Source: Chromera velia
Lineage: Eukaryota; Sar; Chromeraceae
DNA length: 64,000 nt
Direction of reading: 5' to 3'
Assembly (NCBI GenBank): GCA_018398765.1
Contig: JAHBMJ010002204.1
Location: 46,232-110,231 of the forward strand
Numbering within the stretch: the first letter of the stretch is position 1; each line of letters begins with the position of its first letter. Shown piece by piece: positions 1 to 64,000 of this stretch. A program made the position numbers and the translations under genes. Below the pieces are notes generated by a model. The model was given only the letters and a program-made list of their open reading frames with translations, was not told where the DNA came from and searched no databases.

Positions 1-138
1 GTTTCTTTTCGTTATTCGTTCCGGCGCGCGTCCCTGTTTGCCTTGGCGCCCGTGGATATCTCCTCCTGCTTTTCTGCCTGCCTATTTGGCCAAATCCGCG
101 TTTGACAAGTGTGTGAGCGTGCATGTGTGATGTTGCAG
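1..138 (+). other. Intron tail upstream of first visible exon
   Basis: No coding sequence is seen here. The stretch ends in TGTTGCAG, a 3' splice site, at 131-138, and the reading frame that follows begins in mid-codon. It is therefore read as the end of an intron of the large + strand gene whose 5' part lies outside the window. Confidence 0.6.
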
Positions 139-1580
139 CATCGTGAAAGGAAACGGGCGTGTGGCGACAAAGAACCTCGAGTCCTTCCCGGTCGAGTGCC
201 CACAGGAGGACGGGTGGCTGAACGCTTTCCAGTTGATGAACCAGCAGGAGTCAGAGTGCCCGGACAACCAGAGCAAGATGAGCTGGGAGTGTGCATCCAA
301 CTGGAGGAGGGGTCAGTCAGTCAGCCAGCCACCCACCCAATCAGTCAATCAGTCAACCCGTTGGGTTGAAGTCGGGTTTGGCAGGAGAGTTGACAGAGGG
401 AGAAAGACCGTGTGAATAGTGAGGAGTCAGTCAGCGAAAGTCGTCTTGGAGACCGCCGACTCTCTTCTGCCTTGATTGAATCTACTGAACGAAAACGATC
501 GCGCGCTCATTCCAGTCCGCTGCGATCCTACTCGATTTGGTTTTCGTTTCCGGACTGACTGTGCGTGATGGACTGTGCGAAATGCATGCAGGCGAGTGCT
601 TCGAGCAGGACGTGTCAATTCTTCCTGTGGAGGGACAGGCCGGCAGACGGGTCCCCTTCATTTTGGGTCATCTGGACCAATTGAAGGGATACGTCGGTTG
701 TCCTGCAGGTGGGTGCGTAGCTGGACAAACAGACAGAGCTCATACAGAGTAAGAGTGATTCACTGATTAATTGGTGGAATGATTGGTTTGATTGATTGCT
801 TGCTTTGCGCCCCTTGCCGATCCCTCCTTCTGTTGTACCGCTTCAACTCTCTGCATTTCTTGTGGACAAAAGCGGATAGAGTGCAAAGGGGTTAAATCGC
901 ACATCCTGGTTTATTCTGCCTTCAGCTACCACCTTCCTGCTTCGTCTGGAAGAGAGACCTATTGGAAGAAAGTCTCTGTCCTTCTCGCCTCTCGCTTTTC
1001 TGCACCTGTTTGGTTCTGCGTGTTCATCTCTGCATCATCCGCTTTCTCCCCTGTCCCTCCCTCTCGACAATGCAGGTGCTGCTTTGGCCGGTTTCCGTGT
1101 TGAGGAGACAGGCGCGCCCTCCCTGCTCCAAGACAGCAGCGACAGACGGCTCTTCTCAAAACACCACCACAAACACAGGTGGGGGTTCTTCGCGAATCTC
1201 TTCAGGGCCGTCGGGAACTGTTCCAGCAGGTCTTCAACCCGCCGCCCCCACCCCCTCCTCCGCCCCCTCCGCAACCGCGATACTTCAAGTAAGTGGGTCA
1301 GCGAGAGAGAAAGCAAAAAGAATGCAGAAAGAGAAACGAAATATCAACAGGGAGCGGGGGCGCTCCGTTCTTTGAGCGGCCTGCCTTGGGGTCCGCTCCG
1401 GAGATGCGCCTACCTGGCTTCCTGTCTATTTATGAATGCTTCCCTGCGTTGAATGAATTAAATCCTTCCCTTGCAGGTACGTGTTCAAGTGCTGCTTGAA
1501 CCAGGGAATTGCCACGGGAGAGGACGCAAGGTCGAATCTTCCTGCCGAAACCGTTCGCACGGAGTGGCACAACGTGCAGG
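139..1580 (+). other. Cys-rich repeated module region (first copies)
   Basis: Two modules are visible here. Exon 139-311 reads VECP..GWLNAFQL....C.....MSWECA. Exons 592-708, 1076-1178 and 1477-1580 read GCPAG..LAGFRVE...RYVFKCC. A third begins in exon 1841 (VDCG....). Later copies end in FVYKC (4807-4942) and FAYKCC (6176-6799). The shared core is an N-terminal C-P/G-x-G, a hydrophobic G-[FY]-x-h core, and an aromatic-x-aromatic-x-C-C end. I do not recognise a named family for it. Confidence 0.55.
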
Positions 1581-4500
1581 GTGGGCCTGTGAAGGGAGGG
1601 GTGACTGTAGTGGGCCATGGTTTTTCTCTCCTCTCCGGTTCTGCATGCATCTCGATTCTTGCGGTGTGCATGGGCCAGGAGGTAGAAAGCTTCTTGTCCT
1701 CTGCCGCTTTTCCTGTATCATTTTTTTTTTTCATGTCCCGTGCTTGCGCCTCTGTCGCCTATGCTCTGTCATTCACTCCTTTCTCTCACTTCTAATTCTT
1801 CTGCTTTTGATGAAACGTGAGCGCGACACCTTAAATGCAGGACACGACCTCTCGTCTCTCTCGAAGTACCGAGTGGACTGTGGAGACAAAATGAGAGTGA
1901 TGACCTCGTAAGTCTTTCTTCCTGTTTCTCTTCCCTTCCACCTCTGTCCTCTCCCTTTTTTTTCCCTGCAGGGTGCATGACTCTGCGATTCCTCATTCCC
2001 CTCTGGGAGAAGTGCTCGTCAGCTCTTGATCCTCTGTTTCTCTCTCATTCTTGCCCCGTAGGGTATCCTACAGGCAGAAAGAGGTGCTTTTGGGTTTCCT
2101 TCGCAGAGCTCCCTTTTTCCCTTTGTTCGTGGTTCACTGTATTTTGTGTGCAGAATCGATTTCGAGTCCCACGCCTCCCAGACGTTGCGCATCTCTGCCG
2201 TGTGCCAGCCGATCGAAAGGGGAGTCGACGGGGGGTTCTCTGACTGGGGCGACTGGTCCAAGTGTTCTCTCTCCTGCCAGCAGTTCAGGTTCAGATCGTG
2301 CACGAACCCCAGACCTTCGAGGGGCGGTCTCCCGTGTCCAGAGGGACAGGAGACCTTCCAGGTGAGGGCCTGTCAGGAGAAGTGCGTAGTCGGGGAAAGT
2401 GAGCCTGAAGAGGAGTTGAAGGTCGGCCAGGTGGATCCCCTCGTGGGTCCCATCTGCAGTGCAGAGTCGGGATTCTTCCTCGGTGGGGCCTCTCAGCAGT
2501 CGTGCGGTATGTCGGGAGGACAGGAGTTGGTGCAGTCTGTCCACACGTGCAGACTCCCCCTGGACATCGAAAACTTCCCTCCAAGGAAGGACATGCCCCC
2601 TGTGACATGCACGGAGCATCGCTCACCTTGGTCGGTCTTCGGTTTGTGAGGTGTCGTTGTGCAATTTCGCGCATAGACCGGCGTATTACGCACATATAGC
2701 GCAGCGCGCCGGCTACCGAGCTCCCTAAATGTCTGCTCAATGTCTCTTGTTTTGACGAGAAGGAAAGCGACAGAGAAAAGCTGCTTGACTTTCCTTTCCC
2801 CAGATATGTTCCCTTTCCCGTTGTTCTTTATTCTTTTCTTTTGATTTCGATCCCGAGACCTGATCTCTCGCTGGGATCTCTGGCTCCATGCAAAGAGAAA
2901 GGAACCGAAAGAAAGGCCGGGCTGTGAAGGCAGCGTCCTCAAGTCTAGAAAAGCCATTCCTTCCCCCCCTTCGCTCTCTGTGCATGCAGGTACGTGGACA
3001 TGAAGGGTCCCGCCGGGTTTGTGGAATGCCCTTCGACGTCCGTGATGGAGAACCTCAGATGGCTCACAAAGGGGGGACAGGCATACGTTCCTCTGTCCAA
3101 GCAGGTGAGGGGGGGGAAGGGGGGATCCTTGGGGGGTCAGGACAGGGATACACCCGTACAGGCAGAAAGAAGGCGATTGGCAGGGATACGGGCTCTTTCT
3201 GAGTCCTCGCAGAGATCACTTTTCTCTTCTCTTTGAAGTCACTCCATCCCCGGGTTGTGTGAAGTCTTCTCTCATTTCTCTTCCTTTCGTGAGTGCTGGA
3301 TTTGCACTTTCTTTTCTTCGTGGAGGATTGACAGAGGCAAAAGGGGGATTGTTTGAAAGAAGGAAGGAAGAAAGAAAGAAAGAAGTTGGGCCATGCATGT
3401 TGCTGGTTGCCTGCAGATTCGAGATGCGAAGTGTGAGGACACAGGGGTGCTTGAGCTCTCGTGCCCCCGTCGGGAGGGGGTGAAGATCATCGACGCTCAC
3501 GTGTACGGGCCAGAGGATGAGGGCGCAGTCTCGGTGTGCCCGATTGTCCTTGCAGGTCGGTTGGGTCTGCTCCAGAAAGAGGATGGATGCAAAGGCGGGG
3601 GGCTCTTCTTCTGCATGGGTGTTTTTTTTCTTTTCTTGTCAGACCGCATAGGTGTTCTCCCAGCTCCTTCATCTCCTACCACCTGCCCCGCTTTCTTTTT
3701 TCATCTGTCTTGCAGGCAATGCCACGCGTCTGTTGAAGGACAGCGGAGAGACCTGCGAATCTCATTTTGTGAAGGACGCTGTAGCACAACATTGTGATGG
3801 ACGTCGACTCTGCAAACTGAAGGTGGACGCGGGTAACCTCGGGATTCCCAAGTCAGTCAGTCAGTCAGAAGAGAGAAGGAAGGAAGGGAAGAAGGAAGGA
3901 AGGAAGGAGGAGGATAGGGGGGGGGAAGAGATCTTTCCCTTTCCCGCTCTTTTCTTTTTCTCTTGATGCCGCTCAGTGTCCGAACGATCGATTGACTTGG
4001 GTGCACAGCTGAAACCGAGATAAAGGAGGCGTTATCGTGTGTCTCTCTGTCTTTCTAGTCCTTTTAGCCGGCTCACTTGAAAACCTTTCCTTACCCTTTC
4101 ACTGCAGATGCGCCTTTGAAGGCCTGCGAACTCTCCGTGTTCGATACGGATGTCACTCCGTGCACCCTCGCTCTCGACTTCTGTACTCCTGTTGCGACCT
4201 GGTGGACACAAAGTCGAAGGGCCCGTTGGCTCTCCACAAGATGCAGCCGTCAGAGGGGTCTGAGTCTGGGCTTCCTCTTCCGTCTACAGCGATATTCGAT
4301 GGGGGCGTGTTCCACTCGAAGTTTTTTGAGTCCGAGTGCTTCCCTGAGAAGGACGCGTCTGTGAGGCCTCTGGGGGAGACTGACGAGGAGACGAGGGAGG
4401 ACGAAGAACTCCAGTCGGCTTTTGGGGAACTCAGCTGTCCTCACGGGTATTTCTTGCAGGTGGGTTGAGGGAGTTAAGGGGGGTACCTGACTGTTGGGCT

Positions 4501-5078
4501 CATTTTTCTTTTCTTGGCGCCGAAAAGTTGTGTGAAAAAGGGTGTCTTGATTCAAAAAAGGGCATGCGCGTGTCTCTCTCTATCGCAGCGGCTTTGCTGA
4601 ATCTCCATTTAAAACACCGACTGACCGACCATCTTGCGTTGACTATTGTTTTTCTGTCTCCACAGTGTTGTGTAGGAGAGACAGAAAGCAGAGACAACCA
4701 TCACATGCATGCACTCGCATGCTCTTGAGATTCCTGTAAGGAGCAGGGAGGCACAAAGAGAGAGGTGCGAGGATTTCCCCATGCATTTCTGTCGGCCTAT
4801 ATGCAGGGCTATAAGGTGAAGGCTTGTGGAGCTGGCGAGAGGAAATTCGTGTACAAGTGCTTGCTCGTTGACAGACGTCAGTCGCTCTGCAATAAAGTGA
4901 GGGGAAGAAAGCTCTGCTCGAAGCTAGAAAACATCAAATTTGGTAAGAAGACTTCGCAAGTGAGGCTTCCTTTTGGACGGGTCTTTGGTATCCGTCAATG
5001 GGCGTTTTTGAACTGAGGGAGGACATCCACCAAACTTGCCTAAAGCTGCAAACACCGTCTGTATGTTTGAACTTTTGG

Positions 5079-5140
<62 letters not shown>

Positions 5141-5461
5141 ATTTCTGCGGGTTCATTTTGCTCTCGGCTATGCATTCACTGATGTTTGTGTGTGGCGTAT
5201 CTGTTTTCGTGACCCACTTCGCATGCATGTTGCAGGCGAATGGGTGGCGAGGCCGGCACACGGCAAAGCTTCCGGTGTGTGTGGTCCGACGAAAGATGCT
5301 GCTGCGCGTTTCCAGTTTGACTGCGGCACCAACGGCTTCCTCTGCTCAGTGGGATTCGAGGGGTGCACCGAACAGACCGCCAAAGGTGGGTAACATGGCT
5401 GGAGAAACTCCGTATGAACTTTTGGCGCTTGGTTGAAATCTGCATTCTGTGAATCTCTCTT

Positions 5462-5511
<50 letters not shown>

Positions 5512-6041
5512 TGTGTGTGCCTTCTTCGCTGAGAGTATGCATGCCTGCTTCTGCAAGCTTGAGTCGGGATTTTCGATCGAGTTGATCATTTTTCTAAATG
5601 ATTTCATAATCGCCTCCGTTGTTTGACAATGAATGAATCCTCTTAATTGCAGCGCTGGCCCTCCTGACGTCCCCTTCTTTCCAGACCAGCCGCCGGGAGG
5701 CACCGAGGTTCTTTGTGGACTCCCCAACGAGTCTATTGCAGAATCTACAAGCATACAGCGAGAGGGAAGCAGAGGCTGAAGAATTGGCGGAGACCTCTGC
5801 CCACATGAAGGTGGGCTGTGTAGAAGCACTTGATTTGTTCTTGTGCTGTGCAACTGAGATGTCATTAGTCCCGCTACATCTCTCTCTCTCTCTCTCTCTC
5901 TGTTGCTTCCCATGATTCTTTTGTCTCTCTGGTGTTCTGTGCCATTTCATCAGTTTTTTTGCGCCCACTGCAGACTTCCTCGTTTCCTTTCTCTCCATAA
6001 GAAAACTCTCTGTGTCTGTCAGTTGAACTTCGTCTGTCTGA

Positions 6042-6113
<72 letters not shown>

Positions 6114-7204
6114 TTGTCTGCCTGTAAGAAAAGAAGGGAGAAGAAGAAACATGCAGTCTGTCTCTCTGCTTGCAGGTCAACGGAATGTGTGCAGGGGTAG
6201 ACGTGCCCTCAAAGGTGGACTCTCGTTTGACCTCTCATTGTCTGGACGTGAGGGGAGCCTGGAGCTCTCTTCCTGGGAACGCCCTGGAGGGAGACGCGGA
6301 CACTCTCGGACTGTCAATTCTCATGAGGATGCAGACAGCACACTGTCTCCGTGACTATGGGGACGGTGAGGGAAAAAAGTCGGGTCTGATGCGAGATCTG
6401 CGACTGGAGGTTTCGAAGGACGGCACAGAGGCCCGTTTCGCGTACAAGTGCTGTTTGTCTTCCAGGGAGTTCCTCATGGGCAGAAAGGCGGAGAAGAAAC
6501 CCATCTACTCTTCTCGAAGTGCATGTGTTCCTGTGAGCAGGATGAGAGGGGCGGTCCCAGAGGGGTTGAATTTCGGTTGCAATGGAGGGAACAGTGGGTA
6601 TGCCCTGACGATGTTCACCTTCGAGCCCTGCGTACCGACTGAGTGGTGGCAGCCTCGTGGGTGGTTCAGGGCAGAGTTCACCTGCGCAGCTGCCGACTGG
6701 ACGGCGCTGGATAGTGAGATGATTCCTGTCGCAGAGCAGAGAGAACTGCCCGTGGACGACACCCTGAACGACTGTGAGGTTTTGCACCATACCTGTGAGG
6801 TCGGTCGGTCGGTCAAGCAGCCAGCCAGCCTGATGGGGGATAGAGGGAGATGGGGGCTGTCGAAGAGAGAGGGAGGAAGCACAGGGGAAACAAAGAGGAT
6901 CGAGTGAAGGAGGCAAGAAGAGTGCATGAAATAACAAGAACTAGCGATAGTCTGTCTCTCTTTCTGTTTCTCTTTCTGTTTCTGGTCATTGAGTAGTGCA
7001 GAGTGTTTCAGTTTTTTTGCTTTTCCCCTCGGCTCCTTTCTTTCTTTCTCTCTTTCTTTGAGAAAGAGGAAGGGCCCTCTGCCATCCCGCCAACTCTTCA
7101 CCCTGCGTCGCTTTGAATGATTTCTTTGTTCGTACCCGCATTTCTGCATGTCCACCAATCCCCTCTTTCAACCACCCTGCCTGCCCGCCTCTGTGTGTGT
7201 ATGT

Positions 7205-7244
<40 letters not shown>

Positions 7245-8086
7245 ACTCGCCCAAGCGGGACCAAACTGAATGGAAAGGACGCGTGTGAGGAGGCGCAGAA
7301 GTGTCGCACCTTCTGCGGCAAGGTGAAGGGCATGACCTGCCGCTTCCTTAAGCCACGGCGTAGGAGGACAGCCACATCCTTCGTGGGCCAGAAGCACAGG
7401 GAGAGTATCGGCGAGAGAGGGTCTGTCGCTTTGGCGACTGTCATGCAGAAGCGAGAAGAGAGAAGCACAGAAATGTCGGGCTTCCACTTTCTCAGTCTGA
7501 TGCGAGTCTCCAGAACCCCCCACGATCTCATGCAGCTGCTTAAATTGAAGGAGAAAGGAAAGGGGAGGAAAAAGGCCGGTCGGTCGAGACGAAATTTGAG
7601 AACTACACCTGCCCCTCCGTCCTCCCTGTCGAATTCTCTGGGTTCGGGGATTAGGAGTAAGTATCTGGCTGTAGCCGACGACTCAGGTGATTCTTCTGGT
7701 GGGACGGGAGACGACGATGACGATGGGGCCACTCAGGATGACTCGACGGTTGAGGGGGCGGAGGAGGATGAAGAAGAAGAGGAAGGGGGAGAAGAGGATG
7801 AAGAGGAAGAGGAAGACGAGGAGACAACGATTGCGGGTGCCCTGTCGGGTGTCTTCTCTGCGAACCCCGCAGATTGGGGGGAGAACCTGAAGGATCTGTG
7901 GGAGAACACAAAAGCGTTGGGGAACGCAACAGCGGAGGCCTTCCAAGACTATTGGAACGAGACCGAATACTACTTTAAGGAACTGAAAGAAAATTTCATG
8001 GAAGATCCTCTCGGAACTGCCATGGGGTTCTTTTCAGATACCTCGGGTCGGCCTGCCTCTCTGTGCTGTGGTGTTTTTTTTCTTCC

Positions 8087-8121
<35 letters not shown>

Positions 8122-8266
8122 CTTTCGGTCTCTGCCTCTGTTTGCTTTTTATGCGCATTGCTGTCATAGCGACCTTCGTTCGGCGCGCATGAAGCCCTTG
8201 GTGTATTTTTGCTTCTCTGATCCTTCTTCTCAGCATTGGGTCCTCCCTCCGTGTTTCTCTGATTGA

Positions 8267-8317
<51 letters not shown>

Positions 8318-8909
8318 TGTGTGTGAACTTGACGGATGATGCAGAATTTCTGGAAGGCACGGTGATTGGGGAGATTGCCGGGGAGGTGGGCACGCGGGCA
8401 AAGGACAAGCTCGACCAGGTGAAGGGAAGGGCGGTCGACAAACTGAAAGGACGGGAGGCGGGAGCGACGTATAAGATGCAGGTCAGGCAAACACCCGAAG
8501 AGGAAAGAAACAAAGGCCTCCGGGGAATAAAGGAAGGAAGAACAGAAGGTAGACTCCACTGTAAGAAGGCAAACACACAAAAAGAGAGAAAAAGCTTGAT
8601 ACATGCTTCTCAATGTATCCAAAAATTGGGAAAGGGTGCGAGAGAAAACAGGCAACGAAAAGGGGGAAGAGACGGAGCAAAGAACTACCTCTTTGCCTTT
8701 ATCACCAGTGTGTACAACCTCTTCAAATATCTTCAATTGCGTTTGCTTCTTTTGTTCTCTCATTTTTCTGCCTTTTCTTCCCACGTCTCTTCTTTTCTTT
8801 TTCTGTTCGCATTTCTGAGTGACAGCAGCGTCGGGACACCCAGTCGACGTTTTGTTTGTGAATTGATGACTGGTGGAGTTCGCTTGCATGCATGCATTTG
8901 TGTGTGTGC

Positions 8910-8946
<37 letters not shown>

Positions 8947-10009
8947 ACGTGTTGCTTGTGCAGAAGCTCCGAGAGGAGGGATTTGAGGGCACGGATGAGG
9001 AGCTGCAGGAGGAAGTGCGGAAGCAGTTGGCCAGAGAGAAGTTGACTGCGGAGAGGGACGCAATGGACAAGGAGGAGGCAAAGTCGAAGGGCGTCACCGT
9101 GGAGCAGCTGCGAAAGGACAAGGCGCGTGAGATGGGTCTGTCTCCTGCTGCGTACATGGAGAGGATGAACGAGGAAGACGACCAGACCCACCTGCAGAAC
9201 GAGGAGGCCATCGCCCTGAAGAAACAGACAGAGCAAGCAGCCGAAGAAGCGAAACAGCAGAAGCTCGATGCGCGGGCGCAGGAATTGATGGTCGGTCAGT
9301 TGATGCACGGGAGTTTGCTGTCTCCCCTGTTCTCTGGCTCACTTTTCGGAGTTTTTTCTCTCTCTTCACAGGATGTCAACCCACTGACGCATGCGGAACA
9401 TGAGAAGCGGCATCGGTCCATGCTGGCGCGTTTTCACTTATAAGCTTCACTTCTTTTCTCGAGACTCTAGATTTGGCTTCTGCAGATTCCTTCCTGGTCC
9501 TTCTGGCTTGAGTTCGTTGTCTTTTTTCCTTTATCTTTTTTGATCCATTGCGGTCGATCTGTAGTGAGACTTTCTGTGCCTGTCTGGTCTCTCATCCTTT
9601 CTCCCTTTCTCTCGGGTGCTTGCGCCAGACAAAGAACGGTCTGACAGAAATGGAAGCGAGGCAGGAGGCTGAGGACGAGGCGGCGCGGGTCGCCACAGCC
9701 GCAGATGAAGCGGCAGCGAAGAAGAAAGGAGAACTGAACAAGCTCCCACAGGCAGACCGGGAGAGACTTGCAAAGGAAGGGGGTTACGCTACGGGTGAGT
9801 CTTCGTTCGTTCATTTCTTTCCTCTTCGTCCCAGAGTCCCTTAATTATTCGCCACATGCACTCCTCCATGCATGCTCCCGATTTTTTCCCTCTCCCGCCA
9901 CTCTTTCTTTCTTTCTTCCTTTCTTTCTTTCCTTCTTTCTTTCTTTCTTTCTTTGCGCGGCAGATGGAGAGCGTGAGGCAGGTATGAATGAAGTCTTCTC
10001 TCTCCTGTC

Positions 10010-10051
<42 letters not shown>

Positions 10052-12570
10052 GAGATGCGTGATGTCGCCATGAATGAAGCAGACGGAAAGATGAAAGGAA
10101 TCATGTGGTTCACCATTTTCCTTCCATTTGACATGCTGAATTATCCCTGTTGTTTTTTCTGCTTGTGCCTACGCCGTTCAAATGCAAACAAGTCCCACGC
10201 ATTTTTGTTTTCCACCTTTAAAAACAAATAGTTAAAGGAGTGAACGAAGCAGGAAAGGAAAGGGAAGCAAGGGCCGAACGAAAAGGAATTAATGCGTGCT
10301 TGCAGTCGAAGAGTGGGAGGCAGACGAAGCAAAGAAGTCGAGCGAGGAGGCGGAGAGGACACAGAAGCTCGACGAAGATCTCGCTGCTGCGCGTGCAAAG
10401 CGAGACGGCGTATCAAAAGAGGATGCCTTGAAGCAGATTCACGAAGAAAAGGCGAGCGGGAAGACGCAGGCAGAGCTGGACGAGGAGTGGAAGAATAAGA
10501 AGGATGCCGAGACTACAGAAAGGCTCCGACAGTTGGAGGCTGCTGACGAATACAATGCAAAGAAGGCCGGAATGTGAGTCGATCAGTCAACGCATTAATT
10601 CGCAATTAGTCTCTCTCTCTTTACTCTCGCTACTCCTTCTTCGCTGAGCCATGAGTTGTGCAAGTTTGCCCACACTCCTTTCTTCTCGGGGATCTGGGAA
10701 AGTTTGCTTGGTTGTCTTCGTGTCACAAGCTCTTTCTACCGTCCGAGAATGCGCATGCGTGTGTGCGTGTGTGTCCCAGTCAGGGCCCTCCCCTCCCCTC
10801 CACTTCCCTCCCCACATGCATGCTTCCTCTCTCCTGAGTAGAACAGTGCATGGATGGATGAGCATGGGTTGATGTGGCCCGGCAGGCACACATTGTTGTC
10901 AGCGTTCTTTTCACTCACTTTTCTGCTGATTCTCCCTTTTCACTCCTTCCTTGAAGTCCCGTCGAGGAGTACCGGACCCAAGAGGCTGCCAAGCAAAACC
11001 CCGCGTGCGGTGCCACCAATGCCGAGGCCTGCCTGAAGACGAGACGAACAGAAGAAATCTTCAACAAAATGGAAGAGAGAGAGACGGCCTACAGGCAGGA
11101 GACTCGCGAAGCCAGACTCAAAAAAGCCTTCGAGGATAAAATAGCTACTGCGGTAGGTCTTTCCCTCACTGTGTCAATTTCTTTCTTGCAACACATGGAG
11201 CCTGAAGGGTGTCGTTCTTGCATGTGACGCCTAAACAGTGCTCAAAATGAAAAGCCGACTTGTCAGCCTTAATTGAGACAAGAAAATCTGTTGTGAAGTG
11301 CAAATATGTGCATCCATCCAGCCTTCCAATCTATCCAGGCGCAATTTCAATCTTCTCAGCTCGTTTCCAACGTGGGGTGTTTTTCTTTGTATGCAGACTG
11401 CTGACGCAGAAAAGGCCGCTCGGGTGTCTGAGGCGAGTGCCGACGCCACCGCCGCGTCCTCGCCGTCTGACGAGACAGACACAGAAAAGGACAAACCCGC
11501 GTCTGGGGCGGGTGACTTGACCCCTAGAGAGGAGGCGATTGCGGAAGAGAAGTTGAAGGAGGCGGAGGAGGCGCCCACGGCAGCCCCCATGAGTGAGGAA
11601 GACAGTAAGGCGTTGGGAGAAGAGATGAAGAAGAGTGAAGAATGGGAGAAGGAAAAGGTAGAAAAGGAGACTGAAAGAAAGCAGGACGAGGTCAAGGAAA
11701 GTTATGCTTTTGAGAGTGCGATGGGAAAGAAGGATGACGATGACGACAAGAACAAAGACAAGAAGAAGGACGAGAACGACTCGGACGATAATGACGATTC
11801 GAAAAAGAAACAGACAGGAGGAGGAGATGACGAAGATGATGACAAGAAGACGAAGAGTGGGACCACAACGAATGACAAAGACCAGGGCACAAAGACCAAA
11901 AAGACCACCAGCAGCTCCGCAGGAGGAGATGGAGGGGACGACAAATCTTCTCGAAAGCGATCAGACTCGACTCCTGGGTAGGTGGGTGGGTGGATGGGTC
12001 TGTTCTTCGCTGTCTGCTCTTTCTTTCTTTTTATTCTGGTTCTGTCGGTTTGTGTCTGCTTCAAGTTTGCGCGCTTCGAGAGGACATGCAGAGCTTTTCT
12101 CGATGCATCGTTATACAAATAGTGCAGGACAAAGAGAGTCATGAGTGATCGTGTGAAAGGGAATGATTGCCACGATATTTTGTTTTTTTGATCCATCTGG
12201 AGGCGCCTCGTTGCTTTTCTCTTTTTTGTCCTTTCCCTCACTTCCTCCCTCGTGTTTTTCTTGTTCTGTGCGAGAACGAAAGGGAGAGTAGATAATGTCA
12301 TTCATGCTTTCGTTCCTTTGAATCGTTGACTGTCTTGTTTGCCCTTTCTGCAGCTACCAGAGGGACACGGTGTCCTCGAAGGCCAAGCAGAAGGACAAGG
12401 TGACCTCTTCCTCGACCAAGAAGAAGGGAGGCGGGGGGTCTGGGGGAAGCAAGAAGAAGGGAGGCAAGGGCGGAGGGGGAGGCGGAAAGTCAAGGAAGAC
12501 AGGGAGGGCGTCTTCGTCGTCGTGCAGAAAGAAGAAACTCCTGTCAGTCTGGTTTTCTCTGCCTTTGTAA
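139..12570 (+). CDS. Large TSP1 / SUEL-lectin / Cys-rich protein with a charged coiled-coil C-terminal half (5' partial)
   Basis: Exons deduced by phase: 139-311, 592-708, 1076-1178, 1477-1580, 1841-1907, 2154-2630, 2990-3104, 3417-3555, 3716-3851, 4108-4459, 4807-4942, 5236-5385, 5653-5810, 6176-6799, 7245-8046, 8345-8481, 8964-9290, 9629-9794, 9964-9981, 10306-10573, 10957-11152, 11397-11977, 12354-12570. They join without a frame break to about 1,854 residues ending at TAA. Up to about 6800 the protein is Cys-rich, with repeated modules of the type C-P/G-x-G...G-[FY]-x-V...[FY]-x-[YF]-x-C-C, one TSP1 domain and one SUEL-type lectin domain. From 7245 it turns into an acidic D/E tract, then Lys/Glu-rich probable coiled coil, then a Gly/Lys/Ser-rich tail. 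No membrane segment is visible; a signal peptide would lie off-window. TSP1 and SUEL domains are extracellular adhesion and carbohydrate-binding modules in known families, so a surface or wall protein is inferred. Uncertain points: an alternative exon at 9372-9440, and whether both halves belong to one transcript. Confidence 0.75.
2233..2386 (+). other. Thrombospondin type 1 (TSP1) domain
   Basis: Within exon 2154-2630 the protein reads GGFSDWGDWSKCSLSC, then R-x-R-S-C-T-N-P, GGLPCPEG, and A-C-Q-E-K-C. This matches the WxxW..C..C, RxRxC, GGxxC.G and CxxxxC layout of TSP1 with all six cysteines. TSP1 domains mediate extracellular adhesion and occur in many alveolate surface proteins. Confidence 0.9.
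3417..4155 (+). other. SUEL-type (galactose/rhamnose-binding) lectin domain
   Basis: Exons 3417-3555, 3716-3851 and the start of 4108-4459 encode AKCEDTGVLELSCP...VKIIDAHVYG, then C-P, N-A-T, an H-C-D-G-R-R-L-C-K-L segment, GIPKCA, and LRVRYGC. This follows the SUEL lectin pattern: C...L.L.C, hxIxxAxYG, CxGxxxCxh, DPCxGxxKYLxVxYxC. The usual DPCPGT loop is replaced by a GIPKCAFEG sequence, so sugar specificity cannot be predicted. Family membership is inferred from pattern and not searched. Confidence 0.75.
5083..5139 (+). repeat. (CT)n(TG)n intronic tract
   Basis: A compound microsatellite in the TSP1/lectin gene intron between exons 4807-4942 and 5236-5385. The same compound order recurs at 5456-5519 and 8271-8325. 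Confidence 0.9.
7196..7244 (+). repeat. (TG)n tract fused to a 3' splice site
   Basis: The TG repeat runs directly into GTGCAG, so the acceptor of exon 7245-8046 is the last unit of the microsatellite. Positions 8912-8963 show a similar arrangement. Confidence 0.9.
7620..12570 (+). other. Acidic and coiled-coil C-terminal half of the TSP1/lectin gene
   Basis: Positions 7690-7833 encode an almost uninterrupted Asp/Glu run. Exons from 8345 to 11977 are rich in K, E, A, R and Q with heptad-like spacing and no cysteine clusters. Exon 11397-11977 ends in repeated KDDDDD and KKD-type blocks, and 12354-12570 is Lys/Gly/Ser-rich. This composition is unlike the Cys-rich first half, and no enzymatic motif is seen. 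Confidence 0.6.
9964..9981 (+). other. Candidate 18-nt microexon
   Basis: The 18 bases lie between GCGGCAG and GTATGA and fit phase 1 in and phase 1 out, adding six residues (D-G-E-R-E-A) between exons 9629-9794 and 10306-10573. Skipping it also preserves the frame, so it may be alternative or absent. Confidence 0.35.
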
Positions 12571-13322
12571 AGCGAGTGTTGTCTTGGCAGTTTTTTTCAT
12601 TGCGTGTCGGTACACGTGACTTGGTGGGGTGCGTGAGATAGAGAGAAACACGACAATTGGAGAGTGTGTGCAAGGCAAAAGCAACGAGGGCTCTAGAGCA
12701 GTTGCAAGACGAGAAATCAGGAGACTGCCGTGGGATGGATGGATGGTGGGTTGCTTTCTGAATGTGAAAAAAAAAAGTTTGCACTGGTTGTGATATCAAT
12801 TGATGGCTTGAAAGAGTCGGCCCCTGTAGATGGTTGGGGGGTCCTCTTCTTTTCTTATTCAGTCACTGCTTCCCTGGTTTTCCTTTCAACTGTGTGATCT
12901 TTCTGCGGTGTGAAATGTGAGTGCCTGCAGGCAAATGGACAGCAAAAAGAAGACCGTGAGGGGACAACAGCGTCACCCGTCGTTTCTCCAATTCCCTGAC
13001 TTCTGTTAGGGATCGGGTAGGCAGGCAGGGTGTTTGTTTGTTTGTTGGAGAGAGAGAAGGACGAGACGAAGGCTGGAGCAAACCTGGCTGCATTCTGTGC
13101 ACTGCAAAGACATTTTACAGAATGCATACTTCGAGTGGGGGGGAAAGAGGAATAAAGAGCGGGAGCCTATGCTTGTATGGCAGTCGCTCGCGCCCTTCAT
13201 ATTTGATTGCTTTGCTTCATCTGCTCCCTCTGCCCTCGACCTCTCGTCTCGTCTCTTGCCATGTCTGCTTTTCATGCTGCCTGCGACCCAATGCAATGGA
13301 CGTGACTGACAGACAGGGGGGG

Positions 13323-13501
13323 NNNNNNNNNNNNNNNNNNNNNNNNNNNNNNNNNNNNNNNNNNNNNNNNNNNNNNNNNNNNNNNNNNNNNNNNNNNNNN
13401 NNNNNNNNNNNNNNNNNNNNNNNNNNNNNNNNNNNNNNNNNNNNNNNNNNNNNNNNNNNNNNNNNNNNNNNNNNNNNNNNNNNNNNNNNNNNNNNNNNNN
13501 N
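13323..13501. other. Assembly gap (179 N) flanked by poly-G
   Basis: The run of N is preceded by at least six G and followed by a run of 13 G. The missing sequence is probably a long G homopolymer or G-rich tract. Confidence 0.95.
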
Positions 13502-16091
13502 GGGGGGGGGGGGGAAGGGAGATGATGATCAATGACTGTGGATCCCCAAGTCCCCCGCCTATCTTCCTTCTTCTTTCGATCGATCACTTTGTCTGTCCAT
13601 CTCTTTCTCTCTCTTCATTCCTTCTCTTCGGGTGCTTTCACATTTATTGATGGCGTGTGAATGTGTGGACATCTTCCCTTTTCTCTTCTCTCTCTGTCCA
13701 ACAAATCCTTTCATTCCGACTCTCTCTCAGTCGTACGACTCATTTCAACGTAAGCACTCTGACTTTGCAACACCGCTTGATTCCACATGATTCGAATGAG
13801 AGAGACAGAAGTTCCCTGTCGATCAAGGGACCAGGATGGATGAAAGCGCGGAAGGACTGTTGATAAAGCAAAACAAGGGCCGGCCTGGAGCTTCGCCGAG
13901 AGGAGAAATCTTCTTCTCTTCTCTGTTCGAGAGTGCGCAAAAAAGAAAATGTTGTGTGCACACTCACATGCACAGCTGTGGCTCTTCGTAGATCGTTCGT
14001 CCGTGAGGCAAGTGACAGTTTGCGGGAGGGGGGGAAGGCGCTGGAATGCCGTCGTGTGACGCCACCCCTCTCTCCGTATGCCTGGGAGGAAGGAGACATC
14101 TTGCGAGACGCCCTCAGTGTGCTCAAGAAGTGCTGCCCGCGCACATTAGACAGAAAAGAGAACAGAAGAAGAGACAAACAGTGTGCCTGCATTTCTCCCT
14201 CAATTCCTTCCTGCACAGGCAGGCAACGATATGGATGGGAGGCAGGAAGGGAAAGGAAGACCACCGGTCCTCGAGGCAACATAAATGGCAACGGCACCTA
14301 TGGAGATGCTGACGGTCTCGTTGTGCATCTTTTTATTTTTCCTCTTTTTCTTCTAAATAATCGGTCCACCGAATTCAAACCAGCTCGGTTGCTTTTTGCG
14401 TTCCTTCGCGGAAGCGTTCAGGGAGGGGAGGGCTCTTTCGGGGGGGGGGGGGAGCGGGGGTTCAAAACGGGGGGAAGGGGCGTTGGGACGGTTGGGGTTT
14501 GAGGCAGTCTGTCCTCTTGTATGAAAAGAATTAATTCGCTCCAGCAACGTTCTCTCCGCGAGACGGGTGAGAAAAGCTATCTTCCGGTCTGTTTGCGTTT
14601 TGGTTGGTGTTGGAGGTGATTTGAGGGTCGGTCTTCGTCTGCTTCTTTCTTTATTAGCAGAGCTGTGGGTAGTGCCTCCTCGTGGTTGGAAGGTTCTCTC
14701 TGCATCTGGTCGTTTGCGATCGTTTCCTTCATGTGCAAGAGAGACTGTTTTCCTGCCTGCCGATGCAGCCTCTACCTGTCACTCTGCAGAATTGAAAGAG
14801 TGAAAGAAGAAGGATGAATTACAGGAAAGGAGCCGAGGGTCTTCAGGTCAAAAAAGATGCATCCTTTTATCCGTGGGTGAAGGGGTGTGGTCATTCTGCT
14901 TGACAGCTTGCTCGCACAGCTGTGGCTCTGTGTAAGGGAACACCGTGCAGTCATGCAGCCAAGTACGCGCATGAGTGCGTCTGGCTGCTGCCTGAAGGAA
15001 TCTTGCCTGACGCCCTCAGTGTGTGAGCAGCAGAAGACATATTGGCTCGCCGACGATCTGTTTCTCAATCGCCGCTTTCACATACGTCGACGGCATCAAA
15101 TTGATATTAATACAAAATTAACGTTTTAAGTGCTAGTTTAAGTGGTTATATTACTGCCAGACACTCTCTTCATATCCTATCTTTAGTATCTTAGGATAGA
15201 ATAGGATAGGATTAATGTCTGGAGGATTGGCCTCCTGCCCCAATGCCGAGCGCTCGACGTGCGGCGTCTAGGAAAAGCGTATACACGCGTCGGACCTTCC
15301 TGGCGTTATCTTATTTTATAAATGTGAAACAAACCTTAACTGTAAGTACATATAATACTATCAGTTAAATGATTTCAAAGTCCTGGGGGCTTAGCGCTCT
15401 AACTGGGGTTAGGCATCCTCTAACTAACTAACTATCAATTCTAACAACTTAATGCATGCCAGGTGAATATAATTTTTTAGACCATTTGTGTTATATAAGT
15501 GATGTGTTGTATGCCGTAAGGTGCACACGCGTGCGCATGCATGCTTTCTGGGCCGACCCGCACGATGGCTTACATGGGGAGCCTGCAGCCGCGCATACCG
15601 TCACGCCCTACCTGGTACCTTGATCGATCTCGCCTCTCTGATGGCATCTCCACCTATGGGACGAGGTAGGAGCTCTGCATTGAGTCAGACAATGTATGAG
15701 ACAGACAAACAATGTAAGACTAAAGGTTTCTGCAAAGCAGGACGGGAGATTGTACTGCAGCCGGGGCTTATGGTACAAGCCCTGGCCGGGCCGGACCTTC
15801 TATACTTCATTTCATCAGATCACTTCTCTTCTATTACGCTAGCCACTTCCATCTGCACACCTTGAAGTGTCTCTAGTGGATACAACATGATGGGTTGTTG
15901 CGCTATAGTTTTTGCTAAACTTTTTAATCAAGATTCGATTCAAGATTCTAGTCTGGATTGAGGTTAACGTAACTTTGAATGTTGTAATCAGCCACTTATA
16001 GAGAGGCGGCGGCGAGCGTGCAGTGGTCGGCCCGACTCGGCCGGTCCCAAGCCGCGGCGTTGCTTATCAGGGCAGCGCGGCTGGAGGCATG

Positions 16092-16145
16092 ACGGAGAGC
16101 ATGCATGTATTGATCCATACGGAGAGCATGCATGTATTGATCCAT
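16092..16145. repeat. 27-bp perfect tandem duplication
   Basis: Two identical 27-bp units lie head to tail at 16092-16118 and 16119-16145. Each contains GCATGCATGTATTGATCC. Confidence 0.9.
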
Positions 16146-16609
16146 GTTGGAAGTTGATTCGCGCAATACTTCGAGAGATTTGATAAAGCAACTCTCAATA
16201 GATGAGAGCAGAAGCCGGACAGAAGTCGTGCAGTATTATTCCAGTATAGAGAACCATAAGATTAACTGGACTGTCCTTGACTGGACTCTCTAGTTCATTA
16301 CAATGTGGATGTAGCTTCAGATGTTGTAATCTATGGCATACATAACAAAACCCTCGATTATCCTATATAGAAACATATAGAATAAAACAAATCACTTAGG
16401 TATTTGTTCGATAGATTTATATATAGTGTTATTTATAGATTATAGGCTAACTTATAGCCAATCAATCAGATTTACCTATACATTAGCATTAGCAGTATTA
16501 CTAACTTTGAAGTATCACTTTTTAAAATTAAGTTTTCAAATTATTAGCTAGATTATATATATGGTCAACGGGAGTCGTCCCGGCCAGACTGGTAGGATGA
16601 GGAATGTTC

Positions 16610-19600
16610 AGCTAAACAAAGGGAGGTGAGAGAGGCCGAGAGAGAATGGAAAGACCTAAGAGGAATATGGGGGGCAGATGAAGGTAACCGGGGAGGTCCC
16701 ACCCAGAGTGTGAAGCGAAAGCTTGAGTCCCTTCGCAGGATAAGGAAGAGATTGTTTGCCCGTAAAGAAACTGAATACACTAACAGGCAAGCAGAGAGGT
16801 TAGCAAGAGAGGTTGTGACCGACCCCTCGGCGATTTAGAGGTAGAAGAGGGAAACGAGCAGTGCGAGAGGTGGGGGAGATAGACCAACCCCCGCGGCTTT
16901 TACCGATTTCTGGGCCTCTGTATTTGAGGGTGAAGGGCTCTCTCTTCCTCCAGTTGCTTCCCCTGCTTTCTCTCTCTCTTCCCCCCCTCCTCCCCTGGCC
17001 TTTTCTTATAAAAGGATTATCGGTGCCCTCCGATCGATCGATACGAGTAAGGCTGACGGAATTCGGGGCGTTTCCCCCAGGCATCTTGACCTTTGTTTCA
17101 GCTCCTCTCCCCTTTCTCGTTACCTTCTTTTTGTCCTCTTTAATTTATTTCATCATTATTCCTATTGGCCGTCTCTTTAGAATTTGATCCGTGTAGTTCT
17201 GGTTCCGAAAGGCCCCCCCTCTCCTGACTGCTTGGAATAGAGACCTATCCACATTGTGTGTTTGCTTGCAAAACTGTTTGCCCTTTTAATAGATGAGAGA
17301 TTGAGAGAACAGACCTCATTAAACAACCGCCAGCTGGGGTTCAGGAAGGGGGTTGGGACTAGGGAGGCCATTGCGGCGCTGGCGGGACTTGTAGCGAGCT
17401 CCAAAGCCTGGAAACTCCCCCTTCTGGCTACGTTCGTTGACTTTTCTAAGGCGTTTGATAAGGTTCCTCAAGGTCTGTTGCTGAGACGGCTGTGATGTCC
17501 TATTTGGGCACGCCAGGAGCCGCGGGAGGCGGCGGGCCTTACAGCCATTTAGACCAGCCGCGGGCGCCTAGGGCTGCCCGCGGGCAAAGTAATGGGCCAC
17601 ACAGGACCCAGGGCCCCAAAACAAATCGATGTGCCCAGGCATGCCGCGAAAAAACAACGCAGCGGGCCCAATTTATGTGGTTCCACTGATTTTTGTGGTG
17701 ACAATCAAATACACCCGCGTCCCCAACCGGATCCATGCTTGGGAGACGCGGTACCTCTTTCTACATGTCGTCCTGTCTAGAATCAGAAAGAAAACAGAGG
17801 AGATTTCAATTGTTGTGGTCGAAAGCCAGGACAAAAAGGAGACGAAGCAGTCTCTGACGTCTCCTGCATTAGCAAGGTATGATTAGATTGAGTGGAAGCT
17901 AGCGAAGGGATCGAGATTGGATCGAGTCGAGTGGTAGAGAGCTCTAGGTGTAGCTCAGAGAATTGGAACCTTAAGCCTGTCTTGAAGTGAGCTTTCTAAC
18001 CAGTCCTTTAGCTTCTGTTCCCAGACTAGCCAAGCCTCGAGCCATCTCTGTGCGGCGCCCAGTAGCACAGAACATGGCTTCGGGAGGAGGGTGTATCGGA
18101 ATCTGATGTTTTGATGGTGCATGCTATGTACTTTGATATCTGGGTGAGGGTCGATAGTGCAGATAGAGAGATACAGGAAGGGGCGGGGATGAAACAGGCT
18201 GACCTTCTCTCTCCCCTGCTCTTCCTTCTGTTCATTAATAATCTGCACCGCCACATCCGCCTCTTGGCTCACCGAGAGGATGAGCTCGGGGGGAAAGAGT
18301 CAGAGAAGGATGGAACAGTGTCTGACGAGAGGTCTATAGAAAGCAGAATACGTGAGTACCCTTGGGCAGGCAGATTGAGAGGGGTTGGCATTGGGAAGGG
18401 GAACAAGAAGACCGAAGTAGCGGTGAAGAGGAAAAGAGGGAAAGTCAGGGTCAGTCAGGACGATACGATCGGTGTGGGGCCCAAGCCTCTCGAAAGCCTT
18501 GGTTACGCTGACGACCTTGTTCTGTTTGGTCGTTCTTCGCATGAGCTTCAAGCGAGAATGAATAAATTGGCGAAATATTGTCGGACGTAGGGCCTCACGG
18601 TCATTGACAATTTGAAAAAGACAAAAGTAATGAGGCTTTCCTGCAGCAAAGAGAATATTAGTCAGCCAATCTTCTTTGAAGGGAAGGAAGTCGAGAGAAC
18701 GGGCCAGTATAAATATTTAGGCTGCACCTTTTTTGAAGGCGGATCTCTCCATTCCTCTGTGAGACATCGCCTGGGGGTGGCAGAGAGGGCACTCGGGGGG
18801 GTCATTAGGCTTTGTGTAACACACACACAGTTTTTCTTGGTCGTCTCTCCTCAACTTCGAAAATTATGCTCTTTTGGGGCCTGTGGATTCCTGTGGCCCT
18901 TTACGGGCTAGAAGTGTTTTCCCTCAGTCAGGCAGACATGAAAGCGTTGGATGATTTGCAACTACGTTTTGTTAGATGGGTTTTTGGCCTTCCCCGCAAT
19001 TCGTTTCGTATCCCCTCCCTCTTCATCTCCAGCCTTTGCCCGATACGGGCTATCTTAACTGAAAGAGTGGGGGGTTTTTTACGTAGCCTCTCCTTAACAT
19101 CCCACTGTATGCCCACTAGCTTTTTAGATCTCTGCAAAGACGGCCTTTATGGCGATTGGTAGAGGTCTGTCAAGCTGTTGGTGGGACCTTTTGCTCTTGA
19201 ACTCTTCTCTGTCGAGGGGGTGCCTTCGGGCCTGGGAGAGAAAACTGCATTAAAAAGAAAGCTCGCGGTAGAAGGGAGAGGTAGGGAGACACAAGAATAA
19301 TTAGATGACTGGTTTATAGCTACCTCCCGTTCTTTACAAAAAGAGGGCCGCTAGGAGGGCCGGCTGGGTAGGGGAGGGCAGGCAGGACGGGGGGGGGTTT
19401 TCCCTGATGGAGTGAGGCCTTCGGTCTTCCAAGTCGAACATCCATCTAGACAATGCTTGGCCCGTCTTGTCATAGGAGGATGGACCGGCTCAAGTAGGCG
19501 GCGTGTTCCTATGGTTCGACCTCTCCTTAGGAGGTTGCTCTGTTTGGAGGCCAACGTCAGGCCGATTGCCCGTGCACTGTTGGGGGTGGGGGGAGGAGTT

Positions 19601-19921
19601 CCAAATGGGGAGGTAGAGACAGTTTGCAAGCACTGCCCCCTTGATTTGCATGGGCGGGGCTATCTGAATGATGTTGTCCATAAGTTGACTGAATGCAAAG
19701 GGACCGAAGGGGAGAGGGGACGCATGAATAGGCTTTTAGATGAAGTAAGAGACGCTTGCTCTAAGTCAGACTTGATTATGTGGGCACAACAAATGGTTAA
19801 GCAGCAGTTGAGACGGGGTATGAGCGAAAATGAGAAGAAAGTGAGGGAGATCTTCACACTTCTCCTCGAAAAGCACCCTGTTACAGGCGCACGGGCGATC
19901 TCCGATTGCTTTCGTAAGTAG
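16610..19921 (+). mobile_element. Decayed non-LTR (LINE-type) retrotransposon with reverse transcriptase fragments
   Basis: Fragments appear in the order expected for a LINE ORF2. A basic linker lies at 16626-16838. RT blocks follow near 17185-17495: VVLVPKG, a stop, RPIHIVCLLAKLFALL, then LGFRKGVGTREA and FVDFSKAFDKVPQGLL. The next block is at 18111-18590, with QADLLSPLLFLLFIN and the catalytic YADD at 18504-18515. A thumb-like region with YKYLGCTFFEGG is at 18612-18860, and a C-terminal part at 19412-19921 carries C-x2-C-x14-H-x4-C (19625-19695). Stops and frame changes separate nearly all blocks, so no full-length protein can be made. A (CTTT)n tract follows the 3' end. Confidence 0.85.
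17522..18085. other. Probable insertion inside the RT domain of the LINE relic
   Basis: The RT reads ...LLRRL, then in a shifted frame MSYLGTPGA (from 17492). It resumes only at about 18105 with MYFDIWVRVD. In intact LINE RTs these blocks are a few tens of residues apart. The roughly 560 intervening bases are GC-rich at first and match no RT sequence. Boundaries are approximate. Confidence 0.45.
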
Positions 19922-19945
19922 CTGTGTGTGTTCCCTCAGTTTGTC

Positions 19946-20019
19946 CTTCTTTCTCTTTTCTTCCTTTCTTTCTTTATTTCTTTCTTTCATTCTTTCTTTC
20001 CTTCTTTCTTCCTTTCTTC

Positions 20020-20054
<35 letters not shown>

Positions 20055-20080
20055 TCCTTCTTTCTTCCTTTTCTCTCATT
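19946..20080 (+). repeat. (CTTT)n microsatellite after the LINE 3' end
   Basis: This is an imperfect CTTT/CCTT tract, directly after the last LINE coding fragment. Simple-repeat tails are common at LINE 3' ends, so it may belong to the element. Confidence 0.85.
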
Positions 20081-21359
20081 TCCTCTCACTCTTTCCCTGT
20101 CGTTGTTCATTCTTGACGACCGTACTTGTTTTTGGGGGGAATATTTCGTTATGTCAGTCTGAGTGTGTTTCATCCGATTGATTGATTGATTGATTGAGGA
20201 ACAAACAAGGGCGGAACGGAATCAATTGGGGGGTGAGCGAAAAGTATATGGGGGGGAAACGCGAGACGGACGACCCCATGAGGCCCAGGCTGCGGAGCTC
20301 GGATGGCACCCCTCGCGTGAGCGTGGGAGGCGGTGGGAGGTGACGGGCTCGAGCCTGCACGAGTACGGGGGGGCGCGCGGGGCGCTCGTGCTCATACGGT
20401 TCACAAGCGGGTCTGCAAGCGGGGTGCATGCTACATGCGGCTTCTCCGTTTTTCTCCCTTTTTCTCCCCTTTTTGAATTTCTTTATCATGCTTACTACTC
20501 GTAATTTCACTCCCCTGGAAAACAAGTCACGCCTCAGGGATAAACCGACCGAACTAACTGAACTGACTGTATTGACCGAACTGCAAAAACTGAACTGAGA
20601 GAGAAACCTTTGCTTGTACGTCTTCAGCAGAAAAGATAGGGAATCAAAGGAGATTGGGAGTTCTGATCTTTTTCTCTCTCTGTCTCTTTCCATTCTGCCT
20701 TGGGTGATTTTCTTCAGAGGTCATCTGACAGACCTCTAACTGACATGAAGTGACAGAAGGAATCTCACTGGCCCGTGACCCTTGGAGAAAAAAAAAGACA
20801 CAGAAACAGAGGAGTCCGTCGCTGTCCTTTCTGTTCCCCCTGAAGTATTTGTTTTTTCCCTTTCCTTCTCGTTTCCCCCTCCGCTCGGGCGTGCCAGTGC
20901 GGTTCTGGCGCTTTGATCGGTCATGAGGACCCTCTTCCGGGTGAAATGCAGGCAGTCCTCGATCGTCTCAAGGGTGGGATAGAGAGCGTGTTGTAACTCA
21001 GCCTGTAAGAGAACTACCAGATGAAGTAAAAGCCTGTTTGCTTAGAGGTGGAGCCACCCTCCACTTCCATCCGCCTCCCCACCCCTGTCAGGCTCCCATC
21101 GATTGAACTTACCCCAGTGGGGCCTAAGTCGAAAGTTTTACTCTATGTATGACGCTCTAGGTTGGCCAGAGTCCATACGGCTCACCGGCTTTAACCCCAT
21201 ACATCATCATCATCATCATCATATATTGTAGCCTAAGGGCCTATAAAAAAAAAAAAGAGAAAAAAAAGTATCATTGAATAATCATTTTTAAAGTATTTGC
21301 TTTCAAGTTTTTTCGTAACCTTGATGACGGTCTGATCCAACTTGAATCAAGGAAAACGA
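20081..21359. other. Intergenic region, no gene recognised
   Basis: It contains (CAT)n at about 21202-21222 and an A-rich stretch at 21245-21268. It is the 3' flank of the - strand synaptojanin-like gene. No supported exon is seen. Confidence 0.6.
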
Positions 21360-23535
21360 CTAGCCAGGTTTTTCTTCGTTCTTTTGTTCCTTCGCCTGTT
21401 GATCAAAGAAGTTCATCAAGCGGAACGCGTCGTCATCCAACAGGTTCTTCTCCTTTTCCCTCCCCCCCTGTGTGCCCTCCATTCCCGACGTCGACGTCGG
21501 TCGCTCGCTGGCCATGGACGGGGCCGAGTGTGAGGGTCTGACAGACGTTGCCTCGGATGAAACCCCATGCGATCGTGGGGGCGGCGCAAACGTTGCAGAG
21601 CTTGCGTCATTCATCGCTCGCATGGCTGCATTCGGAACAGGACGACTTTCGTTGGCCTTCACCGACACGTTTGGAGCAAAGGGGGAGGCGCCTGCTGTGT
21701 TCATCGCGTCGAGGGCGGCACCCTTCGAGGCGAAATTCTCAAAATCAACCAGAGGTGCGAAGGCAGAGGAGGCGGAATCGGAAGCAGAGGATGACACACC
21801 CCCAGCGGCCCCCGGCCTGTTTGCGCTTCCTTGGGAGAGGGGAAGGGACCTCCCTCTGCTTGCAGATGCATCAGCAGAAGCCGGGCCTCCCCCCATGCCC
21901 ATGAAACCATCATCCGCAGCAATGCCCGCGAATGGGTCATGGATCTCGACCCTCCTCTGTCTACTACTCCCTCCCACCCCCTCCTGTGAACTACTTAGAG
22001 AAGCAGAAAAGCCGCTCTTCTCCCCCATCGGACCGGGGGCGGGGGGGGAAGAAGGCGAGGACACCTCATGTTCTGGCCAGAAGGAGGTCAAGTCCTCAAG
22101 AGTGCTGCTCCCCTTCTTCTCTAAAAAGGGAGAAGACACAGAGGCGCCTGCAGCAATATCGGGCGCTGCTGAAGGGGCGGGGCGAGGCGCGGAGGCAGAG
22201 CTACTTGCATGAGCCTCCTTGGGTCCCCCCCCCTCTCCCCTTGCAACATGCGTATGGCCATTCCCTCTCTCCAAAGCAACTGGCGCGGATGTGGTGCTTG
22301 AAGAAGCGGGGTTGCGCTTGACAGTCGGCAGGTCTCCTTTGTTTCCTTTCTCTCTTTCTTTCTCTTTCTCCCTCTCCTCTTGCAGGTCAATCAACGAAAA
22401 AGAGTCTGGAGCCAAAAAAGATGAACCCGCCCCTGTGCCTGCATCGGAAGATCCAGCGAGACCCTCAACATCGAGAAGGTCGAAGTCTGCAGGGGGTCTG
22501 CTGGAGGGGATCGTGTGGGGAGTTGAAGTTCGGGAATTGGAGGAATTCGCTCCCCCTCCTCCTCCTTGGCTATTCTGCTCTGGTGAGAGGAGACGAGGGT
22601 TTTTCTCTATCGCATGTTCTCTCTCCCTCTCATCCTCTCTCTGCTGCATAACGGGGCGATTGGGAGCTTTTGCAGAGCCCCCAGCCGTTTGTGCTTGTCT
22701 CGTGCCCCCTGCTCCTCCTGTCTGGGCGGGGTCTGCTCTTGCTGGCTGCTGCTGTTGCTGTTGCTGTAGGGTTTCCTCCTCCAATCGTGCCACGAAGGGA
22801 ATGAAACGGTCGAGGTACTTCCTCAACCATGTCTCCGATATGTGGTAGACAGCAACTTTGAAGAGGGCTGCGACCGGCTTGTGGTCAGACGTCTGGTAGT
22901 GCATGTGGGAGCGGTACCAGAGACACTCAGTGGTGGGACCCCGAAAGAAAATTCGGTCCGTCCTGGACATACACACACACACAAACACACACACACACAC
23001 AGAAGAGAAAGAAGATTGAATTCGTGATTGTCAACTGATTTGACATACCATTTCGTACTTGTATCTGAAATCCAATATTCTCTGTTCATGCCGCCTCTCT
23101 CGGAGTAACGAACCTAGGCCACCAGCCTTATATGGAGAGAGAAGAGCCAGCTCTCGAAGATCAAAAAGAAGAAATCCGACAAGGACGTGCTTGCTTGTGA
23201 GTGACCAGAAAGAGCTCCTGCATTGATTTGATTCCATCACACGGACAGAAAGAACGAAAAAAAAGCAGAAAGGCACAGAGAGAGAGACCGACCATGAAGG
23301 TATCCTCTGAGGGTCGAATAAATCCGCAAATCTCCCCCCCGTCTTTGGGTGTTGAGACAAATCGTCCACAAAGGCGCTCAGGTTCTTTCGGTACTTGTAA
23401 GTTGGAGGGAACGAGGGCGGGAACTCGTTGAGTTCTTTGAAAGGGTACAGAATGCTCTGATAAGCTTTGTACTGGTCAAATCTGCACACATGACAAACGA
23501 GGACACACACACACACACACACACGCACGCACGCA

Positions 23536-23573
<38 letters not shown>

Positions 23574-26500
23574 AAAGCTATTCACCACTGGTCCCATCCT
23601 TGTCACCTTCGAACGAATATCAGTGTGACTGAAGCAAACGAGATGGCATTTCTTTTCAGCCGTTTGCGTTGTTTCCTAGTCCACCTGCGAGCACTCAGGT
23701 AGGACCGTGCGCTTTCCTTGTTCGTCCTTTCAATGTCTTCTCATCCTTTCGTCTCTGATGCCCATTCAATCACCCGATTGCGAGTGTGCGCACCTAATCG
23801 CCTCGCCTGTCATAGAGCTCGCTCGGTCAATGCAGGCACGCACACATGGAAGGAAATGCACCAATGATTGATTCTCTGACTCACACACTCACTTGAGCAG
23901 AGCCGGGTGTTTCTCTCTCTTCAAATAGGTGAAGGCTTTTGCCACGGGGTCCTCTGACTGGTCCAGTTCGACGCGGAAGTTAAAGTCCCCAGCAGCAAGC
24001 ACCACCTCGTGCTGTTGGACCTCCAGACTGCTCCCGTCTCCTGCCTGCGAATTCAAAGCGGCCAGGAAGACAAAAGAAAAGGAGAAACAAAAAACCCCCA
24101 AACGTTCAGACTGCAAAGGAGAATCCCCACATCCCCACTTGCAGAGACAGTTTTTCTATCTTCCCCCCCCCCATCTCTCTCCCTCTCATCGAGAGAGAGG
24201 CAGAAAAAGAAAAAGGAAAGTGTAGAAACAAAGAACAAAAGCAAACGCCGGCAGAAGAACAGAGTCGCAAAGTTGAGGGATGCAGACATGTCTCCAGTCC
24301 GATGCTGCTGTGCCTTAGGAAGTCCCACCCGCATACACCGAAGCATTTCCCAGTCAGTGCAACCACAGACACCCTCTCACCTGCATTCTGTTCATCCAAA
24401 TTTCCCGAAAGTTCTGGTGCCGTTCCGAGGCGTTCTCTTGCCCTGCAGACACGGAACAAAACAATCTAATGCAATGCCAACTTGCAAAAGAAAATTAGAG
24501 AACGAAGGTGAAAACTCTCAAAAGTGGAAAAAAAATCCCCTTTGGGGCAGAAAAAAAAACTAGAGAATGGAATTGCTTACAGAGAAGAGTAGCGTTCAGC
24601 TTTAAAGGCGTCCGCAAAAAGATTCTCAACAAACGCACACTCAAATCTTCTCCGACATCTGACAGACCGCCTCGACCTTCCACACATCCCTCACTTTGTC
24701 CCTTTGAAATCCACTCGAGGGACCGACCCAACAATCAACAAACCAGATACGCAGCGTCACCCCACAGACCGACCGACCGACCGACCAGAGGAGAGATGGA
24801 CGTTGATGAAGCACATGGACGTCTCGCCAATCACAAGTCGGACGCGCACAGCTCCCTGCGAAAAAAGCAGGACGACCAAAAAGACACATTCGTGATGATG
24901 GTGATGATTGACGAAGCCCGCCCCTGACAAGTGGCAACAAGAGACGCCGTGCACGTGCACGCAAATACACACACATACATACACACACACGCACACTCAC
25001 TCACTCACTCACTCACTCACACACACACACACACACACAAAGGGGGGAGAGGGAGAGAAGCAGAGAGACAAATTGAATCGCGAAGACAGGCACGGATTGT
25101 AAAGGAGGACAAAATTTCCTTCCCACTTTCTGCACTGTTGCTAGAAAACAAAAAAAGAAGACGGGCAAGGACGCCCTGAAACTTCTTCCCTCACCAAATC
25201 CACCTCCACGGATTTCTCAACTTCTTCCTTCACAGTTGTCTCAACTCGAACACCTTTACTGTTCGATTTGGAGGGGAACGAAAGGGTGGGAAGAGCTAGG
25301 ATTATCAGCACTTCGGAGGATCATTTCCGCCTTCCGGAAACGCCAAAAAGAGCTCTCGCCCCCCCCCTCTCTCTCCCAAGATACCGACAGCAAAAAGAAA
25401 AAAATGTCCGCCAACCTTATTTCCCATCGTGGCCTTCCATGCGGTCTTCACAGAGTCTCCCTCGACCTCTGCATGCATGCACGCACGAGTGTTCGTTCGG
25501 AAATGCACAGACAGGTACAGACAGAGGGTCTTAACAGACCAGAGATAGAGGGAGAGAAGCAGAGAACAGGTGATCCAAAAAGCACACGGAAAGGAGGTCT
25601 GAGGAGACGGCAAAGCTGCGAGGACAGGACAGAAGGACAGAGAAGAGGTATGCATATGAGAAAACGAGACAGACAAAAGGTTCGCGGGTCTATCCCTCAC
25701 CTCCCACGCACCGCTTTCCCCACCTCTAACGATGTGCACGAGGTCCTCCTTCACGAACACGAGAAGATGGAGTCCCACCAGAGAGATTGCCTTCACCTTC
25801 TCGTACTTGTACCCCGTCTTCAGCCACTCGTTCTTCTCCTCCCTCGACCGCGAGGACCCTCTCCTCGACAGTCTCTCCACAAGCTGCAGCTGTGCCCTCC
25901 CGATCCCTGCCCTCACAGATCTCTCTGCCAGCTCCTCCCGCTCCTTGTCCTTCAGGTTGAACAGAGTGTTCACACCACTCAGCACTTGCTGCACGCACGT
26001 TCACAGACGAGGAGAGAAGAGGAGAGAAGAGAAGAGAAGAGAGGAGAAGAGGAAAAGTACAGATCAAACATAATGCGAAGGATGAGGGAGGCAGGGACCA
26101 GGAGAAGATTATCAATTGCCTCAATGGCGAGAAGAAGACTCGAGGAAGCGCTTTCTTCGCCTGCACTTGGGCTAGAAATCTCGCCGGCATTGTAACGGGT
26201 CCCGCTCAGAGTTCGTTCGAAAAAGGTTCCAAGAAAGGACCGACCGACAGAATGATAGCGTGACAAACCGAAGTTCTTCTGTCACTTTTCTTGACAGAGG
26301 TCTTCAAAAGAAGATGCTGAAGTGTCAAAAAGGCAGAAAGAAGGACTTACAAGTTCCTGGAAGCAGATCACGTACACGTCGGGCATTGCATGAAAGGGGT
26401 GCCTCACAGACCCAAAGTCCTTCTCCAAGTCGACCTGCAGACAAAACAAAAGAGGAGGAGCAAAAGACAGGAAACAAATCCACAAAACGGTACACTGTAT

Positions 26501-29500
26501 GTTTTTGCTCCAAACAGGCAAACAGAAAGACGAGGGCAGCCATATTGTTCATTGCTGGAAAGTCGATCTCACACACCAGAATGACCTTGCCGGCGCTCTT
26601 GAAGGTTTCATCACGTAGACCGTATGGCACTTACAGTGCACGACAGCAAGTCGAGACACGGTCATCCTTTCTCAGGCAGTCAGTAAGAGCGACAATGAGA
26701 TCGACGGCTCCAACAGGCCGATCGAGGCATACAAAAACTCGTTGGCTCGTCTGATGTATTCCATTCGAGAGCAGCAAAAGAAAATAAAAAAAGAAAGATG
26801 CCATGCAGCCGACCTTCCCATCAAGCAATGGGCCCAAATCTTCATCCAGCCTCTTGCCTGAGAGGTTCCAAGTCACAACCAGAACCTTCAAATCGAGACG
26901 CCCCTCCTCAAACGCACTCAACGCACTCAAACGACGGTCTGGACTTGCGGGCTTCTGGAAATGACGCGGCTGGACTTGTTCAGGACCTTGGGGTTGGGTG
27001 GGGGCTCCTGAAGGTCTTCTGGGCCTTCTGATGGCTGTGGCGTCTCCCTCTCCTTCTCCCTCAACCCTGCTCTCTGGTCCTGACAAGTGGCCACGGCTGG
27101 GGAGACTGGGAAGGCCCTCACGTTCATGTGGCTCGGCAGCCTGAGACCTCCTTCTGCCATTCCCACCTGCTTGGTCTGGCACAGGCGCCGGAGCATGGAC
27201 ACTCTCCTTTGAGGGACGGGAGGGGGCGTCGGCAGTCACAGCAACGGAACCCTGGCTGTCTCTTTGGCCGAAGATCGCAAAGGGATCTACCTCTCCTTCT
27301 GTGTCTCTCTGAAACGAACTTGATGGGGCTGCAGATGCAGAGGCAGCAAACGAGAGGGACCCCCCCTGCTCCCACACTCCTCTTTCAGTCTCTGCCATCG
27401 AGGCCTGGGCCGAGAGGTCTCCTCTGCTGCTGGGGCTGTTTGCTGACTTTTTTCTCCTCAAGTGGGGGGGGAAGTAGGTCCTTCTGTCCCTTGGGGAGAG
27501 AGTGTCCCCTACACCAGGGGAACTTCGACTCACTGAGGGCGGCCGTGAGAGCGCATTCCGAGATGCAGGACTTGTTTCACCCCTGTCACTTCCGCGAGGA
27601 ACGGCTTCACCCATGGCATCCCTCTCTGAGGACATTTCCGACTCCGACCTTGCATTTGTCGGAAATGGGGGCGGCGGTGGGAAAAGCGAGACGGGACCTG
27701 TTCCTCCTTTTCCCGCTTGCCGACCACCAGCCGCACCTCCAGAAGCAGATGCGGCAGTTTGAGCGTTGTCCACGGAAGTTCTCTGAGGGGTCAAGGGGAG
27801 AGGGGGCTCCGTGGCCCCCCTGTCCCCTCTGTCCACACTCCCTCTTTCTCTCCCACGAGATACCGACCCTGGCACTCCCTCTGTCAGAGAGGGCGGGAAT
27901 GACGCACTGCCGCTGTCTCTGAGGGCCGCCTGGCTAGACGAAGACAGACGGTGGAGACCCAGGACGAGGTCTATGACCTGAGGGAAGGGAGGGGGAAGGA
28001 CACAAGGGAAGAAGATAGAAATTTTGAAGATGTGATATCTTTACAACTGTTTGTTTGTCCTCTTCTCGAAATGAAGTGCTTTTTGCGCAGCCTCAATTTG
28101 GCTGAAGCCAGAAGCAGCCGAAGTTGACCAACAGTGAAAGGGCATGCAGAGTCACTGACCAATTTCCTTTCTATCTGCCTACAAAGCTTCTCGTCTTACA
28201 GGAAGCGGCCGATTTTCTGCTCTCAACAGCTCACCAAGATTCTCTGATTTTTGTGTTACAGTTCCTGTGTTGGAGGAAACTCATTCGGAAAAGGGGGACT
28301 CACAAGCAGGAGATGTCACATTCGAAAAAAGAGAGGACAAACGCCAATTGACTGACCTCCTGCCGGAGCGCGTCTTCAAAATTGTTTGCATAAAACCTGC
28401 TGATCGACCGCCATGCATGTTCTGCAGTCGTCTGCATCGTATGCCGCCCTTCACGAATGGCCCCCGACAGAATCGACCCCGCCCCACTGTACTGGATGCT
28501 CACGGCATCACCCTGCATGCAACAGCCAGAGCAAAAACGAGAGGGAGACAAAACTGTGCTCGCAATGCAAATACGAACACGCACTCTACTGGAAGGCAGA
28601 CAGACGTGCAACAAACAAAGAAGACATTTGCTCGTTCAATCTCTTGAAGCCTCAATCGACTCTTTCGAAGCAGCATCGGAGCCGCCACCTCTCCACTCCA
28701 CATAAGCGAAAGCGCAGCTCTTATCAAAAGAAACTTCGAATGCTTCAACAACCGACTGACGTACTGACCCACAAACCCACTCATTGACTGACTGACCACA
28801 TCTGCCCAAAGCTTTGCAAGGGTCTCCTTCAAAACCTCCTGTCCCCCTGCAAACGCCTCTCCTGTTGGCCCTATGACTACCGACACTTTTCGCTTCTTCC
28901 CCTTTTCCCCCCCCTGCATGGCTGCTGCCGCGGCCGCAGCTGCAGGCGACACCGAGAGTCTCCTCTCTTTTTCCTTCTCCTTCTCTGTCTCCGACAGACG
29001 CGAAGAGACGGTCATACCGCCGCGTTGCGCAGGAGACGGCGACAGCGCCGACGAGCTCCTCTTCCCACCTCCCCCGCTGCCCTGATGCTGCAGCTGCACC
29101 TCTGCGCTCATCCTCTCTGCTGCAGAAAGGGCCCCCTCTGGGTCGCCCTCCGCCCCCTCTGCCGCTCCAGCGGCCGTGGGAGTGGACCCCGACCCCCCTC
29201 CCAGCCGAGGCCGGATCAGCCTGGCGCCTCCGCTCAAAACTTTCCTTGCGTTGACTGCTAGACGCGCCTTGAACCCCTTCGGCTGGCTTGAGGACGAGGG
29301 GGCCCCGGCATGGCCCCCCCCTCCCCCTCCCTTGAGGTCCTCCTCCAGAGAGGCACTTCCACTCCCACTCGGACGGGATGGAGACTGGGGGGGGGGCAGG
29401 GACAGGGAGTTGGCCAGAGAGGGCCTGCTGGAAGTCTCACCGTCTGCATCCTCTATCGTCTGCAGAAGAGGAACGCGGCAGAAAGGGAAAAGAAGAAAAA

Positions 29501-31774
29501 TAATGACGGGTGACCGAGCAGAGACAAGAGATCGGAAGCCAGCAAGCTGATAACAGAAGACTAGCCAGTCTACGCACGACTTGCTGATTCCGCCAGGCAC
29601 AGATTGGAAAGGAAAAGAAAAGAAAGGAGTGACCTCGTTCTCCCAGAAAATTGACAACAATTCAAGTTCTCAAGAGAACGAAAAGAGACATGGAGTCACG
29701 AAGCAGTGAAGCCATCCAATCCAGAAAGGATGAAAAGATACTCAGGGCACGACGGAGAGCTTAAAGGCTCAATGAGAGTTCGCGGCAGAAAGGATCATCT
29801 CATCCATCGTGTGTCAGTGCGAGACTCCGCAGGACGGGAGAAAATGAAGAAAAAAAAATACATGAAGATATCAACAAGAAACATTGATGGGCGCACCTGT
29901 ACGTCATCTGAGTCTGCTTGATTGAAGGAAGACGAGGCGGCAGATTCCTTCCCAGAAGGAACAGAGGCGGCAGACATTGGGTCCGGACGCACGGTGATGG
30001 GGGCAGTGGCGCTAGTGGGCCCATTTCCGGGAGCGTCAGTCGACTCGACCTCCGTGCCTAGACACTCAGCACCAAACCTCACAGGCGTCAATAGAGCTTC
30101 GTCCTTTGGGAGAATTTGTGTTGTGGCGATTTCAAGTTCGCCCTCTTCATCCGTTGTGTCCCCTGACTGACTCGAGCCTGAACCTTGGGAGTCCGTGCAC
30201 TCAGACACAGAGGCTGTGACGGTCTGTGTGGGAGAGACGGCGAAAGGATTTGCCCCCTCTGCACCCCCAACTTCTCCCGGACGCTTCTCGTATGACCTCC
30301 TCGGTCCCCCCTCAAGCCCCGCCTCACCCATGCCAAAGGAATTCGCATTCGGAGCGTTGGGAGCAGATGACGCCATGGCTCGCGCTGTCGTTGTTGTCCC
30401 CCCTTGAGGGAGAGGAAGGGGACCCGCCTCTGCTTTCCCCGTCCGGCCAGGGAGGGGGGAGGAGCCAGGTGGTCTTGGAGGGGGCGGGGGGGGTGGAGGG
30501 GGTGGTGGTGGCGGTGGTGCTTTGTGTCTGGTGCTTCTCTTTCTGCTTCCCCTGTGCCCCATGCCAGAGGCAGAGGGGAAAAAAGATCCAACGTTCATGC
30601 CGATCTTCTGGAGAACCTGGCAGAGAAAATACCAACCCACAAACCTGCAGGCAGGTAGCAAAAGGCGTACAAAAAAGACTCCACGACACGTCATGATGAT
30701 CAGGGCAAAGGGTTTGACTGTTTGAGTCTCTTTTCAAGCCTTCTCTCACAACCGTTTCGCCGTTCACTGTCTCATCAGAGCAGGCAGAGAAGGAGTGCCG
30801 CTTCGTTTTCTACATATTTTCGAGCGCGAGAACAACGACAAAAGAAGTCTGATTCAACACCACCCTTTGTCCTCTCCCGCTTTTTCAGAGACCCACCCGC
30901 TTCCATCCCCTGCTCTCTTTGACCCTGACTAACCACTGGACAGCGTTTGTCCTGTCAAGACAGTCCATGCAATTTGTCCGAATGGCCCCGTGTTGAAACG
31001 AGAACGCGACATGATGTCTTGGTTGGACCTGCACGCACCAGGGGAGGGTTGGTTCCCTTCGTGAAGCCACACACACAGACACAGACACGATTCTGGCTTC
31101 TGCGTTCGCACAGGGACCCTACTGAAACAAACGTGCATGCATTCGGCCCTTCCCTCCATTTGTGCACGAAAGTTGCTTTCAAAGCAAACCATGACACGCC
31201 ATGAAATGAAAAGACGCAAATTTCGATCGGAAGAGCGCAGAGTGTTCTGACTGTTAAGACCGGAGCTGTTGTTTGAAAACAACACGTAGCAACACGCAAG
31301 TAGAACAAACGCATAATTCCGACTGTTGGGACCGCAGCTGTTGTTTGAAAACAACACGTAGCAACACGCAAATAGAACGAAGGCACAGTTCTGACTGTTA
31401 AGACCGGAGCTGTTGTTTGAAAACAACACGTAGCAACACGCAAATAGAACGAAGGCACAATTCTGACTGTTGGGACCGGAGCTGTTGTTTGAAAACAACA
31501 CGTAGCAACACGCAAATAGAACGAAGGCACAATTCTGACTGTTGGGACCGGAGCTGTTGTTTGAAAACAACACGTAGCAACACGCAAATAGAACGAAGGC
31601 ACAATTCTGACTGTCGGGATGGACATCGTAGGGCACAATCGGACCACTTGAGACCCTACAGACAGAAGAACGACGCGACACTCCCAGAAGGTACCCTCAC
31701 TACAAAGGACAACGTTGAAACAGATAGCCACAACGCGTTCGATGAAGACCCGGAAGGAAGGAAGGAAGGAAGGA

Positions 31775-31805
<31 letters not shown>

Positions 31806-34800
31806 GAACGAAAAAAAGAAAGTCTCGCAGTCCCTCGCTCTCTATATTTGGACCAGCATTGAGCAGACAACTTGTGCAATAACATCACATCGGAGGCAAT
31901 CAGATTGTACCTCTGCATGTCAAACCCGCCCAGGTCCGTGAGCCAGACAGCCCCNTCACCAGAAGGTCTGTCTCCAGAGTCTCCACAGGCTGATCCCCCC
32001 CAACAGCCAGACCGCCCCCCCCTCCGAGTGCGGAAGAAGACACAGTGGGGAGCCCTGAGGAGTCTTCCCCCTCAACCCCCTTCCCCCCCTCTGCCCCCTC
32101 GTGAGAGGAGAGCGCCTCACCCATCTCCAGGCCCACCCCCACAGTTCCCCCCCACCCGCCAGAGTCACGCTTGGCATGAGAAAAGGAGTCACGACTGGCC
32201 TCTCCTGGCGCATGGGCGGGGTCTCTGCACAAGGCAGCGCGAAGGTAGGAGAAAGAACACAATCAAACTTTGCAAGGAGACGGGAAGGGTTCAGTGGTAT
32301 GGGTACGTGTACTCGACGGCCAGCACACTGTCTGTCTGCACATCGCCGTACCCCGACACGGGAACCGGTCAAGATCGATTGATGGATGCCTGAATACCTC
32401 CCATGCAGAAGCTCTCTCTCACACACACACAGACAGCCGACTTCCATGCTTCCTTCTTTCCATGCAATCCTACCTGAGGCACAGATGTGGGGGGACGGAT
32501 GCGTGTCTGTCCATGTAGAACCCGACAGCGTCGACGTAGGTGTGGACCCTTCTGATGACCTCCCGGAGAGCCTGCTCGAATCCTCTTTCCTTCACCTGCA
32601 CACACATGCAACGGAGAGAACAGACAGTCATTCACACACGGAAAAAGAAGCGGTTTCGGCTATGCTGTCAAATCGTTCGCACATGGTGACTTTCTGTCTG
32701 TGTACGGGTTTTCAAGAAAGTCCATGCGCTTTTCCACGAATTCTCTCTGCGCATGAATCACGTACCGCAGCACAGCAAAGGGTAAAGCAGAACGCAGGCA
32801 GTCGAGTGGAGAGACAAAGAAAGTCCATTAGTGAGTACAGGGGCACAGGGCAGAGGGAAAGGAGGCATGGAGACCTTCTCTTCTCTGCGTCTTCTTGCAC
32901 ATGTGCAGAAATTGACTGACTGCATTGATGATCGACACTAACAGAAACAAAAACAGCAGCAACAGCTTAAAAAAAAAAATCGGGCCTACCTCTGCATGGA
33001 AGTCGTAGTTCAAAAGTCGAAATGCCTCCGCAGGATAGCCGTCCAGGTCCGCCTTGCTTTCTCTCTTTCGAAGAGCCGCTCTCCGCTGAGTGCTGTCTTT
33101 CTCTTTTTCTCTCTCGTTCCACCCCCCCCCTCTCTGCTCCTCTGCCACTCGCTTCGCGTACACCGCCAGGGACTCCGGTGTCTGCCGCTGTGCGATGGCA
33201 GCGAACGCCTTCTGTGCCTCCCGCTCCTCTGCCTCTGCCTGCGCAACGTTGATGACATGCTGCTGCTGTTGTTGCTGCAGTTGCTGCGATGAATGGGCAG
33301 ATGCGGAAGGATCCCTTGAAGAGGCAGCAGAGGAGGAAGAGGAAGAAGCACCGCCCGATGCCACTGGGGATGAGGCACAAAGGCCGACAATGCCCGCCCC
33401 CCCGCTGCCAAACCGCATCATCCGACCCCACTGGTCCTTCAGGGCGTCTCCCACCGCTGTCTCCGCACTCTTCGTGTGGGAGATTAGGTTGATGTACAGC
33501 ACGGGGCCGTATGTCTCGTAGAGCTCTCTCTGGAAAAAAGGGGGGGGGGGGCGAAAAGGAAAAAGGTCGCAAGCGTATCTGGAGACTTCCTTCTCTCCTA
33601 TCCACATCCCCCCCGGTCATTTTGGCGTCAAAAAACAGAGAAAGAAAGGCTTTATGGAGGACGGCGAGTCGCAGTGACACAAGTTCGACGGCAGAAGGAC
33701 GAATGACACATTAGTGAGGGAGAGTCTTTCCTTTCTTTTACCTTTTGTCACGCAACCAAATCTTTCCCTGTCTCTCTCTTTCCCCCTTCCTAGATAATTT
33801 ATCAAAAAGGATCGGCCTCTTTCTTTGTCCCCCCTGTTGCCCTAGAACTTCGTGTGTGTCTCCAGTAAGGCAACACATGCCCCCCAGGCCCAAACAGAAA
33901 AGACAGGCGAAGCGATCGACAAATTCCCCTCTGGTGCTGACTTTCCCTCTACCCATCTGACTGACTTGGTGGGTGTTGAAAGTTCTCCAAGTCAACCCAG
34001 GCTCTCTTGTGACCTGAGTGGAGGCCGTGATGCTTCCCTGCTCCCAGAAAGTGGGGATGCTCCCCCGAATTTGGACAAACGACAGCCACCTGCATGCACA
34101 CGTAGACGAGAAGAGAATGGAGAGCTGTGGCAACCAATAAGGAGGCGAAAAAAGAGAAAACAACATGATCGCCAGGAGTCGACTGATCAACACCGGAGAC
34201 TTCACAAAGACAGAAATGACTCTGAAAACCCTCAGACAGAGGAAAGAAAAAAGAAAACGTCGGAACCTTGGCAAAGGACACACACAAAAAATTGTCTCTC
34301 CTCCGCATCTACTCAAACCAATCAAGGAAACACACCGACCTTCCAACGAATTTCAATGTGTGCACGTTCGTATATGGCCATTGTTGCTGTAATGAAGAAA
34401 GCCCCATTGCTGCATCTCCCTTTCCCTGTTCAACAATTGGCGAATGACCCCCGCTTCCCTTCGAGCCCAGAAATCCCTCATTTGTCTGAAGTCCTACAAT
34501 TGAAACCCTCTTTTCTGTTGTGGAAACCGCTCCGTCTCCACCCCCCTCGCGGTTGCCGTCTCCCTCTACCTCCCTTGACGAGGACACTCCCGCCTGAGCA
34601 AAGAGAGCCGTTTGATTGTCCGCACCTCTGCGCGCTCGTGATGCCGTGAGAGGCGAGACGGTACTCTGACGGTATGCCGAGAGGGCCGACTGTCGGTGCG
34701 CATTGGAGGAGACTAATTGAGGCGCCACGAGCCGAATCAACTGCTCAGTCTCTACAAAATTCGCAACTTGACCATTGTCATCTATTCCCCTGTGGTTGTA

Positions 34801-36585
34801 CCTCGTCCCACCTCTCTTGCAAGACCGTCGACCGATGACAATCATCTCCACTGTCACCTTTCCCCGTCTCTTGCTCGTCGTCGAGCGCCTGTGCATGTGA
34901 CGAGACGGGCCGCCTGAACGGTCAGCTCGTGGTTGCGTCTGCAGATCCCCATGAGGGAACGGATTTACACCTTCTCCCTCTCCACCCCCCTCACCCTCCC
35001 TGTGGATCACAGGCGAAGATGTGGCGTGGGGAAATGGAGGAAGCGTCTCCAAAAGTTCCGCCTCTCCCTGTAGGCCCTCTGCCCCTCCCGGCCCCTTCCC
35101 GTGCCCCCCCCGGGTAATTGATGCTCGTGGAGACGGCGGGCAGGAGTGCTTGGGGGAATTGGGGGGAGTCGGTCTGAGGGAGGCCCGGACCTCAACGGCT
35201 TGGGAGACGATATGACCTGCGGGCACATTGCAGTCATTCAGTGACACCCATTCATCAATGTATCCATCCTTAGAAGGAAAATAAGTCGGGCACATTGCAG
35301 TCATTCAGTGACACCCATTCATCAATGTATCCATCCGTAGAAGGAAAATAAGTCGGGCACATTGCAGTCATTCAGTGACACCCATTCATCAATGTATCCA
35401 TCCGTAGAAGGAAAATAAGTCGAACCGAAAACAGCAGCCAGGAAGACAGGGAAGACAACAAACTCCAAGACACCCAAGACCACAGTAAGAAGAAAGACGG
35501 CCGCACAAAAAGAAAACAAAAAGAACACATTGAAAAACGGACCCTGTACGATGGGGACCATCCACTTGGCAGACACTCCACGAGACCTGAAAACCTGCAG
35601 AGAGAGAGAGAGACAAACAGACATGGTTAGACACAAAAAGAAGATAGACAGCTTAGGAGCAAGAGGAAGCAGGGGTGGGGCCGCTGGGTTGGAGAAGAGA
35701 ATCTGAGCAAGCAAGAGTGCACAACCTGGTCAGCACTCTCATTTCCATTATAGCTTCCACTGAATCCCGCCCCTCCCCTCCTGTGCAGACAACCCGACCG
35801 ACTGAGAGAGAGAGAGGCTGATGTACCTGCAAAAGTCCAAAGTTCCAGAAGAACCGGGAGTCTGCAACCGAGAGGAGATCCACCCCCCCTGGTCCCACCA
35901 CTCTCGGGTCGTCTTTTGGTTTTTGACTTTCAAGCACCGTCTGTCTCTGCCTGGTGTTCGTCAGGTCAAAGTGGTAAGAGAAGTTGAACCCCGCACAGAG
36001 GAGACGCTCGACGCCCTGAAGATACTTTGCGTGGTCACCAAAAACACCGGAGGGACTCGCACCACCGGCACCGTCACGTTTACCAGCCAACAACCCAAAA
36101 CCCAAGCCAAGGAGCCCTCCGATACCCCCCCCTCCTTTGCCGTCCTTCTCTTTCTCCTTCCCTTCTCTCTCACTTCGTCTCCCTGCCAAATCCGTCGCGA
36201 AAGGCAATATCTCCACTTTCGTTATTTGGTAGATCAAGCAGTTGTCAATCTTGCACACGCTCTCGCTTTCAGTGGCTAAAATCAAGTAGAGGGATCGGTC
36301 GATATCCAAAACTCCAACCAGAACGTCCACTTTGATTTCCCTCAACTTGTCAGGGTAGGCGTCTCCGTGGAGAACCTCCCTGGGTCTCTCCGTTACACCC
36401 CCACTTTTTCTGTCAATCAAAATCTCAGACGGCTGGGTCTCAGCATCGACGTGCCACTTCTGTATGACGAACTCTTGGGCCAGTACAATGAGACGGTACA
36501 TGGGCCGATCTGCAAAGTCTGCACGGAGCTCTCCTCCCAGATCCCCCGAGGCCGAGAGATCCACAAACATTGAAGGAGAGGCCAT
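21360..36585 (-). CDS. Synaptojanin-like phosphoinositide phosphatase (SAC domain plus inositol 5-phosphatase)
   Basis: Exons in transcription order: 36585-35827, 35594-35543, 35216-34340, 34089-33966, 33529-32990, 32595-32474, 32224-31889, 31028-30930, 30616-29897, 29459-28797, 28512-28357, 27977-26814, 26434-26351, 25988-25724, 25468-25416, 24855-24786, 24442-24381, 24044-23893, 23481-23293, 22962-21360. All phases agree except for one base at the ambiguous N at 31955. The product is about 2,696 residues, longer than animal synaptojanins because of Ser/Pro/Gly-rich inserts. SAC motifs include WMVPIVQG, VQIRGSIPTFWEQ, YDFHAE, DLGGFDMQRYN and catalytic RTNCMDCLDRTN (30945-30980; CX5R intact). 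5-phosphatase motifs are VTWNLSGK, YVICFQEL, ATMGNKG, FINVHLSSG, GDFNFR, PTYKY, SWTDRIFF and SDHKPV, all present. The C-terminal ~500 residues are disordered. In this family the two domains strip SAC-sensitive phosphates and the 5-phosphate of PI(4,5)P2 during endocytic uncoating. The start is the first ATG in the N-terminal SAC frame. Confidence 0.9.
22972..23000 (-). repeat. (TG)n tract at a 3' splice site (sense strand)
   Basis: On the sense (-) strand this is a TG repeat ending a few bases before the acceptor CCAG of the last synaptojanin-like exon. Confidence 0.85.
23504..23573 (-). repeat. Compound (CT)n(GC)n(TG)n tract upstream of an acceptor
   Basis: On the sense (-) strand the order is CT repeat, alternating CGCGCG, then TG repeat. 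About 20 bases later comes the acceptor TGTGCAG of exon 23481-23293. Confidence 0.85.
24967..25041 (-). repeat. (TG)n / (GTGA)n intronic microsatellite
   Basis: The + strand shows ACAC, then ACTC repeats, then ACAC. It lies in the intron between exons 25468-25416 and 24855-24786 of the synaptojanin-like gene. Confidence 0.85.
31249..31620. repeat. 72-bp minisatellite, five units plus a partial sixth
   Basis: Units start at 31249, 31321, 31393, 31465, 31537 and 31609 (partial), spaced exactly 72 bp. Each contains the palindrome-like GTTGTTTGAAAACAAC (7-bp arms, 2-bp loop). The array lies inside the intron between exons 32224-31889 and 31028-30930. Because 72 is a multiple of three, it gives open frames on both strands with 24-residue periods. 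I treat these as non-coding because the flanking exons join in phase without them. Confidence 0.9.
31751..31806. repeat. (GAAG/GAAA)n microsatellite
   Basis: This is a purine-rich tetranucleotide tract on the + strand, pyrimidine-rich on the sense strand of the surrounding synaptojanin-like intron. Confidence 0.85.
31955..31955 (-). other. Single ambiguous base with a one-base phase break in the SAC domain
   Basis: Exon 32224-31889 starts in one frame (DPAHAPGEAS...ETDLLV). After the N it must be read in another frame to give AVWLTDLGGFDMQRYNLIASD, a good SAC sequence. One base appears to be missing at or near the N. With it restored the whole 20-exon model is in frame, so an assembly or base-calling error is more likely than a true mutation. 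Confidence 0.8.
35221..35421. repeat. 67-bp tandem repeat, three units, abutting a splice acceptor
   Basis: Units start at 35221, 35288 and 35355, nearly identical. The array lies in the intron between exons 35594-35543 and 35216-34340. It ends four bases before the first base of the latter exon, so the acceptor CCCGCAG is at the array edge. A 67-bp period is not a multiple of three, which argues against coding. Confidence 0.9.
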
Positions 36586-37324
36586 CACGCACTTTGGAAG
36601 TTGCAATCAGATCAGTCAGCACATTGTAGGGCTAAGAACATTTAGGGGAATCTGGGTGCTGGGGGAGTACTTCCAAGCTCCCCAAACCAGGCGCTCTCTC
36701 TACCAGTCTGGGAGACACTGATAGGAACAACAGTATAGCTCTCTACCTGAACCGTCTTCACAAACAATTGACAATTGCACTGCAGCGTAAAACAAAACCT
36801 CTGCAGGAACATTTGAGGACCATAGAAGCTCCGCACTAGCAAACTACTGCACGCGTGTATTTGTGTGTGTGCACTGAAAGAACGTCTGATCCGACGATGT
36901 TTGCTGCTCCTGCTAGCTTGCATGTAATTGAGGCTCGAAGATGCTCTCACTGAGCGCGATCTGAGCGCGGGCGGGCCCCGGCCATGCAAGACAGTGGCCC
37001 GCGCGCGCCCGCACATCCCGCGGCCGCGCGCATTCTGAGGATTTTTACAATGAATCACAAAGACATAATAATATATTAATATACAACGACACACATCGAT
37101 CTAAACTTTCATCTTCATTTGTATATATTAATATATACAGCTTCGACTTCGACCACTAACCTGGCAACTATACTTTTCGTTGTTGAAGATTTTCTGGTTG
37201 ACGCTCTCTTGATGTCAAAATCTGTGGTCCATTCAGTCTGAGTCTCTGAAACAGCGTCCGTCTCCTTCCTCCTACCTCACAGAAAAAGGGCTTGAAATAG
37301 TCAGGAATTCGTCTGACAGGCAGA
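36586..37324. promoter_or_regulatory. Intergenic spacer between divergent synaptojanin-like and ankyrin genes
   Basis: The two start codons point away from each other across 739 bp. The spacer has a GC-rich block at about 36958-37035 with CGCG runs, next to AT-rich sequence from 37040. No specific promoter element can be named. The promoter role is inferred from position only. Confidence 0.4.
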
Positions 37325-38768
37325 ATGGAACGATCAGCGGCAACTCTCGTCCCTGTCCGCCAGAGTCTGCAGATTCTTGCTGCAAGCCTCATGGAGGTCG
37401 TCGGGATGTTGCAGAGTACGGACGCTCTGCTGGGTAATCTCAATTTTCCCGGCCTACGATCAGGGGACGTCTCAACCTCTGATACCCCTCAAGACGGCAT
37501 GTCCTCTGCATTGCTTCCGGCAGAGGCAGCCATTTTTGATCGACTCACAAAGCTGGTGGAAGTCATGAGGAAGGGTGTGAGGGTTGAATTGAACACGATC
37601 ATGAATCTGTACTACAGCATGGACTTAGAGCCACTGTTTGCCCTCGATATAGGTAACGTGATCCGTTCCTTCCAAGTAGTGTCGGCTGAGGTGCTGCGTG
37701 ACGCCCTCAACGCGTTCATGGAGACGGGGGAGAGGGAGAAGCGAGAAGATCTTGAGCTTCTCCAGAATGTGGGCGCGGAAGTGGACACCGTCGTTGAGGT
37801 TCCACAGGCTGCTCCAACGGGAGACGGTGGGGTGGGTGGCCAGGGGATCCGGCAGAAACTCCAAGAGACTGCGTTGATGAGAGCGGTTGATTTTGGGAGT
37901 TTGGAGGCGGTGGAGATTCTCGTGGGGTCGGGGGCTGGACTTGAAGTCCGTCGGGAAGGGGGAGAGGGTGAGGGAGGGAAGAGGGCCCTCCACTTCGCCT
38001 GCCGGGACGGGAAACCGGAGATTGCCGAGTTTCTGGTGTGCAGTGGTGCAGAGATAGAGGCAGCCACTGATATCGGAGTGACGCCTCTTTATTATGCCGC
38101 CCAAGCGGGTCTCACTGGTCTTGTCAGGTTTTTGCTAGGAAAAAGTGCTGACGTGCACGCGAAAACAACAGATAAAGGCAAGACCCCGATTTTTAACGCA
38201 GTCGCGGACGGCCACAGAGATGTGGTTGAGCTGCTTCTTAACCACGGTGCAAAAGTTAATGAGAGAACGAATGACGAGCAATGTCCTCTGCATTTTACTT
38301 GCATACGTTACAACAGCATTCCGAGGGATCACAGGAGCATTGCAGAGCTCCTGATTTCTCGTGGGGCCGATGTCGATGCAAGGTGTCGATCTGGGTCGTC
38401 AGCCCTCCATTTTGCCGCTTGGAGCGGCGCGCTGGGTGTCGCCGAGGTTTTGTTGGAGAACGGTGCCGACCGTCATGCGAGGGACAACTCTGGAAACACA
38501 GTCTGTTCTGCACCTCGTTTCGCGTGAGGCGCTAGCCAGTTCAGAAGAGACAGAAGATGATTTGTACGAGAAGAAGCTCCGTATTGCAGAGCTTCTGGTT
38601 TCTAAAGGGATTGACGTCCGTGCAGTGAACCACAATGGAGGGACAGCACTTGACATTGCGGAGGCGCGCCAGCCTGCAGATTCACCTGTAATTGCATTTC
38701 TTCGGGGGTTGGCCCCTGTAGAAGAGGCAGGAGAAGAGAATGAAAACCCAGAGGCAGATGGGGCTTAA
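37325..38768 (+). pseudogene. Intronless ankyrin-repeat protein gene with one frameshift
   Basis: An ATG at 37325 opens a frame that ends after 400 codons at 38527. A second frame continues the same protein to TAA at 38766-38768. The N-terminal ~180 residues are helical and unrecognised. Ankyrin repeats follow, with typical cores ALHFACRDGKPEIAEFLVCSGA, TPLYYAAQAGLTGLVRFLLG, TPIFNAVADGHRDVVELLLNHG, PLHFTC...IAELLISRGADV and ALHFAAWSGALGVAEVLLENGA. The next repeat reads SGNTV in frame one and LHLVSREALA in frame two. Removing four bases (within 38501-38510, GTCTGTTCTG) would restore G-N-T-V-L-H-L. The gene has no introns, unlike its neighbours. It is either a recent pseudogene or intact with a sequencing error. 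Ankyrin repeats bind proteins; the target is unknown. Confidence 0.8.
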
Positions 38769-39010
38769 AGTAAAGGCCTATCAAATGGGAATTGGAGAGC
38801 AGGGAAGAGACATTGGCTGTATGGTTAGCGCTAGAATCTATAGGGATTCAGTCTGGAAACACAGAGTATCATGCGGAGTATAATTGATACGTTCAATTTT
38901 ACAGTTTGTTCTAGAGTTTGTTATAAACAGTTTGCGTTTTTAGTGATTAGTGGTTAATTATCTTTAATCTGACTAGTAATCTGAGTTTGGATCTAGGTCT
39001 GGATCAGACT

Positions 39011-40910
39011 TATAAGGCTGAAAAAAGGTGCATAAGGTGCTGGTGCTGGTGTAAAAACAAGTTTGCACCTTAAATCAGGTGCAAAATAAGGTGTACCGTT
39101 TACCCTATAAAAGCTAGGTTTCTAGGGTTGATTTCTAGTGTTTCTAACGGCCAAAAGGCGCCACCTCAATCAAGGCCTAAAAGCTTTTTATGATATGGAT
39201 TTGCTACATTGATTTTTACTATGCAAAACAACTTAAAATGTCACTAGAAATATCAGTGAAAAGGCGATAAAAAACAAAAATAAAAAAAATGACAATTAAA
39301 GACTATATGTCTCTGACTGTCTCATGACTTCGGTCTCTTTCTGAGTTTCTTTTCTCAATTTAAGCAACGTTTTTCACCTGTCCAATGTTTGAATATGTTT
39401 AGCGCCGGTTGCCTGCTGCACTGTAGTCCAGTTCTGTCCCTATACGGTCCATAAAACCTTCAAACTGCATGATGCCCCTTTGGAGCAAACTCATGAAGAA
39501 AACAACCACAAATGGTGCATTTTCATGAAAAAGAAAAAGAAGAAAGAATAAAATAAAAGAAGGCTTTTTTTAATTTGTATTTTTCCTCTGAGCAAGGGCA
39601 AGTGAGGATAAGTGAGGGCCTGATCTCAAGGCTCAGAGCCCAGCCCCGTCATACCTAGCTCTCTTCTTCACTCACCCCCTAGCTCACCCCCCCACACAAA
39701 ATGACAACGGAGGACAAAAAAAAGGAAGAAGAGAAAGAAGAAGAGGAGAAAGAAGAGGAAAGAGCAGGCTCCTTGTAGACTTTGTCTCACTCGAAGTCTG
39801 ACTTGAAAGTTAACCTCAGTATGTCGTCTTTCTTCCCTAGAACCTCCTCTAGTTTGATGCGGGCTGGTTGGGGTGGAGGGGAGGCTTTGGCTTTGGCTTT
39901 TAATTTGGGTTTGGCTTTGAAGAATGAGAGAAATACGGACAGAGTCGGACAGGTGCGATTCCTAACCCCAGACCCTCTGGAAGTACCAAACGCAACGAGA
40001 AGCCGTGGTATGACAGAAAGTCAGATACAGATCTGTATGTGAGCATGCAAACTTGACGAAACTTGACGAGCCATCAGCAGACGGAAGTGACGAATGGTTC
40101 CACTCTCTAAGGCAAAGCAGCAAATCGAATAATCAAACCAATTGCACTCTTACTGACCAAGATAGATTGAGCCCGCCAATCGTAAAGAGCATCCGGCACC
40201 AGGTTTGAAAAGTCCTTACCTACAACCGAGAGGGAGAGTGTCAATGTACCTTCACGTATGCGTGTTCCCATGTATGTGTCGTTTCTGCTTCTCTTCATCA
40301 TATGAAAAAGAATCTGCGTGGAGCAGTGCATTGGCATTCATCTTCAGATTGTTAATAAAGGTCGAGGAAGCTGTTTTCCTCCCAGCAAACCGTTTGGCAT
40401 TGTGCCATTGCTATGCTTACTCAGTCTGTTTACTCAGCTTCTTGACTCAAACCTGTTATTCTGGTCCTTTTACCCTCATCCGCGCCGCGTTGCTATGCAT
40501 ACATATGCAGTCGTTTCTGTTGCATAAGGCAGCCCATAAAACAGTTCTCATACTGCAAAGAGAAGAGGTACGCATGCTTCAATGGACCTAATTGATTTTA
40601 TGCAGCGCATGCGTTATGACCTCTGTATGTAGCCGATTTTAAATTTATCTCAAAAATCGGCTGCATATGATTGGATTTGTTCCGCGCACCGCGGCCCGGC
40701 AACACGCGCGTTTGGGGCCGTGGGGAGCCGAAGGGGCGGGGCCGCGGCGCGTTGCATGGCCATGATGCTGACACTTTTCAACCAATTCCGTTTAATCAGG
40801 TGCAAAACAGGTGCATCAGGTGCATCTGGTGTAAAACAGGTGCATTTGGTGCAACTTCTTGGTTTGCACCTTTTCTAAGGTGCACCTTTTCCAAGCCTTA
40901 CAGACTTATA
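39011..40910. mobile_element. Possible element bounded by inverted GGTGCA-rich ends
   Basis: The left end (from 39011) reads TATAAGGCTGAAAAAAGGTGCA and continues with several GGTGC repeats and an inverted TTGCACCTT. The right end (40797-40910), reverse-complemented, reads TAAGGCTTGGAAAAGGTGCA and continues with the same GGTGCA family. The ends are imperfect inverted copies about 1.9 kb apart. No transposase is recognised inside. Exact termini and target-site duplication were not established. Confidence 0.4.
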
Positions 40911-41400
40911 ATATAAATTAAAAAATATTTATTATTTAACTTGAAGCTGGTAGTGTATTGAATAGATTAAAGGATTATTAAGCGGCATTATTAATTTAAG
41001 CCTACGATTCTACTATCATTTTAGGCTACAAAGTCGGTTTATCAACTGTAACTACGTTAATTAATTCAAGTCAATTAACATCAATTAACTATGGAATCAC
41101 TAGTGGAATCATCGTGTCAAATACATACTATAGTCAATGCTAGTAGTACTAAATTTATTTAATTGGTTATAATTGGTTGCTAGTTTGGTTAACATAGAAT
41201 CAACGTTTAATTAAGGCATGCATGAAACGTTTATCACTGGGTCACTCCCATCGTGCATATCAAATATTAAATTTGATGTCTGAAAGATTTGTTTTATTCA
41301 AATTTTAAATTTAAATCTTGTTGAACCTAGATATATATACTAGGCATGATCTGTATATCTATTTTTATATTATATTTTCAATTTTAAAAATATATCTATA

Positions 41401-41405
41401 TATAT

Positions 41406-41459
<54 letters not shown>

Positions 41460-41460
41460 A
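41401..41460. repeat. (AC)n(AT)n microsatellite
   Basis: An alternating TATATA, CACACA and TATATA tract in AT-rich intergenic DNA. Confidence 0.9.
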
Positions 41461-41474
41461 AAATATCTATATCC

Positions 41475-41790
41475 GTGAAGCAACAGCTAGTACATGAGCG
41501 TCAGAGCTACTCAGTGCTAGGCTATAGCTTCACCTAGATATGATCTCAATCTCGTGGCCTCATCGACAGAAGGAGTGTTAATGTACAGTCTTGCTGCTTT
41601 GCCTCTAGATAGGCCAGTTTGATGCAGTATTTTCTGTTTGATTGTATTTGTGCATGCTCTATCGATCCAACGTGCATGCTGTATGCATGTGTATGCATTT
41701 TCACGTCACCTGCGCTCGCTTTGCGTGCAGGCCGTGAAGCTTCGACTTGGCGCGGATTGACTTAATTGACTTTGCTGGTGCCACTTTACG
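41475..41790. repeat. Direct repeat copy 1 (about 316 bp)
   Basis: It starts GTGAAGCAACAGCTAGT and ends GGTGCCACTTTACG. It matches 42394-42723 at high identity, apart from small substitutions and a 14-base insertion in copy 2 after CATGAGC. It may be one terminal repeat of a small retroelement or a segmental duplication. Confidence 0.85.
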
Positions 41791-41794
41791 GCTA

Positions 41795-41832
41795 TTCCCT
41801 TCTTTATGAGCGGTAGCGGATAGAAGGGAACC
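41795..41832. repeat. Inverted repeat (hairpin) between the direct repeats
   Basis: The arms TTCCCTTCT and AGAAGGGAA are perfectly complementary, separated by about 20 bases. The hairpin lies just inside copy 1 of the direct repeat. Confidence 0.75.
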
Positions 41833-42393
41833 CTAGAGGGAACCCGTCACCGTGTTGGTGGTCAAGAAACTTCACGTGCTTGTCTTGCTGCTTGCGTCCT
41901 ATCATGTTCTATCCTCTCCTTCTTAGTTGAACTTCTTGAAGAGGGACAAGAATCTGTCCCAGAGCAAAGGTGACAGATCACGAGAGAGCGCTTGACTTTT
42001 GCGTTGAAGTCGGTACGAAAGCCTGGCTCCGGGTGAAGAGGCTTAGACAAAGCTGCACAGACCAAGCCGCCTGAAGTGCGTTTCATTAAATTTTGATATA
42101 CAGGCCTGCCACTTCCACAGGGAAGGGAAGTGCTCCCAGAGTGAAGGGAGGCAAAATGCTCTGAGGGAACAGAGATGTTCGGAAGTGGTTCTCATCCTTG
42201 TGGATGAAGTGATCGTTGATGCTGGTGACGGCCGGAATATGAAGCACCAAGATGAGGTTGTGACTAGAAGAGATGCAAAGAGCAGCTGCCTCTGTCCCTT
42301 CTGTCAAGTTGCCGATCGAGATTCTTTTGTGTTGGGAGAGCAAGTGTGAAAAAGTGAATGAGGCTGCCCGGTTGTCCCAGGAGCCGGCACTAC

Positions 42394-42723
42394 GTGAAGC
42401 AACAGCTAGTGCATGAGCTGTGCATGATAAGCGTCAGAGCTACTCAGTGCTAGGCTATAGCTTCACCTAGATATGATCTCAATCTCGTGGCCTCATCGAC
42501 AGAAGGAGTATTAATGTACGGTCTTGCTGCTTGGCCTCTAGATAGGCCAGTTTGATGCAGTATTTTCTGTTTGATTGCATTTGTGCATACTCTATCGATC
42601 CAACGTACATGCTGCATGCATGTGCATACATTTTTGCGTCACCTGCGCTCGCTTTGCGTGCAGGCCGTGAAGCTTCGACTTGGCACGGATTGACTCAATT
42701 AACTTTGCTGGTGCCACTTTACG
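42394..42723. repeat. Direct repeat copy 2 (about 330 bp)
   Basis: See copy 1 at 41475-41790. The two copies flank about 600 bp that has no recognised coding domain. Confidence 0.85.
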
Positions 42724-44156
42724 ATATCACTTCTTCAATGTATAAACAACTTTCCACTTTATTGATTCACCAAAGAACCTTTCTTGAAGAAAGTTTTCAT
42801 TAACATAGTCTTACTTCATATATTTTTTCTATATATTTTCTCCTGTGTATACATATTATATTATAGGTTATAATAAAAATATATCTAAAAATATATATAT
42901 GGGAGAGCATGGTCTTCCGAGCATATCAAGAGATCTGCGAGTACCTTATGAGATGGCCGCAGGGTCAATTAGGCTTCCGGTGATGCGTTCTTGGTGTTTG
43001 TATGTATGTTTAGGTATATATACTTGATTGACCGGGTGTTTGTCTTTATTAAATTTTCTTCTCTCTTTACTCCTTCCTCATAAAAACCAGTTGATCATAT
43101 TGCGAGCACAAACTTTGCCCCTTGTGGTTACCCCTTCCCTTGGTGACTAATTTATGGTATAGATTGCTTCGATCGAGTTGCTACTTTGCCTTTGGGCGGC
43201 GTAAGCCAGTGTAAATCTTCGAAAGAGTCTGTCATAAATCTGTTTCTCCTCTCATTACCTCTCATCCATCCTTGTTCTTACTTTCTTTTGGGATTGATTC
43301 AGAATTCAATGTATAAATGTGGTATGCACGTGTACTAAGCGCTTATGTCTCCATACGCCTCCGCAAATGTGGTGTGCCTTGAGGCGAATCGATCCGATTG
43401 GCATGCAGGCTTCCTCATCCCCCCCCCCCATGAATATGTGCTCTGGGTTGTCCTCAAAGCCTTGTTAGTGGCTTGGAATCTGGCGTCACTAAATCTAGGA
43501 TTTAACCCTCAATCATCATCATCATATCTGCAGATCACGCCTAATATATACTAAGTCTATATGTACTAAGTTTCACCTTCTGGTGCCTAGTATCACTTAT
43601 GCAACTTATAGTGCGAGGAGGGCTAGTAAGAGGACCAGACTAACCAGAGAATTTAAGAGAGAGAGAGAAAGAAGGGCTTCAATATAATAGTAGCAGCAAT
43701 TAATACATGTAAGGCTTAGAGAATAGATTTAATAAAATAGGATTATATATATTAGGATACGATTTTATGTTCCAGAAATCCCTGCGGTCTACTGCTAAAA
43801 GTCTGCTATTCCTAGTGCTATCCACTGCCAGGTATCGGCTTGCTTACAGCGAGGCTTATAGCAGCCACGTACGGTCAGGACTCAGAAGTTATAAGCGATA
43901 TCATGCCAAATAATCATGGTTCCATGGTCAGAAGCTAGGTCGGAGGCTTCCAAGAATCCAAGTTTGCCCCTTCAAAACAATCACCTACTACATGTCAGTC
44001 AATCAAGGCAGGCATGCAGGCAGATCGAGAGGCAGGCAACAAAGAAACTAATCCGTAGCTAGATCTGTAGCACGCTGTCGAAAGATGCGAAGTTTTGTGA
44101 AAAATAAACCATTGAAGCCAAGTTGGAGGGAGAAAATTGCGGTGTTAAATTTGACA

Positions 44157-44582
44157 CCTTCGCAGCGGGGCTCATGGCGACCATCGAACAGCTCTCGATT
44201 ATCAAAGAGATCCCCGAGAAGACTCAACGAAAAAATCCCAAAAGAAAAAACAATTAATAAATTGAAACCAGGAAGACGGGATGACACAAAATTGCTGCGT
44301 CGGAGAGATCTCGCGCACTCACGTCCTCTCAGCATGTTTTGATGCATGGGGTTTGTCTCAAAAGGCTCACCTTCGCAGCGGGGCTCATGGCGACCATCGA
44401 ACAGCTCTCGATTATCAAAGAGATCCCCGAGAAGACTCAACGAAAAAATCCCAAAAGAAAAGACAATTAATAAATTGAAACCAGGAAGACGGGATGACAC
44501 AAAATTGCTGCGTCGGAGAGATCTCGCGCACTCACGTCCTCTCAGCATGTTTTGATGCATGGGGTTTGTCTCAAAAGGGCGA
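44157..44582. repeat. 213-bp tandem duplication
   Basis: Unit 1 is 44157-44369 and unit 2 is 44370-44582. They are almost identical, which implies a recent event. 213 bp is 71 codons, so open frames run through both copies on each strand, but no domain is recognised. Confidence 0.9.
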
Positions 44583-44936
44583 AGACGTGGGGAGATAAGA
44601 AGGTTCAAGGACACACGGCAGACGGTAATAGATGCAAGAGGAAAATGGAGAGGCGATCTGTTTCAAGCACTCAGCCGGGCATTATCGAATCCCTTCGTCA
44701 CCGTTCAGACTACTCACACTGAGTCAAGGCCTATTGCTGAATCACCCCATGCAGGCCTTCTCGGAATCACACCGTTTGCCAAACCAAAGCACAGACAGAA
44801 GACGAAGTGAATGATGAGCAAGCACACCTCTCTGACTTAAAGGCCCGAGGAGAAATTTCAGCAAAATGAACCAGGCAGGCTCATGATCAAGTCAGTCAGC
44901 ATGCCTGATTGATTCGGCATCTGGTAACTTAAATGG

Positions 44937-45020
44937 ACCCACTCACTCACTCACTGACTCACTCACTCACTCACTCACTCACTGACTCACTCACTCACTA
45001 ACTCACTCACTCACTCACTG
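44937..45020. repeat. (ACTC)n microsatellite overlapping the P450 stop codon
   Basis: On the P450 sense (-) strand this is (GTGA)n. The last codons and the TGA stop at 45009-45007 lie inside it. Confidence 0.9.
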
Positions 45021-45654
45021 GGTCCGGCCACACGCGGGGTCTGAAGGAGAACTTTGCGTCTCTGGGTTCGAGTGTGACTGTGAACACAAGCTCGACGTTG
45101 TCTCTGGGATTCTCTGCCCCTCTCTTCAGAGACGCCTCTCTGTACTCATCAGAGAGATCCACCTGAAAATGAAACAGCATCTTGGCCACCATCACAACTG
45201 CCTCCTGTATGGCGAATTTCTGTCCGATGCAGTTGCGGGGCCCTGCCGAGAAGGGCAGAAGAGAATACTGGGACTTTGACCCTGACTCCATGTGTCTCTC
45301 TGGTCTGAACTCTTCGGCGTCATCCCCCCACACCTCAGGGTCTCTGTGAGCAGCCCAGAAGTTCAGAAGCACGTGGGTGCCACTTGGCAGTTTGACCTGG
45401 TCCAGGCACTCATCTCTGCTGCACTCCCTGTCCAGCCAGGGAGCAGGGGGCCAGAGGCGGAGGGCCTCTCTGACAACCGCCTTGGTCCTCTCCATACCCG
45501 CCAGCACCTCTGGGCCTGTCGGAAGAGACGGCACGCGTCTGCCCCCCTCTGTCGTCCAGGTGGCGAGGGAGACAAGTTCCTCCAGCATCCACTCCTGGAC
45601 TTTGGGACTGAAGGCACAACCAAGAAGGTTTTATTCATTGATGCATATATTTGC

Positions 45655-45694
<40 letters not shown>

Positions 45695-45721
45695 GTGTGC
45701 GTGTGTGTGTGCGTGTGTGCG

Positions 45722-45760
<39 letters not shown>

Positions 45761-45765
45761 TGCGT

Positions 45766-45803
<38 letters not shown>

Positions 45804-45805
45804 CG

Positions 45806-45844
<39 letters not shown>

Positions 45845-45848
45845 TGCG

Positions 45849-45887
<39 letters not shown>

Positions 45888-45891
45888 TGCG

Positions 45892-45929
<38 letters not shown>

Positions 45930-47858
45930 TGCATAAGCTCTTTCTCTAATACAGAAGAGAAAAATCTAGAAGCGGACTGCCACACATACTTGCATGAAGC
46001 GCGAATGGAGAGAAAGAAAACGCGTTGGACTCACTTGCAGCTGAGCTCGAAGAGTGTCCACTGGAGAGTCGTGGACGTGGTGTCGTGTCCGGCAAAGAGG
46101 AAAGTGAAGGCCTCAATGGTGACGTCGTGATCGTCTGCCACTCCACTGTCAAGGAGCTGGTCTACCAGGTTGCATGCTCCCTCGCTTCCCTCGGACTGAA
46201 GGTCGCTCTTGGCGGTTTCATTATCCTTCTTCCTCGCATTTCTCGCTTCCTTTCTCTCTCTGACGAAATCTTTGACCTTGCTGATAATCTGGTTTCTCCT
46301 CTGGTAGAATCGCAACACGGAGGGGAAGGGAAGGAAGGGCGAGAGCTCGATTCCTGTGAGGAAAAACATAGATCGGAAAAGATGCGCGAGGAAGAAGGAA
46401 CGACAGGCATGCAGATGACACAGCTAGAGGAAAGATGAAAGGGGCCCTCCGCCAGATGAAGGGAAGCGAACATGAGAGGAAAAAGGAACAGCCCAGGCTC
46501 AATGGGTGATCGCGCAGATAGGCACGCAGGCAAGCAGGCAGGCAAGTAGGAAGGCGAACGTACTGATCGACGTGCCTGAGCTTACTTACCCGCTCGATCG
46601 CATTCAAGCACAAATATTTGTCCGATTGCAAAGGCAGAGAGAGAGAAGGTGCGAAAGAGACCAACAAAAGCCGAAGCCGAAGTGCAGACAGAAACCAACC
46701 GAAAAGGAGTCCGTAGGTGAGCATGGGTTGCTGCAGCTCCTGCAGTTCATCCCACGCCCTTCTCATCCACTCAAGATCGAAGGCCCCCCCAAAGGAGGCC
46801 TCCACGATCACAGACAGCGTCAGGAACTTTAGGTCGGACGGGCTCACAAGGCAGCAGCCAGAAGCACTGTCTTTTTCGTCACCACCGACCCCTCGCGCTT
46901 TGTCGAGCACCATCTGCATACAGTCATGCATGCGTGCATGAGAGGAAACAGAAACAGACGAGTTTCCGTGAACGACATGAGTCCCCCTTCATGACAACAA
47001 AAAAATCAGAACCCCTTCGATGACAAAATGTCAGAGCTCCCCAAGCTCACGAGGCGGCTCTTCCGTGACTTCTCCGTGACCTCGAGCTGAGATCTCAAGA
47101 TTGAAGAAAGTGGGGGACGCAGTGAGCGAGGTGCAAAGCTGAAAGAGAACCAAAAAGGGATGCACACACTCACAGGATCACGCCGGACGTACCTGAACGA
47201 ATTTGTCGCCCTCCTTCTCCATGATCTTTGCAGTTTCCTTCAATGCGTTGAAGTGGAAAAGCGGTGTCAGCGCCTTTCTGTTCTTCGCCCACTTGCTTCC
47301 CACAGAGGTCACCAAGCCGTCTCCTCCCAGAAAGATCCGAACGATGTCGTGCAGAGCTTTCTCCTTTGGGAATCTGTCCACGTCTCCGGTGACCTCCTTG
47401 AAGAATTCACGGTCGTACACCATCACAGACGCCTTTCCGTTCAGATAGGAACTTCCCACCGAAACTAATTTCCTCAAGCGCTTCTTCCCCTTTTCGTCAC
47501 GTGTCTCGAGGCAGTCGAGGAGAGGGCGCACAGACCCTCCGCTCTCCTGATCGACCATCGACACCACGAGGGGATGGCCCTTCAGGGAGGGCCTCTTTTT
47601 CAACTCGTCGGCAGAAAAGAAGGGAAGGGGCAAGGCGCCAAGAGCCCGCAGGCGGAGTTTGAAACGGGCCCACAGCCAGACCCAGCGACACGCAATCGCA
47701 GTGGGCACGGAGACGGAGAAGACCAAGGCGGCCTGTATCGCCAAGTTCGTGGGAATAGCCTTCACCGCATCCTGGAGGGCATCCAGAAGCCATTCAGAAG
47801 AGAAGGCAAAGGTGGACAGACTCAGCACAGAGCCCCCTTTGCTCATACCAGACGGCAT
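45007..47858 (-). CDS. Cytochrome P450 monooxygenase, membrane-anchored
   Basis: Exons in transcription order: 47858-47193, 46913-46700, 46353-46035, 45607-45007. Phases agree and give 599 residues. The start is the ATG opening MPSGMSKGG; an upstream GTG frame is not needed. A hydrophobic segment at about residues 42-60 followed by basic residues fits an ER membrane anchor. P450 signatures are all present: C-helix WAKNR, I-helix AGHDTTS, K-helix EALR (ExxR), FRPERH, and heme loop FSAGPRNCIGQKFA with the axial Cys. The AGHDTTS and FSAGPRNCIG forms resemble the CYP4/CYP97 clan, but the substrate cannot be read. P450s use a reductase partner to insert oxygen into lipids or other small molecules. 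The gene is divergent from the SRP receptor gene. The protein end is set by a microsatellite. Confidence 0.93.
45655..45927 (+). repeat. Long (TG)n tract in P450 intron 3
   Basis: About 270 bp of TG on the + strand, interrupted by short CG-containing variants with a repeating GTGCGTGCGTTG/ATG higher-order unit. It reads as CA on the sense strand of the P450 gene, opposite to nearly all other TG tracts in this window. Confidence 0.9.
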
Positions 47859-48466
47859 GATGTCAGGCTTCGTAAAGCTGTGCGCACTAGAACTTTGCAG
47901 AAACGAGACGGGAGGAGACGAGACGACACAGTGCAAGACCTCTTTCTGCGCACCGAATCCACCGAACACGGGCCTATTGCTGTTCTGTCTTGGGCAGGGA
48001 CACTGAACTCAGGTACAGTAGGATAGATTGCAGTAGTCTCAGTAGCAACCGGGCATGTGTGAAACCACTGTCAGAAGTGCCACCGTCAGACTCCCGAACT
48101 TCGAACACACATCTTCCACAGTGAATTTTGTCCCGCGCGCGCGCGCGGGCCCGCCCATACAGGCCTAAGACGCGCGCTCCCGGGGTCCGCTCCGCGCGTC
48201 CATTTGCACGCACGTGGCATCTGTTGCTCAGGCTGACTCCTTTGAGGTGAGAGTGTCACTGAGCTCCACAACCAAGTAAACTTGTCACCCGACGCTTCCG
48301 TACCTCATTCTCTTCACACAGGTGCATAGAGTCCCTTTGCTTGTTCGTGTATTGTGGGCAGAGCAAAGTGTTCGCTCGTAGACTTCGGGTGGTCTCGAAA
48401 TTCGATGCAGTTTCGGGTTTAGGTAGACTGAGGCTCTAGGGAGACACGAAGGGCGCTTGAGGGAGG
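47859..48466. promoter_or_regulatory. Bidirectional spacer between P450 and SRP receptor genes
   Basis: The spacer is 608 bp between divergent ATGs. It contains a CpG-rich block at about 48128-48215, including an alternating CG run CCCGCGCGCGCGCGCGGG. No TATA element is certain. A shared promoter is inferred from arrangement. Confidence 0.45.
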
Positions 48467-49338
48467 ATGATTGACGCCGTTGTCATCTTCACGAAGGGGG
48501 GCCTCATTCTGTGGTCCTACTACCTCCTGAAGAGTGTGGACGCAAGGGCAATCGTGGATGAGTTGGTGAAGACTGTTCTGCTGGAGGTGGGTCAGAGTAG
48601 TGGGAGACGGAAGAGACAGAAGGCAGTCGGCAACACACTGCATGTGTCCACAGCAATCTGATTCTTCCCTTGCATGTCTTTGAGGCTTGCAGGAACGCAC
48701 TGGAGAGACGGCAAAGAAGATCGATGACAAGACGAATGTGAAGTGGAAGCTTGTGAACGATCTCGGTCTGATTTTCGTGGTTGCGTACCAAGGCATTCTC
48801 CCTGTGGAGTACTTGGAGAGTCTTCTGAACCTCTGCAAGTCGGAGTTTGTCGCAGCCCTGGGGGGGAAGGTGGGGATGCACTGCGCTGATCTGTCCCTGC
48901 CCTTGAATTTCGAGGCGAAGTTCAAGCAGATTCTGGATCGGTGCGACCGGCAGCAGCTGGACTCGAAGAAGAGGGGGGGCATGAGGTCCTTCGCTGACAC
49001 AAAGCGGGGGCAGGAGGTGATTAAGGACAAAGGTGGGAAGGGGGGAGGCAAGGGGGGAAAGAAAAAAGGGCAGGGTAACGTTGAGGCTGAGTCCGAAGGG
49101 GAAGAGGGAGGGGGGGACGGGGAGGAGGACCCAACCCAAGAAGGGGAGGGAGAGGACCAGCAGGCGAAGATCTTGGCTGCAAGGGCAAAGCTTCAGGCAC
49201 GAATGAAGGGAGGGAATACCAAGAAAAGTCAGTCAACCATCCTTTTCAAGATTTCTCTCCTCTCTTCTCCACTCTGTGGAAGTCTGCCTTCTTTCTTCTG
49301 ACAGGACAGCGGCATGAGAGGGCGCTTTGCTTCTTTCT

Positions 49339-49369
<31 letters not shown>

Positions 49370-49943
49370 TCTTGTTGGCTTTTTCTCTGGCCGCTGTAAC
49401 CCCCTCTTGCTTGCAATTCTTCTGAATACGCGCAGAGAAGGAGGAGAAGTCGCCTGAGCCTGCTGGGAAATCAAAAAAGGTCAGGTGAAGAATCAAGGAA
49501 GGGAAAGTCAAGTGGGAAGACACAAGAGAGAGAGGATCTGTTTGGTCTGTGAGTCCCATGTTCCTCTTTGATTCCTTTCATCCCTCGTTCCTCTTCCCTG
49601 TCGTTCTCCGTCCCCTCAGTCGTCTTCTCATTCCTTTTTCTTCTCTTCCATCTTCGGACTCATATGCAACGATGCCTCCCCTCTCTTTCTCTGATTCTGC
49701 GTCTTTTGATCTCTGACTCTCTCTGTCTCTCTGTGGCTTGCTAACTTTTTCATTGCAGGGGGGGTCTGACTGGCACAAGCTCGTTGGTGGAGAGGGTCCA
49801 ATCTCAAAGAAGGCCATGGATTCTCTGGACAGATCCCGAGACGCAGAGGGACTGGGGGGGAAGGGAACGGTTGGAGAGAAGGATGGCGGGATCGACAGGG
49901 CGGCTCTGGGACTGGACGAGGAAATTCCTGACTCCGAAGATGA

Positions 49944-49992
<49 letters not shown>

Positions 49993-50093
49993 TGTCTGTG
50001 TGTGTTCTCTCTCTCTTTGTGTCTGTGTGCTCTCTCTCTCTCTCTCTTTGTGTCTGTGTGTGTTCTCTCTCTCTCTCTCTTTCTCTTTCTCTT

Positions 50094-50173
<80 letters not shown>

Positions 50174-53100
50174 CTCCCTCTCCCTCTTTCTCTCGAGCCC
50201 TCTCTCCCTCTTTCCCTGGCTGCCTTCCCCCCCCTCCGTGCGTGTGCGTGTGCGTGTGTCTTTCCTTCTCTGATACTGCAGACAGATGGTCCGTTCGTGA
50301 CCTTTGCATGTTTTTTGATTTGATGTATCTTTTCCTTCTTGTCTTCCCTTTCCCCTCTCGCTTTCTGTGGGACGATGATCAGACGAGCTCTTGATCGAGG
50401 ACCTGGATGAATCCGGAGGGCCGAAGGACGGTTCTGCGAAGAAGGGCATCATCGGGGGACTCTTCCATCGAGTGACGAACTCTGTTCAGGGCATTACGGG
50501 TAGGCCTGTGTGTTGTGTGGGTGGGGGAAGGGGAAGGGGCAAGGTTCGCGTTTGGGTTTCATTGGACACCAAAAGAGAGCAAGACAACGAGAATGAAGAG
50601 TGAGTGAGGCTTGAATGAGGTGGGGGCGAACAGGAAGGAAGGAAGGAAAGGAAGGAAAGAACAGACATGCCCCGCCAGGTGGATAGGGGACGATGAGAAA
50701 TTTTTGTCCTTCAAACAGCAACATCCTCCCCTCTTTCTCTTCCTGCCTGACAATGTTGTGTCGATAGAGTCACACGACCCGTTCTCCCATGGCAGGCTTG
50801 CCCCGATGCTTCTTCACCGTTCTTATATCCTCTCTACATTTCTATGAGTTTCCCTCTCTCTTTTCCTCTGTCTGCGTTGTGGGAGGGTGAGTGCACGTGT
50901 GTGTGCATGCATTTGCGTGGGTGGGTGCAAGGAATTCAGGCAACAAAGTGCTGACAAAGGACGACCTGGAGCCGGTGCTGAAGGACTTCAAGCAGGCCCT
51001 GATGGCCAAAAATGTGGCGGCAGACATCGCTGAGAATCTCGCGGAATCTCTGAAGGTCGGTCGGTTGGTCAGCTGGCCGGAAGAGCAGATGAAGGCAACA
51101 ATCTGCATTGCTCCATCCTTGTCTCTGTTTGTCCATCTGCAGAAACAACGGAAGAAATGAAAAAGTTATGCAGTCTGTCTACCTCTCCGCCTTCCTTCCT
51201 TCCTTTTTTGTTGTTTGGGGAAGCAAATGACTGACTGTCACTGCGACAATGGCGCGCCTTCCCTGTCCGTATCTAGTGGGGAAGCGAAAGTCGTTAGTCC
51301 GGGTGGGTAAAAAGATGCGGAGAAGAAATGCGTAGCCAGAATCCGTCGCGTGAGGGCAATCTCGATGTTTTTCTTCTTTTTCCCGCGAGCCTGCACCTCG
51401 GTTTTCTCTGTCTGTCTGTCTGTCTGTCTATGTCTTTTTCTTTTTGTGCGCTACTTTTTGTGCTGGTTATGATAGTTGAGAGTACCATTTTGTTTTCCCT
51501 GGATTTCTTTCAGGCGACTGTGGTTGGCACCAAAACGGAGAGGTTCACCTCCGTGGCCACGACGGTGAAGCAGGCACTCGTGAAAGCCATCGAGAGAATT
51601 CTGACGCCCAAAAAGTCAGTCAGCAGGCAGGCAGCGCGAGGGGCAGAGAGGGAAGGAAGTTCGAGTGGAAGATGGTGTGTGTACTTGCGTGAGTGAACTC
51701 AGAGGGGGATGAATTGGAGCTCTGTCTGTCTGTCCCGCTTCGGGCGATGTGATCAGTCCTGACTTTCTCTCTTTTGCCTCACGCGTCCTCCAGTCTTCTG
51801 TCTGAATGGTTCCTCCCCCCTCTCTGATCAAGCCCAGCACGCCGAGGCCGCAAAGCATACGTACGTATACCAAACACATACGGATTCGTCCTATGGTCTG
51901 AGGAGTTGATCGAGAGAACCCTGTTTTTCTTTTGCCTCTCTCTGTGGTCCCTTTCCCAGGCGTTCCACAGGCATTCCACATTTTCCCACGGACCTGAACG
52001 AAAAATCTAACCCACAAATGACCAGTCTTACCGCTCTATGAACAAATGACCAAACTCATGAACTGATTGAAAAATAAATGTGCAGGTCGATCGACGTTCT
52101 GAGAGCAGCTCTCGAGGCAAAGGCCAACAACCGTGTGTTCTCGATCTGCTTCCTCGGCGTGAACGGAGTCGGAAAGTCGACCAATCTCGCCAAAGTGTGC
52201 TACTACCTCAAGCACGTCAGTCAATAAGAAGGTCGAACTATTCTGAGAACAGAAAGAACGACTGCATTTGAGCCTCTGTCGTTCCTCTTCCTTTGGTTAG
52301 GTCTTCTATCGTACCTCTTTCTTCTCCCGACTACCTAACTACTGCTCTCTCCAGCGCTTCCTTTGCTGCAATTGTACTGCCTATTCTTTCTTTGAGTCTG
52401 TCTGTGTGTATGTGTCTGCCTGGGCGCATGCAGAAGGGGGGACTGAACGTGATGATGGCAGCGTGCGACACCTTCAGGGCAGGCGCAGTCGAGCAACTCC
52501 GCACCCACGCGCGGTCAGTCCATGTCTCACTCAGACCGGCTGTGAGTATGATCCCATCCAGACACTCCTTCCTTCCCTTCATCGTCATGAAGTCGGTAGC
52601 TAGCCTTCTTTCGTGCCCTCACGGAGCGGCCGAGGTGCACGGACTCCCGGACAACAGCTTCCAATCTGTCCCGTCTTGCAGAATGCAGGCAGGCCTTTTT
52701 GTTTACTTGCCTGCCTCGATGCCTGGCTGCTTGCAGGAATCTGGATGTGTACCTGTTCGAGAGGGGGTACGGGAAGGACGCCGCCCAAATCGCCAAAGAG
52801 GCCCTCGCGTTTGCTGAGAAGGAGAACTTTGACGTCGTGCTGATCGATACTGCGGGGAGAATGCAGGTGGGGAGATCAGGAACTGTTTCTTAATTCCCTC
52901 CAGACTTGTGGAATCCTCAGGCGTATCTGAGAAGAAGACGTCGCATCAAATTTCCGTCCTTTCAGTCCACCTGCGGCACCCGAATGTTGTCTCTCCTCAC
53001 TCCTCCGATGGCCCTGCTCCTGACCGACTGACCGACTGCTTGATTGAGTGCGGGATTGTGTGAGTAAAATGGTCCACAGTGGAGGTACTCAACACTGGAA

Positions 53101-54013
53101 AGAAGTAAAATGTCTGTCTGGCTTCATGTACTGGAACGAAATCCCATTTCTTCGCAGGATAATGAGCCGCTGATGAGGGCGCTCGCCAAGCTGGTTGCGT
53201 GGAACTCCCCTGACCTCGTTCTCTTCGTTGGTTAGTGACTTGTTTAGATTGGATCTTTCTGTCCTCCTCCTTCGCTACCCCTCTGATGAATCACGTGACT
53301 GTTTGGCTCTCGTACGCTGTGGTTTCATGACTTTTGATGGGTGAGAGCAGGAAACTTTTGTTCGATCTGATTATCCCTGCCTCCCCTCTGCTTCCTCTGA
53401 TCTTTCTTGTCTGCTTTCCCCTTTCAACCAATGCTTGCTGTTTCTGTGTACGTTGCTTGACTCTCCCACGCGGCTGCATGCAGGAGAGGCGCTGGTGGGA
53501 AATGATGCGGTGGATCAACTGAAGAAGTTCAACCAGTGTCTCGTGGACATGGCGCCTCAGGTCGGTTGGTCTGCAGCACGAAGGAAAGAAGAGAGGAAGA
53601 TGAAGGGATCATTCATGAATCAGGAAAAGCTGATTGAGTGGAAATCTGCGGGAGGGAGGACTTTTCGTTCCTTCCATGGCTGCGGTTTCCGGGTCTCCAC
53701 TCTTCTTTTTTGTTGACGGTTCGGGCGGACCACTGTCTTTTTTAGCGGAGAATCTTGACTTCTATGCCTTGTCTATCTCCCCCCCCCCCCNNNNNNNNNN
53801 NNNNNNNNNNNNNNNNNNNNNNNNNNNNNNNNNNNNNNNNNNNNNNNNNNNNNNNNNNNNNNNNNNNNNNNNNNNNNNNNNNNNNNNNNNNNNNNNNNNN
53901 NNNNNNNNNNNNNNNNNNNNNNNNNNNNNNNNNNNNNNNNNNNNNNNNNNNNNNNNNNNNNNNNNNNNNNNNNNNNNNNNNNNNNNNNNNNNNNNNNNNN
54001 CCCCTCTCTGTAC

Positions 54014-54047
<34 letters not shown>

Positions 54048-55739
54048 TGGTCATCTGCAGGGGAGTCCGCCAAGACTTATTGACGGAATTCTGTTGACAA
54101 AATTCGATACAGTGGATGACAAAGTCAGTAGCTTCAGTCTTGGATGTGTCGTTAGACTGCCTGCCTGTACGCCGACAGATTTCGTTAAGTGTTGGTTTAT
54201 AAGTCAGTGTGTTACGTATACGGGGAACTGATGAACGCTCAAGTGTGATAGGCAATTTCTCACGTGAACACAGGGGGAGGGAAGGAGGCAGAGGGAGAAA
54301 GAGAAAGAGAGAATGCGACCCATAGAGGGAAGCAGACAGGGGGGAGAAACGGCTTTCAGTCTCCCTTTCTGTGAGCGCAGTCGTGAGCATGCTACTGCAT
54401 GAATTTGCCTAGACACACAAGTTGCGTACACATACTGCGTACATCCATACATACGTTGAACTAAGGGTGTGTATGTATGTGTGTGTGTATGTGTGTGCGT
54501 TCGAGTGCAGGTGGGTGCTGCACTGTCGATGGTTTACATCACGGGACAGCCTGTGGTGTTCGTCGGCACAGGGCAGAAGTATCCCCACCTGCGAAAGATG
54601 AACGTGAGTGAGGGAGGGTGTATTGGTGGCAGTTGCATTCTATCAGCAATATCTTCTAACTTCACCGCATTGTCGATTTTGGACTTACGGCAACACGCTG
54701 TGCGGTGATCTGACTGTACGAGACGTTTTATCGTTGGTGCCTTTCCCCCAGATTCTCTCTGTTGATCCAATTTGTTGTGTGGACGGGTCAGAATGGAGCG
54801 CGCGTACTTACCTGGATGCGTGGCCGAAAGGGATGGAGTGCCTGCATGGGTTTCTTGCTCTTCCTTCCTTCCTTCCTTCCTTCCTTCCCTTCCTTCCTTT
54901 CTTCCTTCCTTCCTTTCTTCTTCTTGCTTCCTTCCTTCCTCCCTTTCTTGTTTCCTTCCTTTCTTGTTTCCTTCCTTCCTTTCTTGCTTCCTTCCTTTCT
55001 TGCTTCCTTCCTTCCTTCCTTCCTTCCTTCCTTTCTTGCTTCCTTCCTTCCTTCCTTTCTTGCTTGCTTCCTTCCTTCCTTCCTTCCTTTCTTGCTTCCT
55101 TCCTTCCTTCCTTCCTTCCTCCCTTCCTTCCTTTCTTCCCTCCTTCCTTTCTTCCTTCCTTTCTTCCTTCCTTCCTTTCTTGCTTCCTTCCTTCCTTTCT
55201 TGCTTCCTTGCTTCCTTCCTTGCTTCCTTCCTTGCTTCCTTCCTTCCTTCCTTGCTTCCTTCCTTCCTTGCTTCCTTCCTTCCTTCCTTTCTTCCTTCCT
55301 TCCTTCCTTGCTTCCTTCCTTCCTTTCTTGCTTCCTTCCTTGCTTCCTTCCTTGCTTCCTTCCTTCCTTCCTTCCTTCCTTCCTTGCTTCCTTCCTTGCT
55401 TCCTTGCTTCCTTCTTTCCTTCCTTGCTTCCTTCCTTGCTTCCTTCCTTCCTTCCTTGCTTCCTTCCTTCCTTTCTTGCTTCCTTCCTTCCTTTCTTGCT
55501 TCCTTCCTCCCTTCCTTGCTTCCTTCCTTCCTTGCTTCCTTCCTTCCTTCCTTGCTTCCTTCCTTCCTTCCTTGCTTCCTTCCTTCCTGGCTTCCTTCCT
55601 TCCTTCCTTCCTTCCTTCCTTTCTTCCTTCCTTGCTTCCTTCCTTCCTTCCTTCCTTTCTTCCTTCCTTCCTTTCTTGCAACTTTCTTTCTTTAGATGTG
55701 TGTCTCTGTGCGTCTTGTGAGTAAAAAGCAACGGGAAAC

Positions 55740-55779
<40 letters not shown>

Positions 55780-55933
55780 CGGTTGACCGACTCGCTGTGG
55801 TTTGCTCTCCATGGAGATCGGTGGCTTGGTATTTTCCTCTTGTACAGTGTGACCACGCTCTGCTGACGCTCCATTGGTGTCGTTGTTGTTGTTGTTGCAG
55901 GTGAACACTGTGATCAAGGCGCTGCTCGGTTAA
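48467..55933 (+). CDS. SRPRA: Signal recognition particle receptor alpha subunit (SRX-NG GTPase)
   Basis: Exons: 48467-48586, 48693-49227, 49436-49479, 49759-49945, 50383-50499, 50940-51055, 51514-51614, 52086-52215, 52434-52513, 52737-52866, 53158-53230, 53484-53560, 54061-54123, 54511-54603, 55901-55933. They total 1,899 bp, 632 residues plus stop, close to animal SRP receptor alpha. Residues 1-150 form the SRX longin-like domain ([20 protein letters not shown] start), which binds the beta subunit at the ER membrane. A charged linker follows ([11 protein letters not shown] and acidic runs). The NG GTPase then shows [13 protein letters not shown] (G1, about residue 430), [19 protein letters not shown] (about 514), TKFD (about 583) and [12 protein letters not shown]. 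It docks SRP-ribosome complexes at the ER and hydrolyses GTP together with SRP54. One intron holds an assembly gap and another a long TTCC array. Confidence 0.96.
49946..50190 (+). repeat. (CT)n / (TG)n / (TTCTCT)n intronic tract
   Basis: A long pyrimidine-rich tract that begins at the 5' splice site itself (GTCTCTCTCTCT at 49946) in the SRP receptor intron before exon 50383-50499. Confidence 0.9.
53791..54000. other. Assembly gap (210 N) flanked by poly-C
   Basis: Ten C precede and four C follow the N run, inside an SRP receptor intron. The coding model jumps across it without loss: ...DMAPQ joins GSPPRLIDG in phase. Confidence 0.95.
54861..55680 (+). repeat. Long (CCTT)n array in the last SRP receptor intron
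   Basis: About 820 bp of CTTC/CCTT units with scattered CTTG, CTTT and CTCC variants. It is open in all + frames as F/L/P/S repeats, but the SRP receptor exons join in phase across it (54603 to 55901), so it is intronic. Confidence 0.95.
55740..55780 (+). repeat. (GATT)n microsatellite
   Basis: Nine or more GATT units, downstream of the CCTT array in the same SRP receptor intron. Confidence 0.9.
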
Positions 55934-56257
55934 TTCGACCCATGGAGAAAGGAGAGCGGCGTTTTTCTTTTCCCTTTGCTTTGTCTGACTCCCGTTCTCC
56001 CTCTCTCGCGCATTCTTTCTGAGTGACAGCAAACCTGGTTGCTGGGGTTCGAAGGGCGAAGGGACTTCAGATGAGTGCATGGTGAAGTGGCCTTCTCCTC
56101 AAGAACTTTGGGGCGGGGCCGGGTGGAAGGCATATTTGGTTCTTTGGGCGGGAGGGCATGGGCGGTACTCGGTCTGGGCCTCTCAATTGTTTTTCCTAGG
56201 GTTTTCAAGGCGCCCCCCCCTCTCAGTGTGTGTGTGCGTGCGTGTTTGTGAGTGCCT

Positions 56258-56302
<45 letters not shown>

Positions 56303-57845
56303 CTTGCGTGTAGGTTTGGGGTGGAAAGTCCAAACCCTTTCTTCTACTCCGGTTGCATGACCCTCCATGTCGGTTTGTCATTCTCTTTCAGAGAAAAAAA
56401 GGACCGCGCATTTGCATAAGCATCCGACCCCTTGAGAGAAGAACACATCTTGATGGAATGATAAACAGACAGCTTTCTATAGGCATCTGTGTGTAACAAA
56501 TTTTGGGGCATATGTTCCTTCAACCAATTTGATCGAAGGACTCATTCGACCGCGTGTCACGACCCCAACTCTCTTCTTCCGATCTGGCTCCGCCTATCCC
56601 CCCCCCTTCATCTGGTGCCTATCGGTGTTTAGGGTTTGTATCTCTTTCTGATTCAGACGCAATGAATGAAAGCAGGGGGGGTGTGATTCACGTACAGGAA
56701 ACGCCGTGTCTGAAGTTGCGAGACATTCATGCAAACATTGCAAGGGTTATTTAATGTGCATGATGATACGCTGCATGACAGGCTCCGTTGTACTGCGTGC
56801 GAAATTTAATTCAAACGATATCAAACTAAGATTTTAATTATTGATGATTTATCATTAAATTTGGTAACTGATTTATGCAGTGGCAAATATAATAACGTTC
56901 ATTGATTAATTAGATAAAGTCTGGCTAAACAAATATAAGCAGAATTAAACAGAGCCCAATCGACTTGACGGTTTTGAAAACGCCATCAGACTATATCAGA
57001 TACGGATTCTGGATGTAGTTAAGACTTTTGTTAGATTCTATTAAAATTTTGATTACAATTAATTGTGTTATTATCTTTAAAAAAAAAACTGTCATATGTC
57101 AGTATATATCGGCAGCGTTTTTTTATTATTTTTTATCTATTTTAATCCATATTTTGGTACTCTAGCAGTACCCTGCAGAGAGAAAAGAACTAAAAGGAAG
57201 ACTTCCTTTATGTGGTTGTTTTCTTGGTCTTCTCTCTACTTTCATATAATAATTTGCCAATAAACTAAAACACTAGTCACTGTCATCTAGATTCTGGCCT
57301 TTAGCAGCCCAATAACTCTGCTAGGTCTAGTGTTAGTCGATTTTTACTGCGATTTCAGTGCCGCCGATTTGGTGTACCGTTTTCTATAACAGTGCTATTG
57401 TACCCGGCCTCTTCGAAGGTTCCGTCCGTCGACACAACAAAAGGTGCAAAATACTTTTGACGTGCTTTAGAGATGGCACGCAATGCGCGCGCCATCGCCT
57501 CACGAGGCCTCACGCGCCGCGACCACCGCAAAATTCGAAACCCGGCGCCCGAAGATCCCCGAAGCGCTTCTTCGATGCTTCTTCGGCTGTTTCCACAAGG
57601 AGTACAGCAACATATAGCAACGTCTGTCCTCATTATCGAATGGAGAAAAACTGGTTTCGTAGTGCCAGCTGGGGCTCCTTTTTCGAATTTCTGTTTTTTT
57701 TCCTTTCTGAATTGGGCGGCCACTGAGAGTATCAGGGCGTACTCCGTGTACTGACCACTGGCACTGTCGCTCAGTGCTTCATTCCGGCCAGCAGGGTCGC
57801 GATTCCTTTGGTAAAACGTGTGCAACTTGAACGAAAGAAAGCAAG
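55934..57845. other. Intergenic region between SRP receptor and ZNF830-like genes
   Basis: It begins with the SRP receptor 3' flank, including a TG/GA tract at 56221-56302. From 56750 to 57350 it is AT-rich with no gene. A GC-rich block at 57470-57560 carries a possible relic ORF on the - strand. Confidence 0.6.
57355..57633 (-). other. Possible relic ORF, transposon-like (weak)
   Basis: The - strand frame from 57633 encodes about 92 residues ending KARQKYFAPFVVSTDG and a short tail. The FVVSxDG phrase recalls the C-terminal part of some retroelement ORFs, but this is recollection only. No RT or integrase motif is present, and the block is more GC-rich than its surroundings. Confidence 0.25.
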
Positions 57846-60800
57846 ATGAGCATGAGACAGATGATGCAGCAGGAGAGGCTGCAAAGGGAGCAAGAGAGGC
57901 TGCGAAGAGAGCAGCTTCTCCAAAAAGCATTGGCTGCAAGGGCACAAAAAGAAAAGGACGCAGCACAAACCGCAGCTCCAGCTGCTTCTGCTCGTGCTTC
58001 CCAATTTCCTTCTGCTGGTGGACATGCTGATCCTCCAAGTCCGTCTCCTGGCTGTTCTCGTTTCTGTCTCGTTTCTTTGTATTGTCCCTTTTTTTTCGCG
58101 TCTCCGTCTCCTTTTCAGATGGCTTCTCAGTCCTCGTTGGAGCGAAAGCCGTCACTCTCTCTTCACTCTCACTGATGAAATAGCAAATCGACCAACAAAT
58201 TGGACGCACAAGAAATCCCTGCGTATTCTTCTTGCCTGTTTGCAGCCTTTGCCTCCCGCCCACCACCCCCAGCCCCTCCCCGAGGTCCAGGCCAACCGAC
58301 CAACCAGGGCGGCTCCCTGCTGGCCGACTACGACAGCGACTCTGACGAAGATGGCGACGGGCCAGCAGCAGGTCCTACCTCCCTCCTGGGGAAACGCTCA
58401 CAGGGTCAAGGAGAGGACCCCCCCCCCGCAAAGGTGCCTCGACGGGAAGATGCGCAGGAGGACGAGGACGAAGAGATGGAAGGTCCTGCGCTTCCTGATG
58501 GAGACGGAGAAGGGTCCGAGGAGGGTCCAGCACCCCCCCCTCCGGATGGAGAAGAGGAGGAGGAAGGGGACGAGGAGGGACCCTCGAGGCCTCAGGGAGA
58601 CGGAGACGGAGGGTCTGATGATGCAGAGGACGAGGGTCCCTCTGCTTTGGCACCCTTTGCTTTCTTGGAACAAGGAGACGGAGAGTACAAACTTGAGGAG
58701 GAATTTGAGATTGAGGAGCCGGAAATTCCGGAAGAATTGTTGGACGGGGAGGGTGGAGAGACAAAGGACGCAAAGCGAGGGGGAGCTTCAGAATCGAGTG
58801 CCAGCAGAAACGCAGCCAGAGACCCACCGAGAAAGATCGGGCAGTTGTTCCGACCCCGTCCAGAGGAGCCAGAACAGAGCTCTTCCTCGTCCTCTTCAGC
58901 TGCTGCTGGAGCTGCCGCAATGTCGCGGTCTCTGTTTGAAGAGCTGACTGAAGGGCGAAAGGAGGCATTTCGCTTACCTGATGAGGCAGATGCAGACGAA
59001 GGTCTGTCGGTGCACACGTTTTTGCTTCGACGTGATGTCTGGAAAATTGATCAACAGGGCACTGCGGTGGTCCTGCTGCATCCTCGCCTTCATCCTCCCT
59101 CTCACATTACCTTTCAACTCGGATTTTTTAAATTCGGCGCTGGTGCTGCACCTGCGTCACGGAGTGTTTATGTCTCTCTTTTTGATTCGCTTCCAGTGAG
59201 AATGATCGTCTGACCATACAAGTTTAAAAGAGAAACATCGTTCTTGTCGATGTTTCTCTCCCACACACGCATGGCCCGTGGTCTGGATGCTTTTTTGTCT
59301 CAAATTTGTCTGCAGATTTCCGTCCAGAAAACACGGCAATGTTCGCGGAGGTACAGCGGGGGGCAGGAGCGGTGAGTCTCTGAACATTTTTTTGTGTTTT
59401 CTGTCTTTGATTGTCGGTTCCTCGACAGTTTGCCTGTCCTTCCTGTCCAATTGTGGAGAGAAAGCGAGAACGATATGTCCTGTCTCCTTGCGTGCCGATG
59501 TGAAATACAAAGTCTGTCCGTCTGCCTGTCCGTCTGTCTGTCTGTCTGTCTGTTTACCTGAGAGAAACGAAGAAAACATTCCATATGCTCTGTCTCTCGA
59601 AAAAGAAGAAACAAAATATGTAGTATGTCTGTGCTCCATCTATGTAGCTGCCTGGCTTTTCATCATGATCGCGCCAAATGAGGAAGAAAAGCGAGAGACC
59701 AAAGGAAGAAACGACGGGAAAGAACAAAGAAAGGGAAGTCGGTTTGGTCGCTGTGTCTCTTTTGATTCTTGTCTTCGCCCTTTTTTTTTCGGAGTTTCCT
59801 TTCTCCTTGCTGTGTCATTGTTTCTTCGCTTCCCTCTTGCATTCCGTCTGCCAAGCAAAGCGATTCATTCATTTACTTGCCACTTCATTCCGTCTTCTCT
59901 AGCTGACATCTCTTCGCATGGCATTCCTTTTTGCCTCACAGTCCCATGCAAAGAGGTGGATCGACTCTTTGATTTCTGCTTTCTTTGGGTCTGCGAGAAG
60001 CTTCTCTGCCCTTTCTTAAAATTTAGCTTTTCTCTTCCAGTTCTGACCTCTTCCGCTTCTTCGCGATTTCCTCTGCTTCAATCCTCCGTTCCCTCCCTGG
60101 ATTGATCGAGTAACCAACCACCTGCCTGTCTGACCACCTGACCGCGCGCTGCAGAAGAAGGCAAAGGGCGACCCTGCCAACGCCATCTTGGAAGGCGACG
60201 TTGCGGCTGCAGCAGCAGCTGAGGAGGCAGAGAAACAGAGAAGGAAGAAGGCAGAGGAGGAAATCCCGACGGGGTTCTTTGACGACCCAGAACAAGAGGC
60301 TCTTGCAAGAGGTAAGCATGCAGGTTCTGTCTCGCTCTCTTTTCTCCCGCCCTCTTTCTTCTTCCCCTCCCTCTCTTCTCTCCCTCTCTCAGTCTCTCTC
60401 AGTCTCTAAGCCGATATACGGGTGTGCGACCTGCGTGTGGGCACGCTTGACCGAAAGTGGAAGGGTTGGACGGAACGCGGAAAGAACACAAGGACAACGA
60501 ACGAAAATGCTTTCCTAAAATCAATGCAAAAGGAAGGCATTTTATTTTTATCCCTTCGGTGCATTTTCTCGTGTCCCCATTCCTGTCTCCTTGTGTGCAG
60601 GCGAAGAAAAACCGTCAGATCGGAAAGCCAGAGAGTTGGAGGCTGATCTGAAGAGGTTCGAAGCAGAAATCGATCTCGAGCTCCAAAGAAAGGTTTGTCT
60701 CCATATCTGTCTGCCTGTCTCTCTCTCTCTCTGTGTGTGTGTGTGTCTGTCTGTCTGTCTGACTCTCATCTTTCGGGCCCCCTGCCCACGTTGTCTGACA

Positions 60801-61096
60801 GTTCCTTTTTTTGTCTTTGTTCTTTCTTCCTTTTTGTTTTTTTTTTGTATGAAGAAAAGGAGGGAGAACAGGAAACATGTAGTCTCTCTGCCTACTGACA
60901 AGAAGGGGAAGGAGGGCGCTTGAGTTAGGTTCTGATTTTTCTGGAACCCGCGAAGCATGAGCGGAGAGCTTTTAGTCTTCCTATCAAACCTCCTCTCTCT
61001 TCTCTCCCATCTGTGGTGGTATGCTGGTAGTTTCACCGGTCTCACTGTTTCCATTGTGGATTTTGTTTTTCCTGTTCGGGCCTGAGGATGTGAATG

Positions 61097-61129
<33 letters not shown>

Positions 61130-61977
61130 CGACATGCAAGTGTGCGTTTGTGTTTACACATGTGTACAAGCAGGAGAGAATTCGTGCCCGGCTCGACGAA
61201 GAACGTTTCGAAGAGGGGCGACAGGAGGACCTTGCTGTGGACAAGTCAGTCTGTCTGTCTTTCCCCTTCTCTGTCTGTCTGTTTGTCTGTCCACTTTGTT
61301 TGAGTTGTCGTGATGTTTCTTTGTCTTTGTTGCTTTCTTTCTTTTTGTCTGTTGTGTTCATGAAGAAAAGGAGGGAAAGAAACCATATAGTCTGGCTGTC
61401 TTTCACACAGTCTGTCTGTCTCTGAGGGTTCGGAGGGAGCCCGCTCGGTCGGGGCTTTGAAGCTCTACCCGAGATTTGAGGCTGCATCTCAATCTCGCCA
61501 TCCGAGTCTCCCTTCTCAATCAACTATGAGTGTGTGTCCGCTCCTTTGTTTTCTTTTTCGCCCTCTTTCTTTCCCGTTGCATCCCTCAACTTGCTTGCTG
61601 CGTGTTGTCAACGCAGTGACTTGCGAGAGCGTGTGGAGCGTTTGAAGGCACAGAGAGACGGAGGAGCGGCGGCTGCGGCTGCGGCTGCGCCAGGCCCTCC
61701 ACGTGGAGGTCGGGGTGTTCCTCTGGTGGCATCAGTGCTGAGGAAGAAGAAGATGGAAGCCGCTGCAGCTTTGAAGCAGCAGGAGAGAGGCCTCGGGTTG
61801 AAGACAGAAGGGCGTGTGAAGGTGAAGAAAGAGGAGGAGGAAAAACTGGGCAGTCAAGACATGAAACAGGACAAAGTGACAGCGGGAATGATAGGGGGAG
61901 CCGAGGGAGCAGAGGAGGAGTCCGATGATGGAGAGGAAGAAGAGCAGTTCTTTTCTTGGCGAAACAAAATGGTATGA
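57846..61977 (+). CDS. ZNF830/CCDC16-like nuclear coiled-coil protein lacking a visible zinc finger
   Basis: Exons: 57846-58038, 58246-59001, 59316-59371, 60155-60311, 60601-60692, 61174-61244, 61617-61977. All phases agree; 561 residues. The N-terminus is a Gln/Glu/Arg helix. The 756-bp second exon is strongly acidic (D/E/G/P blocks) with a basic KVPRRED patch. The recognisable part is PTGFFDDPEQEALARG (end of exon 4), then LEADLKRFEAEIDLE and RLDEERFEEG coiled coil, a Gly/Ala/Lys-rich stretch, and an acidic FFSWRNK end. The GFFDDP motif followed by a coiled coil and a terminal WRxK resembles ZNF830/CCDC16, a component of the XAB2-associated spliceosome complex. The C2H2 finger that normally opens this family is not seen, so either an exon is missed or the finger is lost. 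Nuclear RNA-splicing function is inferred. Confidence 0.65.
60703..60897 (+). repeat. Dispersed intronic repeat (CTGTCTG...GAAGAAAAGGAGGG type)
   Basis: A CTGTCTG-rich start, a T-rich middle and an ATGAAGAAAAGGAGGGAGAA core followed by GAAACATGTAGTCT. Related copies lie at about 6036-6172, 61246-61410, 62548-62655, 62698-62826 and 63118-63195. Confidence 0.65.
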
Positions 61978-62510
61978 GGCGTTTCAAAAGCATCGCAACT
62001 GGGAATGCCTTAACGTACATTCTAGCGTACATTTTTTTTGCACCTTTCTCCGGCTTTTGATGTTCTCCCACTGGCAGTGTCAGTGACACAGTGCCACAGC
62101 ACTAATTACTACAACTAGAAGCAGTTTTGAATTTAATTATAGATTAAATTGTTCCGACATAACTTTTGCGGCGGCAAGGTTTGCCGTGTAAGCCAATGTC
62201 TTCCAATATTTAAAGTCTAAGTGACTCTCTATCGCCAACCTATAGTTGCTAACGTTTGTGTACAATTGCTAAAAATGACTATAAGATTTCTTTAAAAAAT
62301 GATAAGAATAAACACTACACAGACTGTAACACAGTGCGGTTAGGAGTAATGAAAATAGGACGGTTACTAGGTGGCCGCTAGGCCGCCCGGTTACTAATTT
62401 TGTGGTTACGGTACTACTGTTCCAATGGTAGTGGTAGTAGCTAAAAACAGGCATATTTGGCCATATTCTGAGTTAAACTTAACTTATAAAACCAATTTTA
62501 GACTAGTAAA
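61978..62510. other. Intergenic AT-rich region, nothing recognised
   Basis: 3' flank of the ZNF830-like gene. No coding or structured repeat signal is seen. Confidence 0.6.
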
Positions 62511-62517
62511 AATCATA

Positions 62518-62660
62518 TTTGCGACATGAGGACCTTACTGTGGACAAGTCAGTCACTCTGCCTGCCTGTCTGCCTGTCTTTGTTCTTTATTTCTTTTTGT
62601 CTGTTGTGTTTACAAAGAAAAAGAAGGAGAAGAAGAAACCATATAGTCTCTTTGTCGGAA
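62518..62660 (+). pseudogene. Decayed copy of ZNF830-like exon 6 end and following intron
   Basis: GCGACATGAGGACCTTACTG and the following bases match the exon 6 end at 61220-61244 (GCGACAGGAGGACCTTGCTG), continuing through the donor GTCAGTC and into the CTGTCTG/GAAGAAG intron sequence. It is a partial downstream duplicate. Confidence 0.7.
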
Positions 62661-63187
62661 CGAAAGGAAGTGATCTGAAAAGACAGGACGATATAGTCTA
62701 TCTGTCTGTCTGCCCTTGCCCACGCTATTTGATTGTTGGTACTCTTCTTTTGTCTTTGTTCTTTCTTTCTTCTTATCTGTTGTGTTCATGAAGAAAGGGA
62801 GGGAGAAAAAGAAGAAATATATAGTGTTGTGTGCCACGGTGGGCCCACAATGAATCAGAAGCAGCGTGACCGCCGGTACTGTACCGCAGCTATAGCATAT
62901 CCGCCTTTCGGGTGTGTGTACGGCTGGGGGCCACGGTATTTGCCCTGTCTGCACTGCACGGATCGATATCTCATGCGATTACAGTCAGCTTTCTCCTTGC
63001 CTAATGAGAGGATTGGAGTAGAATAGCTAGATTGACAGACTCACGTAACCGAGATCTATAGACCTTCTGTACGAGACTAGACAGCCTCCTCCTAGGTGCT
63101 AGTCTATACAGATCATATAGTCTGCTTCTCTGTCTTCATAAAGAAGAGCAGGAAAAGAAACTACATAGTGTGTCTCTCTGTAGTATG

Positions 63188-63780
63188 TCTGTCTGTCTCT
63201 GAGGGTTCGGAGGGAGCCCAGTAGATGGGGGCTTTGAAACTCTACCTGAGATTTGAGGCTGCATCTCAGTCTCGCCATCTGAGTCTCCCTTATCAACCGA
63301 CTATGAGTGTACGTCCGCTCCCTTGTTTTCTTTTGTGCCCTCTTTCTTTCCCTTTCCATCCCTCGTACTTGCTTGTTGTGTGTTATTAATGCAGTGACTT
63401 GCGAAAGCGTGTGGAGCGTTTGAAGGCATAGAGAGACGAAGGAGCGGTGGCTGCGGCTGTGGCTGCGCCAGGCCCTCCATGTAGAGGTCAAGGTGTTCCT
63501 CTGGTGGCATCAGTGCTGAAAAACTTTTTAGAAGAAAATGGAAGCCGCTGCAGCTTTGAAGCAGCAGGAGAGAGGCCTCAGGTTGAAGACGGAAGAGCGT
63601 GTGAAGGTGAAGAAAGAGGAGGAGGAAAAACTGGGCAATCAAGACATGAAACAGGACAAAGTGACAGCGGGAATGATAAGGGGAGCCGGGGGAGCAGAGG
63701 AGGAGTCCAATGATGAAGAAGAAGAAGAGCAGTTCTTTTTTTGGTGAAACAAAATAGTATGAGTCGTTTCAAAAGCATTG
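63188..63780 (+). pseudogene. Decayed copy of ZNF830-like intron 6 end plus exon 7
   Basis: It matches 61410-61985 along its whole length, including the acceptor (now ATGCAG at 63390-63395). The copy of exon 7 has an in-frame TAG in the KAQRD segment (KA-stop-RD), and an insertion near 63520 replaces RKKK with a different sequence. The C-terminal acidic segment ends FFFW followed by TGA. It cannot encode the original C-terminus. Confidence 0.85.
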
Positions 63781-64000
63781 TAGCTCGGATTATTTGTGAA
63801 TGCATTGGTTTCATACTTTTTACTGGCTTTTGGTGCCTTCTCAGCATGCTACAAACTATATACAATTTGAATTAATTGAATTGTTCTAGTTCATCATGGT
63901 GAATCATTTTTTTTTCATTAGTCAGAATTTGGTCTAACTTTTTCAAAAATTAAAAGTCTGAAGAGTCAAAACTTTATATTGAGAGTCTTAATACATCTTT

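Follow-up and report, generated by a model that had tools for sequence, protein, structure and literature searches.

The 5' splice sites of this lineage have the consensus CAG/GTCAGT (the slash marks the exon end), in which C is the commonest base at position +3 and the only one that is clearly enriched there. A purine at +3 is regarded as a near-universal element of the donor consensus, owing to its pairing with U1. Our analysis confirmed that the excess of +3 C is real and that it extends beyond the window (the whole stretch of 64,000 nucleotides analysed), and it supports a lineage-wide preference.

C is favoured at donor position +3

We predicted introns with an ab initio gene model in which +3 was left out of donor scoring (run A) and with a noisier version from which donor scoring was absent altogether (run B); both required GT and AG. 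The main protein-to-genome spliced alignment, for which GT and AG were the sole splice requirement, was also blind to +3. Homology support for a donor was measured as the alignment score units lost when that donor was banned (delta). Among the 241 introns of run A (264 kb), +3 was C in 117 (49%), G in 70, A in 30 and T in 24. The share of C was 45–52% in each of three regions on three contigs, and was 45% (32 of 71 introns) in the window alone. A held-out sample of 25 loci gave 20 of 43. These values agree with an earlier note on this DNA, which had claimed C at +3 in nearly half of its donors (29 of 64, 45%), and they are unlike the few percent that it had named as the contrary outcome. The genome-wide estimate is drawn from DNA sequence, with about 340 kb covered out of an assembly of 177.8 Mb.

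GTC made up 27.5% of the intronic GTs that are not donors, and at exonic GTs the figure was 31%. Relative to the 27.5% background, +3 C was enriched among the run A donors (117/241, p = 4.8e-12), in the window alone (32/71, p = 0.002) and in the held-out sample (20/43, p = 0.009). The 36 well-supported homology-anchored donors (17 with C, 14 with G, 3 with A and 2 with T) reached only p = 0.014 when taken alone; the 22 with a delta of at least 15 had C in 11, G in 9 and T in 2. Purines occupied +3 in 17 of the 36 anchored donors and 100 of the 241 run A donors, short of what is expected of U2-type donors. The top hexamer in run A was GTCAGT, with 46 occurrences, compared with 6 for GTAAGT. We also observed that T was depleted (10% of donors versus 23% of the background), indicating that +3 is not neutral. 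The low share of A (12%) largely reflects how rare GTA is overall in this genome, at 11% of intronic GT.

One rival explanation is that +3 is near-neutral in the lineage and that slippage on a GTNNGT donor has generated (GTCA)n and (GTCG)n arrays that lift the share of C. GT occupies +5/+6 in 151 donors; in 51 of these, positions +7/+8 repeat the bases at +3/+4, against 18.1 expected (sd 3.7; no more than 31 in any of 2000 shuffles), and the first unit was the one spliced in 47 of the 51. Consistent with expansion, period-4 identity in +3 C introns persisted deep in the intron, at 0.39 for +81..+140 versus 0.45 for +7..+40. However, non-tandem donors still had C in 82 of 190 cases (p = 4.3e-6 against the same background), and a neutral +3 accounts neither for the depletion of T nor for the finding, described below, that AAA exon ends occur exclusively with +3 C. 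We regard this explanation as rather unlikely.

Donors in the window

Within the window, the strongest homology anchor is an SRP receptor alpha-subunit gene (48467..55933, + strand; phmmer to 5l3q_B, 7.1e-105), for which the spliced alignment covered all 636 residues of the homologue. The others are the section of a large gene that corresponds to a synaptojanin/OCRL-like inositol 5-phosphatase (21360..28500, - strand; phmmer to 4cmn_A, 9e-34; spliced alignment) and a weak anchor, a cytochrome P450 gene (44048..47858, - strand; phmmer to 6c93_A, 3e-34), with one usable intron of four aligned. Against the 18 of 36 anchored donors with +3 C claimed in the earlier note, we obtained 4 of 12 with all filters, 6 of 14 with a delta of at least 6 and any acceptor, and 11 of 24 unfiltered.

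Homology supported the donors AAA/GTCAGT at 49228..49233 (+; delta 11; runs A and B), 51615..51620 (+; delta 26; run A) and 54124..54129 (+; delta 18; missed by run A), ATG/GTCGGT at 23287..23292 (-; delta 15; runs A and B), GCG/GTCAGT at 52514..52519 (+; delta 2; run A) and CAG/GTCGGT at 53561..53566 (+; delta 3; run A). AAG/GTCGGT at 51056..51061 (+; delta 4; runs A and B) lies in a (GTCG)n array, and its alternative at +12 nt is also GTC. Two further donors fall outside the 36: CAC/GTCAGT at 52216..52221 (+; delta 20; run A), with the aligned acceptor AAG, and AAG/GTCAGG at 49480..49485 (+; delta 9; run A), with a doubtful acceptor. A GTCGGT donor at 24776..24781 (-) lies in a (GTCG)n array in an uncertain register (24785, 24781 or 24777); run A placed it at 24781 and homology at 24777 (delta 3).

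Both ab initio runs found array donors on the + strand: GGG/GTCAGT at 312..317 and CAA/GTCAGT at 3852..3857, each in (GTCA)n, and GAG/GTCGGT at 6800..6805 in (GTCG)n. Run A also placed donors on this strand at 2631..2636 (TTG/GTCGGT), 3556..3561 (CAG/GTCGGT), 8047..8052 (CGG/GTCGGC), 8482..8487 (CAG/GTCAGG), 9291..9296 (ATG/GTCGGT), 12543..12548 (CCT/GTCAGT) and 61245..61250 (CAA/GTCAGT) and, in weak gene models, at 18450..18455 (AGG/GTCAGT) and 62548..62553 (CAA/GTCAGT). Its donors on the - strand were at 26808..26813 (AAG/GTCGGC), 28351..28356 (GAG/GTCAGT), 32915..32920 (GCA/GTCAGT), 33960..33965 (CAA/GTCAGT), 34334..34339 (AAG/GTCGGT) and 35537..35542 (AGG/GTCCGT). Possible donors seen in run A only are AAC/GTCTGT at 57622..57627 (+) and the doubtful CTC/GTCAGC at 2018..2023 (+; short intron), CAT/GTCTGC at 24282..24287 (-) and ACA/GTCTGT at 38501..38506 (+; 73-nt intron). 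For the possible donor AAG/GTCTCT at 49946..49951 (+; run A), the homology alignment picked another donor (delta 0).

All 19 donors cited as examples in the earlier note read GTC. As donors, 16 were recovered by run A, 6 by run B and 8 by homology (delta 2 to 26). Run A missed 54124, which homology supports (delta 18), and 24785, which is one unit off the modelled 24781; 28796 had no support. If +3 C were an artefact of the gene models, the true donors would be located nearby. When all 16 donor dinucleotides were allowed, with GT given +0.01 as a tie-breaker, 9 of the 36 anchored introns did take another donor, but these nine alternatives had no common motif and the other 27 stayed with the same GT. 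Moreover, 11 anchored +3 C donors cost 15–40 score units when banned, and the predicted pyruvate kinase aligns gap-free over 490 residues. The nearby GTRAGT sites that the earlier note had offered as its own counter-explanation were not borne out in the DNA, and an artefact of this kind is hardly credible.

Other splice-site positions

Outside +3, the donors of run A had G at -1 (64%), A at +4 (50%), G at +5 (88%) and T at +6 (69%). The anchored donors had +5 G in 35 of 36 and +6 T in 27 of 36, as U2-type donors do, and run B, with no donor scoring, gave +5 G in 129 of 233 and +6 T in 119 of 233. The preference for +4 A and +5 G is also a feature of U6-class donors. +3 C was associated with A in preference to G at +4 (odds 2.2, p = 0.012).

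The U1 duplex with CAG/GUCAGU was predicted at -7.8 kcal/mol, against -12.0 kcal/mol for CAG/GUGAGU. We found no compensation for +3 C at the other six U1-pairing positions, the mean being 3.91 with +3 C, 4.11 with G and 3.65 with A (p = 0.48 for C versus G and A pooled). At -1 G, the difference between +3 C and +3 R sites reached only p = 0.089. In the training regions, +3 C was more frequent after -1 A than after -1 G (30/46 versus 68/154, p = 0.018), but the 43 held-out introns, a small sample, showed no such trend (3/7 versus 9/19). For U6-class donors, an anticorrelation with AG at the exon end would be expected. An exon ending in AAA was always followed by +3 C (10/10 in run A, 9/9 in run B and 6/6 anchored, in sets that share DNA), the reverse of what U1 pairing predicts; none of the 43 held-out introns had an AAA end. 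Alternatively, U1 may bind the AAA sites in a register shifted by 4 nt, in which ViennaRNA pairs AAGU with ACUU.

The earlier suggestion that strong acceptors allow +3 C to be tolerated was not supported. Acceptors had C at -3 in 98 of 117 +3 C introns and in 104 of 124 others, and their pyrimidine content was 0.674 and 0.675, respectively.

snRNAs and spliceosomal proteins

U1 and U6 are ordinary in sequence at their points of contact with the donor, and we saw no changed snRNA sequence. A U1 family search, in which the best 41 of 2442 candidates were scored, gave three matches. Two carry the 5' end AAACTTACCTGG, one above and one below the Rfam cut-off, and the third is without a 5' end. ACAGAG was present in all seven U6 matches and ACAGAGA in six, the canonical U5 loop in both U5 matches, and one U4 was identified. 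The altered U1 or U6 pairing proposed in the earlier note is not supported as a change of sequence; altered pairing with unchanged snRNAs, with C+3 opposite U6 G44, stays our preferred reading.

A variant U1 with G facing +3 might be absent from the assembly, which may be incomplete, or too diverged for detection. Passages of PMC12621601 describe alternative U1 RNAs in a diplonemid, only the best 41 U1 candidates were scored here, and a single copy (L001) both exceeds the Rfam cut-off and bears the shared upstream element. Against this, the three matches comprise two canonical 5' ends and one lacking it, and a pattern search for the U1 5' end, in which the base opposite +3 was left free, returned 61 places, versus 64 for a reversed control, with the two canonical ones as the only places without a mismatch. 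Two places with one mismatch and G facing +3 (L015 and L017) had no U1-like sequence downstream. The upstream element shared by U1 and U5 had 55 genomic matches, 3 of which are the known U1 and U5 genes; of 20 others that were inspected, none was U1-like and one was U4. A U1 complementary to the altered donor was not found among the places and candidates scored. We consider a variant U1 quite improbable.

Another explanation is that an altered spliceosomal protein (U1-C, LUC7, PRP8 or neighbours of SNRNP27K) reads or tolerates +3 C, with no causal role for a C+3:G44 pair. Passages of PMC10581693 describe +4 switches in 240 species that tracked proteins while U1 and U6 were unchanged. Here the U1-C zinc finger CHYCCIYLTHSSPGGRRQHN differs at several positions from the PDB chain, and there is another match of the U1-C type, which is weaker. 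However, among the proteins covered (U1-C, SNRNP27K and a METTL16-like protein) no change was linked to +3, and SNRNP27K is present with Met141 kept. A METTL16-like protein with NPPF is also present, and the two together match the preference for +4 A. We consider a protein cause unlikely.

A possible role for U6 G44

At about an even chance, we propose that these are ordinary major-spliceosome GT-AG introns in which +3 C is favoured through pairing with U6 G44 at the handover from U1 to U6. The donor would be read mainly during this passage, when C+3 could form a Watson–Crick pair with G44, adjacent to the C42:G+5 pair and to the stack of (m6)A43 on A+4. Since U1 keeps +5 G, +6 U and often -1 G as partners, its mismatch at +3 would be tolerated. 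Duplication of the donor into tandem (GTNN)n, which is frequent in this repeat-rich genome, may then copy the favoured unit into the intron. Folding of the short C+3:G44 duplex (-0.1 versus 0.0 kcal/mol) was almost uninformative either way. Passages of PMC11732430 describe the base at +3, as a rule A or G, as interacting only weakly with U6 G44.

A bolder proposal, to which we lend somewhat less than even credence, is that donor identity has shifted across the whole nuclear genome from a U1-favoured GTRAGT to a U6-favoured GTCAGT, with the C+3:G44 pair gained, the U1 mismatch accepted and AAA ends used only with +3 C. If true, this would provide a natural test case for donor commitment at U6 and not at U1. 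A favoured +3 C with unchanged U1 and U6 would separate U1 binding from donor choice, and the G44 contact becomes testable across species. Gene-finding programs that were trained on other eukaryotes may overlook many introns here or put them in the wrong place.

Comparison with known systems

These donors resemble standard U2-type CAG/GTRAGT sites in their GT-AG ends, which our models imposed, and in -1 G, +4 A, +5 G, +6 T and canonical U1, U4, U5 and U6 snRNAs, but +3 is C (49%) and not A or G, and GTCAGT (46 of 241) takes the place of GTAAGT (6), which passages of PMC12480690 give as the most frequent and strongest hexamer. As in the U6-class //GURAG donors of Parker and colleagues, in the parts of PMC9803359 and PMC11732430 that describe them, +4 A and +5 G are preferred, a weak exon end (here AAA) is accepted with a strong intron side, and SNRNP27K Met141 accompanies a METTL16-like protein; unlike in those donors, +3 is C instead of R.

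According to passages of PMC10581693, variation at +3 is limited across 240 species, mostly Saccharomycotina, in which +4 switches between A and U change the donor preference while U1 and U6 are invariant, as here. In Saccharomycotina, however, the change is from A to U at +4, whereas here it is from R to C at +3, in an intron-rich, alga-like genome. Poor pairing with a canonical U1 is also seen in the alveolate or protist donors of dinoflagellate, Amoebophrya and diplonemid introns, as portrayed in parts of PMC7789003 and PMC12621601, although those introns alter +1/+2 or lack motifs, whereas our survey covered GT-AG introns.

C leads at the +3 position of donors

We examined the base at +3 by methods without a preference for any base there. 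The first was spliced alignment of PDB homologues of pyruvate kinase, two calcium ATPases, SRP receptor alpha, ascorbate peroxidase, P450 and inositol 5-phosphatase, in which every GT carried an equal cost and AG was free. For each intron we then banned the chosen donor and recorded the alignment score lost (delta). The 60 aligned introns had C at +3 in 29, G in 20, T in 8 and A in 3. Removal of 13 for a non-YAG acceptor or for length (C 6, G 3, T 4) and of 11 for delta below 6 (C 6, G 3, T 2) left 36 anchored donors, all with delta of at least 6 and a pyrimidine-AG acceptor. Among these, +3 was C in 17, G in 14, A in 3 and T in 2 (95% interval for C, 30–65%; p = 0.014 against the 27.5% background described below), and among the 22 with delta of at least 15 it was C in 11, G in 9 and T in 2. 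The 12 anchored donors in the window that passed all filters had C 4, G 5, T 2 and A 1, a C share below that of the whole set. When all sixteen donor dinucleotides were permitted, 27 of the 36 retained GT, and the remaining 9 shifted to sites without a common motif. The P450 anchor proved too diverged; three of its four aligned introns resembled gap artefacts and were removed.

Some features of these and other genes were observed in passing. The predicted pyruvate kinase has its closest PDB match in 3eoe, which we take to be the Toxoplasma enzyme, and a run of N lies at 53791–54000 of the window, within the SRP receptor intron 53561–54060. A large gene at 1–14903 (+) of the window encodes a secreted-looking product with a stretch that is presumably thrombospondin-type-1-like. 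On C3840, another contig of the same assembly, 67342–74808 (−) encodes an ascorbate/cytochrome c peroxidase-like protein; after this part, the predicted gene appears to run on into presumably ankyrin-like repeats.

For the second method we built a hidden Markov model gene finder and trained it on the DNA under study, namely the window, which lies on contig C2193, and 200 kb from C3840 and a further contig, C884. Run A required GT at the donor, learned weights for −3 to −1 and for +4 to +6, and gave +3 a weight of zero; run B learned nothing besides GT. Run A settled at 241 introns; their +3 base was C in 117, G in 70, A in 30 and T in 24. The other donor positions were A (121) or G (73) at +4, G (213) at +5 and T (166) at +6, and the top hexamers were GTCAGT (46), GTGAGT (25), GTCGGT (20) and GTGGGT (13), with GTAAGT present 6 times. 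Run B gave C 93, G 74, T 38 and A 28 (n = 233) and was noisier, regaining 19/36 anchored donors compared with 31/36 for run A. We dropped a flat ab initio run in which splice penalties were low, because its 499 introns (median length 129 nt) included too many short false ones. As background, C followed 27.5% of the other GT dinucleotides in run A introns (1923/6989) and 31% of exonic sense GT (1322/4269).

The earlier note had reported C at +3 in nearly half of the introns deduced in the window, and run A, with +3 unscored, bears this out (32/71). Outside the window the share was likewise far above a few percent, at 60/115 in C3840, 25/55 in C884 and 20/43 in a held-out set. This set comprised 25 loci (76 kb) outside the training sequence that were originally fetched for other purposes, 18 of which yielded introns (C 20, G 13, A 7, T 3).

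Tandem GTNN units do not account for +3 C

An exact repeat of the GTNN unit was present in 51 of the 151 donors with GT at +5/+6, where 18 were expected. The first unit was the donor used in 47 of the 51, and in several arrays the second-best donor in the spliced alignment was another GTC unit. Forty-six copies of the nonamer GTCRGTCRG coincided with a modelled donor or were at most 24 bases from one; the others were in introns (14 sense, 17 antisense), exons (9 sense, 1 antisense) and intergenic DNA (4). Period-4 repetition was also common deep inside introns, and the arrays may therefore be a side effect of the genome's high repeat content. Many low-complexity repeats are described in Chromera velia (PMC4501334). 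The arrays fail to explain +3 C, because 82 of the 190 donors without a repeat carry it (p = 4.3e-6 against background).

Features of +3 C sites

The calculated cost of +3 C to U1 pairing was approximately 4 kcal/mol (−7.8 vs −12.0). We found no compensation elsewhere in the donor: across the six remaining U1 positions, +3 C sites averaged 3.91 matches, against 4.11 in G sites, 3.65 in A sites and 3.26 in T sites (n = 284; p = 0.48 for C vs G and A pooled). Exons ending in AAA directly before GT, which form two U1 pairs fewer than those ending in CAG, were all followed by +3 C (10/10 in run A, 9/9 in run B and 6/6 in the anchored set, three sets that overlap in DNA); the 43 held-out introns contained no such site. 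It is possible that U1 binds in an upstream-shifted register at these AAA sites. We also observed that +3 C was associated with A over G at +4 (p = 0.012). The earlier note had offered tolerance through strong acceptors, a proposal that found no support, as the acceptors of +3 C introns were no stronger than others. At acceptors the consensus is (T)GCAG, narrower than the standard YAG: 180/241 modelled introns carry G at −4; examples across the window are the introns ending at 3715, 48692 and 55900 (+).

U1 and U6 snRNAs are canonical

We searched the 177.8-Mb assembly (4,040 contigs) with the Rfam U1 model and scored the best 41 of 2442 first-look candidates. Three U1 candidates were found among these 41: L001 (79.3 bits, above the cut-off of 69.5), L002 (48.2) and L003 (36.4). 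The 5' ends of L001 and L002 are AAACTTACCTGG, the usual donor complement, and L003 has no 5' end. All seven U6 candidates were above the cut-off and contained ACAGAG, extended to ACAGAGA in six; the single copy L009 has ACAGAGT in its place. Both U5 copies carry the usual loop, GCCTTTTAC.

Upstream of U1 (L001), U5 (L012) and U4 (L045), at a distance of 34 bases, is a 19-base element, TTCCTTCGAAAAACCGGAA, that follows a T run; U4 was located through it. The element resembles an snRNA promoter element. With up to 2 mismatches it occurs at 55 places genome-wide, compared with 5 for a control. The known U1 and U5 genes account for three of these, and 20 others that we examined yielded one U4 and no further U1. 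Many of the other copies, some within repeat families, stand ahead of unnamed sequences. L001 is the only U1 candidate with the element; L002 and L003, which lack it and score below the Rfam cut-off, may be pseudogenes.

A pattern for the U1 5' end that allowed any base opposite +3 matched exactly only at the two canonical places, and its total of 61 places was no excess over the 64 of a reversed control. Two one-mismatch places with G facing +3 were rejected as variant U1, the downstream sequence being unlike U1. Thus neither the pattern nor the upstream element (20 of 55 matches examined) yielded a variant U1. The earlier suggestion of altered U1 or U6 pairing is accordingly not upheld as a change of snRNA sequence: among the candidates scored, U1 5' ends (L001, L002) and U6 (7/7) are canonical, and no further U1 emerged by either route.

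A possible role for U6 and comparison with other systems

According to a review by Parker and colleagues, position +3, mostly occupied by A or G, makes only a weak contact with U6 G44 (PMC11732430). C at this position could pair fully with G44, and we favour such pairing, at the handover from U1 to U6, as the likeliest mechanism, judging from sequence. The proteins linked to +4 preference are encoded in this genome, namely SNRNP27K with Met141 and a METTL16-like product (Pfam Methyltransf_10) that carries NPPF. At the METTL16-like locus L066, the exon that ends after NPPF runs into a long array of (GTCA)n/(GACA)n, of which the first bases are GTCAGA. Two observations count against the favoured mechanism, as does the possible shifted U1 register at AAA sites: the low frequency of A at +3 matches a general scarcity of GTA in this DNA, and the link of −1 A with +3 C, unlike the strong AAA link, was absent from the small held-out set. 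Alternatively, a changed spliceosomal protein may underlie the preference.

Our literature search, which covered titles and abstract openings and few subscription papers, listed no report of donors with +3 C or of C leading at +3 throughout a genome. Donor strength tracks distance from GTAAGT in Arabidopsis, fly and human (PMC12480690). In their AAA exon ends and +4 A, the +3 C sites follow the pattern of donors that rely on the intron side, named the U6-dependent class by Parker and colleagues (PMC9803359). Across 240 mostly yeast species, +3 varied little and +4 switched with U1 and U6 unchanged, whereas in the introns described here it is at +3 that C leads (PMC10581693).
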